In this document: positions 1 through 64,000 of the stretch, one piece after another | How the letters are laid out: each line of letters opens with the position of its first letter | How positions within the stretch are numbered: position 1 is the first letter of the stretch | DNA from: Xestospongia bergquistia | Lineage: Eukaryota > Porifera > Demospongiae > Haplosclerida > Petrosiidae | DNA length: 64,000 bases | Direction of reading: 5' to 3' | Assembly: GCA_963965975.1 (NCBI GenBank) | Contig: OZ014412.1 | Coordinates: 9,901,849-9,965,848 of the forward strand | Made by a program: the position numbers and the translations under genes | The notes under the pieces: generated by a model | Seen by the model: only the letters and a program-made list of their open reading frames with translations | The model's database searches: none | Told to the model about the DNA's origin: nothing

Positions 1-170
1 GCTTTTTTTCTATTTAGTTTGAAAAGGAGCAAGTAAATCCCATAGTAGCAAGTGATAATTAGTTTTTAGCTAAGTATAATCTATGACCCAAAGCTAACTT
101 ATGATTCCTTTTTGTCACAAAGTGTACTAAACCTATATTGATTTCATGATTTTATAAATGTTTTTTGTAG

Positions 171-3110
171 GCTCCATACTGGAATATTGTTGATGATCAT
201 TATACAACAGACAAAGAATATCTTGATCAATCATATGAAAGGTTTAAAGATCTGTTTCCTGTCTTTGTTCTACTTGGTGAGAAGATTACTCCGTCATTAT
301 TGTTTGATGTCCATAATAATCCTGGTGTGCAACTAGTTTGTAAATATATTGTTGCATATAGAGACAAAAGACTGGACCACATTATTAAAAGTATGTTCAC
401 TCTGTAAATATTGCATAAAATATAATGTAATTACTTTCTATTTTAGTTGAATATTTTATTTACAAGTTATGTCCCAACCATGATGGCTATATATAGCAGA
501 TAAAGTTTACAATGATGTAAACAAGCCATAAAGCATAAGCTATATATAGAGTAAGTAGCACATTGTTGGTATAAGCTGGTTGGGCTATAACTTGTTTTTG
601 GCTTGATGCAATAGAAATTCAAAGTGATATCACTTTGTCAAGTCTAAACACCTTGTCAGCACATTTATCTATTGTATCTTATTTCAACACTTTTAGAAAC
701 CAGAGATGCTCCAATTAAAATTAATAAAATTATGAAGGATATTCCTCCTAGTGAGTGTCAGAGAGTTCTCTATGAGACTTTTCCAATTGTTGAAGTTAGA
801 GGGAAAAAAATTATGGAGGTTTTATATTTGAGGTGGGTACCATTGACATATGAAATTATAATATTTCTCGTCATTTTCTACTTATAAAAGCATTTTTTGT
901 GCAGCAGAGCAATTTCTGTACAGATGTAGTAATGATATTATTTTTAACTTTATTTGAAATGTAATTAAAAAATGAACAAATGAAATTGCATTCTTTATAT
1001 TTAGATACATGGAAAGACGTTGCATATTTCTAGAGAATTGTCCCCATCTTGAAACTATAAGAAACAAGGAAGGGAGAGTGATTGAAGAAAGAAACACAGC
1101 AAAAATGAGGCCCACATTGTTTGCTATTATGCATGAAGAAATTGGAAATTTTTGTAAGCAGTCTTTGTCATGGTCGTCCGATGTTCATAGACAGGTTTGC
1201 TAATAGCATAAACATATTGCATTTTCTGTGCAAAATTTACAATAACCAAGCTGGTCTAAATTACTACAACTATATGAAGTCATTTATGATGACATAATCC
1301 ATTATAATATCAATTATCAATTTTTTTTTTTACAAAGTAATGTTCAATCACACTTACAGAGTCAGTTATTAACTATTCCATCAAACTAATTATTGTCTTT
1401 TTAAAAACTCTTTTTTCATTTAGTTGATATATGACTTTAATAGTGGTGGAAGTACATTCAGATTATTCTGTACTTATCCAGAACGTCTGCCACCAGATGT
1501 ATATTCAAAGTATCAAGCAATTGGAATTGACAAAGAAACACTTGAGTATGTTTAACTTAATTAAGACATTTTATAGCTTAATAACCATACTCATTACAGC
1601 CTGCCATATTTAATTATTGTTGACTAAGCAAGAGATTAAATATATTCATATAGTTACTGTAATGTTAAGACTCTCTAGAAAGCCCGGAGTTAACTTGGAA
1701 TATTTTGTTTACACCATTTTGTGAAACATGTCTACTATTTATATCACATTAATGTAGGGCATGACTGAGCACATTTATTAGCTTCAGCATTCTTTGCACT
1801 ATACTTGTTTCTAGATTTAATATTCCAGCTTAACCCAATTTTAGTAAAACACTATATTATACTATATAATTTACTCAATATCAACACTTTCAAACATCTT
1901 TTTTAATTTTAATATTTTAGCGAGCAACTCAGCACTCAACTACTTCATGATTATCTTTCTGCTGCACTTAATGTTGACAAGAATCAAGAAACCAAAGAAA
2001 TTGAACTGATAAAAGAAAAGAAATTTGTTCTCACAAGAGATTTTGTTCAAAAAATGTTGATCATTCATGAGAGGAAAGAGTGTGGTATTCCAGTGGTTAT
2101 AGAAGGAGAGACTGGTGTTGGAAAGACTTTTCTTCTTGAGTTACTTGCCTGTCTGTGGAATGAATCTTGGAACCAACAGTTGAAAAAGCAGAGGCAAAAT
2201 ATGAAAGTAAGTCATTTTATTCTAGATTTTCATTATAGTATAATTGCTATCACAGGAGTTTCTACTTGATATAATTTACCTGTTGAAAGCTCAAGATTCA
2301 ACAGCTGGCAGATTACTGAATACAACACTTTCTAAGTTACAAATGGGAAATGAAAAAGTGCCTCTTAATGATTTACAACAGGTTTTAAGACTACGTGATC
2401 CCAATACACCTTCCAAACAATTGTTTGAGATAGTTAGGAGCAAGGTTGATTCTTATGATCCAGTGTTATCAAGTTTAGTATTACCAAGTGATTCCACTTA
2501 CAAAAATGAAGTTGTTGATTTATTGGAGAAAATGCAACAAGTTTGTGATGTGGAGGTAATATTAATGATTTTTTTATATAAAGATTTTTCTTCATACTGC
2601 TTATTAGACAATGGCTGAGGTGTTAAATGGTATTCTCTATGGGTGTCTAAAAAGCACATTCTATAAATTAAGCATTCATACCGGTAAGTTCAACCCCTAC
2701 TCAGGGTAAGCATAGTCATAATCATTTCTCCCATTATTTAAAAATAATTGATTTAAAATAGCATGTAGAACTAAGTGTCATTTATGTGATTTATGAGGAT
2801 TTTTGTGTTATTCTTTAGCTATGAAGCCTGAAGAAATCAGAAAGTTCTTTCATGATGTTAGTCAACATGCTCAGTCTTTATTAACAAGATATAATCACTA
2901 CTTAGAACACAGAAAGAAAGTAACTTTTAAAGAATATCAGAAACCTATAGTCACAGTAAGTAGTTTTTTGAACTATAATTTATTTTTTGTTATGAATTGA
3001 CTACATAACTTCAATTTTTCTTAATACAGGTCTTTTTAGATGAAATTAATACTTGTTCCTGTCCAGGATATTTGAAGGAAATTATTACTGATGGCTCTGC
3101 TGGTATAAGA
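171..3110 (+). other. Copy A exons 1-9: end of AAA2 region and AAA3 domain
   Basis: Exons: 171-390, 697-832, 1005-1194, 1424-1545, 1921-2206, 2256-2555, 2608-2683, 2819-2955, 3030-3110. Exon 5 carries the Walker A motif GETGVGKT and exon 9 the Walker B FLDEINTCSCPG. In vertebrate RNF213 the corresponding AAA3 is one of the two ATP-hydrolysing modules. Each exon has a clear counterpart in copy B (39219-41874) with the same phase. Exon 3 lacks a 21-nt in-frame segment present in copy B. Confidence 0.88.
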
Positions 3111-6100
3111 GTAAGTTCTTAAATGATTCTTTTTGAATTTATTTTATTTTTTTGAAGCTTATAGTGAGGAACACTCACTAGGCTTATCTAATTCTAAGAC
3201 TAGCTCAATTATAATTTTTTTTCATTACACTATTGATTATCTGCTTTGCTAAAATAAATAGCAAACAGTTGGAGTGACTTATCCAAGCATTTGGATTGTA
3301 TAAAGTTTCTGAATAACTATTTTGTCCTTACCATTTCACTCTAACTTCAATAAAATATTTGCAAAGTACTAGAATGCAGAAACTCATATAACAAAGTAGA
3401 TTATTAAGTTACTTCTTTCTTAGTTTTTAATCCTTCCTTGTTTAACCCTCACTGCTCACTGGGTGGGCAAGAGATACAGTAATTGCTTTGTGTTTTGTGT
3501 CTGTATGTCTGTCTGTTCCAAAAGCACAGGCAATGCAGTAGAGTTTGTCACTCATGAAACAGTTGTGTATACAGTATAAAATTGTGGTAACTTAAACCTT
3601 TGAATTCACAAAGTATAATTTGAAATAACGCTCTCTCTAAATCAATAACAACAACAACAACCACATTTAAAAACAAACAATGAAAGGTGTAAACTAAAAA
3701 GTAACACATAACATTAAAGAATAAGTATTAACACTACTAAACATTGTCACCTATAACAAAAGAAACATAGTAAGTACCTATTAACAAATACACATGAAAA
3801 TTAAAACTAACAAAAGATACATTGAAAAGAATTAGTAGGTGTCTAAATAAAATACAATTACAATATATTACAAGAATTATGTGCAATTTTATTTACCTCA
3901 TTCTCTAAGATCTTCATATCCACAGCTATTTGCCAAATACTTATTACAAAAAGCATCACATAATCACTTTCTTTGCATGTACTAGTTATTACTTTGGAGT
4001 TTTCCTATCCACTTCACATTTTGGTTTCATGAAGAGCTGTTTTCCTGTTAGAGCTTAAAGTAATTTTGGTTCAATGTTTGAGTGATTTAGCTTAACAAAC
4101 AGATCCTTAAGAACTGCTGACAAAACTGTTTGTGCTATATCAGTTTATCATTTAAAACAACCTCTGCATGTTGCCTATTTTATTCAGCATGTTTTCATAG
4201 TGAAAGTGATCATTGTCATTGCATAAAATCTTCCTGAATAAAATATAAGGATAACTAACATTATAACATTATGGTATCATAGTGATACTATAGCTGCAAC
4301 AAGGGTTTACTTTTCATGTTAAAGGGTATTAGTAATCCATGGCCCCTCACTACATATTCATTTATTAAACACTTCATGTTTCACTAATTCAAATATGAAT
4401 CTCTTAATTGTCTGTTATAGGGGCAAAAAATCTCTTCAAACATATTCATTGTTGCTGCTTATAATCCTCATCGTGGTAACAGTTTAGCCTCTGTAGAAAA
4501 GAAATCTGATGAGAACTGGTTTAGAAGTTCTTATTATGTCCAGTCCCTTCCTCCAACTCTTGAGCTTATTAAGTGGGACTATGGACAATTACAAGAAAGC
4601 CAAGAAAAAGAGTATATAAGAGAAAAATTCATACTCGCTTATAATGATTTGTCATCTCTTGAATACACTTTTCTTACTGAGCGGATAGCTAAAGCTCAAA
4701 ATTTTATTAGATATTGTGCTTACAAAACATTAGTCAATAATAAGGTAACAGATGATAAAGCAAAGTTATGTTCCCAAAGCACTGTTAGTCAACGAGATAT
4801 TCAACGTGTCTTTACATTTTATGATTGGCTTCGAAAGTGGTTTAAACGACCTACCAAATACAATGTAGATGACTTCAGTGTCAGTTGTCGTGCTGTGTTT
4901 GTTGCCCTGGCATTAGTTTACTATTTTCGACTAAATGATGAATATCGAAAGAAGTTTAAAGAAGAGATGAATGAGCATCACTCACTAGGTGAACAAGGTA
5001 TTCTGGTCACATTTGAGAATTTACTTGACGATGAGTTTAAATGGGTATCTGAACATGTTGATCTTCCTGTTGGTATTGCTCCAACTGATGCCCTCAAAGA
5101 GAACATTTATGCTATAATTGTATGTACAATGACTCGCATTCCTCTAATTATTGTTGGCCCACCTGGTTCTTCAAAAACACTTTCTTTTAAGATTGTGACA
5201 TCAAATTTCCAAGGACAAGAGTCAAAATGGAAGAATGACATTGATATTCTGTTGAGGTTGGATCCTCATTTTTATCAGTGTTCTCGTAGCTCTACATCAA
5301 CAGAAATTGAAACTGTTTTTCAGAGAGCTGAAAATCGTCAGAAAACATTTGATGAAGGTAGTATTAGAAGTCAATCAGTTGTTCTTATGGATGAAGCTGG
5401 ATTAGCAGAAGATTCTCATGAATCATTAAAAGTTCTACATTATTACTTGGACAATCCAAATGTCAGTGAAATATTATATAATTTGCTATCCTAAATGTCT
5501 AACATTTGCTAATAATACCATAATTAGTGTATACCTAGAAAGGCATAGACATAGTTGTCAGCCACAAGCTAAATTTCAATTAAATAGTAATACTTTGGTT
5601 CTATGTTTTCAGAAACATGATCACTGAATAAATTTATATAATACTGGTACTTATGTTTCCCTCTAGGTATCTTTCGTAGGAATAACCAATAAGTTTTTAG
5701 ATGCTGCCAAGAGCAACCGAGCTGTTTGTGTGTTCAGAAGTGAAACATCTCATAATGACTTGGTACAGCTGGCAAAATATTCTTTGACACATGGACAAGC
5801 TCCTAAAGCCACTAGCATGATGGAAGAACATGTTATTGATGGTTTTGTAAAGGTGTATAAAAGAATGATAACAAAGCCTGAATTCAAAGATTTCTTTGGA
5901 TTGCGTGATTTTATTCACTTCTTTACTTATTTTAATCAAGTAAAATCTGAAAATGATATTATATCACCTGAAGCCATTGTTCAATCTTTGGAGCGTAATT
6001 TCAGTGGGACTGAACACTTTCAGGAGATATTGAGGGCTTTTCTTGAAGTGGTATGTCTAAACATAGTGAACCTTTTTGTTCTATTGCAAATTAAAAATTG

Positions 6101-9100
6101 ATAATGATAGTTGCTTTTTCCTTTTTGTAGATTGGTTCAACACCTAACCAAATGCATAATCAATCCATAGTTGAAATTCTACGATCAAGTTTCATACAGA
6201 ATGAAAAGGATCTCTCTGCAGAAAACTTAACTCGATATAAGTTACTTATTGACAGTAGTGAAGATCTATCATTGGTTCGACTTCTTTTTGCCTTTAAAAT
6301 ATTGAATAGAGATGACACAAGAATCTTATCATGTTCCAAACTTCCTGGTGATAGTGAATCACAAAAGGTATAAAAGAAATAAGTGTATTTAGTGCTACGA
6401 AAATGTTCATTTTTATAGCTCAACATTACTGAAGCTATACTACATTCTGTTGTACAAGGTCATACAGTACTCATTCATCAAGCTGATGAAATTCAAGAAT
6501 ATTTCTATGATCTTTTTAACCATCGATTTACCTGCATAAAGAATCAATCTAGTACATCATTTTATGCCAATGTGGCTGTTGGCCCTAACATTCATCCCAC
6601 TCGAGTTAGCCCTCAGTTTAATTGTGTAATGATTATAAGTAGTTCAGAGCTACCTAAAATGGAGAAACCATTCTTGAACAGATTTGAGAAATATGCCTTA
6701 AGTCATGATGTACTGTTTAGAGAAGTCTTATCTTCCTGTCCCAAAAGTATCGAAAGTCTGCTTAAGTATGCTAAAAACAATGTAAGTTGACCAATTGTGC
6801 ACACAAAAATAAACTTGAATATTTTTGCTATGCAAATAGTCATACTCATTTTTGTGATATTCAATAGTTTTACATTATATAGCCAGTTGTGTTTCTATTC
6901 TATAGATTGATGACTTTGTGAAATCATGCAGAGAATCTAGCTTCTATGGGTTTGTAAAGCACACAATTGATTCACTCATGTTATCATTTACAACATCTTT
7001 GTCATCTGATGACTGCTCACACATTCTAGTCGATGAAGATGAGAAGCATGACACTAACTATCAATGTGCCACCAACAAAGAAATTTTTGTGAAATCCCTT
7101 GTAAAACACTTTTATGATTGCTTTGGAATGCACATAAAACTGGTAGGTTGATAACACTGTGTTGTAAAATGATATGTCTAATGTTAGCTTTTATTAACTT
7201 TGTAGACTGCTTGTATACATATGATTTTATCATTATTATGTAGGGTGAATGTTCCAAGTTTTCAAATACAGTCGAGTACGTATTTAATGCTATTCCAATT
7301 GATGATACTGTAATAGAGTTTCTAAGTACAGCCAAACCTTTTGATTTGAGAGAATATGCAAAACAAGCCATGAATTTTATAAAAGAAAGTAATATTGATT
7401 TTTCTATCGAACCAGTTTGTGCCACAATTGATAACCTTCCAATTCTTATATTGAGAGAATTAGTTGTTGTATACCTTCACAAACAGCTCATTCAACTTAT
7501 GACTCCTGAAGCATTAGTCCTTCACAGTGAACATCTTCATGAATATTATATTCAATGTTATCTTCAACATCAACATCATTTTTCACTTGGACATCTAATT
7601 CAAGAAGAAAATTATGCTCTGGGAAAATTGTAAGTTCATTTAAAGTTTTATCATGTTAGTACTTATGTTTTTTGGACTAGCCTTCCACATTTTAAAATTA
7701 AGAAGTATCTCTGTTATACACGCACATCTTATGCCATACTTGAGATAATTCATCCACACTATTTCTGGCAACTCAAAATAACAGAAGAGGAGCGTACTAA
7801 GATGAGAGAATTGTTTTTAATCGATACACAACTATTGTATACTTATGTTATTACTAGTACCACTAGCCAACAGAATATTAACCACATATTAAAACAATTT
7901 TTTGATTCTGAGCAATCTGAAGTACTAGTGTTAGTTGCTGACATGAATGAACTGAGCAAAGACTGCATCAGTCATGTTCGACTATTAATAGAGGAGAAGG
8001 AAGCTCGATCTAAGATCAAAGCCAACAAGCTCATTTATGTTCTTCTACACTTTTCTTCCAACATGTTTTATACCCATTGTTATCCATCAATTTTCTTAAA
8101 TGGTTGGCAACATATATACTTTGATACTATTGGTGATGCTAAAGCAGATTCTCATATTGATATACAAAAGTGGCTAACATATTGTTTACTGAAACAAAAA
8201 GGAAGTAGTATTGAGCACATCACCAGTCACACAGAGCCATACTTTGTCACTAAATCCATTATGATTACATGGCTACACAACTTACTACCAAATATATCAA
8301 TGACTATTGGTATTAAAAAGGCTAAGGACATAGATAAACTTTGTAAAAACAAGACGATACATGACTGTTGGTACCTGCTACTTTTTGGTTTCAATAATAT
8401 GATTAGTGATGTGATAATAGAACGATTTTCTTATTTCTGGCAACAGGATACCACTAACAAGCTCTCACAACAAGCTGCTAGCTATTCTATGAAATATCAT
8501 TCTAGTCGTACATTATCCAACACCATCAAAACAACTGTTGAGTCTAGTTTTAAGGACATTGTACTCTACCTACTCTCCATTATTAATCACACAATGGCAA
8601 TACATACCGTTCTTAAAAGCAATGAAGATAGCACTGGTTGTGTTGTAAGTTTATTCTGTCAAATACTCTCCATTCTGCCAATACCCAAATCAATGGAAGA
8701 AATCAAACTACAACTTCATGAGTTTAATCAACGACGTGAACACAGCAAGAGTAATATTTCGTCACCAAGATTCCCATTTTTTATTTCTGTTTTCCAGTCT
8801 ATGGAAGCAATTCTAAATAAAGCATTAAATCTTGTTATTAGTACAGTGTCAATAGATGATAACCAACAGAATAACAGGTCTGATCCTTTAAAGCTTGAAG
8901 GATTTACTAATACTGTTGAGAAAAATGTGACTGATGCTGTCATTAACAAAATGAAGGAAATATTTATTGAGCCTATACATGTAAGTATATTAAAAGTATT
9001 TTGCATAAATTTTATTGTTCATTAAATATTAGACTCCTACAATGCACTAATAAATGAATGAGTACTGTATGTGCATGATAATAATTATATATCACAATCC

Positions 9101-12100
9101 TCTTTGTAATTTGTAGATTTTTAAATTAATAATGTATTTTTAATAGGAGGGAGATGATCACTATGCCTGTGTTCGTGTGGCCATTCAATTTATGAAAGAA
9201 CATCATACTGTCTGGGATACCTACTTTCATGATGCACTGTCCAAACAAATGTTGTCTAGAGATGTGGGAGTCTTCTCTAAACAGTTTAAGACACAACAGT
9301 TAATGAGTATTAAGTCAGGTGAGTTGTCTTAAGACATATACTATAATGGACTAAGCATCAAGCGGAAGACTCATAAGAGACTGTACTGTGTGGCATGTAA
9401 ATATTACATTTATCAATTCTACTTACTTACTAACTTTTTAACCTAGCTCATTAATCATTATTTTAATTAACAGATGATATGCTTGAGAAGATGGCCTCTC
9501 TACATTACCAACTAAGAATGTATTTTTTGGATTCTAATTTGTTATCAATTCTAAAACTACTAGATGAATGTGCCTCAAGAATTCCAGCCTGTACTGTCCC
9601 TGCAGAATTTAAACTCCAAGATGATACCTCTCTTTTCTGTGTTGTCATTGACATGATTTATACATCACTGCTTAGCATCTGTGTACCTGAGACGCCTTCA
9701 AATTCAATTTCAGAAATAAAGAATCTATTATCTTTATATTATCGAATGGTATGTATTTGTAAACTGTGTTTATATTACATGTGATTTATTTTTTATAGAT
9801 ACATTTAATCAAGTTACCACTTCAATCACAAGAAAAGATTTCATTTTCTCTGAAGAATAAATTTAGTTTCATAAGCATTGCATTTCGTATCTATGAGTTG
9901 ATATCTACAGAAGAAAAGGGTGTCTTTCAGACATCATTTGAGGATTTAATCTATAAAGTTTCTAAAAAGCTTAACTTGGGCATCCTCTTAGTAAGTAACA
10001 GTGAATAATGGTATTTTTAAGATTCTTATAGTTTAGAAGCAATTTAAACTATTTCTTTATTTTAGAACTCTCATCTCAAGGTCAACATACTTGTGGATAC
10101 TGTTATAGGTGTTGCTTTCAATGATAGTGACAGCCTACATCTTCTCTTATCAAGAACATGTCCACAGGAATTTCATTCCATTCTAGAGCACACCATACAA
10201 CATTATGTACAATACTTCCACAACTTCATATCCCATGAAGAAGTAATGTGGATTCATCAAGTTATTAATCTGTCTTTGTCCAGTCATAAGGGTGCAGTAG
10301 TCAACTCTTTTGGTCAATTCATAGTCAAGTATCATTTTCAGTGTTTGTTAGTTTACAATGTTCAAACTGCTACATCACCTGCTATACTTAGTGGACAAAC
10401 TCACCCAAACCCTTTACTACTTTTTAATGACAGGGTAATTTAGTATACTCTCTCTCATTGCAGGTATTATTACTCTATTTTACAGATAAGAATAGTATTG
10501 AATGAATTGATTGAGACAATGCATCAAACTGAAAAATCAATATACAGCCCTACATTTCATCGAAACAATTCTAAAATGCAGAAACAGTATCAACATGTAA
10601 GTAATATGATGTTAAGTTATTGGTACTTTGTTGTCATTAATTATATCTGGTCATTATTTTATAGGCCTTACTAACAGAGCCAATATGTGATGCATATTTT
10701 GAACTCACTCTAACCAAACTTCAAGCAAGGGAACATAATTTATTAGAGCTAGTCTGTTTTTATAAAGCAGTAAGATATTTACTAATTTTGAGCTAATTTA
10801 TTGCTATACTGCATGCACTGTAAAATAAAATATAATCTATTTAATCAGAGTGACTTTTTTATTTTCTTAGATTTCTGAATGTCAAGGGAAAATGAAAGTG
10901 TTGCTCATTGAAAAAGAGGTTGTAATTCATGTTGTTGCATCATCTCTTGCAAGAATAATCCTGCTTGATGAAGCAGAACGAGTGGAGGTACTTTGTGATA
11001 TTAGAATTTCATATGTAATTATTTTTTATAGTTGGCTGAAATTGATGTGGAATTAAACACAATTTTAAATGATAGCAATGCAGTTAGCAAACTAAATAAT
11101 AGCATTAATAGTAATGCAATCATTTTTGTTATGAGGTAAAACAAATACATGTTTGTCTATTTCTTGACATTACTATAAATTTAAGTATATAAGTACTGTC
11201 ATTTAAACCACGTTATACAATGAAATCTATCTATTATAAAGATATTGGACATACAAAGAATATGCACATTTTCATACAGTTTTGCATACTATTAACAGTT
11301 TTTGTGTTACAAAATTTTCTAACTAAAGAAATGACAGTTAGAGAATAGTACACACTTATGTTGTAGAATGTGAACATGAAAAAGAAAGTAGAAGCTATCA
11401 CAAAAAAACATTTGATGGATATAGCTAGATATATGAAGAATCTATGTTTATGTAGAGCAGTTGACATCATAAAACTTAGTAGTATATTAGAAAAAGGAGT
11501 GGGAGAATTTCAGGCCTTTCCCCATATTTTGTATTTTTTATGATTGTATTTTGTTCTATATATTAGATTACTTCAAGCCTGTGGAAGTGAACAGAATGTA
11601 CATACTATGATGGTGAACCAGTTCATATCTCTTTTAAATGTTTTTGAATGTCTCCGTCCTGTCAATATAACTATCACACAGGAGGTAAATTCTTATGCTT
11701 TTTTATGTTATTGATATCATTACATTTTATTGTAATTACTTTTTAGATGAGAGAATTGCCGTTAAAGATTTCTTCAAAATTTCTGCTGTTTTTAGATAAC
11801 ACATTTCGCACTAGATATAGCATTTTTAATGAAGTTCATCAATCAACTGTCAAAATTATTCGTACAGGAACTAAAAAAGGAATTGATACATTAATGGCAA
11901 CTGCTCTCAAATGGTAAGTATGTTAATTTTCTATTGTGAACAACCAATGAGTACATATTTTTGTTGTTGCATATATATTTACTTTTGTCCAAAAATTAAT
12001 TACGATTTCATGCATACTGTTTAGTTTAAATTATTAATTAAGATTATAGTATTTGTGTGTGCATTATACACTAATGACCTCATATTATGAGCTATTTTGT

Positions 12101-15100
12101 TATCTTGTATTGTTTCGGCAGTTATGTGAAAAAACATAACAAGAATCCATTGGAAATGATGAAGTGGACCTTTAACATGTCTATGTTTATTAGTATCTAT
12201 TATGAAGTCTTTGTCAAGAAAGATATGGTTTGTGAACTACATTAACATCTAGTGTTCTAATATGATGTGCATATTTTATGAAGTATACTGTACTCTATTG
12301 CTATCTCAGAGTCATTAAAATCATAACACTACTTCTATTTTGTTATCAATATTTTTTAGCAAAGGAGATCAAGTGTAATTTCTGATGTTTTGTCAAGAAT
12401 GGTGTCTCAATATGTCAGTGCAAGATATTTAAGATATCTACAATGGCTTGCTGCTCCCCATACTTTTAAAGTTCCAAATGCTTCAATTGAAAAATTAAGA
12501 CATTTCTTTGTTAGAGGTAGGGATATGATTATATACTAGAATATCAAACTGTGATTGTAATCTAATTTGAGGAAATTTTAAGAGGAGTAAAACTATTATT
12601 ATTTCCTTTAGATGAACATAATAGAACACTTGTTCATTATCTGTTGGAATTGGTTGCTGTTGTGTTAGGCAGTCCTGAACATTCATCTCATCTCTGGACA
12701 CATCTTATTATGCCAGATATGATAAATATGAGTTTTGTTCCTGGATCTTTGGTAAGTGATGATGTTTTCGCCAGCACTTAGTATTTGTAGTGAAATAATA
12801 TCAAGAGCTTATCAATTAAAGGATTGTTTTGACTAACTTCTTACAATCATTTTACACATGTCCTGAACGAGTCAAATATTGTAAAGCACCTTTCTTTCTT
12901 TTCTTTTTTGTTCTTTCTATTTCATATAAGATAAAAATGGATATATACAAATAATCAATCAATTTTTATGTTGTTGTTTTTTCTGCAGATTTCAACCACT
13001 TTTGTTCCTGATAATCCTCAGCAAAATAAACAGATAATGAGTATAAATAATGACCATCTTTACTACACATCACGTCATGGTTTAAATTGGCAGTCTCTTT
13101 TACTTAATCAATGGATGAGTTATGGAATGCTTTGTGCATGCATAGTGATTAATCCAGAAATTATAAAGAAAATGGATTTTCTTCATAATACCTCCAACAT
13201 TGATTATTGTTTGTCTAAAGTCACTATGTTGTGGGATAAACTTCAATTTGACTGTAACCTTACAAGGGAAGATAGAGACTCCTTAGTATTTTTATGTATA
13301 CAAAATCTTTATGAAGTAAGGCAATGGGATTTAGTATTGTGATTAAATTATATATTATAACTTTAAGGTTTTGTCTAAAAATACATTAGAGGAAAGTTGG
13401 TCCAAAATTTCAAAAGAAGAGCTTTTATCTGATCAATCTGAGGAACCAAGTCTTTTGACTGATGAATCTGATATCATTGAGAAACAACATGACAAGCAAG
13501 AAGAATATTCTGAGGAACAGAAATCATCTGCTCTTTGTGAATATGAGAGAATCCTGCATACTGGTGTATTTCTACCTTCATGGAAATTGTTGAAGGTAAA
13601 AAGCATTTAGAAAGTAGTCGATTAATTTGTTGTGTCTAATTTACACTACAATTAATATAATTGTACTACATTGGATTAAGAAATAATATGACCAGGAATC
13701 ATAACTAATTTAAATCAGAATGTGTTCATAATAGTTAACTTATAGAGTACATAGTTTAAGTTTGCTCTAGTAGTAAACTTATTACTAAACCATATTTAAA
13801 TACTAAGCAGTTACATAAGCCCGATTATAATTAGTCAGTAGATAAACAAAGTAATAATGTATTATTTCAATTTAACAGATGATTTCTCATACTTTATTTA
13901 GTCACAAAAGAAGTTTGAAAACTTGGGAAATACACTTGGTGTACATATGAGGTAAGATGTTATTGTAACACTTGTTTTTTTGTAGGACTGTAATATCGTT
14001 CTCTGTCTTTAGGGAATTAAGTAATAGGGTTCCCCACTTGAACATGCAATGTAAAACACCTATGGAATCATTTCTGCTTACTATTCTTTCCTCAACTAAT
14101 CTTCACAACAAAGAGTGCCATCTCTTTGTACTCTATCAATTTGTTCTAAGAAGACCAGTATTAAATATTGGAGCAGAAATACTGCCAGTTTTAATAGAGT
14201 TCTATAACTGGATCCATATCCATTTAGCTCATAAAGTGACTGTTGAAATTGCCAAGCAAACAACTACCAAACATATTCTCATATCTGTTCTCAAACAATT
14301 CTTTCCTAATCAGTATCAAGAGAGACTAGACCAACTACGTCATATAATAGGTTAGTTTGAAAATAGATTTTAGTTTTGAATGTTTGTCCACTTCTATTGA
14401 ATAGAGCAATGTAAAAGTATAAGAAATCATGTTTCTAATTACACTGTACCTGTCATTGATAATGATATAATTTTCTATGACTTATTGTCTACTAAAGATG
14501 GACAAAATATTCTGTTTAATATGATCACTAATATTGTAAGTTAAGAAATAATGTGATCTCTCATGCTCTAATTAATAATCCCTTTTCTAGGTTGAAATGT
14601 ACCATAAATTTCTTATGGATATCCGCAGACACTGTTCAGCAAGAAAACATCTTATGGAGTATTTTAGTAGTTGTGATATTAAGATACCTCTCTCTGAGAT
14701 TACAAAACAAACCTGTGCCTTTGGTACTGCCAGAAGGTATGAAAGAGGGAGCTAACAGGAATATACTTTCTATTAGATTATTTTATTGTATTCTAATGTT
14801 ATGTTATGTGTATCCTTTGCTAAATAAGAAATTTTCACTTTTTTTAATGTTAACAATTCAGATATGATAGTTTGGATGATATTAGTATTATTGTGATGAA
14901 GTATCACTCAATTAATGAAAGTGCTAAGAAATGGACCAATACAATACATGATCAGACAATACTGGATGATTGTGTTCCTGAGGTATGGATATCAATGGAA
15001 TCTATTGTTAAAAAGTTATTTATATTTGTTTAGACTTTTTATTTAGATGGAATACAAGATGCAATCATTCAAAGTTATATAGCACACAAACAATTCATTG

Positions 15101-18100
15101 AAAGAGAAAGTTTTTGGAAAGAATTTGTATTTAACAAATTTCTCCTTGTCATCAAGTTCCTCAGAATTTGTAAGTTAGCTAATTTACTACAATATAGAGA
15201 TATGCTTTATGTTCATTTGTCTGTTTCTATTCTTTAAGACTTTACACATCTACATATGGATATGATGAGACTGTTAAACAACTTAGAGAATATCCAGATC
15301 TTTTAGTGAGTAGTTCATTATCTATTGTGTTAGCTGCTTACCTTAGTTTGACCATTTTATATTGTTATATGTTCTATTAGGAGGAAAATATTACTAATCT
15401 TGGATTTGATGAGCTAACATTCACTTTTCATTCATTAAACTATGACAGTCTTGTGTGTGTTTGTGGTGGACTTTGTGTCATCTTGAAAATGTTACTACAG
15501 GTAAGACTTTAATATGACACAAACAACAAATAAGAAAAGCCATGCAATAATATAGCAGAACCTCAGATGTATTGCCATTATGTAAATTCAGACTTGTATA
15601 GTCTAAACATTATACTCTTTCTTAAAGCATACAAATCCTGGCTGTTAAAATTCATCCATCTATCCTTTGGTTAATTACTAAAGGTAGAGATACTATATTT
15701 TAAATGTCTTGAGGACAAATAACTGTTATAGTATATTATAGAAACCCTTTGATAGTAGAAATTAGGACCAATTATAGTGTAAATTTAATGCACGTTGCCT
15801 AACCTTTGAGACATTAAGACAGTTTTATTAAATTCCTAGATGTCTGAAATAAACAATACTATATGTTGTTGCCAAATACCTGTTATTGTTTTGATAGTTA
15901 CTTGTCTGTGGTTTACTAACTTCATAGTTGTGGCTATAGTGTTATATTATCATCATTACTGTAGACAGTTTTATTAAGTCCCTAGGTGTTTGAGTTTTCA
16001 CTATATTTTTATAATACTTGATGTTTATTGACAAATGTGTTGTTTTGTTCTGATAGTTACCTTCATGTAGTTTACTGACTTCATAGATGTGGATATAGTG
16101 TTGTTATATTATTATTACTTTAGAAAGTAGCTACAAATGGAGTAAAGGCTTTATCAAGTCTAACTGTAGAAGAATTTCTAAAAAAGTATTACAACAGTGA
16201 CAAAGGTGGCATTCTTGATGAAGTGGGCATTATGTCCCTTTCACCCACTAACCTAAGAAATGGGTGAGTGTTATAGCTGGTAATCAAGAACATTGTTCTG
16301 TCTAATTATTATTGTTCTTGGGTCAGCAGTTTTGAAGTTTGTTGTTTCTATTGATAAAGTTAATGTTAATTTCAATAATGCAATACTATGTAATATGTAA
16401 ACATCTTCTGATTGCAGAGTGTAATTTACTTTCTGCAGTGTGTTAAGCAGTCTTATAATTGTTTTGGACCTTATGGTATCTATATAATATGTATGTCCAC
16501 TTTTTGAATTAAGTTATAGTTATATATAACATTTAAGAGTAACAAATGACATTAAACCACATCCTTAACTGCAGATCCATATAGCAATCAACGAATTCAT
16601 TAATGATACTGTGAGTACTTCAAGAAAGAGTGTGTGTATTAAAGGTTGAAGTTTCTTGTTGCTTGTTTCTCTGCCTATTTTTCTAGCATTCTATAGCTAA
16701 AGTCTTCCACAGATATTGCTTTAATAATACAATCTTTGTAGTTGTAGTCAATGTTTCCCTTTAAGTCAGTACAAAAGAATTATAGGATTATTGTTTCAAT
16801 TATAATTATGTCAAAGGAAAATGATGTTAGTTATCAATATCTCTCATGTTTATTCAAATTTTTGTTTTCATATTAATATTATAGATTGGATCCATGTCAA
16901 TATAGCTATATTTGTAATATGCCAATCAAAGGAATAGTTGCTTTGTCAGATAAATTTCGTGAATGGATAAAGATCGGTTTCTATGACTTCTGTCACCTTT
17001 ATCATACCATGAAGGTTCCACTTGATAATGAAGATATCAAAGAATTAATTAGAAGACAAGGTAATTAATTATTAACTTACAATTATTATTAGATGCTACA
17101 CAGTAGAAGTACAGATATTTCATTAATACCAATATAGTGAGTAATAATTAACATAACAAAATATATTGTGGACACATGTACTACTAAACTGTTGTCTTTG
17201 TACTTGACATTGTTTGATAATAAATAACAATGATGGTCAGCTACCAAATTAGTTCAAATATTGTTCTATTTTTTAGAGAATGACAAAGTACTCAAAAGTT
17301 GTATTTATCTCTTGTTTAATTATGAGCAGATGTTGTCACTTGAAACTAAAAGTGATGAAAAGGTAATCCATTTATTGTAATTGATTGAGTAGTTTGACAT
17401 TCACAAATTCAAACATAATGAATTGTTATATTAATTCATAATTAAAATTTTGTCATAGTATGTACAAATATTAATCAATACACTTTATAGACAATGAATT
17501 TTTTCTTTTTGTTAAAGATGATCGAATTGATTAATGAAGAAAAGATTGATTCCAAAGACAAGTTTACAGTTCAAGTTCTTAATTTACCTATTCATTGTTA
17601 TGTTGATCTTCAAATTGAACTCAGAAAGTTAGCAATGGCATGAATAATGCTATCATTAGATGCCATAATTGGCATATTTGAATTATTCAAGCATTGATAT
17701 CTTGTAGTTTATTAGGCAATCTCACTATAAATTTTAATACTAATATTAGTTGTTTATGGACTATTTCACAGTTTTACAGACTGCCTTGTTTTCATTTTTA
17801 TTTTTGATGTTGATGTTGTTCACTTAGAGTAGCTAGAATATTCCAAGTTAGTTTTATCACATGTTAACTAATGAACAGGTAACCAAGGCTTTAATAAAAA
17901 CTAAATGACTTACAACAAGGCTGAAGTATTAAGTAATTATAATTTGAATTATCATCAACGTCAAATCTAGTTTCACTTAAATATAGATATGTCTTAGAAA
18001 ATTGGTGAACTAAATATGTGCCAAATCTGAGTGACTTAAAATTTCTAGCTTTTGTACTTGCAATATAAAAACCATACTTATAAGCTATACATTCTAATTA

Positions 18101-19493
18101 TATTGAATTATTGAAATTGATATAGTTGGCAAATAAGTGTCTCTTATCTCTCTATATATAGGAGATTAATGGAACTATCAATACAACAAGAAGAAAAACA
18201 ATATAATGAAAGTGCCACACAGAAAATGGATGATGTTGATATGAGGTATACCATTTCATTATTACAACATATTATGTCATTATTATGATAATAGTGGATT
18301 AACATCTGATAGTGGTGTACCCAGTCCAGATATGAGTAAGTTAAATGATGTCAATGATGTAGAAGAAAAAGATGCTACTTGTATTGTGCCCAGCAATGAT
18401 CCACCTCTAGAAGACACACAAGGTATTTAAAAATTTAGGAGTGGTTTAATATCATTCCACATTTAAACTTGCTGACCCATTTTAAAGCTAGCAGGGTTAA
18501 CCTCAGCTTTATCTCAAAAGGATAAAATTTGAGGAGAGCTTGACTTTTGCTTTTACTATAATTAAATTAAACATCCAGTTTATTTATGAATGATTATTTT
18601 TAAAGCTTTTAGTTTAAACTATACTAGTGGATATCATTTTAAATACTATTTCTTTCTAAATCATATAAATATGTGTAATTTAGATACAACTTAAATTAGT
18701 TAGTCCATTTTTAATATTACAATTGACCACATGCGTATCAAAATTGATGATGTTTCTACATCATATATTATTCCCTGAATTTATAAAATTTATCCCAGAT
18801 GACAGTTTGGCAGAAGAGGCTTCCAAACTATCTTATGAAGATGTTGCAGAATTCCTTGAAAAGATTGGATTAAGAAGCAGTGCTGATATAGTCAGAGAAA
18901 ATAACTTTACAGGCGACATTATCTATCTTGCTATGAATGAAGACAGCTCATTGGAAGACTTGGGTATAACAACAGCAATTGAGAGACTCCGATTTCGTGT
19001 TCTTTTCAAAAGAGAATTATCAGGAACCATTTCAATGGCTGCCAATAAATTTTCACCAAAGACACTAGCAGACATTTGTCGTAGTGTTCAAAAACTGGAG
19101 ATCTATGCTCAGGTAATATTTTTATTATTTTTGTTATGTTAATTCATGTATCTAAGTAAGCTTATAAGTTCATAGTATATTTTGAATATATTGTAAAGAT
19201 AAGATGGTAGCTACAGTAGGGATGGATTTGTATATGTACACTAAATGTTAATAATAATAGTGTAACTCATGAAGTACAAGAGGTTGTGTACATCATCAAA
19301 ATATTAGTGCAATTATCATGCGTTGTCAGAGTGAAATTAGATTATGTTATTTTATATTATCTTTTGTATTTAGCTGTTTGAAGACAAAGAGATTGATGGA
19401 GAAATGCTTTTACAAGCTGATCAAAGTGTTTTTGATGAGCTAGGTATTAATTCCCTTCGAAAGATTGCATTGTTGAATAAATGTAAAGAATAG
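171..19493 (+). CDS. RNF213/mysterin-like giant AAA+ protein, copy A (5' partial, 47 exons, frameshift in exon 37)
   Basis: Homologue of RNF213 (mysterin), a dynein-like AAA+ protein with immune and lipid-droplet roles in vertebrates; function here is inferred. I traced 47 exons whose GT-AG boundaries and phases agree throughout: about 10.45 kb, ~3,480 codons. The left edge cuts the gene inside an intron, so the N-terminal ~1,850 residues seen in copy B are outside the window. Visible motifs are the AAA3 P-loop GETGVGKT (2105-2128), AAA3 Walker B FLDEINTC (exon 3030-3110), AAA4 P-loop GPPGSSKT (5156-5179) and AAA4 Walker B LMDEAGLAEDS. The tail is SAM plus a SAM-like segment. No RING or RZ-finger cysteine cluster is seen. 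Exon 37 (15034-15169) is 1 nt shorter than its copy B counterpart and shifts the frame, so exon 38 soon hits a stop. Downstream exons stay open in their own frames, so this is either a recent lesion or a sequence error. The stop TAG is 19491-19493; an ATTAAA polyadenylation-like hexamer lies at 19562. Confidence 0.88.
3111..4420 (+). other. Large intron of copy A (1.3 kb)
   Basis: It separates the AAA3 Walker B exon from the AAA4 exon. I see no coding exon in it. It contains a short CAA-rich stretch near 3648-3662 and a stretch at about 3480-3530 with repeated TGTCTG that aligns with the homologous copy B intron near 42110-42170. The rest is A/T-rich and has diverged between the paralogues. 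Confidence 0.7.
4421..5461 (+). other. Copy A exon 10: AAA3 sensor region and AAA4 ATPase
   Basis: This single 1,041-nt exon (347 codons, phase 0 at both ends) starts with the strand-4/sensor-like FIVAAYNPHRGNS. It then has the helical linker with WDYGQLQES and the AAA4 P-loop GPPGSSKT (5156-5179). The serine before the catalytic lysine is characteristic of RNF213 AAA4. Walker B is VVLMDEAGLAEDS near its 3' end. The donor is GTCAGT. In vertebrate RNF213 AAA4 is catalytically active; both Walker motifs are intact here. Confidence 0.92.
5667..7629 (+). other. Copy A exons 11-15: AAA4 C-terminal part and AAA5/AAA6 region
   Basis: Exons: 5667-6050, 6131-6367, 6419-6781, 6906-7142, 7244-7629. Exon 11 opens with the sensor-like FVGITNKFLDAAKSNRA, followed by FFGLRDFIHF, both typical of RNF213 after AAA4. 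Exon 13 encodes PFLNRFEKYAL, the counterpart of the conserved N-R-(L/F)-E-K arginine-containing motif of the later AAA units. No P-loop is visible in this part, which fits the inactive AAA5/AAA6 of the family. Confidence 0.85.
7681..8980 (+). other. Copy A exon 16: large exon after the AAA ring
   Basis: A 1,300-nt exon entered in phase 2. Its block with YVLLHFSSNMFYTHCYPS matches the conserved RNF213 stretch just after the AAA ring. The acceptor is not at the position used in copy B: the ancestral AG is now GG (near 7674-7677), and the next AG at 7679-7680 keeps the frame with two fewer residues. The rest is helical and lacks any zinc-ligand cluster. Confidence 0.85.
9147..17627 (+). other. 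Copy A exons 17-43: E3-shell-like helical region without RING or RZ finger
   Basis: Exons: 9147-9318, 9474-9748, 9799-9990, 10066-10434, 10486-10596, 10665-10769, 10871-10987, 11032-11135, 11567-11684, 11747-11913, 12122-12227, 12360-12516, 12612-12751, 12989-13315, 13368-13595, 13902-13951, 14013-14350, 14405-14535, 14591-14736, 14862-14982, 15034-15169 (frameshifted), 15239-15305, 15381-15500, 16124-16263, 16885-17060, 17277-17362, 17518-17627. In RNF213 this stretch holds the RING and the RZ finger. Here I find no C-x2-C pairs arranged for zinc. The exon at 13368-13595 is acidic and low complexity. Confidence 0.8.
15501..16123 (+). repeat. Intron of copy A with a ~150-160-bp tandem duplication of its 3' end
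   Basis: Two imperfect copies lie head to tail, about 15818-15963 and 15964-16122. Both start with GACAGTTTTATTAA and end with a TTATTA-rich stretch before an AG. The homologous copy B intron (ending 55357) has one copy. The duplication therefore created a second acceptor-like site upstream of exon 40. Confidence 0.65.
18162..19493 (+). other. Copy A exons 44-47: linker and SAM-type C-terminus
   Basis: Exons: 18162-18245, 18295-18422, 18799-19112, 19374-19493. The intron between the first two is only 49 nt. The linker is acidic and Ser/Pro-rich. Exon 46 encodes a SAM domain, with EDVAEFLEKIGL, IVRENNFTGDIIY, and a final helix with IERLRFRVLFKREL. It is followed by a second SAM-like segment spanning exons 46-47 with LFEDKEIDGEMLLQA and DELGINSLRKIALLNK. 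Copy A stops nine codons before copy B. The tail is reached in frame only if the exon 37 frameshift is an error or is bypassed. Confidence 0.85.
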
Positions 19494-21150
19494 GCCTTAA
19501 AAAGTCAACTCTTTAATATGTTAATTACAATAATTACATTTTTGTACATGACTGGCTGCCAATTAAACATACTTGATTATAATGCTGAGTTTATATATTT
19601 TTTGGTTAAATATTTTATGTAGTCATATGCTGTTATGATAATAATTATTACTTAATTTAGTTTAGTATATTTATTAGAAGTTTATTAAAAGATATCTATA
19701 GTGACGACATGTTAATCAGATGGCTAGTGATTAAGTGTTAAGTTCAACACCAACTCATTGTACATAGACCCATAATTGTATTTCAGGTTACACAATCCTA
19801 AGTAAAATTACAGGAGAAATCCCAACAAATGTAATATATAATATTATAATAATAATATTATCATAAAGAAACTGTTGAAGTATATAATACATAGGTAAAG
19901 ATCAAAAATTTATTAGCAATTGCACATACAAAATATTGGTCAAAAATCACGTACATACTTCAAGATAAAGCAAAGCTGCATTCCTAAAGTACTGTTAGCC
20001 ACTGTTAGTTAGTTTTGTTCGTTTGACGTTCCTTTTGGCAGTATTCTTAAGAAGTACAGAAGTTTTGCTACCCTCTACTATAGTTTGGTGGCTACCAGTG
20101 CCGTGTTTCCCAAGTTAAAGCAGTTCAAAGCCATTTGCCCGGGTAACAGACACACATACACACACACACATACACTGACAGACTACAATAAGTGTCAATA
20201 ACCCTTGCTATGCGCCCATGCACAGCGAGGTTAATAAGTCCTGTATATATTGTACATAATATAAAAAGACAAAGTGATTAAGATATAGATAGATAAATGA
20301 TAACAAGTAATTCATGACATAATAGTGTACATTTTTCTCTTTGACCTTATATAGTTTTTTAGAAAAGTTATCACTAGTCAATTTTTAAATCATCTTATTG
20401 TCAATTAGAGTGCAAAGTACCCAGTAGACACACTAAAAGGCAAAGCTTTTTTCCCTTTGATTGAAGAGAAATGCTGAGTCATCAATAATCATCTTGCGCA
20501 TGATTATGTCACTTGAGGAGGCTAAAGAAAGTCTCTGGATAAGACCGCAGCAAGGTTAAGCACTTTACTGCATTTCATTAACTATGTGGTGGTAATGTAT
20601 CATATCTGAGGTTAGTTACGAGATTTTTACATATGAATGACCAAAAGACAACTGAATTTATGACTGAATATGTTAGAGAAAGTTGCCTTAATGTCACAGC
20701 TGTGTATCCAAGAAAACAACCATTGTTTACTTCTGAGAGAGAGAGCCCCAGGCAAATATGGTAACTGGAGAAAGCTTAATGAAAATGAAAAAAAGCAAAT
20801 AATAAATGATCTTCAGGAAGAAGAAAAGGAAATCAGGAAAAAATTTCTCTTCCTATTTCTCATATTAGAATTGTTTGAAAAAGGGACTTAACGAAGACTG
20901 TTTAGTCATGTCTGATTGTTAATAGAGGAATGGAAGCTTTGTTTCATTCAAAGATTAAAACAAAGAAACTTGTTTACCTTTTTCTTCATTTTCCAGAAAA
21001 CATGCTATATATTTACTGCTATCCATGTCTTTTTCAAAAAGGTTGCCATTATGCGACGAGTTAGCTCTTATCATTACAGTGGCATAGAAAAATGTTTATC
21101 TTCATATTTACTGCAACAAAAGGTGAAGCTACAAACAGATTCAGCATTGA
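19494..21150. other. Spacer downstream of copy A: no gene recognised
   Basis: AT-rich sequence. It contains a CA-rich microsatellite around 20150-20175 and a short GC-richer stretch near 20090-20230 that looks like an old dispersed repeat. Reading frames at 20650-21160 encode Lys/Glu-rich peptides of no recognised family. They may be the decayed N-terminal part of the kinase relic that follows. Confidence 0.5.
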
Positions 21151-22115
21151 TTGCAAAACTTTAAGAAGAAATATCAGTTTGGATTCACCTTTACAAGTCA
21201 TACAAAACAAAGACAAGAAACTATATAAGCTTTAATTAAGTGATGAAAGGAATTAATGAGAGAAGAATTATAGAACTATTACAGCAATTTCTCAAAAAGT
21301 CAGTGGACAACAATTTGAAGAACAATTATAACTTAAGTAAAATGAAAAGATAGAAAAGGAAATGTTACAACAACAGAGAGAGCTATACAGCACCAGCTTA
21401 ATGAAATGTTACAGATGTTATGAAGCTGAAGAGAAGCTTCATATGCAACAAGAGCAACAATGCCATAGGGTAGTGTAGAGAAATGAAATTGATATTACTG
21501 CACAGCTGCTTCGTAAAGGATAGAAAGAGATAAATTGCTTATATCGAAATAGCTGCTAAATGTTTTCATGAACTAATTGTACTTTCATATTCTTTATCGA
21601 TTTTTACACATGAAATTGAAATAGTAGCCAGGGGTTAGACATCATAATATCCTCCAGTTCATAAGAGTCACTCAAGAAGGTAACCCTATCATTCTCACTG
21701 AATTAATGCTAGATAAATTACTTCTTATACATCCTAAGATTGTCAGAGTTTCTCAAGATGCTTCTGCTGCTTTTAACTACCTTCAACTTTGGAAACCCCA
21801 CCCAATACTACATGATGTTAGTAGCCCTAATGTTCTCCTTGAACTATCAGGTACTACTGGTCTATAGGAGGCTAAAATTGGTGACTATGACTAAGATATC
21901 TACGGCAGTTGGTCCAGGGTCTCTGGCATATTCTGGACCTGAAGCTCCATTTCTTGATCACCATTTTCCATCAATGGACATCTATAGTTTTGGAGTGTCA
22001 CTAATAGAGATGATTGTCTGTCAACCTCCTACAACAGCTGAAAAGAGATCTGGCCATCTCACATCCAATAATTGCTCAAGTACTTGGTGATTTACATAAA
22101 GCTAGACCTAGTTAA
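21150..22115 (+). pseudogene. Decayed coiled-coil plus protein kinase gene
   Basis: Fragments in shifting frames read, in order, as: a Gln/Glu-rich coiled coil (with LQQQ-type repeats, 21230-21520); the AAKC segment carrying the beta-3 lysine (near 21545); RHHNILQFIR (about 21627-21660); EGNPIILTELM; a catalytic-loop relic HDVSSPNVLL (near 21806); GDYD in place of DFG; SLAYSGPEAPF (APE region, about 21920-21950); and SMDIYSFGVSLIEM (about 21973-22015). The end is AQVLGDLHKARPS before a TAA at 22113-22115. Several stops and frame changes intervene. The HRD arginine is missing and the late C-lobe is shortened, so no active kinase is expected. It resembles the expanded tyrosine-kinase-like families of sponges (from memory). 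No introns are evident, so a retrocopy is possible. Confidence 0.72.
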
Positions 22116-22212
22116 AGACGTTTTAAAAGTTTTCATATAGTTACATTAACAATATATATCATGCAAGACGTTATCCATATTATACTACTGAATATTAATT
22201 TTTTAATGTAGA

Positions 22213-22310
22213 GGCGTGGCTCAATGATTGGACACACTGGTGTTTTTACTGTTTTTAAATACACGGAGCGTTCGAAGCTGACTTTCGACACCAGCTTCGA
22301 GTGCCCCAAT
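22213..22310 (+). repeat. tRNA-like stretch, probably a SINE head or decayed tRNA
   Basis: GTGGCTCAATGATTGG resembles a pol III A box. About 70 nt downstream, AGCTTCGAGTGCCCC resembles a B box (GGTTCGANNCC). An internal inverted pair, GAAGCTGACTTTCGACACCAGCTTCGA, can form a T-arm-like hairpin. The anticodon arm is not convincing and the total is too long for a normal tRNA, so I call it tRNA-derived rather than a functional tRNA. Confidence 0.35.
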
Positions 22311-22339
22311 CTGTCATATAGTTATTGCAAAAAATATAC

Positions 22340-25300
22340 TGAAAAACATCTCTTTGTCATTTCACTGAGTCATTTCTCTTCTTCACTTCTCTAGCTAGTA
22401 TTTTTGGTACATCTCTTCCTCCCTCTAACAATGATAATTAACTCACAAATACTTCAATATTTACATTACACATACTGGAAATTTGAAAATTTCGGGATAA
22501 TGTCTTTGATTGTTCTAGTGTAGTTTCTAAAATGGCAAGCCACTAATCAAGTGTTAATTATAATATAATATAACATACCATTATCACTGAGTCCATTCTT
22601 GTCATATTCACTGAGTCCTATCTCTTCTTCACTTTTCTTGCTAGTATTTTTGGTACATCTCTTCCTCCCTCTAACAATTATAATTAACTCAAAAATAGTT
22701 CAATATATACATTACACATACTGGAAATTTGAGAATTTTTGGGTAATGTCTTTGATTGTTCTAGTGTAGTTTCTAAAATGGCAAGCCACTAATCAAGGGT
22801 TAACTATAATATAATATCACATACCATTATCACTCAGTCCATTCTTGTCATATTCACTGAGTCCTATCTCTTCTTCACTTTTCTTGCTAGTATTTTTGGT
22901 ACATCTCTTCCTCCCTCTAACAATGATAATTAACTCAAAAATACTTCAATATTTACATTACACATACTGGAAATTTGAGAATTTTTAGGTAATGTCTTTG
23001 ATTGTTCTAGCGTAGTTTCTAAAATGGCAAGCCACTAATCAAGGGTTAACTATAATATAATATCACATACCATCACTGAGTCCATTCTTGTCATATTCAA
23101 TGAGTCCTTTTTCTTTTTCACTTCTCTTGCTAGTATTTCTGGTATATCACTTCCTCCCTCTAACAATGATAATTAACTCAAAAATATTTTAATATATATA
23201 CATTACACATACTGGAAATTTGAGAATTTTTGGGTAATGTCTTTGATTGTTCTAGCGTAGTTTCTAAAATGGTAAGCCACTAATCAAGGGTTAATTATAA
23301 TATAATATAACATACCATTATCACTCAGTCCATTCTTGTCATATTCACTGAGTCCTATCTCTTCTTCACTTTTCTTGCTAGTATTTTTGGTACATCTCTT
23401 CCTCCCTCTAACAATTATAATTAACTCAAAAATAGTTCAATATATACATTACACATACTGGAAATTTGAGAATTTTTGGGTAATGTCTTTGATTGTTCTA
23501 GTGTAGTTTCTAAAATGGCAAGCCACTAATCAAGGGTTAACTATAATATAATATAACATACCATTATCACTCAGTCCATTCTTGTCATATTCACTGAGTC
23601 CTATCTCTTCTTCACTTTTCTCACTAGTATTTTTGGTACATCTCTTCATCCCTCTAACAATGATAATTAACTCAAAAATATTTCAAATTCAATATATATA
23701 CATTACACATACTGGAAATTTGAGAATTTTTGGGTAATGTCTTTGATTGTTCTAGTGTAGTTTCTAAAATGGCAAGCCACTAATCAAGGGTTAACTATAA
23801 TATAATATCACATACCATTATCACTCAGTCCATTCTTGTCATATTCACTGAGTCCTATCTCTTCTTCACTTTTCTTGCTAGTATTTTTGGTACATCTCGT
23901 CCTCCCTCTAACAATTATAATTAACTCACAAATACTTCAATATATACATTACACATACTGGAAATTTGAAAATTTTTAGGTAATGTCTTTGATTGTTCTA
24001 GTGTAATTTCTGAAATGGCAAGCCACTAATCAAGGGTTAACTATAATATAATGTCACATACCATTATCACTAAGTCCATTCTTGTCAAATTCACTGAGTC
24101 CTATCTCTTCTTCACTTCTCTTGCTAGTATTTTTGGTACATCTCTTCCTCCCTCTAACAATGATAATTAACTCAAAAATACTTCAATATTTACATTACAC
24201 ATACTGGAAATTTGAGAATTTTTAGGTAATGTCTTTGATTGTTCTAGCGTAGTTTCTAAAATGGCAAGCCACTAATCAAGGGTTAACTATAATATAATAT
24301 CACATACCATCACTGAGTCCATTCTTGTCATATTCAATGAGTCCTTTTTCTTTTTCACTTCTCTTGCTAGTATTTTTGGTACATCTCGTCCTCCCTCTAA
24401 CAATGATAATTAACTCACAAATACTTCAATATATACATTACACATACTGGAAATTTGAGAATTTTTAGGTAATGTCTTTGATTGTTCTAGCGTAGTTTCT
24501 AAAATGGCAAGCCACTAATCAAGGGTTAATTATAATATAATGTCACATACCATTATCACTCAGTCCATTCTTGTCATATTCAATGAGTCCTATCTCTTCT
24601 TCACTTCTCTTGCTAGTATTTCTGGTACATCACTTCCTCCCTCTAACAATGATAATTTACTCAAAAATACTTTAATATATATACATTATACATAGTGAAA
24701 ATTTGAGAATTTTTGGGTAATGTCTTTGATTGTTCTAGTGTAGTTTCTGAAATGGCAAGCCACTAATCAAGGCTTATAGTCAATAAATATAATATCACAT
24801 ACCATTATCACTCAGTCCATTCATGTCATATTCAATGAGTCCTATCTCTTCTTCACTTTTCTTGCTAGTATTTTTGGTACATCTCTTCCTCCCTCTAACA
24901 ATGATAATTAACTCAAAAATACTTCAATATTTACATTACACATACTGGAAATTTGAGAATTTTTAGGTAATGTCTTTGATTGTTCTAGCGTAGTTTCTAA
25001 AATGGCAAGCCACTAATCAAGGGTTAACTATAATATAATATCACATACCATCACTGAGTCCATTCTTGTCATATTCAATGAGTCCTTTTTCTTTTTCACT
25101 TCTCTTGCTAGTATTTCTGGTATATCACTTCCTCCCTCTAACAATGATAATTAACTCAAAAATATTTTAATATATATACATTACACATACTGGAAATTTG
25201 AGAATTTTTGGGTAATGTCTTTGATTGTTCTAGCGTAGTTTCTAAAATGGTAAGCCACTAATCAAGGGTTAATTATAATATAATATAACATACCATTATC

Positions 25301-25887
25301 ACTCAGTCCATTCTTGTCATATTCACTGAGTCCTATCTCTTCTTCACTTTTCTTGCTAGTATTTTTGGTACATCTCTTCCTCCCTCTAACAATTATAATT
25401 AACTCAAAAATAGTTCAATATATACATTACACATACTGGAAATTTGAGAATTTTTGGGTAATGTCTTTGATTGTTCTAGTGTAGTTTCTAAAATGGCAAG
25501 CCACTAATCAAGGGTTAACTATAATATAATATAACATACCATTATCACTCAGTCCATTCATGTCATATTCACTGAGTCCTATCTCTTCTTCACTTTTCTT
25601 GCTAGTATTTTTGGTACATCTCTTCCTCCCTCTAACAATTATAATTAACTCAAAAATAGTTCAATATATACATTACACATACTGGAAATTTGAGAATTTT
25701 TGGGTAATGTCTTTGATTGTTCTAGTGTAGTTTCTAAAATGGCAAGCCACTAATCAACGGTTTATTATAATATAATATAACATACCATTATCACTGAGTC
25801 CATTCTTGTCATATTCACTGAGTCCTATCTCTTCTTCCCTTCTCTTGCTAGTATTTCTGGTAGATTTACATGCTGTAGCGTCTAAAG
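22340..25887 (-). repeat. Tandem array of ~246-bp units, each carrying an exon-like segment
   Basis: I located 14 units by the shared segment GTCCATTC(T/A)TGTCA, at 22591, 22837, 23080, 23328, 23574, 23828, 24074, 24317, 24563, 24815, 25058, 25306, 25552 and 25798, plus a diverged terminal unit at ~22340. Spacings are 243-254 nt, mode 246. Read on the minus strand, a typical unit has TTAGAG, then a 90-nt reading frame containing RKRCTKNTSKKSEEEIGLSE and ending in SDN, then a GTATGT donor. The remaining ~156 nt is A/T-rich and intron-like. The unit nearest 25880 is the end of the transposase relic at 25784-26068, so the array appears to have been amplified from that exon and its intron. Units starting 23080, 24563 and 25058 have an in-frame TGA at the same codon. 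Confidence 0.9.
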
Positions 25888-26700
25888 ATAATTCTTCAGG
25901 ATGGAATATGTTTTTCCATTTTTCGTATCTGATGTCAGGTAGATCATAACCATTCTCATACCTCCTAGAAAACCGACTGTGCTCTTCTCCTGTAAAATCA
26001 AATTTTGAGGTACTCTGTTCACTTTGTCTTTTTTTCTTTCTTTTGTCTCTCTTTCTCAGCTTTTTCAACTGCTCTTTTAAGTTTTCTCTCCTCTACTTCC
26101 TTCTTTTTCTGTTCTCATTCTATTGCGTTCTTTTCTCGCTGTTGCTTTCTAAGATCTTTAGCTTTTGATTCATCTGCTTTCATTTCTTTTTCTCTTATCA
26201 ACTGAAGATTTTCAAAACTTGTTAAAACATGAGCACTATGGTTTTTTTTTCTCATTACTTGATAGCTGAGGTAAAGTAAAAAAATCATGAAGAGTAGGTG
26301 GCTGAACTTAATCAGCCCCACCAACCAGTAATGACATTGACATCTTCAACTTCACATTGTTGTTTCTTCACTAGTGCTGCTCTGACAATACAAAGAACTT
26401 GTTCTTTCGTGCGAGCAAAGCCAATTTTAGCTGAGCCTACCAAAAATGTTACTAGTTTTTCTTCTTCAATGTCATTTAAGTATCTGGGGGTCCACTGTGA
26501 ACACCAAAAGAGACATTACTAGACACTCGATCCCATAATGTTGACTTTGGCACATTATACATTTTAGCAGGTTTTCTAAGAGTAAATCGTCCTTTAGCCA
26601 CGTCCTTTGCTGCTATACGTAACTGGGTCTCACTCCACCGCTTGTAGTGACTATCCCTTGGCTTTTTTTCCTCCAGAGGATAACCTAGGCTATTAAAGAA
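25784..26700 (-). pseudogene. pogo/Tigger-like (CENP-B type) transposase relic lacking the DDE core
   Basis: Read on the minus strand from ~26700. First comes a Pipsqueak-type HTH with RWSETQLRIAAKDVAKG and MYNVPKSTLWDRV. A one-base frame change at a run of C (~26485) leads into the Tc5/CENP-B-type DNA-binding domain with YLNDIEEEKLVTFLVG and GFARTKEQVL, ending TGWWG then a stop (~26308). The sequence then jumps straight to the C-terminal Lys/Glu-rich coil with SAHVLTSFENLQLIREKE. The ~200-residue DDE catalytic domain is absent. After another stop (~26112), a frame with RRYENGYDLPDIRYEKW and HPEELSLDA continues into the exon that is repeated in the adjacent array. It cannot be an active transposase. 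A domesticated DNA-binding product is possible but the frame breaks argue against it. Confidence 0.78.
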
Positions 26701-26736
26701 GATGTAACTATAACATAATAAATCATATATAAACAA

Positions 26737-28177
26737 AGAAAAATAGACTCATGTCAGGGGCACTTAAAAAAAGAACTTTGTTGCACCACGTTTTCAAACA
26801 AGTAATAGTCTCAGCACCCACTTAAAGCACATAAACTTGTGGTTTGCAATAAGTCATTTGTACAAAGGTATTTCACAATCTTATACTAATTGTCATAGCT
26901 TTGTATCGAAGATACAGAGACTCCTAGTTATGTATCAAAGATAGAAAGACTCTAGCTCATTGTAGTGGACTACTGTATTCTGAAGATTCAATAAGACCAG
27001 ATAGAAACAAATAAGTAAGGCAGATATGTCTACTAGTATGCTTGAAGGTATACATGATCTCTACTTCATAACAAAGACTATGCATTGCACCAATGACTAC
27101 ATGTGATATAACTATATACTGCAAATATTTAGAGCCTTTGATCATATTATGAATTTTGAATAAGCAACTCATTAGAGGTCATCTCTCTATCAAAATAATA
27201 ACTAGTGACTTTAACATGTTATCTGCCTACCCTTCCTCCTATTCTTGTGACTATAACATCATACGTACAGTATAATACATGGTCTATGACATATTTTACT
27301 TTATGTGATGACCTTTTTTTTCTCAAAGGTATTAAAAACAATAATATTGTCATATAGTTAATTGATTATCATTTAAAAATTTATTTCACTCAGATTATTA
27401 TAATTCAAGTATCAATCACTTGTTTACCTACTTACAGTAAAGTTAGTCATAAAGTCAAGCAGCTAGTAAGTCACAGTATGACACTATTATTATTAAAAAA
27501 GTGAACTGACTCTGTTATTACAGACATATTTACTAATCACTAAAATGGCCAGGTTTGACTAAGGTATTGCTAAAACATAGCTCAAACCATTAACATAGTC
27601 AGGCTTCCCCATAGTCTCCCATTTGGACATCTATACATTATCACTAATTACCATGTTTGATTCTGTCCACAATAGTTAATACGAGAAAGTCCTGGCTAAG
27701 GTTTAACTTGAGGTAGATGTAGTTGATAGAAGGAGAAAGACTCAGAAACTGACAGAAACTCCTAGCTAACGTTTAGTCTTGAGGTTGTTTTGTCCGCCAA
27801 AACATACCACGTGACTGCAAATATATTTAAGTCCGTAAAAGCACCAAAAACGGAGCTCATTCACAACACTGAGTTTAGTTAGAAAGGAAAGTGTATTCAT
27901 TGAGTATAACCAAGAGCTACATTGTACGGAAGCAATAAGCTGTCTTCAAATTTTTAGAATGTCCGAAATAGATTTGTCCGCCCATTGATTTTCTACTCTA
28001 CTTGCTGCTCTTTATACAGAAATAAGTAGTTACAAAAATAAATCGTGTCCATATAGCTTATGCATTGCCTAATTAAGTTATACACCTCCCCCAAGCACGA
28101 ACGTCGACGTATGTCGCAGCCGCATCTCAAACCAAACCCTTTACTTGAAAAATTTCAAGTATCTTGTATTAAACGGC
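26737..28177. promoter_or_regulatory. Spacer upstream of copy B; probable promoter region
   Basis: No coding region is recognised. Pairs of diverged direct repeats are present: TGTATC(G/A)AAGATA near 26903 and 26932, and TCCT(G/A)GCTAA(G/C)GTTTA near 27691 and 27761. The last few hundred bases before the copy B start codon are less A/T-rich and include TTTGTCCGCC twice (about 27788 and 27974). This is consistent with a promoter and 5' UTR, but I see no definite TATA box or initiator. Transcription start is not determined. Confidence 0.4.
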
Positions 28178-31100
28178 ATGGCGTCTCTGACTTTCTGGAG
28201 GCGCACTGGCCCTTCAAAGAAGGAGCCAAGTCCTGTTGACATCCCAAAACACGCTAAAATTGGTAAGTATGTATATTATACATTTATTAGTCGCATGTCG
28301 TATTCGTATGACTAAATTTAAGCTACAATATCCACTGATGTACATGTTAATATTTTTAGAAGTGAAGCTGAGATCTAAGACTAAAGATCTACTCGTTGTT
28401 TATGGGATTGCCAGCCTTCCACAACATCCACCACTCATTCCTTGGTGTTGTTTAAAATTTGAAGAAAAAACTCTACCACCAGAGGATTATCATATGGTGT
28501 ATCACAAGTTGAGTGAATCAAAAGGTCAAACTGTTGAATCTATTGTTCGGAAATATTCTAACCAAGTTAATATGAAAGCTCTTTTGGTTACAGCTAATAT
28601 TGAACAAAGAAAGTTGGATACATTGACAATTACATGTTCATTTACAGTAGTCATTATTCCTAAAATGTACAAACATGATATAGCTGAATATTTACAAAGT
28701 GCAGATGAATCCTTAGAGGCAACAATAGCTCCATTGTATAGTGAAAAAAGAGATGGTGAGATGTTTAAGATACCAGTAATTCATTTCAATTGTTTAAATA
28801 AAACAAGTAACGTTAATGTTTCCACAATAAACAGCAACAATTGATGAGAAACAGATCATTTTTGTTATGTATGTTAACCTTGTCTTTTTATTATAAATGT
28901 GCTTCAGTAACACAGCGTTGTTGTGACCTGACCCATCCATGGAAAGTTAGTCATGTTATGAAAGCAATTGAACTTTGTGTTCAGCTCTATGTTTTGAACT
29001 TTTTTAATGTCTGAAGTTATTTATTTGAACTTATATATATATATGATAGTTTAAAGAATACCTTATCATTATCATACGTAGATCATTAAACTTAAGACAT
29101 CTTATAACAGCAATATTCCTTTCAATTATTTAGTTCTGGATGCATTCCTTCCAAAGGCATCAACTGAAGTTACTGCTTTTAGATCAATAATGCGCAATTT
29201 CATTCAAGACAAAAAATATATTTCTTTAGTTTATGGACCTGATAAAGAGTATCTTGACAAGAGATTTCTGAAATGGGTGTTGGAAGCAATTAATATTCTT
29301 CAAAGATTGGTTAGCAAAGTATTATATAAATTTGATATTTTTAGAACAAAAGTGTGAACTGATATTGTAGAGATGATTATCTAAATTTACTTGTTATTAC
29401 AATACATTACCACAAGTTTCAGTATTTTGATAACCATTATCTTTGGGAGTGATAAAGATTTAATCAATAGTTTGAAAGTTGTTGTGCATGTGAATACATC
29501 CATGTGGGATAATTTGGTTTGGATAACCAGACCATACATTTATATGATTTTATATCAATATGACAGAAAATGATACAATCAAAGTAGCAGCAATGACTAC
29601 TATATCATCTGTTCATAATAGCACACAGATACATTAATACAAATACCTATAGCTACACAACAAAGCACTGTTTATATGGATGATGACATTGTCATTGCTA
29701 CTACATTATTTGTGTTGTTGGAGCTATAATTATAAGAAAATCTTTATATATTTTCAAAAAGCAGAGCCATTAATTACATCAGTCTATATCAATAAATTCT
29801 CCTCACTAATGCACTGGTTATTTTGATTATACTGTCTCAACTGTCTTAACGTTTTGCCCATTGCTTTGACTTTTAAACTCAAAATGTTGGCAATGGCTTC
29901 AAACTGGTGTAAAGTCAAGATTGCTGCCTACAAAAAAGACAATTCAGTTCTAGGACTACCTTAAAAAACAGAAAATCTCATTTCATCATTATAATATTAA
30001 TTGACCTTTTGTTTAAGCTAAACTGCTCTGCATGCAATTTTTGTATCCTTGTTCAGCTCAAATAATAATAATAATAATAATTAAATAACCACAATTTAAA
30101 GCATGACTGGTCATACCTGTTATATTGTGGCTCTTGTTATATATGCTAATTAAATTCTTGATTGAGAAATGTGTCTGTACTTAATATATGAGGTTAATTA
30201 TATTAGAACTTTTCCTTTGCAACAACTACATGAATGACCATAACCTTAAACTATCATAATGTGAATGTTTATAAATTTTTGAACAGTATTTAAAATTACT
30301 ATGATTTTGTTCATACAGGAAGAAACTGAAATATGTATAGGTTGGTGGGATGTTCTACGAGAAGTTATGGAGCTACTACTACAAGACACTTACATTGACA
30401 CAATGTTTATTCGAGATTTCCCCTTCTATTTTAATTTTGCCTATTCTATATACAAGTAAACTGGTTTTGGGGATTATTTTTTTAATTTTTTGACAATGTG
30501 TCTTTTGTAGACACTCATCGAAGTCCACACTTTCAAAGGAGTTGAATGAATTTATTGAAAGTTGTGTCATGCACATTTCAAGACTTCCAGTTTCAATGAT
30601 AGTGGAAACATTATCCAATTTTATTGAAATGTAAGTCACTTTCTTCATTTACATATATTGTATTTCAAAATTGTGTGTTATATGTTGTACATGATTATCA
30701 AAGGTAATGAAAAGCATACCACTACTTACACAACCATACAGCTGTAGCCAATAAGTACTAGTAGTCATTCTGCCTGGCAAGTTGTGCATGCCAGGCAGTC
30801 CTTTAATTATTTTGCTCCACAGGCTGACAGATATGTTTGTATGTTCAATTGCTTATGATTTTATTTTGTTGTATGCAACAATTGAAAGCAAAGGATGAAA
30901 ACAAACCATATCCTTTAATCACCAACACACACATATATCAACAAATGAACCGCAAGCATTATGATGATAAGTGTGAGTGATTGTGTTCAAATCATCTTGC
31001 TAGCTTGCTTCTCTCTATAAATTTCTAGTATTAAATAGCTATTAGTCTTTTATAGATACTGCAGCATATTTTCCTATCTTGTAGCTCTATTCAGTGTTAC

Positions 31101-34100
31101 ACTGTAAAGTCAAAATTTTACAAAACTAGTATAGGATGTTTTAAGTATAGTCTTGTTTTTTGTTACCTCAAGGGCTATGACAACAAGCTTACCTAATTTT
31201 AATTTTTACTTACCTTTGAGAATGTCTCTGTTGTTATGACTATTTCATTATTAGCATTGCATGCATTGTAAAAATTGATTGGTTCAATTTGGTTGGTTTA
31301 ACCAATACATTGCTATATAAGCTGACATATTTTATGCAAAATATAACCATAACACTGTTTTGATTGCTGATGTACTACTGGTGATGTAGTTACTAGTTAG
31401 GACTAATAACGATTTTTATTGGTATATTATATGGATGTATGCAAACCAAATAATGTTCATGAATGGATTAAAAGTTTAAAACAACTTACCATAACCTTAT
31501 CTCTTTGAAAAGCATTGTATTAGCATATATAAAATGAAATACAGTAACATTGGAAATCCATGTTATTTACTATTGCAGAAATATTTGATTTTCATAAAAA
31601 GATTATGGTAGCAATATCTGGTGTTACTATTTTTATTTTTTATATCCCAGTACAATTCTTTTAAGATTAATATGAAGGCAGATTGAAATCACTAAAAATT
31701 CATAGTACCAATCATTTTACCTTCTAATAATAAAAACTACTATTTAATTCTATAGAAATTATAGTAATAAAAACGGTATTAAGTTTACTTTTTGCAGCAA
31801 ACAATTTTGCAACAATCTGAATAACCATACATTTATATATTTATTTTTAGGGGAGACTTTGAATTAGTATTTGGTGGTCTTCAAACAAAACGGACTATCT
31901 TTGAGTTCACAGCTAAATCATTCCTAGCAGTGTGCAATGAATATTGTAGAGTTAATTCTCATGCAAAATTTACTCACATTAAATTGGTCTCTGGTGGGTT
32001 ACATTTCATTAGAAATTTAATTGGTTTTTTTAAATAGCATCAATTGCTATGAAATTATTTAGCTTATGTTCAAAGACAAAAAAGACTGAGACACTTTGGC
32101 AAAAAACAATTATTGATGTAAGTGTAAACTAAATACATCAATAAGTACAATTTTAATATATTGAAGTTCTAAATGTTGATAGTGCTTTTAAATTGTCATG
32201 GTATATTGTTAGCCATGTGTGTGTGTACTGGTAAATACGTTTAAAATGCATGCATAATTTCTATTTTTGTAAGTGCCCTATTCAACATGTATCTTAATAA
32301 GTATAACATGGAATACAAAGTGCTGTTTTCTTAACATTTCCTCTATGGCTCAGCATTACAAGTCTAATGGTTTACGTCAGGCTGATTTAAATGGCTTAAA
32401 AAGTGGACTAGAGGCAATGACACTAATACTTGTTGATCATCCCAACCTAATGCTCAGCTGGAAAGATGTCTCTTGTATATTTACTTCTGAAGTTCATTCA
32501 ATAACTATTTTAGGGTAAGCTACATTATTATATCAACCTAGCATATTATAATATTATTTAGAAATTTCATTTCTGTTTGTGACTACTATATTACAAGAGG
32601 TAATGCTGATGAAAGTTTTTGCAGTGACTATCTAAAACCTGTCACTTTGTTTTATTTGTCAAAAGTTAATAAACTTGAACAAATAAGCTCTGATAAGAGT
32701 GAAACAATACAGGAAGTAAGTATGATTTATATTGTATCATTTCATTCTGATTTCTGACTCGGTGATAATATAATTAAAACAAAATCTCAATTGTTTAGGG
32801 GTTGTATTTTCTTTCCTTTTTAATAAATTTAATTGATGAACATCAGTGGTCACTTTTGAATTTTGAAATTATTTTTGAGCAGTGGTTGACTATTCTTGTT
32901 AATGTCATAGACCTTTCACTCTCAAACTGTATACAATGTATCAATCTATTGCTTAATCCAGTTGAACTAATTCCATGGGAAGGTTATCACGAGTATTTGA
33001 ATGGACAGGTTTGTTATGAATACTATTGTAATAAGATACTATATTATTTGTAGCTTGAAATTAAATTAAAGAACCATTGTCATAAAATGTCTGTTGAAAA
33101 TTTCATTGCAGTTGTTGTTAATGGTAGTTTTGGAAAATCAAAGGTCAGTCAGTCTATCAGTGATAAAGAGCATGAAATTGGATTAGTTTTTCTAAGTTTG
33201 TCATCTATGTATATAATATTAATGTGTTACAATTTTATACTATTTTCATGTGTAGATAATAGACACCTTTCTTGGGACATTTTCTGCTATTATGCCCCAA
33301 ACCATTGTTATCACAAAAGAACCATATAAGAGTTTATTTATCCTTGCAACTACTCAGTAAGTCTATGCGTGCATTTTTGAAGGATATGTTGACATCATGC
33401 AATTATACATCTGTAATGTTTTAGTTTAACTCAGCCTAAGCATCAAGAGGATTTGTTGTCATTTTTCAAAGTGGTCATGGAATGTTATAGGAGAACTAAT
33501 CGATCACTAGAGTTTCTTACAGATCTCTTTGAACTTGATATTCATCCTTCAGAGAGCTTTGAAATTAAGTTCTCTGTCATTTTGAAGGAATTCATTACAG
33601 ATCATAAACTCCAGACAGCAATACATAATGACATTGTTCTTTTAATAGTGAGTTTTGCATAAATATAAGCTTTTTTATGGTACATTTCCTCAGAGCAAGT
33701 TATCCCTAACTGAAAGTTCATTTGTATGGATGACTGTCAAAACTATGATACAGGTACTATTGAATATAGTACTATGAATATTGTCTATGTACTACAATTT
33801 TGCAATGATTTATATACTGTAATTTTGCACTTGAATTTAGCCCACTCAAAAGATTATATATATGTAGCTATAAAAGATTGGCATTGTTTTGAGGCAAATA
33901 ATATAACCTTGGGACAAAGCATAAAGTTTAGCTGCTTCCAACTATTAGAAGCATGCCAAGCAATCCTATGATTGTCTTAGGCTATCTTTCATATATCAAG
34001 CAATGTCTACTACTATTGTTGAATGGTGTTGATGCAACATACAAAATTGCCATGTTATTGAATTTTATTTGCTCATAATTTGTCATGAGCATTAAAATGC

Positions 34101-37100
34101 ATAGGATGACATGACTGATTCTGGTCTCTGTTTCAACAGTACAAGGTCTTCATTTTCAAATTTTAACAGATTTAATAAATATATTGTCATTCTTGTATTC
34201 ATTCATTGATTTTATGTTGAAACATTGATTAAGAAAAAAGCATGATTAACTTATGTTTGAAAACTTTGGTATATTTTAATCTGTTTTTTACATAGGAGAT
34301 GTTTCAAAGTGACTTGCAATTTGATATTAGTTTACTGGACTTTTTATTCAGCTTTTGTTCACCTGATTTACAAGAGGAGCACATCCAATCTGTTAAAATT
34401 CGTGCCGTTCTTAGTATTTCCTTGATTATAACAAAAGACATGAAACTTTCTTCAAACAATTTTCACTGTCTTCAAGATTATCACTCAATAATTAACCCAA
34501 TGGCAAAGTTATTTCAAAACATTTGGAATGCTTTTAAAAAATGGGAAGGTATCAATGAAGAATCTACCTTTGAGGTATTCAAACAAAGAATAGAAAATGT
34601 CCCCGAATTTCATCAGTTTGTTGATAGGATTTTGAACTGCTTTGAACATTTTGTTAAAGTTATTGGACAAATAATTAGAACAAAAAATATCACCTATGAT
34701 AATTTAGATGCATTAGAAATTCATTATGAAGTGTATAAAGCAATGTCACAGTGTGTTTCAAAGGTCTTCTTTAATGAAGTTGATATTATTTCAAAAGAAG
34801 AGTTGTCAGATCTTAAGAAGTGCTATGATGACTGTGTCAATGAGATAAAAAAATTGCTGGTTAGGTCACCCAAAAACTGTCCAGAATTAGCCAAGTAAAT
34901 ACATAACATATAATTGTGTGATTATATTTAATTCTAATTATTATAGGTCACACATTCAGTCTGTATTGAATAAGTATTATATAGAACTTCCTCCAGTAAT
35001 AGATGCTCATCTCAAGGAGTTGGTTATACCATCTACTGGTCATCATGAAATTCCCTCAACTAATGGCTCACTTGTCTACAATGTAATTACTTATCGACCT
35101 AATCAAAGCAGTCAATTGTCATCTCTTGAATCATTAAAAGTTAGTCTGACAACATTTCTAGAACCATTGGAAGAGTCATTAGACACTCTTGTTTTTGTTG
35201 ACTTAAAAAGCTGTCAAATTTTAGTGAAATGCATCGACTATTTCCTTGAAAAGTTGTACCCAACATATTTACTTGCTCACTACTCCTCTCAGACCCTCTT
35301 TACAGACTCCAACAAGTTTGACCATCACTATGTAAAAAGAATGGTTCAACTGAACACTGCTGTTCGAGAAGCTGAGATCATTGTACTATCTCTAATAGAA
35401 GGCAATGTAAGAATGGACATTATCGCTGACATTTTCAACTCCAGTGATGTTAAGAACATTGATCTATCAGTAGAAAATGAATCCCTCCAGCAATATTACA
35501 AGTTAAAGATTGGACGTGAGACCGTTGTTAATATCTCTAATAATTTCATTGCATTATTAGAACTCCTTGATGTATACAAGCATATTTTTGCTTTGCAGAA
35601 AACTATTATGTTTTTTGATCTTAACAAGTGTCTAAATGATCCAATAATGATCCAGTTAATTGAAATTGCAAAGGAAGTTGATGAAACTCAGAAGGTGAAT
35701 GAAGTTGAGTCACCAAACACTCATTTCATCTCTTCGTCTGGTGCCTGTAAAAAAGTATCAACTATCAAAAATATTTTTGGTATTGAAGACCTCATAGACA
35801 ATCCTTGTTTCAATTTATTCTCTCTTTTACAACATGGTTGTCCTTTATTTGGCTTTGCTCAAGAGAGAGGTTATAATTTAAGTAATGGTATGGACACTTT
35901 TCGCCAAGAATATCAATTAGTAACTGCAGACCTTTTATATGAAGATCATCATGAAGAGTTATTAGCAGTTTTACTTGGTGCTATGCAATTGACTTCTTGT
36001 TTCTTTGATGAATCTTGTTCTCTTCTTGACCTTTGGGCTAAAATAAACAAGATTAGTGATGTATCAGCTGCAACAGTTCAACTCAAGACAGTTAATGAAG
36101 AAATAGGTCTTATCAGGATCTGGTTTAACAGAATAGCTGTAAGTTAACTTTTATGTAAATGAATGTGTCAACAGATTGATGAATAGATGAGTTGTTGTCT
36201 AATGAATGGATAAGGACAGATAGAGAGTTTATACATCATGTCATTTTAGATTGTACGATGCATTTTATGTCAATATTTTGAGTACCTTCTCCCTTTTTTA
36301 GGAAGGGTCTCAAGAAATGAACGAGAATACTCTACAATATATTCTTTCTTCTGGATGTTATCACTTCTTTTTTTGTGATGGATATCGTGTTGAGGTCAAA
36401 TTACATTTTAATCCATCTTCCATAAATCAGAAAGGTGAAATGAATAGTGATTGCATTATGTATATGAAACAAGTTATTTTTCTACTTAAATAGACCAGCC
36501 ACTTAAAGATTGGTCTAGTAATAAAATAAAAGATTTCTTACGGCAGTTAACCATGATAAATTCTGAAATAGAAAGTAATGATGATCAAGCTGGTACTAAT
36601 TTCAGATGGTTTCAAGAGGTAACTTTGATTATACAGTATGATGTATTCTTAGATTATATTTCATAATTATTCCCTCACAGTTTAATATAGCAGCAATGGA
36701 ATTGCATAGTTGCTATTCTCAATTGCAATGTCACGGTCATCCTCTTTATTTGAAGGCAGCATCAGAACAGTACTTAATATTTCCTTCATGTGAAGCATTG
36801 CAAATATTGAGATCCAAGGTATACATACATTAAGTTTGTAGAACATATAATATGTACTTACATAGGTCAAAGCTTCTAATAATCAGCTGACAAACTTTAT
36901 GAAAGTCTTTCATGAATCCAGGAAAGTTTTTCCCTTGTTGTCATTTGTTAGCACTCAGAAACTAAAAGCAATTTATGGAAACTTGAAAATGGAATTTCCA
37001 GACTTTGATGACCTTTTGAGAGATGTTGGTTTTCTTTTTAATTTAGATATAAACACTTGTCATGTTATACATAAAGTTAGTCACAAAGAGTCTACTATTA

Positions 37101-40100
37101 ATTTTGTTAAAACTATACTAATTATTTATTTAATAGGAACTCTCTAAATGTCATCAAGCTGTTAGAAATACCATCAATGAAGGACCAGATTGTGAACATC
37201 CTGCCAAAATAATTGGGTGTTTTTTGAGCAGACTTGTCAATCAACCTGAATTAAAGGCTTGTCTTTCTGATGCTGTTCTACCTCAAAAGGGAAATCATAG
37301 AGAAGATCCAATTACAATCTCTTTAATTTCAGCCTTTGATTATTCTAATTTAGACTTGATTCGATTAATATACTGGAGTTTTGACGAAAGATTTCCACTG
37401 TTTTGTCAGCTGTTTAGATGTTCATCAAATACATGTAAAGAAGACATTGAGTTATTTTTTGACAGAATTGATTATTTTCCTCAACCAAAATATCTTGTAC
37501 TGGGAATCAATTTAATTAGAAATGACTTGCAACAAGTGAGTTAGTCTTTATGTGATATTATATATCATTGCATTCCAATACTTTGAATAGGTTTTCTTAA
37601 AACGATTCTCTAAATTGAAATCAAATGTTCACAGAAGTTCTGATGACTTCAGAACAATAGACATCATTGTCGTTGAGTACTCTCCTTCATTGTTTCGACA
37701 CATACCATGGATTGCTACCACAACCAAAGTGGTAAATTGTTACTTGACTAATTGATTATTTTTACTGATTTAATTTAGGACAAAAATAAACTACCTGATT
37801 TTACTAATATATATAATCATTTGATGGAACAAAAAATTGGTAAAAAATTTAAGCGATTTCAAGTTGTGTATGGACTTCCAGGTAAAGAGAATAAAGAAAT
37901 GAATTAATTTGTACAATAGAAAAAAGTTGATTACCTATTATATACAATAATTGAAGCTGTTATTATGAAATCTTTTATTAAGACCAGGATTATATGTTTT
38001 TTTGTTGAAGCCATGTCAAGTGTACTATTTATTGATTATTCTATTAATAAAAAATAGATGATTTTAAACATTAATTTGATTTTTTACAAGAGGGGCTCTA
38101 TAAATTTTGTTATATTTGTTTTTTAGGTAGTGGTAAAACACATTACATCAAGAATTGTCTTGACAGTGACTTTCATAAAACATCAAAAATAATTAGTATC
38201 AATGAAACCTTTAACAAGACTGAAGTTGTTCAACGATTAATACAACTTAGTTTGACCACATATGATTTGGCACTCTTTTTGAATATCAATTTAGTGTGGC
38301 CTCAAGTAAACTTTCTCATTTTAAAATATACTTTTGATTACATTTGTAGAAGTGGGATAGAGAAGCTTATAAGAAAATATTTTACAAACTTGTAGATGAT
38401 GTAAACTGGTTCTTCTTTGATTACTTCATACTTGGCTATGTTGAAGTTCCTGAGAGTACAAGTGCTGACTCAACTTCTCCTGGTTGTCTTTCACTACCTT
38501 TGGTAGCTGGAGTTTCCATGTCTGTTTATGTTGAAGTTAGTTATTAAATAATAATTATGTAGCTGTTATATAAAAGAAATATTAAAATTACAATATGTAT
38601 ATTTGCATTGTTTTAGTTTTAAAAAGGACAAATAAATCAGTGCCTCTGATCTACCTTAAGCCCATAATTAATTGCATCTGCTAATTTAGCAATTTTATCC
38701 ATTCAATTTAATGTTTATTAATTTTAGCAAATATCAAAGTCACACCCAATTCCATCATGAGGTCTAACTTTTATTTCTACTAATTTTAGTGACCATTATT
38801 ACAGTAGTTGCTAAAATTACTACATACAATTAAAAGGATGCTTATAGTAAATGCCAATTACATCACGACTGAGTATTTTTGCCACAATGGTTGTATATTA
38901 ATAAGGGTGACTGATCAAGCTTCTTTGTTCACGGAACCTACTCTTGAGCAAATGTTATAGCATTCATCAACTTCATTTAAATAATTATATGCTACTTATG
39001 ATAATGGTTAATTCATTTTATTTAGCAAGTACATAGTCACTTCCAGTCAATGCATATATATATAGTTTTAATTCATTGAATTTAAAAGTCACATACGCAA
39101 TTATAAGAATATTATTTGATACTTCTATGTAATACTTGCTATAGAAATAAATAAAAATTTGCTCACAAAGTATTCTAAACATTAATTGATTTAATGTAAT
39201 TACAAATGTTATTTGTAGGCTCCTTACTGGAAAGTTGCCAATGATAGTTATATAACAGACGAAATACGCCTTGATCAATCATATGAAAATTTTAAAGATC
39301 TCTTTCCTGTCTTTGCTTTGCTTGGCAAGAAGATTACTCCTCAAATATGGTTTGATGTAAAAAATAATCCTGGTGTGCAGCTAGTTTGTAAATATATTGT
39401 TGCTTACAGACAAAAAAGGCTGGATTACATTATTAAAAGTATGTTCACTCTGAAAATAGTTAATAAAATATAATGTATTTACTATCTGTTTTGATATGCT
39501 TATAGAATAATGCTTATGGAATATTGTATGTACAAGTTATAGCCCAATCATGTGAAGTGTGTATGGCAGACAGTGATGTAAACAAGCAATAGGGCTGAAA
39601 GCTGTTTATGTATTGGCATTGGTTGTGGGGTTATAAGCTTTTTGTGGCATGATAAAATTCAAAGTTGTTAATATTTCATTAAATTTATACAATTTGTCTC
39701 CACATTGAGCCACATTATATCTTATTTCATCTTTAGATGCCAGAGACCCTCCAATTGAAATTAATAAAATTATGAAGGATATTCCTCCCAATGAGTGTCA
39801 GACAATACTCTATGAAACTTTTCCAATGGTTGAAGTTAGAGGGAAAAAAATTATGGAGACTTTGTATTTGAGGTGGGTACCATTGACATAATAAACTGTA
39901 ATGTTTCTTGTCATTTTTTACTTACATAAGCATATTTTGTGCAGCAAAGTTTTTTCTGTATAGATGAAGTAATGATATCATTTGAACTGTATTTGAAATA
40001 TGATAAATTGACTGAAAGGAACAATAAAGTCCATTGCATTCTTTATATTTAGTTACATGGAAAGACGATGCATATTTCTAGAGAATTGTCCCCATCTACG

Positions 40101-43100
40101 TTACAATGAAGGTTACCGAGAAACTATAAGAAACAATGAGGGAAGAGTGATTGCAGAGAGAAACACAGCAAAAATGAGGTCCACATTGTTTGCTATTATG
40201 CAGGAAGAAGTTGGAAATTTTTGTAAGCAGTCTTTGTCATGGTTGTCTGATGTTCATAAACAGGTTTGCTTATAGCTTAAAATTACTTGCATTTTCTGTG
40301 CAAAATATATAATAATCAAAATGGTCCAAATTGCCACAACTATGTCAAGTCATTCATGATGCCATAATCTATTACAATATCCATTATCAAAACTTTATTT
40401 GTAAAGCAATTGTACAGTCACACTTATAGAGTCATTGAAACACCTCCAAAATTTATATTCCATAAAATTAATTACAGTGTATTTAGATACGCTTTTTCAT
40501 TTAGCTGATATATGACTTCAATAGTAGTGGAAGTACATTCAGATTTCTCTGCACTTATCCAGAACGTCTGCCACCAGATGAATTTTTAAAACTTCAAGCA
40601 ATTGGAATTGATATAGGAACACTCAAGTATGTTTAATTTTACTTGAAGAGATACCATTTTTTAATTTCAATATTTTAGAGAGCGACTGAGCACTCAACTA
40701 CTTCATGATTATCTTTCTGCTGCTCTTAATGTTGACAAGGATCAAGAAACCAAGGAAATTAAACTGATAAAAGAAAAGAAATTTGTTCTCACAAGAGATT
40801 TTGTTCAAAAAATGTTGAATATTCATGAGAGAAAAGAATGTGGTATTCCAGTGGTCATTGAAGGAGAGACTGGTGTTGGAAAGAGTTTTCTTCTTGAGTT
40901 ACTTGCTGATCTTTGGAATGAATCTTGGAACCAACAATTAAAAAAACAGAGGCAAAACGTTAAAGTAATAATTTTATTTTATATTTTCTTGGTGGAATCA
41001 TTGTTATCATAGGAATTTCTTCTTCAAAAAATTTCCCTCTTGAAGGCTCGAGATTCAACAACTAACAAATTGCTGAATACAACACTTTCTAAGTTACAAA
41101 CAGAAAATGAGAAAGTCTCTCTTAATGATTTACAACAAATTTTGAGACTACATGATCCCACGAAACCTTCTAAATGGTTGTTTGAAATATTTAGGGAAAA
41201 GATTGAAGTTGACTGTTATGATCCAGTGATATCAAGTTTAGTATTACCAAGTGATTCCACTTACAAAGGTGAATTTAGTGATTTATTGCAGCAAATGCAA
41301 CAAGTTTGTAGTATGGAGGTAATATCTATAATTTTTTATGTGAAGATTTCTATTCATACTACTTATTAGACGATGGCTGAAGTGTTAAATGGTATTCTCT
41401 ATGGATGCCTAAAGAGCACTTTCTATAAACTAAGTATTCATACTGGTAAGTTTGACTCTTCACGCTTGGGTAAACATAGCCATAGTCATCTCTTCCATTT
41501 CTAAACAAATTTATTAAAAATGGCATGTTGAACTAGGTGTCATTTTGTGATTTGTGTGGATTTTGTGTTATACTTTAGCCATGAAGCCTGAAGAAATCAG
41601 AATGTTTTTTCGTGATGTTAGTCAACATGCCAACTCTTTATTAACAAGATACAATAACTACTTAGAACACAGAAGGAGAGTAACCTTTAAAGAATATCAG
41701 AAACCTATTGTCACTGTAAGTAGACTTGTTTTCTACTCTAGAATTTTTTGTCTACTCTTTGTAAATTCACATAATTTTTGATAATACTTTCAGGTATTTT
41801 TGGATGAAATAAATACTTGTTCCTGTCCAGGATATTTAAAAGAAATCATTACTGATGGAGTCGCTGGCATAAGAGTAAGTTCTTAAATAATACTCTTTGT
41901 ATTTCTTTTATTGGTATGAAGTTAATAGTGTGGAAATACTCACTCACTTTGTCTAATGTTTGGACTAGCTCAATTATATAATGTTCTTTTATTACAATTT
42001 CATTTGCTAAGATAAATAGACAATAGCTGAAGCCATCTATCCATACATTTGGTTTGTGTGAAGTTTCTGAATAGCTATGGTGTGCATGGGCAACGTTTAT
42101 AGTACTTACTTTGTGTGTGTTTGTATGTGTCTGTCTCTCTGTCTGTCTATTCCAAAAGCAATATGATAAAGTTTATCACACAAAAATTACTGTCTGTACA
42201 TTATAGAATTTTCCACTTTTTCACCATAGGAATTTTCCTAAAATTGTTTTGTTTTCAAGTTTTGGCAATTTAAATTACCTCATTCTGATAAGATCTTGTC
42301 CATGCCTATTTGATGGATAGTTTTATAACTATTAATTGTCACACAAACATTTTCCTTATATGTGTTAGTTGATTTGGTTGAGAATTTTTTCTTATCTGCT
42401 TGCAAGTTTTGGCTTTGTGAAGTTCTTTCTTTTGACATTTGAAATGATTTATTTTCTGTTGCAACTGCAAATGACAAATCCTTAAAACCTGCTGACAAAA
42501 TTGTTTATTCTACATCCATTATGGCTAACCTATTGTCAATTGCCACAGTTGTGGTATAGTTTCACACATAACTTGCATATTTTCATAGATATTACAATAT
42601 TTTATCAGTTTGAAACAACCTTCATTATCTATTCATTTAGCAAGTTCTCATGCTGTTGCAATGATCATTGCCACAGCATAAGAACTTTTTGAATAAAATA
42701 TGAGGCTAACTAATGTTATGCTTGTTCTGTACTCTAGTGCTTTTCATGTTAATTGTGTCTGCAATCCCTAGCTCTATGACTACATATTAATTTACAAAAT
42801 GGTTCACATTTCACTAATTCAAATATGAATCTCTTAATTGTCTATTATAGGGACAAAAAATCTCTTCAAATATATTCATTGTTGCTGCTTGTAATCCTCA
42901 TCGAGGTAACAGTTTGGCCTCTATAGAAAAGAAATCTGATGAGAACTGGTTTAGAAGCTCATATTATGTCCAGTCACTTCCTCCAACTCTTGAACTTATT
43001 ATGTGGGACTATGGACAATTACAAGAGAGCCATGAAAAAGAGTATATAAGAGAAAAACTCATTCTCACTTATAATGAGTTGTCTACTCTTGAATACACTT

Positions 43101-46100
43101 TTCTTACTGAGCGGATAGCTAAAGCTCAAAAATTTATTAGAAATTGTGCCTACAAAACATTAGTCAATAATAAGGTAGCAGATGATAAAGCAAAGTTATG
43201 TTCCCAAAGCACTGTTAGTCAAAGAGATATTCAACGTGTCTTTACATTTTATGATTGGCTTCGAAAGTGGTTTAAACGAACAACCAAATATGACAGAGAT
43301 GACTTTAGTGTCAGTTGTCGTGCTATGTTTGTTGCCATGGCTTTAGTTTACTATTTTCGACTAAATGAGAAGTATCGAAAGAAATTTAAAGAAGAGATGA
43401 ATGAGCGTCGTCCAGTAGGTGAACAAGGCATTCCAGTCACATTTGAAGATGCTCTTGATGATGAATTTAAATGGGTATCTGAACATGTTGATCTTCCTGT
43501 TGGTATTGCTCCAACTGATGCCCTCAAAGAGAACATTTATGCTATAATTGTATGTACAATGACTCGCATTCCTCTAATTATTATTGGTCCACCTGGTTCT
43601 TCAAAAACACTTTCTTTTAAGATTGTGACATCAAATTTCCAAGGACAAGAGTCCAAGTGGAAGAAGGACATTGATATTCTGTTGAGGTTGGATCCTCATT
43701 TTTATCAATGTTCTCGTAAGTCTACATCAACAGAAATTGAAACTGTTTTTCAGAGAGCTGAAAATCGTCAGAAAACATTTGATGAAGGTAGTATTAGAAG
43801 TCAATCTGTTGTTCTTATGGATGAAGCTGGATTAGCAGAGGATTCTCATGAATCATTAAAAGTTCTCCATTATTACTTGGACAATCCAAAGGTCAGTGGA
43901 GTATTGTTTAATTTGCTATCCTAAATGTCTAATATTTGCTAAAATTACCATGATTATTGTATAAAAGCATAGATGTAGTTTCAGCCACTTGCTAATTTAT
44001 TATTAATTAGCAATACATTGGTCCTGTGTTTTGGGAAATGTGATCAATGAATCAATTTATAATAATACTGGTACTTATGTTTCCCTCTAGGTATCTTTTG
44101 TAGGGATAACCAATAAGTTTTTAGATGCTGCAAAGAGCAATCGAGCTGTTTGTGTGTTCAGAAGTGAAACATCTCATAATGATTTGGTGCAGCTTGCAAA
44201 ATATTCTTTGACACATGGACAAGCTCCTAAAGCAACTAGTATGATGGAAGAACATGTTATTGACGGTTTTGTAAAGGTGTATGAAAGAATGATGACAGAG
44301 CCTGAACTTAAAGATTTCTTTGGGTTGCGTGATTTTATTCACTTCTTTACTTATCTGAGTCAATTAAAATCTGAAACTTGCATTACATCACCTGAAACAA
44401 TTGTTCAATCTTTGGAACATAATTTCAATGGAAGTGCTTATTTTCAGGAGATATTGAGAGCTTTTCTTGAAGTGGTATGTCTAAACACAGTGAACTATTT
44501 TTTATACTATTAAGAATTAGAAATTGATAATGTTAGCTTCTTTTTCTTTTTATAGATTGGTTCAACCCCTGATCAAATGCAAAATCGTTCATTAGTTAAA
44601 ATTCTGCAATCAAGTTTTGTACAGAAACAAAAGGATCTCTCTGCAGAAAACTTAATTCGATATAAGTTAATTATTGACAGTAGTGAAGACCAATCATTGG
44701 TCCGACTTCTCTTTGCCTTTCATATACTGAATAGAGCTGAAACAAGAATCTTATCTTGTTCAAAACTTCCTGGAGATAGTGAATCACAAAAGGTAAACAA
44801 GACTATAGTGGAAAAATCATACCATAATTGTTTTTATATACTGACTCACAGTGAAACACTGTGACTTTCAAGAGAGATGAATGAAAATCACATCCTTTAA
44901 CCGTTGATGTGTATAGCAACCAATGAATTTAGCAGTGCAATGATGGTTATGATTAACAATGATGAAACCTTCTTGCTAGCTTACTCTTCTATCTTTCCAG
45001 CATTCTATAGTTATTAATCTTCCACTGACACTAATGCCAATTATGCAATGTTTGTTGCTTAACATTTTAAAATGAACAAACTCTGATAGTTGGCAAAACA
45101 ATAATAGGACTGCCTGGTGTGCTTTGCATGCTAGGTGGAAAAAGATATATGTATGCAGTACTTTAAATATTTTCATTTCTATAGCTCAGCACTACTGAAG
45201 CTATAATGCATTCTGTTGTACAAGGTCATACAGTACTCATTCATCAAGCTGATGAAATTCAAGAATATTTTTATGATCTTTTTAACCATCGATTTACCTG
45301 CATAAAGAACCAATCTAGTACATCATTTTATGCCAATGTGGCTGTTGGCCCTAACATTCGTCCCACCCGAGTTAACCCTCAGTTTAATTGTGTCATGATT
45401 ATAAGTAGTTCAGATCTACCTAAAATGGAGAAACCATTCTTAAACAGATTTGAGAAGTATGCCTTAAGTCATGAAGTCCTCTTTAGGGAAGTCTTGTCCT
45501 CCTGTCCAAGTAGTATTGAAAGTCTGCTTAAGTATGCCAAAAACAATGTGAGTTGACCCATTGTGAAATAATTTAATATGAACTTTTGTGCTATGCAAAA
45601 TACAATATTGTTTGTGTAATATTCAATAGTTTTTATACTTTATAGACAGTTAGTTGTGATTCTATTCTATAGATTGATGACTTTGTCAAATCATGCAGAG
45701 AATCTAGCTTCTATGGGTTTGTAAAGCACACAATTGATTCGCTCATGTTATCATTTTCAATATCTTTGTCATCTAATGACTACTTACTTACTATTGGCAA
45801 CAGAGATGAGAAACATGACACTGACTGTCACTGTACCACCAATGAAGGAATTTTTGTGAAATCCCTTGTGCAACACTTTTATGATTTCTTTGGGATGCAT
45901 GTAAAACTGGTAGGTTGATAACATTGTTAATGTGTTGGTGTATTAATAGCCAACAACAATTTTATAATGATGTCTTTTATAGTTATTTTTTAAACTATTT
46001 TGTTCATGTATTAGTGTATTAATATGAAGCATCATTTTATAATGAGTTCTATTACAGTCCCAATTTGAGCTATTTAACAGAAAGATACTTATTTTTGCTA

Positions 46101-49100
46101 GCAATTTTTAAGCACAGTCATGTCTGATTTACTATACGTTAATATGACAATCAATTTATTCGTATATTCTCACAGTCATGTTTGAAATTAGCTTTTGAAC
46201 TCAACTTATTGCATTTGTAAACGAAACTGTGTGGAAAAGTATCAGCAGGTTGAAATACAAAATTATAGCACTCCAATGCATACTTTTTTACTACTCACTC
46301 TATCTCTACTATCATAAACTTAAGAAGTATCTGTTTTCAGTATGAATGCTTAGCCATAAATGTGGTGTGGGTCATATAATGTTAGTATGTTTTGTTAAGT
46401 AGATGATAGATATTATTACTTTTACAGACTGCTTGTATACACATGACTATCATTTTGTAGGGTGAATGTTCCAAGTTTTCAAGTACAGTCCAGTACATAT
46501 TTAGTTCTGTTACAATTGATGATTCAGTGAAAAAATTTCTAAATACAGCCAAACTTTTTGATTTGACAGAATATGCAAAACAAGCCATGAAATTTATGAA
46601 AGAAAGTAGCATTGATTTTTTTATTGAACCAGTTTGTGCCACAATGGATGACCTTCCAATTGTTGTATTAAGAAAATTAGTTGTTGCATACCTTTGCAGA
46701 CAACTTATTCAACTAATGACTCCTGAAGCATTAGTTCTTCATAGTGAACATCTTCATGAATATTATATTCATTTTTATCTTCGACATCAACACCACTTTT
46801 CACTTGGACAGCTAATTCAAGAAGAAAATGATGCTCTGGGAAAATTGTAAGTTGGTTTATATTTTGTTTATATATACTTTTATGGAAATTCACTTCCTAT
46901 TTGCATTAACAACAATGCATACTTGTATTGATAGTAATTAAATCATACTTTATCAAGTAATATTCTGTGATTAAATCATATTATTACATTTGTTTGTAGA
47001 ACTAGTCCTCCAGATTTTATAATTAAAAAGTACCTCTGTTATACACGCACATCTTATGCCATACTTGAGATAATTCATCCACACTATTGCTGGCAATCGC
47101 AATTCAAAATAACAGAAGAGGAGCGTACTAAGATGAAAGAATTGTTTCTAATTGATACACAATTATTGTATACTTACGTTATTACCAGTGCCACTAGCCA
47201 ACAGAATATTAACCACATATTAAAACAGTTTTTTGACTCTGAGCAATCTGAAGTACTGGTGTTAGTTGCTGACATGAATGAACTGAGCAAAGACTGCATT
47301 AGTCATGTCCGACTATTAATAGAGGAGAAGGAAGCTCGATCTAAGATCAGAGCCAACAAGCTTATTTATGTTCTTCTACACTTTTCTTCCAACATGTTTT
47401 ATACCCATTGTTATCCATCAATATTCTTAAATGGTTGGCAACATATATACTTTGATACTATTGGTGAAGCTAAAGCAGATTCTCATATTAATATACAAAA
47501 GTGGCTAACATATTGTTTACTTCAACAAAAAGGAAGTAGTGTTGAGCACATCACCAGTCAGACAGAGCCATTCTTTGTCACTAAATCTATTATGGTTACA
47601 TGGCTACATAACTTACTACCAAATGTATCGATTAGTATTGGTATTCAAAAGACTAAGGACATAGATAAACTTTGTGGAAACAAGACAGTATGTGACTGTT
47701 GGTACCAGCTACTTTTTGGTTTCAATGATATGATCAGCGATGTGATAATAAAACGATTTTCTTATTTCTGGCAACAGGATACCACTAACAAGCTCTCACA
47801 ACAAGCTGCTAGGTATTCTATGAAATATCATTCTAGTCGTACATTATCCAACACCATCAAAACAACTGTTGAGTCTAGTTTTAAGGACATTGTACTGTAC
47901 CTACTCTCCATTATTAACCACACGATGGCAATACATACCATTCTTAAATGCAATGAAGATAGCACTAATTGTGTTGTAACTTTGTTCTGTCAATTACTCT
48001 CCATTCTGCCAATACCCAAATCAATGGAAGAAATCAAACTACAACTTCATGAGTTTAATCAACAACGCAAACATGGAGGGAGTGATATTTCATCACCAAG
48101 ATTCCCATTTTTTATTTCTGTTTTCCAGTCTATGGAAACAATTCTAAATAAAGCATTAAATCTTGTTATTAGTACAGTGTCAATAGATGATAACCAACAG
48201 AATAACAGGTCTGATCGTGTAAGGCTCCATGGGATTACTGATACTATAGCAAAAAATGAGACTGATGCAGTAATTAACAAAATGACAGAAATATTTAATG
48301 AGCCTATATTTGTAAGTATATTAAAAAGATTATCCATAGTTTTATTTTCCATTAAATGTCAGTCTTCTACAATGCACAAATGACATAGAAATAATAATTA
48401 TTATACATGTATATTATTTTTGTACATTTTTTAATTAACAATATATCTTTAATAGGAGGGAGATGATCACTATGCCAGTATTCGTTTGGCCATTCAGTTT
48501 ATGAAAAAACATCATATTATCTGGGATGCCTACTTTCAAGATACACTGTCCAAACAAATGGTGTCCAGAGATGTGGGGGTTTTCTCCACACATTTTTTGA
48601 CACAACAGTTAATGAATATTGAGTCAGGTAAGACAAATACTATAAGTAACTGAAACATCAGCAGAAGACTTATAACTGTATTGTAGTGCATGACTTATAA
48701 AAATTATTATTGATCAATTTTGCTTTTTTTAACCTAGCTCGTTAATTATTGTTTCAATTAACAGATGATATGTTTGTGAAGATGGCCCATTTACATTACC
48801 AACTAAGAGTATACTTGTTGGATTCCAATTCATTATCAATTCTAAGACTACTTGATGAATGTGCCTCAAGAATTACAACCTGTACTGTTCCTACAGATCT
48901 TAAACTCCAAGATGATACCACTCTTTTCTGTGTTGTCATTGACATGATTTATACCTCACTGCTTAGCATCTGTGTACCTGAGACACCTTCAAATTTATTT
49001 TCAGAAATAAAGAATCTGTTGTTTTTATATTATCGAATGGTATGTGTTGCAATTGGTAAACTGTGTTTTGTTGTAATCTTATTTATTTTTACAGATACAT

Positions 49101-52100
49101 TTAATCAAATTACCACTTCAATCACTTGAGAAAATTTCACTTTTTCAGAAGAATAAATTAAGTTTTATAGATATTTCATTTCATATCTATGAGTTGATGT
49201 CTACAGAAGAAAAAGGTGTCTTTCAGACATCATTTGAGGACTTTGTCTATAAACTTTCTAAAAATCTTAACAATGAACTTCTCTCAGTAAGTAAAAGTAA
49301 ATTAAGGCATAAGTATTTGAAGTCTAAGCATTTAAATTTTAGACATTGTTATTTATATAATATATATATAGATAGATAGATAGATATAGATATAATATTT
49401 TTTTATATCTTGATAAACTACTTCTTTATTTTAGGACACTCATCTCAAGGTCAACATACTTGTGAATACTGTTGCAGGTATTTCTTTCAATGATGGTGAC
49501 AGCCTACATCTTCTCTTGTCAAAAATATGTCCATCGGAGTTTCATTCCATTCTAGAGCACATCATACAACATTATGTACAATACTTGCACAATTTCATAT
49601 CCCATGAAGAAGCCAGGTGGATCCATCAAGTTATAAATCTGTCAATGTCCAGTCATAAGGGTGCAGTAGTGAGCTCTTTTGGTCAATTCATTGTCAAGTA
49701 TCATTTTCAATGTTTGTTAGTTGACAATGTTCAAACTACTACATTACCTACTATACTTAGTGAACAAACTCACCCAAATCCTTTACTACTTTTTAATGAC
49801 AAGGTGATTAAGTATAGCCACTCACATTATAGTTATTATATGACTTCTTTATTTTACAGATACGAATAGCATTGAATGAACTGATTGAGTCACTCCATGA
49901 AGCTAACAATGCAATATACAGTCCTACATTTCATCGAAACAGTTCTAAAATGCAAAAACAGTATCAACATGTAAGTAATATCATATTTTTCAGTCATTGG
50001 TGTCTTAATGTCATTAATTGCGTCTGGTCACTCTTTCATAGACTGTACTAAAAGAGCCAATATGTGATGCATATTTTGAACTCACTCTAAACAAACTTCA
50101 AGCAAGAGAACATAACTTATTAGAGCTAGTGTCTTTTTATAAAGCAGTAAGTTACTTATTTATTAATTTCTAGCTGATTTATGCCTATACTGCATGCACT
50201 TTAAAATAAAACTACAACCTATTAAAACTAAGTGACAGTATTGTCTGTATTTTTATTAGATTTGTGACTGTCAATACAAAATGAAAGTATTGCTCATTGA
50301 AAAAGAAGCTGTAATTCATGTTGCTATTACATCTCTTACAAAAAAACTTTTGCTTAATGAAGCAGAACGAGTGGAGGTACAATGTGAAATTAGAATGTCA
50401 TATGCAATTTATTTTTTTATAGTTGGCTGAAATTGATGTTGAACTGAACATAATTTTAAATGACAGCAATGCAGTTAGCAAACTAAACACCAGCATTAAT
50501 AGTAATGCAATAATTTTTGTTATGAGGTAAAACAAATAAATGTCTATTTCTTGATATTACTTTAATTTAAGGATACAACTATAGTCAATTTAAACCATGT
50601 CATATACAAGAACCTCTCTATTAAAAAGACATTGTTTGATTCCGAAGAATCTTCTTTTGTATAGAGATTTTGTTATAATCATTGCAAAATGTTGTAGTTA
50701 AATTTATGCCAATTTGAGAATAATACACACTTCTTACACAGAAGGATGTGAACATGAAAACGCAATAGGAAACTATCACAAAAATATTATGACAAATATA
50801 GCTCTAATTACTATCTTTATATACAGCAGTTGAAAAACTTAGAAATGCATTGCCAATAGGAGTAGGAAAATTTCAGGTCTTTTCACATTTCTCTTTCGAT
50901 TGTATTATTAACATGCTTTATTCTGTTTTCCATATTAGATTACTTCAAGCCTGTAAAAGTGAACAGATTGTACATACTATGATGGTAAATCAGTTCATAT
51001 CTCTTTTAAATGTTTTTGAATGTCTTCGTCCTGTCAATGCAACTATCACTCAGGAGGTAAATTCCTATGATTTTCTATGCATTAAAATTTATTGTGATTT
51101 CTTTTTAGATGAGAGAATTACCATCTAAACTTACTTCAAAGTTTCTACTGTTTTTAGATGACAATTTCCACGCTAGATATAGCATTTTTTATAAAGTTCA
51201 TCAATCAGTTGTAGAAATTATTCGTACGAGTGCTAATAAAGGAGTTGATACATTAATGGCAACTGCTCTCAAATGGTAAGTATATTGAATTTGTTATGAA
51301 CAACCAATGTACATTTGTTAGTGTATATAATTATAGTTTTTATCCAAAATTATTAACAATTATGTACACTGCACAGTTTAAATTACCAATTAAGGATATA
51401 TTATCTGTATATGCTTTATCATGGTAAAGATGACCACATTATTATCTTGTATTATTTTGACGATTATATTATGTGTGTATTATACACTAATGACCTCATA
51501 TTATTATATTGTTATCTTGTATTGTTTTGGCAGTTATGTCAAAAAACATAACAAGAATCCATTGGAAATGATGAAGTGGACCTTTAACATGTCAATGTTT
51601 ATCAGTATCTATTATAAAGTCTTTGTCAAGAAAGATAAGGTTTGTGAATTATATTAACATCTAATGTTGTAATATAATGTACATATTTTATGAAACATAC
51701 TGTACTTTGTTGCAAACTACTTCAATCTACTTTTGTTTTGTTATCATCCATTTTTAGCAAAGGGGATCAAGTGTGATTTCTGATGTTTTGTCAATAATGG
51801 TATCTCAATATGTCAGTGCAAGATATTTAAGATATCTACAATGGCTTGCTGCTCCCCATGCATTTAAAGTTCCAAATGCTTCAATTGAAAAATTAAGACA
51901 TTTCTTTGTTAGAGGTAGGGATATGATTATGTACTAGAATATCAAACTGAAATTGTAGTCTAATTTAAGCAAAGTTTTAGAGGAGTAAAACTATTCCTAT
52001 TTTCTTTAGATGAGCATAATAGAACACTTGTTCATTGTCTATTGGAATTGGTTGCTGTTGTGTTAGGTAGTCCTGAACACTCATCTCATCTGTGGACACA

Positions 52101-55100
52101 TCTTATTATGCCTGATAAGATAAATATGAGTTTTGTTCCTGGATCTTTAGTAAGTGTTGATGTTTTCACTAGCACTCTTAGTATTTGTAGTAAAATATAT
52201 CAATGAATTAAAGGATTGTTTTTGGCTAAATCCTTGCAAACATTTTACTTAATTAGAATAAGGTTATAAAAAATTATGTTATTTTTTAAAATGATAACAG
52301 TGTCATATATTTTAATGTATCCGTGCACCTTCCATTTATTATAAATTACATACAAACAAATAAAGGATCATTGTTCATATTGTAAACTATTCTGCAGATT
52401 TTGACGAGTTTTGTTCCTGATAGTCCTCAGCAATATAAACAGATAATGAGTATAAGTAATAACCATCTTTACTACACATCACGTCATGGTTTAAATTGGC
52501 AGTCTCTTCTACTTAATCAATGGATGAGTTATGGAATGCTTTGTGCATGCATAGTGATTAATCCAGAAATTATAAAGAAAATGTCTTTTCTTCATAATAC
52601 CTCCAACATTGATTATTGTTTGTCTAAAGTCACTATGTTGTGGGATAAACTTCAATTTGACTGTAACCTTACAAGGGAAGATAGAGACTCCTTAGTATTT
52701 TTATGTATACAAAACTTTTATGAAGTAAGCCTAATGGGATCTAATATTGTGATTAAATTGTCATGTTAAGGTTTTGTCTAAAAATGCATTGGAGGAAAGT
52801 TGGTCAAAACTTTCAAGAGAAGAGCGTTTATCTGATCAATCTGAGCAACCACATTTTTTGACTGATGAATCTGATATCATTGAGAAACAACATGACAAGC
52901 AACAAGAGTACTCTGAGGAACAGAAATCATGTGCTCTTTGTGAATATGAGAGAATCCTACATACTGATGTATTTCTAACTGCATGGAAATTATTGAAGGT
53001 AAAAAGCATTTAAAAATTGGTGGGTTAATTTATGCTATGATTAATAATTATAATTGTACTACATTGAATTAAAAAATAATATGAGCAGGAATCATAACTA
53101 ATTTAAATCAGAATGTGCTCATAATAGTTACCTTATAGAGTGTTTAGTTTAAGTTTGTTCTAGTAGTAAAATTATTACTACACCAGATTAAGTATTGAAT
53201 TATTACATAAACCCAATTACATTTAGCTTGTAGACAAACAAAGAGTGGTAATCTATTATTTCAATTTAACAGATGATTTCTCATACTTTTTTAGTCACAA
53301 AAGAAGTTTGAGAACTTGGGAAATACACTGAGTGAACATATGAGGTAAGAAATTTTTGTAACACTCTTTTTCTTGGACTGTAACAATCATTCTATGTCTG
53401 ATAGGGAATTATGTAATACAGTTCCTCACTTGAACATACAGAGCAGAACACCTCTGACATCATTTCTGCTCACTATTCTTTCCTCAACTAATCTTCACAA
53501 CAAAGAGTGTCATCTCTTTGTACTCTATCAATTTGTCCTAAGAAGACCAGTATTGAATATTGGAGCAGAAATACTGCCAGTTTTAATAGAGTTTTATAAC
53601 TGGATCCATACCCATTTAGCTCATAAAGTGACTGTTGAAATTGCCAAGCAAACAACTACCAAATGTATTCTCGTATCAGTTCTCAGACAGTTCTTTCCTG
53701 ATCAACATCAAGAGAGACTAGACCAACTATGTCATATCATAGGTTAGTTCTAAAATATCTTCCTTTAATTTTGAATGTTTGCCCTTTCTATTGAATAGAG
53801 CAATTCAAAGTTATGAGAGGTCTTGTTTTTAATTACACTGTACCTGTCATTGATGACAATACAATTTTCTATGACTTATTGTTCACTAAAGATGGACAAA
53901 ATATTCTCTTTAATGTGATCACTAATATTGTAAGTTAAGGAAAAGAGTAATCTCTCATGCTCTAAATAATAATACCTTTTCTAGGTTGAAATGTACCATA
54001 AATTTCTTATGGATGTCCGTGAACATTGTTCAGCAAGACAACATCTAATGGAGTATTTTAGTAGTTGTGATATTAAGATACCTCTCTCTGAGATTACAAA
54101 GCAGACCTGTGCCTTTGGCACTGCCAAAAGGTATGAAAGTAAGCTAACAGGAATATACTTTCTATTAGGTTATTTTATTGTATTCTATTCTTTTGTTATG
54201 TGTATTCTTTGCTAAAATAGAAAATATTTTAATATTAACACTTCAGATATGATAGTGTGGATGATATTAGTGCTATTGTGATGAAGTATCACTCTATTAA
54301 TGAAAGTGCTAAGAAATGGACCAATACAATACATGATCAGACAATACTGGATGATTGTGTTCCTGAGGTATGAAGATCAATGAAATCTATTATTATAAAG
54401 TTATTTTATATTTGTTTAGACTTTTTATTTAGATGGAATACAAGATACAATCATTCAAAGTTATATAGCACATAAACAATTCATTGAAAGAGAAAGGTTT
54501 TGGAAAGAATTTGTATTTAATCAGTTTTCTCCTTGTTATCAAGTTCCACAGAATTTGTAAGTAAACTAATTTACTATAGTATATAGATGTGATTTATGTT
54601 CATTCGTCTGTTTCTACTCTTTAAGACTTTACACATCTACATATGGATATGATGAGACTGTTGAACAACTTAAAGAATATCCAGATCTTATAGTGAGTAG
54701 TTCATTATCTATTGTGTTATCTCCCTATCCTAGTTGAACCCTTTAAAATTGTTATTTATTCTATTAGGAGGAAAGTATTACTAATCTTGGATTTGATGAG
54801 CTAACATTCACTTTTCACTCATTAAATTATGACAGTCTTGTGTGTGTCTGTGGTGGACTTTGTGTCATCTTGAAAATGTTACTTCAGGTAAGAAGTTAGT
54901 ATTACAATATAAAATAATGCATATGATAAACTTTAGACTTATTACATTGCTTTTAATTGTACGGATTATTAGAGACATACAAATCCTTACCTGCCAACCT
55001 TTACTCAGCAATTCTTTTTGCTTGATTGATAAAAGTAAAGCAGCTATATTTTGATTCATTTTGTTTGCTGGTGATATATAGCATATTTGTTATAAAACTT

Positions 55101-58100
55101 GTTAATATGAAGAGTAGAAATAAGACTCAACTATTGTATAAAGTTAATACACACATTACTTAGCTTTTCAGACATCTAGCTTCTAACCAGGACAGTTTCA
55201 TTAAACCCCTAGATATTTAAAGTAGACTAGTTTAACTGTATTTATATAATACTGTATGTTGTTGCCAAATATGTTGTTATTGTTTTGATAGTTACTTGTC
55301 TGTGGTTACTGACTTCATAATTGTGGCTATAGTGTTATACTATCATCATTACTTTAGAAAGTAGTTACATATGGAGTGGAAATGTTATCAAGTCTAACTG
55401 TAGAAGAATTTCTAAAAAAGCATTACAACAATGACAAAGGTGACATTCTTGATGAAGTGGGTATTATGCCCCTTTCACCTACTAATCTAAGAAATGGGTG
55501 AGTGTTATAGTTGGTAATCAAAAGCATTGTTCTGTGTAATTGTTATTTTGGTTCTTCTGTCAGCAAGTTTAAAGTTTCTTGATTCTATAGATAAAATCAA
55601 TGTTAATTTCAATAATGTATTACTATGTAAAATGTAAATGCCTAATAATAGTCAGAAGTTTTGCAGAATTGTCTGGGATGTGCAGAGTGTTAGGCAGTCT
55701 TATAATTGTTTAGGATCTTGTGGTATTTATATGATATGTATGTCCACTTTTTAATTTATTATTATATTTGATTTTTAAAATAACAAATAAAATGAAACCA
55801 CATCCTTAAACTGCAAATGCATATCAATGAATTTATTAAATCGCGAGTAGTGCCCTGATAGGTATGACTGATAAAGCTCAAAGTTTCTTGTTTGCTAGTT
55901 TCTCCACCTATATTTTTAGCATTCTATAACTGTAGTCTTTCACAGATGTTGCTTTAATTATACAATCCTTGTAGTTGTAGTCAATGTTTCCCTGTAAGTC
56001 TGTATCTTTCAAAAGAATTAAAAGATGATTTTTTTCAATTATAATTTCGTTTTAATTAATAATTAAGACAAGGACAGTGTTGTTAGTTATCAATATTTCT
56101 TGCATTTATTCAAATCTTTGTTTTCATTTTAATATTATAGATTGGATCCAAGTCAATATAGCTATATTTGTAATATGCCAATCAAAGGAATTGTTGCTTT
56201 GTCAGATAAATTTCGTGAATGGATAAAGATTGGTTTCTATGACTTCTGTCACCTTTATCATACCATGAAAATTCCACTTGATAATAAAGATATCAAAGAA
56301 TTAATTAGAAGACAAGGTAATTAAATATATAAACTTATTAAGTATTATCAGCTGCTACACAATAGAAGTAATGATATTTCATTAATATACCAATGTAGTG
56401 AGTAATGACTATCATAACAAAATATATTATGAACTCTATCGTTGTACTTAACATTCTTTAATGATAAATAACAGTGATGATTGGCTACCAAATTAGTTTA
56501 AATATTGTTCTATTTTTAGATGATGACAAAGTACTTAAAAGTTGTATTCATCTCTTGTTTAATTATGAGCAGTGTTTTTCACTTGAAACTAAAAGTGATG
56601 AAAAGGTAAACCATTTATTTTAATTATTATTATTGATACTTACCTTTGATAACTTTAATTGAGTAATTTGACTATCACAAATTCAAAAAAATGATTTATT
56701 ATTTTAATTCATTATTGTCCTAGTACACACAAATATTCATCAATACAGTACATATTGCTTTTATAGACAATGACTTTTTCCTTATTGTTATAGATGATAA
56801 AGGTAATTAATGAAGAAATGATTGATTCCAAAGACAAGTTTACACTTCAAGTTCTTCATTTACCTATTCATTGTTATGTTGATCTTCAAATTGAACTCAG
56901 AAAGTTAGTAATGGCATCAATATTCTTACCATTAGATAAAGCTGCTTTTGCCATATTTGGATTATACAAGCAATGATATATTGTAGTTTATTGGAAAATC
57001 TCACAATAAATGTTTTATACTAATATTAGTGGTTTATGGACTATTCCACAGTCAATATATTTTGTTTATCATTTTTAAAATTAATGTGGTTCACTTGGAC
57101 GATGTTAGGTATTATGACAAGTTGATTTTATCACAGTTAAATAATGTGCAGTATTAGAGGCTTTGAAAACTAAAAGACTTACAATAAGGCTGAAGTATTA
57201 AGTAAAATAGACTTTTAACTATCATCAACATCAAATCTGGTTTCACTTAAATATAGACATATCTTATCAAATTGCTGAACTAAAGTTGGGCCAAATCTGA
57301 GTGGCTTAGAATTTCATACTTGTAATAAATAAACACACTTATAAGCTATATATTCTGATTATATTGAATTATTGAAATGATATAGGTGACAAAATAAGTA
57401 TCTCTTTTGTATATTTAGGAGATTAATGGAACTGTCAACACAAGAAGAAGAAAAACAGCATAACGAAAGTGCTACACAGAGAATGGGTGATATTGATATG
57501 AGGTATATTATTACATTATTACAACATATTATACCATTATTATAATAATAGTGAACTACCATCTGATAGTGATGTACCTAGTCCAGATATGAGTAAGTTA
57601 GATGATGTTAATGATGTAGAGGAAAAAGATGGGAAATGTACTACCAGTATTGTCCCTAGTAATGATCCACCTCTAGAAGATACACAAGGTAAATAAAATG
57701 TAATGACTGGCTTAAATATTATTCCAAATTAAAGTCTGCTAGCCCACATTAAAGCTAGTAGGCTTAATTTCAGCTTGCTTAGTCCACTTTATAAAATATA
57801 TATTGTCGACTTGATCTCAAAAGATAAGATTTGAGGAGAGCTAAGAACTTATTTTTTGACCTTTGCTTTGAAGAGTACTATGGTAGTTTAGCCTAAGCTA
57901 GCTAGTTACTGACAGTTTAAAATACTCTTTTCTTTGTAAATCGTATTGATTCCATGGCAAGCACATATATAAGATTAGTTAGTCTGTTTTTAAAATTACA
58001 ATTGTTCATTTGTATACCAAATCAAAGATGCTTTTTCGTTATGTATTATTCCTTGAATTAAATACCATTTTTATCCTAGATGACAGCTTAGCACAAGAGG

Positions 58101-58794
58101 CTTCCAAATTATCTGATGAAGATGTTGCAGAATTCCTTGAGAAGATTGGATTAAAGAGCAGTGCTGATATAGTCAGAGAAAATAATTATACAGGCCGCAT
58201 TATCTATCCCAATATAAATGATGATGAGTGTTTGAAAGACTTGGATATGACAACACCAATTGATAGACTACGATTTCGTGTTCTTTTTAAAAGAGAGTTA
58301 TTAGGAACCATTTCAATGGCTGCCAGTGCATTTCCACCAAATAAAATAGCTGAAGTTTGTCATAGTGTCAATTCATTAAAGATCTATGCTCAGGTAACAT
58401 TATGCCTCTACACATGTAGTTATGATAATACATACATGTATTGACTACACATCTACATAGTGAAAGTGAAATAGTTATTGTAATGATAAGATAATAACTA
58501 CAATAGGGGTTCATTTCTATATGTATACTGAAGGTGAAAAATAATAACTTTTGAAGTAACAACTAGTTGTGTACATCAACAAGCTAATTATCATGCTTTG
58601 TCAGAATGAAATTAGATGATGTTATTTTTTATATTATCTTTTGTATTTAGCTGTTTGAAGACAAAGAGATTGATGGAGAGATGCTTTTACAAGCTGATCA
58701 AAGTGTTTTTGATGAGTTAGGTATTAATCCACTTCGCAAGACTGCACTGTTGAATAAGTGTGAAGAAAGGGGACTTGAAAAGTCAAGTCTCTGA
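28178..58794 (+). CDS. RNF213/mysterin-like giant AAA+ protein with SAM tail, copy B (complete, 72 exons)
   Basis: I traced 72 exons with consistent GT-AG borders and phases, from ATG at 28178 to TGA at 58792-58794: 16,065 nt, about 5,354 residues. Vertebrate RNF213 has ~5,200. Domain order by residue: N-terminal arm (1-1690), AAA2 P-loop GLPGSGKTH (~1723), AAA3 P-loop GETGVGKS (~2139) and Walker B FLDEINTC (~2347), AAA4 P-loop GPPGSSKT (~2618) and Walker B DEAGLAEDS (~2694), AAA5/6 region (~2720-3250), a large helical C-terminal region (~3255-5150), an acidic linker, and SAM (~5204-5275) plus a SAM-like segment (~5290-5345). RING and RZ-finger zinc ligands are not seen, so RING- or RZ-type ubiquitin-ligase activity is not predicted. 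ATP-driven remodelling with SAM-mediated assembly is an inference. The start codon is preceded by AAACGGC and the first exon has no other candidate. Confidence 0.92.
29310..30318 (+). other. Copy B intron 3
   Basis: About 1 kb of A/T-rich sequence with no recognisable exon. It contains an AAT trinucleotide microsatellite at about 30061-30081. Confidence 0.6.
30631..31850 (+). repeat. Copy B intron 5 containing a dispersed repeat
   Basis: From about 30760 to 31085 this 1.2-kb intron carries a dispersed repeat seen elsewhere in the window (see 44855-45145). Shared landmarks are the CCTGGCA...TGCCAGG inverted pair, ATCCTTTAA, TCTTGCTAGCTTGC and CTATTAGTCTT. The remainder is A/T-rich and featureless. 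Confidence 0.5.
37779..39438 (+). other. Copy B exons 23-26: AAA2 region with a P-loop
   Basis: Exons: 37779-37881, 38127-38305, 38350-38535, 39219-39438. The Walker A motif GLPGSGKTH is split by an intron between its first G-L-P and the G-S-G-K-T. I do not find an obvious acidic Walker B partner, only a hydrophobic WFFFDYFIL segment in exon 25. ATP binding without strong hydrolysis is therefore plausible, as proposed for AAA2 in the family. The exon 39219-39438 is homologous to the first exon visible in copy A. Confidence 0.82.
39737..41874 (+). other. Copy B exons 27-34: AAA3 domain
   Basis: Exons: 39737-39872, 40053-40263, 40505-40626, 40679-40964, 41013-41318, 41370-41445, 41579-41715, 41794-41874. 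The P-loop GETGVGKS is at 40863-40886, with Ser replacing the Thr of copy A. Walker B FLDEINTC opens exon 34. Exon 28 has a 21-nt in-frame addition relative to copy A, encoding a short Arg/Tyr-rich insert. Confidence 0.88.
41875..42850 (+). other. Copy B intron between AAA3 and AAA4 exons
   Basis: A 976-nt intron homologous to copy A 3111-4420 but about 330 nt shorter. A TGTGTCTGTCTCTCTGTCTGTC stretch around 42124 is shared with copy A. No exon is recognised. Confidence 0.65.
42851..43891 (+). other. Copy B exon 35: AAA4 ATPase
   Basis: A 1,041-nt exon, the same length and phase as copy A exon 10. The P-loop GPPGSSKT is at 43586-43609 and Walker B VVLMDEAGLAEDS near the 3' end. It is one of the most similar exons between the paralogues, including long stretches of identical nucleotides around 43480-43800. 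That suggests strong constraint or gene conversion. Confidence 0.92.
44091..46846 (+). other. Copy B exons 36-40: post-AAA4 and AAA5/AAA6 region
   Basis: Exons: 44091-44474, 44556-44792, 45185-45547, 45673-45909, 46461-46846. Conserved FVGITNKFLDAAKSNRA and PFLNRFEKYAL motifs are present and no P-loop is seen. The intron 44793-45184 is 392 nt against 51 nt in copy A because of a repeat insertion. The intron before exon 40 is also expanded (551 nt against 101 nt). Confidence 0.86.
44855..45145 (+). repeat. Dispersed intronic repeat (SINE- or MITE-like)
   Basis: This ~290-bp insertion is absent from the copy A intron. It shares ordered landmarks with the repeat in copy B intron 5 (about 30760-31085) and more weakly with 16560-16790 and 55790-56010. 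The landmarks are an ACATCCTTTAA block, CTTGCTAGCTT, a CAGCATTCTATAG(T/C)TA block and a CTTCCAC(A/T)GA block. A CCTGGTGTGC...GCATGCTAGG inverted pair lies at its 3' side. No coding capacity is seen. Confidence 0.5.
47000..48311 (+). other. Copy B exon 41: large exon after the AAA ring
   Basis: 1,312 nt, entered in phase 2 after a normal TAG acceptor at 46997-46999. It includes the family block YVLLHFSSNMFYTHCYPS and extends to GTAAGT at 48312. It is 12 nt longer than copy A exon 16: 6 nt from the acceptor shift and 6 nt from an internal in-frame difference near 47095. Confidence 0.88.
48456..56903 (+). other. Copy B exons 42-68: E3-shell-like helical region without RING or RZ finger
   Basis: Exons: 48456-48627, 48765-49039, 49095-49286, 49435-49803, 49860-49970, 50042-50146, 50260-50376, 50423-50526, 50939-51056, 51109-51275, 51534-51639, 51758-51914, 52010-52149, 52398-52724, 52771-52998, 53295-53344, 53405-53742, 53799-53929, 53985-54130, 54247-54367, 54420-54556, 54626-54692, 54768-54887, 55358-55497, 56141-56316, 56520-56605, 56794-56903. 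Exon sizes match copy A except 54420-54556 (137 against 136 nt). No zinc-binding cysteine cluster is present. Reading past the donor at 56904 gives an alternative end at 56976. Confidence 0.85.
49360..49398. repeat. GATA/TA microsatellite in a copy B intron
   Basis: Runs of TATATA followed by (GATA)n-like sequence lie in the intron between exons 44 and 45. They are absent from the copy A intron. Confidence 0.8.
57419..58794 (+). other. Copy B exons 69-72: linker, SAM domain and second SAM-like segment
   Basis: Exons: 57419-57502, 57552-57688, 58080-58393, 58651-58794. The acidic linker has PSPDMSKLDD. The SAM domain has EDVAEFLEKIGLKSSADIV, YTGRIIY and a closing helix with IDRLRFRVLFKREL. 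The second segment has YAQLFEDKEIDGEMLLQADQ and DELGINPLRK, matching helices 2-5 of a SAM fold without a clear first helix. SAM domains mediate self-association or docking with other SAM proteins. This tail is not part of vertebrate RNF213. Confidence 0.88.
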
Positions 58795-59244
58795 TATGTT
58801 AATCACAATAATTATATTTTTTTACATGACCATAAATTAAGCAAGCTTGATCAATGTTTATTTTTGCTGAGTTTATATATTTTTAGTTAATGTTTTGTAT
58901 AGTCATAAACTATTTTGTTAATAATTGTAATGATTTATTTACTAAAAGTTGAATAATACTCTGAAGTTCATATGGAAAAATATATGTATACAAATACGTA
59001 TTACTCACACTATTATAGTGAACAGATATTCAAGGTATTACAAATAGTTCCAAATTTACAATGATAGAGTGAAATAGAGTTTAATTACTTTCAAATTTCA
59101 ATGTTTTTATAGCACTTTAGTGTCAATAATATTCATGTTTATGATTCCAACTAGTATTATCGAATACCATATCATCATTCTGGACATTGATCATTTGTGT
59201 CTTATGCAATAATATTTATTTGAAAATATTATACATATAGCAGG

Positions 59245-59302
<58 letters not shown>

Positions 59303-60010
59303 GTAAGAAACATTAATGGACTCTTAATTTTGATTTGTTTTGTTTTGAACTTCCTTCATTACCACAACATGAAGACGAGGTTTTTTTACTGTTGAAAGTA
59401 CAAGCGTTGCTTCAGTCGAAGTGTGCATGTATCGTTTATATAATTCTGTAGATAATGAGTGAAATATTTGGTGAATATTTTCGCCTATTTTAGCAAAACA
59501 TATTGTGAACAAATGTATTTTATTATTTCATTAGATAAAGACAATTTATTTTCCTATGATGTTTTTTGTTGTGTTTGATAGTGCAAGAATTATATCTTGA
59601 AGGCAAATTCACTACAAATTGTAAATACTAAAAGTGTTTTGATGATTATTTCCCCACAATCACTGTTTTATGATTTCATTCTTTCATTTTTGGAAGTGAT
59701 ACTTATTTACGGAGTACATATCAGTGTTAATTAAATGACGCTAAATTTTGAACCTGAAGCAGAGTATAAATAGGACTGTTTTCATTGTGTATTTTAATAT
59801 TTAGCCATTCATGATAATAGTGATGATAATAGTGGAACTAACTGTTGAAATGTCTGGTGAATAAAATTTTGTTTATTGTACAATAAAACATGAATCCTAC
59901 CACTATTAACATTCATGTCTTTGTCATACTCAAGGTAATCAACATACATATGGCAATGCTGCTTACTATTACAGTAAACAACTTTCAAGAATGGTGACAA
60001 CTCTTTGAGT
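58795..60010. other. Spacer downstream of copy B: no gene recognised
   Basis: A/T-rich, with a (TA)n microsatellite at about 59251-59298. A near-palindrome around TGTTTATTGTACAATAAAACA lies at about 59870-59890. Short open frames on the minus strand (59324-59512, 59809-60000) show no recognisable domain. Confidence 0.6.
59251..59298. repeat. (TA)n microsatellite
   Basis: About 24 uninterrupted TA dinucleotides. Confidence 0.95.
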
Positions 60011-60039
60011 ACATATCAGGCATGAGGAAAACCAAGTAG

Positions 60040-60165
60040 ATCAGTACTTGTAATTAAGTACTATAAGTATATCTATAAAAGTACTCAAGTGCTACCCTCA
60101 TTTCTACTTGTACTCGAGTACAGTGGTATGTACTTGCAAGTACTTAAATACTTGTAAGTACTTTG
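60040..60165. repeat. ACTTG/AAGTACT-rich repeat cluster, probable hAT subterminal region
   Basis: Many copies of GTACTTG, AAGTACT and ACTCGAGTAC in both orientations are packed into about 120 bp. Such clusters of short motifs are typical of the ends of hAT transposons. The position just upstream of a hAT transposase fragment supports that reading. Confidence 0.5.
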
Positions 60166-60339
60166 AAGTCCTTGGAAATCCTTTTAATCCTATTTATCAA
60201 AGTTGTTACCTGTTCATGCTTAACTGCATCAAACAGGTGCAAAATATCAAAGATCAAAGTTATCTCATGAGCAGTTATGGATATACAAATAGGTGGACAA
60301 TATTACTTGTTTATTGTCAGATATAAGATATTATTGATA

Positions 60340-60870
60340 TCTTAAATCTATTTGAAGAGGCCGCAGATTGTCAGGTAGATTGTATGCCATCATCAGGATA
60401 AGTTTTGCTATGTGCTATTGCTTTGGCTCATCATCTCCAAGGTTTGATTTCGCAATACAACTTAGCTTTTATTCAAGCCATAAAATAATCTTTAGAGAAG
60501 CACATGCCGCATTATGAGCACAAAGAAACCTAAGTTTTAGTTGCAATTTTAGATATTTGATTCAAACTTCGCTGGTGCAGTGATATGAGGCTGTCACACT
60601 AAAACCTAAAAGAAGTGTTGAAGGCTGCAGTTGACTAAGTTAAGTTCATGTTGAGGGTAGTTTGGAACCACCTTCAAAGAACAGCAAAACCATATTTAAC
60701 TTCATGCCTGAGCCTGAGTCTGAAACTACTCGTTTCAAGAGTCATTCAAACACTGATTATTACATAGCAACTCCTTGTATCTCTATGGACACCAATCCAG
60801 CAAAATATTGGAAAAAGAATCATAGAAAGTATCATCCCTTGTAAAGCTTGCCAAAGAAATATTTGGACGA
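60340..60870 (+). pseudogene. hAT transposase C-terminal fragment (ZBED-like), decayed
   Basis: Broken frames contain ALAHHLQGLIS, EKHMPHYEHKE and a relic of the conserved block L-D-x-x-F-K-L-R-W (about 60545-60575). They are followed by the dimerisation-domain stretch IATPCISMDTNPAKYWKKNH (60765-60822) and a LAKEIF remnant. This order matches the C-terminal half of hAT/ZBED transposases. Multiple stops and the missing N-terminal half make it inactive. Confidence 0.72.
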
Positions 60871-60879
60871 TGTTAGCTA

Positions 60880-61640
60880 TTACGACAAGTCAATTTTATC
60901 ACATGTTAATCCAGATTCTCATTAACTAGTTCTGACATTTCATTAATTAAGTCATTCTTGAATCATCTTTTTATATGATATAATTCTTTCATCATTCTTC
61001 TGTTAGCTTCCCAAATTTCTTTGATTATATCCAATGGACCACTTATTTGTAGAGTAGCTTAAAGAGGAAACTCCAGTGACTTCATCAATGTCATCCCTAT
61101 AAGTAAACAGTAAAAATGGTAAAGGTGGTCCCAGTTTTCTCTTCAGAAGCAGTGAATGTCTTCATCATAGTCTTTAATGCTTAATTGAACTGTTCCACCA
61201 GTCTATCTGTCTATGAATGATAGGGGCTAGTTTTGATTGCCATTACCTTGAGCAGCTTGTAGAGCTCCTTCAGTAACTGTGACATAAAATTGTTACCTTA
61301 GTCAATCAATCTATCTACTGCATGGAATCCCAACTTTAGAAAAAAACTCCTAATTTTTTTTCTACTGTAGCTGCGTCTATAGAACATAATGGAACTGCAT
61401 CTTGATACCTGGTTCCACAAGCACAAATAATTAGAATCTACTTCTTACTGACATACTTTTTAGTAGAGATCCCAAAATGTTCATTGCAATCGATCTAAAT
61501 GGTTCCTTCACAATAGGTAAAATTACCAATGGTTCCTTTCAGTAGTCTTCAACCTACAACCTACAGTACTGACATTCTAGACAGGTTTTTAAAAAGTAAA
61601 ACATATATAACCACTTTGGCCAGTGGAATTTGACCAGAAG
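60880..61640 (-). pseudogene. Ty3/gypsy-type retrotransposon integrase fossil
   Basis: On the minus strand, from ~61635 downwards, broken frames give a zinc-binding remnant with CLECQYC, then LPIVKEPFRSIAMNILG (core entry), FSKVGIP, and KTSPYHS followed after a stop by TDRLVEQFN (~61200). These are the ordered signature blocks of Ty3/gypsy integrases. At least six stops interrupt them, so the element is dead. No RT or RNase H blocks are seen nearby. Confidence 0.75.
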
Positions 61641-61657
61641 TCTTATGGTTTTGGCCT

Positions 61658-61829
61658 GATAGAGGTGTGGTATTTCATTTAGTAATTAATGCATTATTCT
61701 ATGACGTAATATGTTTTGTGAGTAAGTATTTAACATCATGTTTTCGTTGTTTAGTTTAGTTATCGTGTTATGGTTGTTTTTATAAAATTTGTCAGTTTCT
61801 ACTAAAAGTACTAAGACACGACATATTGG
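61658..61829 (+). mobile_element. Possible gypsy-type LTR followed by a primer-binding site
   Basis: The segment starts TGATAGAGGTGTGGTA and ends GACACGACA. It is directly followed by TTGGCGACGAGG (61832-61843), which resembles the primer-binding site adjoining 5' LTRs of many animal gypsy elements. The orientation is opposite to the neighbouring integrase fossil, so this is a separate or rearranged insertion. A second LTR is not visible. Confidence 0.4.
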
Positions 61830-62204
61830 CGACGAGGGTATAGAGTAAACTATTGATATTCGGACACCGTGTATATTCGGACGTCTTCCCTCTTCAGTAG
61901 AAAAGAGAAGCAGTGAAACTGGTATATATAAATGTAGGTCATAGATAGGTAAAACACTAGATGTGGAGAGCCGCCGTTTTCAACTTTGATCTTAGCCACA
62001 ACGGTCAGAAAACGAAGAATTTCGGAGCGTCTAAGTTCGGATAAAATATTCTATTGTCGTACACTTGGCTCTTTTTATTGAAAATGAAACGAAACTGTTG
62101 GCAAGTAATAGTAAACAAATGTCTTACTAAACCTTTACAGATTCTGCTACAGAACGTTTAAATTTATTAGTGACTTTGGCAGTGTTCCATCATCCAAATG
62201 TAGG

Positions 62205-62461
62205 AGGCGTGGCATGTATATTCATCCGTATTTAAACACGAGTTGGCACATGCTGAGTGAAAACGTCGAGTCGAGATAGTCTTGGCTAAGTTGTGTTGTT
62301 AGAGTTCTCTATTTCAACTTACAGTACGAAGTCAACAAATTTTACAACTATTCAACTACTTCTACTGTTTTTTTGTCAACGTGGAGAGTCTGAATTGGGT
62401 CTTTTGCTACGACCACAGACTAGAACTGCAATTATCCTGACTTTTTATCACGATTTGTTAT
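62205..62461 (+). promoter_or_regulatory. Possible promoter and first exon
   Basis: GC-richer sequence with GAGGCGTGGC and a GTATTTAAA TATA-like box (62229) is followed by ~220 nt ending TTGTTATG then GTAAGT, a strong splice-donor match at 62462. This looks like a first exon ending in an ATG. Whether it serves a host gene or a transposon is unknown, since the hAT element begins only ~145 nt downstream. Confidence 0.35.
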
Positions 62462-62605
62462 GGTAAGTCAATCTGTTTCTTTCTTAGTTACAAATTAAAA
62501 TGATCACTATGTCAAGCAGTGTGTTTTTTATGATGGTCTTGATTTATTCACCACTGTTGTCTGTGTCAATTCAATAGTGAATTCTTTTAGTTTGTAACTG
62601 TTAAT

Positions 62606-64000
62606 CAGGGCGTAGGAACAGGGAGGCCACAGGGGCCAGGGCCCCCCACTTTTTTGGTCGTGGTTTGCCATAGTCATGTACAACACTCACACACGATGAC
62701 ATGCAACTACTACTTGACTACTAACGGCAAGATGAAGGATCTATAACTAATAATAAGTATGGAGGTTAATGCCTAGCTATGCTTATCAGCCAGCAAAGCC
62801 ATACTCGTTCCGACCTACGGTACCTACAGTTTTAGCATCAGTGCGCACTAATTCGGAATAGCACTATTTTAATATTTCACCATTGCGCTAAATTAGATAT
62901 TCCACATTGTGAGTATGGCCGACTCTCAGAGAAGAATCGATCAATTTTTTCTCATCTCCAATGATACGAAAGAATATGATGAAATTAATTCAGTTGATGG
63001 AGAACAAGACTTGTCCGATAACCACACGGATACCGACAATGAAGCAGAGGCTGATGCATGTGAGTGCCAATGTTGTTCTAATGTAAGTACACCTTATCAT
63101 CCGCTGGAGCTAAGCCAATCAAAGACGACCAAGTTGTATAACAGTGAATCTAAAGCAAAGTCCCATTCAAAAATGATTCAAAGTAGATGGTATGAGCTAC
63201 ATCCTTGGATTAGTGTGTGTACTTCAAAATACAGAATATATTGTTCAACTTGTCTAACTGCTAAAGAGCAAGGCTTGCTGAACACTAAATATAAACAGAC
63301 AGCGTTTGTTGATGGCTCTTAGCTCATTTCGAATACATGAATCAAGAAGTATGCATAAAGATTCTATTCTAAAGCTAACGGCTAAGAATAAAGGTGTTGG
63401 CATAGATGCTCAGCTAAGTGCTCAGCTCAGCAGTGACCAAAAGTATCATCAATTAATGTTCATTAAACTTCTCCATGCTGTTCAGTTTCTTGCAAGGCAA
63501 GGACTACATTTTTGTGGCCATAAAGTGGATGTAGAAGCCTTTAGTGGTAATCTCTATCAGTTACTTCTACTGCAGGCAAAGGATAGCCCACAAATGATTT
63601 CTTGGCTAGAGATAAAGCAGTACATTTCACCAGAAATTATAAATGAAGTAATCACTTCTATGGGCCAGTGTGTTTTGCGCAAAATTTTAGCTGAAGTTTG
63701 TACTTCTTTGTGGTATTCAATTATTGTAGATGAAGCTACAGATATAGCTCATAATGAACAAATGTCAGTCTCAGTAAGGTGGGTAGACAACTGCTATTGT
63801 ATTAATGAATGCACAATTGGCCTTCTTCAACTGCCAAGCACTTTGGCAGAAACTATTTTTCAAGCGGAGAAAGATATCTTAATCAGGTGTTCACTGCTGA
63901 TCAATCAATGTCAAGGGCAGGCCTATGATGGGGCAGCCAACATGAGTGGCATTAGAAAAAGAGTTCAGGCACTCTTTAAAAAGGAAGTTCGTCAGGCACT
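62606..64000 (+). mobile_element. hAT-superfamily transposon, 5' part (runs off the window)
   Basis: It begins with the terminal-repeat-like CAGGGCGTAGGAACAGG and a GGGGCCAGGGCCCCCC palindromic block, both typical of hAT elements that encode ZMYM1/DUF4371-type transposases. The transposase frame starts 303 nt later. The 3' terminal repeat and target-site duplication lie outside the window. Confidence 0.6.
62909..64000 (+). pseudogene. hAT/ZMYM1-like transposase (TTF-type finger + DUF4371), 3' partial with one frameshift
   Basis: Frame 1 (62909-63322) has an N-terminal QRRIDQFF, an acidic low-complexity stretch with CECQCC, and a TTF-type zinc-finger region with RIYCSTC before ending FVDGS. 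The protein continues in another frame from about 63312 with SSFRIHESRSMHK to the window edge. It includes the hAT catalytic start SIIVDEATDIAHNEQMSV (~63719-63772) and the CQGQAYDGAANMSG block (~63909-63950), both well preserved. A deletion near 63312-63322 joins the two frames. The preserved second part suggests a fairly young copy. Transposase function would need the frameshift to be an error. Confidence 0.8.

Follow-up and report, generated by a model that had tools for sequence, protein, structure and literature searches.

RNF213 (mysterin) is usually studied as a ubiquitin ligase; ZNFX1 is, to our knowledge, without its AAA ring. The RZ finger was named after these two proteins, ZNFX1 being the other RZ-finger family, and in the same report the coats that RNF213 forms on Toxoplasma vacuoles are described as requiring AAA activity but not RZ, the authors naming oligomerisation within the coat as a possible explanation (PMC11549300). 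The catalytic cysteine is reported to be located in RZ, deletion of which abolishes activity, and the C-terminal domain is reported to be the E2 docking site (PMC12075652).

Here we describe copy B, a gene in a stretch of 64,000 nucleotides (the window) from the sponge Xestospongia bergquistia. Like vertebrate RNF213, copy B has a giant single-chain AAA core with AAA3 and AAA4 Walker motifs and an AAA2 P-loop, and probably the same order of E3 scaffold and C-terminal domain. It differs in having a short linker in place of RZ, no RING, an extra tail with two SAM domains and a place in a multi-copy tandem family. We are highly confident of this overall architecture, that is, an RNF213-derived, RZ-less and SAM-tailed protein. 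Among the matches listed in our literature queries, no title or opening of an abstract mentioned an RZ-less, SAM-tailed or kinase-tailed RNF213, although RNF213 and kinase fusion were never queried jointly.

Gene model and AAA core of copy B

An independent comparative gene finder, using codon usage, splice signals and the synonymous and non-synonymous patterns relative to the tandem copies, placed one gene of 78 exons encoding 5,509 aa at 28178-58794 on the + strand, as are all features of the window given below. The start and stop of the original prediction were recovered, but not its exon number and length (72 exons, ~5,354 residues). Per-codon scores were good for exons 12–18 and weak for exons 3–11, and the N-terminus is therefore the least certain part of the model (exons 1–18, aa 1–857; 28178-33753). 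In the N-arm/CBM20 region, aa 1–1850 had no PDB match and aa 1–1057 no Pfam match.

The original prediction saw the AAA2, AAA3 and AAA4 motifs of RNF213 persist in copy B, and both the Walker motifs and the match to RNF213 are in agreement with this. The P-loops of all three modules are intact, as are the Walker B motifs of AAA3 and AAA4. The AAA2 P-loop, GLPGSGKT (aa 1840), lies across exons 28–29 (37779-38305); AAA3 has its Walker A motif, GETGVGKS (aa 2256), in exon 35 (40679-40964) and its Walker B motif, FLDEIN (aa 2464), in exon 39 (41794-41874); and the AAA4 exon (42851-43891) carries GPPGSSKT (aa 2735) together with VVLMDEAGL. These were located by motif scan and, for AAA3 and AAA4, also by the RNF213 match. 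In phmmer searches of the PDB, aa 1801–3400 matched RNF213 chains at E 7e-51, and all nine matches of the AAA core at E 0.01 were to RNF213.

The RZ site and the C-terminal domain

Neither RING nor RZ scored in aa 3351–5509 of copy B, where SAM was the only Pfam domain above cut-off; as a positive control for RZ, a piece of another locus (L015) scored against PF20173 at E 8.6e-22. CxxC-based RING-type and RZ-type ligand patterns were found zero times in the three + frames of 42851-58794, and a loose N-x-H-x-Y/F pattern matched in four places. A finger split over frames would elude a search of this type, but would have shown up when the spliced protein was scanned; there, the sole dense Cys/His stretch (aa 1616–1675) lies ahead of the AAA core, and beyond AAA4 a single isolated CxxC occurs, at aa 4698. 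All three scans (Pfam, ligand pattern and Cys/His) thus bear out the claim that no zinc-ligand cluster lies between the AAA ring and the C-terminus. An overlooked RZ or RING exon was rejected on the same lack of CxxC-based patterns in the + frames and on a reading of the 248-base intron 52150-52397 in three frames. We also considered NNHLYYTSRHG (exon 60) as a decayed RZ finger and rejected it, as the diverged copies align this stretch with the linker after RZ.

From the ligand patterns and alignments, the site of the missing finger is in exons 59–60 (51981-52724). The number of residues between fixed landmarks at this site is 30 in copies B, A and P5 and 36 in the C12 and C14 copies, versus 81, finger included, in all five RZ copies for which both landmarks were modelled, and the 30-residue linker of copy B holds no Cys/His ligand set. 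The gene model of copy P3 has 33 additional residues with five cysteines here, which we read as intron read-through because they are absent from the five other RZ-less rows. Neither RZ nor RING was present in the portions read of one C14 copy (L039) and one C12 copy (L041). RING was also not found in L040, the one RZ-bearing copy of seven that is readable from AAA4 to RZ, and so its loss was not part of the swap; on these sequences it is RZ alone, and not RING, that separates the classes.

Behind the RZ site, exons 60–69 (52398-54887) are collinear with the post-RZ/C-terminal domain of RNF213 in a profile built on the family. By hhalign, the C-terminal region of the copy-B family matched an RZ copy at E 8.8e-4, with a score of 36.4 versus 30.1 for the best of 60 column shuffles and 19.8 for the reversed sequence. 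Restricted to the RZ neighbourhood, the same comparison reached only E 0.11, and a shallower profile gave E 0.43, which improved when the C12 copy was added. Against the PDB, the C-terminal half of copy B had no RNF213 match by phmmer and a four-sequence profile (A1) had no match at E 10. The AlphaFold model of exon 46 was poor (pLDDT 44.6), and with this low-confidence model Foldseek returned nothing at E 0.001 or better, RNF213 being at rank 18 (E 1.5). Taken together, there is moderate evidence that the RZ-less copies appear to retain the post-RZ C-terminal domain. The SAM tail was thus apparently not put in for the entire E3 module; rather, the E3 scaffold and the C-terminal domain appear to stay, with the SAMs appended behind them.

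The SAM tail and its distribution in the genome

Copy B terminates in two tandem SAM domains. Exon 77 (58080-58393) encodes SAM1 and the first helices of SAM2, and exon 78 (58651-58794) encodes the remainder of SAM2 and the stop; what had been called a SAM followed by a SAM-like segment is therefore a SAM followed by a second, intron-split one. In the C14 counterpart both are within a single exon. Jointly, the two copy B domains scored 40.5 bits for PF07647 and 31.2 bits for PF00536 (cut-offs 20.5 and 23, respectively); SAM1 alone scored 33.2 (PF07647), while SAM2 alone was marginally under both cut-offs (PF00536, 22.5 versus 23 bits, E 1.5e-4). A partly acidic bridge of exons 70–76 (55358-57688; dN/dS 0.32–0.35) connects the C-terminal domain with the SAMs.

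The join between AAA core and SAM rests on splice signals and phase, and a two-exon gene at 58028-58794 can be forced, as would be expected if the SAM exons were a separate small gene trailing each RNF213 copy. We consider this very improbable, however, since cutting copy B in front of the SAM exons carries a penalty of 26.4 score units, compared with 14.2 when the cut falls between AAA3 and AAA4, the preceding exons 70–76 are under constraint, and a SAM lies on the same strand, 10–17 kb downstream, at all 18 SAM-tailed loci on four contigs (C2, C4, C12, and C14). With the new-gene penalty set to zero, copy B fell into nine pieces and the SAM exons stayed with upstream sequence in the last of them (56477-58794, six exons). 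The predicted continuity of copy B from the AAA core to the SAM exons is upheld by the single-gene model and by these split costs.

Thirty-seven loci in the genome have an AAA4 match: seven with RZ and no SAM (C12 and C15), 18 with SAM and no RZ, 12 with neither and none with both (Fisher p 0.008 for mutual exclusion). A SAM downstream of 18 of the 30 RZ-less loci, against 0.2 expected if the estimated ~95 SAM sites were placed randomly, indicates that the linkage is not due to chance. Seven loci have no RZ, SAM or known kinase tail. The RZ-bearing paralogues belong to the same AAA family as copy B, but differ in the presence of RZ and, in the case of L038, in ending at the C-terminal domain. 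L038, a second positive control, has a match to the C-terminus of RNF213 at E 6e-58.

Copy A (101-19502; 5′ end beyond the window) has the same architecture as copy B, its SAM exons being at about 18798-19115 and 19368-19502. The layout was predicted to be older than the A/B duplication, and its presence at 18 loci on four contigs is in line with this. Of the remodelled RNF213 class originally envisaged, the loss of RZ and the gain of SAM stand, but not a loss of RING in the swap or the replacement of a whole module, given the RING-less L040 and the C-terminal domain that appears to be kept.

The partners of SAM domains are diverse, and the number of SAM hits varies from one at each C12 locus to two at 2/3 C14 loci. 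In sequence, the paired SAMs of the C14 copy come nearest to the tandem SAMs of liprins, which are docking modules. The tail may then be an address tag for membrane, RNA or receptor docking instead of a polymeriser; we consider this somewhat unlikely, but there is nothing direct against it and it is a close competitor of polymerisation. A cluster of SAM exons on C1, examined as a possible partner, gave no result.

Selection, kinase-tailed sisters and proposed function

Relative to copy B, dN/dS of copies A, P3, and P5 was 0.33–0.34 overall, 0.21–0.27 in the AAA exons, the most constrained, and 0.42–0.57 in the SAM exons, among the least constrained measured (comparison from exon 19 on; copy A from exon 31). 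Copy A has a frame break and a stop a few residues ahead of the stop of copy B, behind the SAM2 core and near the end of exon 78. That stop, the broken copy C2:9839420, the remnant in the window of an RNF213 copy with a kinase tail, its frame broken (20904-22109), and C2:9991616, which has no SAM match, would all fit a decaying ligase family in which RZ was lost, the giants are becoming pseudogenes and the SAM tail has no significance of its own. We believe this to be improbable, as against it stand the overall ratio of about 0.34, the lack of stops in aligned codons outside exon 78 in all three copies, and a layout common to diverged loci.

The best explanation, in which we have moderate confidence, is an RZ-less class of RNF213-derived ATPases with swapped outputs, in which SAM has probably taken the place of ubiquitin for assembly or recruitment. 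Copy B would be an ATP-driven, RNF213-like scaffold without ubiquitin transfer of its own. ATP binding and hydrolysis in AAA3 and AAA4 would switch the protein to an assembling state, as in the reported coats of vertebrate RNF213, and the SAM pair would then polymerise or recruit a SAM partner, assuming the role held in vertebrates by ubiquitin-driven amplification. This mechanism is tentative. Ligase activity of copy B is expected to be absent through the loss of RZ, a partner ligase is possible given the RZ-bearing paralogues in the same genome, and the family may act in immunity, the original prediction having suggested antimicrobial defence. Alternatively, the RZ-less SAM copies may be inactive regulatory subunits that aim or damp the ligase in mixed assemblies with RZ-bearing RNF213. 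The seven RZ-bearing loci and the apparent retention of the reported E2 docking site (PMC12075652) would fit such a role, but a passive subunit need show neither intact ATPase motifs nor AAA exons that are the most constrained, and no SAM was found behind any of the seven; we therefore regard it as unlikely.

Five array neighbors on C2, missed in the original prediction, have a coiled coil and a TKL-type kinase in place of the E3 scaffold, C-terminal domain and SAM; in four of the five the frame runs through without a break, and one kinase frame lies at C2:9718968-9720602. These neighbors follow copy B collinearly as far as exon 46 (47000-48311), where they depart from it at about aa 3555–3592. 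Since sister copies of the array have a kinase as output, the ancestral core would have been reused with different kinds of effector, which hints at the way in which an ancestral immune motor became diverse, one core being fitted with different outputs. Returning to the class with swapped outputs, the RNF213 AAA ring could be an immune motor of general use whose outputs are interchangeable, one core serving at least three classes in this genome: RZ for ubiquitin, SAM for assembly or recruitment, and a TKL kinase for phospho-signalling. We put this forward cautiously and consider it doubtful as it stands; if true, a dynein-related ATPase would underlie a modular system resembling that of the NLRs, and the change between SAM-type and kinase-type tails would have been made within a single exon of the tandem array. 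STAND/NLR proteins and SAMD9/SAMD9L also combine an ATPase core with interchangeable or SAM output modules, but their ATPase class is unrelated and the likeness to the sponge family is one of design only. A lineage with an ATPase under purifying selection, no ubiquitin-transfer finger, and SAM or kinase would be a natural experiment parting motor from ligase function, and makes it testable whether assembly of RNF213 on its targets is driven by the AAA ring itself instead of by ubiquitin. Separately, two frames on C14 are, by our reading, ZNFX1-like.

The gene model within a tandem array

Self-comparison of the window placed the gene under study (copy B, 28178-58794, forward strand) in tandem with a preceding copy A, which extends to about 19.6 kb, with aligned blocks 79-91% identical. 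Further copies came from the tandem neighbors at C2:9,691,849-9,891,848 (such labels denote contigs of this genome, C2 being OZ014412.1, with the window at 9901849-9965848). A comparative gene finder, trained on comparisons of the tandem copies with the number of genes left free, predicted a single gene at 28178-58794 of 78 exons and 5,509 aa. Forced gene breaks lowered its score by 26.4 before the SAM exons, 18.2 after the C-terminal domain and 14.2 between AAA3 and AAA4. The bridge to the SAM domains (exons 70-76) has dN/dS values of 0.32-0.35 against three copies. A satellite-like array lies between copies A and B (22354-25862; 246-bp unit, 14.2 copies, 93% matches), and an open frame with DUF4371 (63282-63998, E 1.3e-15), hAT-transposase-like, follows copy B.

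The AAA core and the E3 half

The P-loops of AAA2, AAA3 and AAA4 and the Walker B motifs of AAA3 and AAA4 are all intact in B. RNF213 chains (E 7e-51) were the only solved structures that residues 1801-3400 matched at E 0.01; residues 1-1850 and 3351-5509 matched no solved structure by sequence. When B was compared with A and two further RZ-less copies, P3 and P5, over exons 19-78 (copy A from exon 31 only), dN/dS was 0.33-0.34 overall, 0.21-0.27 in the AAA exons and 0.42-0.57 in the SAM exons. Besides the shared terminal stop, the compared copies contain one stop, late in exon 78 of copy A, behind the SAM2 core.

From AAA4 to the stop, the three forward frames, introns included, contain no CxxC-based RING- or RZ-type pattern, and in the spliced B model this region contains a single, isolated CxxC. 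As positive controls, a piece of the RZ-bearing copy L015 scored PF20173 at 8.6e-22 in the Pfam search, and L038, another RZ-bearing copy, matched RNF213 C-termini at 6e-58. Fixed landmarks around the RZ site enclose 81 residues, including the finger's Cys, His, Cys and CxxC, in all five of the seven RZ copies in which both landmarks were modeled (L014 and L038 were left out). The same interval in RZ-less copies comprises 30 (B, A, P5) or 36 residues (C12, C14), without the ligand set. In the P3 model it grows to 63 residues through a stretch of 33, including five Cys, that the gene finder kept as coding and that we take for intron read-through; the equivalent sequence in B reaches a stop.

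The one RZ copy of seven that was read from AAA4 to RZ, L040 (C12:922500-929500), showed no RING in that region either, so RING is not what separates the classes. The original prediction that ligase modules were swapped for a SAM tail holds for RZ and SAM, but is wrong in counting the lack of RING as part of that exchange.

Comparison of RZ-less with RZ profiles gave collinear matches at AAA5/6 (E 2e-10), at a weak site (E 0.11) and at the post-RZ/C-terminal domain (E 0.0075). Restricted to the C-terminal part, the comparison reached E 8.8e-4, with a score of 36.4 vs. a best of 30.1 among 60 column shuffles and 19.8 for the reversed profile. However, restriction to the RZ neighborhood gave a non-significant E of 0.11 and the C-terminal region profile had no match in the PDB; retention of the E3 scaffold and C-terminal domain in the RZ-less class is therefore considered likely.

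SAM and kinase tails

SAM is the sole Pfam family above cut-off in B residues 3351-5509. The predicted RNF213-type ATPase with a SAM tail and neither RZ nor RING is borne out. SAM domains occur at 18 loci, on the same strand and 10-17 kb past the AAA4 exon (five on C2, one on C4, nine on C12, three on C14). The second SAM is intron-split in B and shares a single exon with the first on C14, where the nearest solved structure to the pair is the liprin-beta tandem SAM (E 7.5e-7). Since the SAM class has Walker features but no ligase residue, we infer an ATP-switched machine for assembly or recruitment, of which SAM would be the output. The main rival readings take these proteins as an inert regulatory subunit of the RZ copies, or the SAM tail as a plain address tag. 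SAM-tail exons alone recur behind P3 (C2:9827675-9831462). Some 25-30 SAM matches cluster at C1:8558296-8686055, among them L042, a locus in which SAM precedes a long frame whose end resembles a coiled coil.

The interpretation as a ligase-for-SAM exchange is incomplete because there is also a kinase-tailed class. Five copies (C2:9715593, 9738741, 9761998, 9785414, and 9839420) match B up to exon 46. Four of them diverge from B at residue 3555-3592 and carry one unbroken frame of 544-545 aa (C2:9718968-9720602, 9742023-9743657, 9765327-9766964, and 9788705-9790339; within loci L020-L027) that joins an RNF213 part, a segment we read as coiled coil, and a kinase; the fifth is frame-broken. The first open copy scored PF00069 at 2.9e-36, and its best solved relatives are TKL-type, e.g., CTR1 and IRAK4, with MLK and RIPK3 lower in the list. 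All four retain the VAAK lysine and DYG and, judged from translations, the HRD motif. A frame-broken relic of such a copy lies behind copy A (20904-22109).

Locus classes in the genome

Across the 146.5-Mb genome (21 contigs), 45 AAA4-exon matches were merged to 37 loci and downstream RZ and SAM matches assigned to each. Seven loci had RZ only, 18 SAM only, 12 neither and none both (Fisher p 0.008, which overstates independence as the loci are related by duplication); these counts are lower bounds because the search proceeds exon by exon and scores best candidates only. Five of the 12 loci with neither are kinase-tailed; the other seven are C2:9991616, one on C14, three on C7 and two on C2 beyond 10.1 Mb. 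Expansion of RNF213 as such is not new, being already reported for symbiotic bivalves (PMC9993606).

The array copy at C2:9991616 has an E3-scaffold exon (9995776), with no SAM match found downstream, and the AAA4-like C7 loci (C7:7375617-7438090) yielded neither RZ, SAM nor a known tail. Two RZ fingers, C14:4382528 (L010) and C14:4399891 (L009), lie in ZNFX1-like frames of about 1,870 aa.
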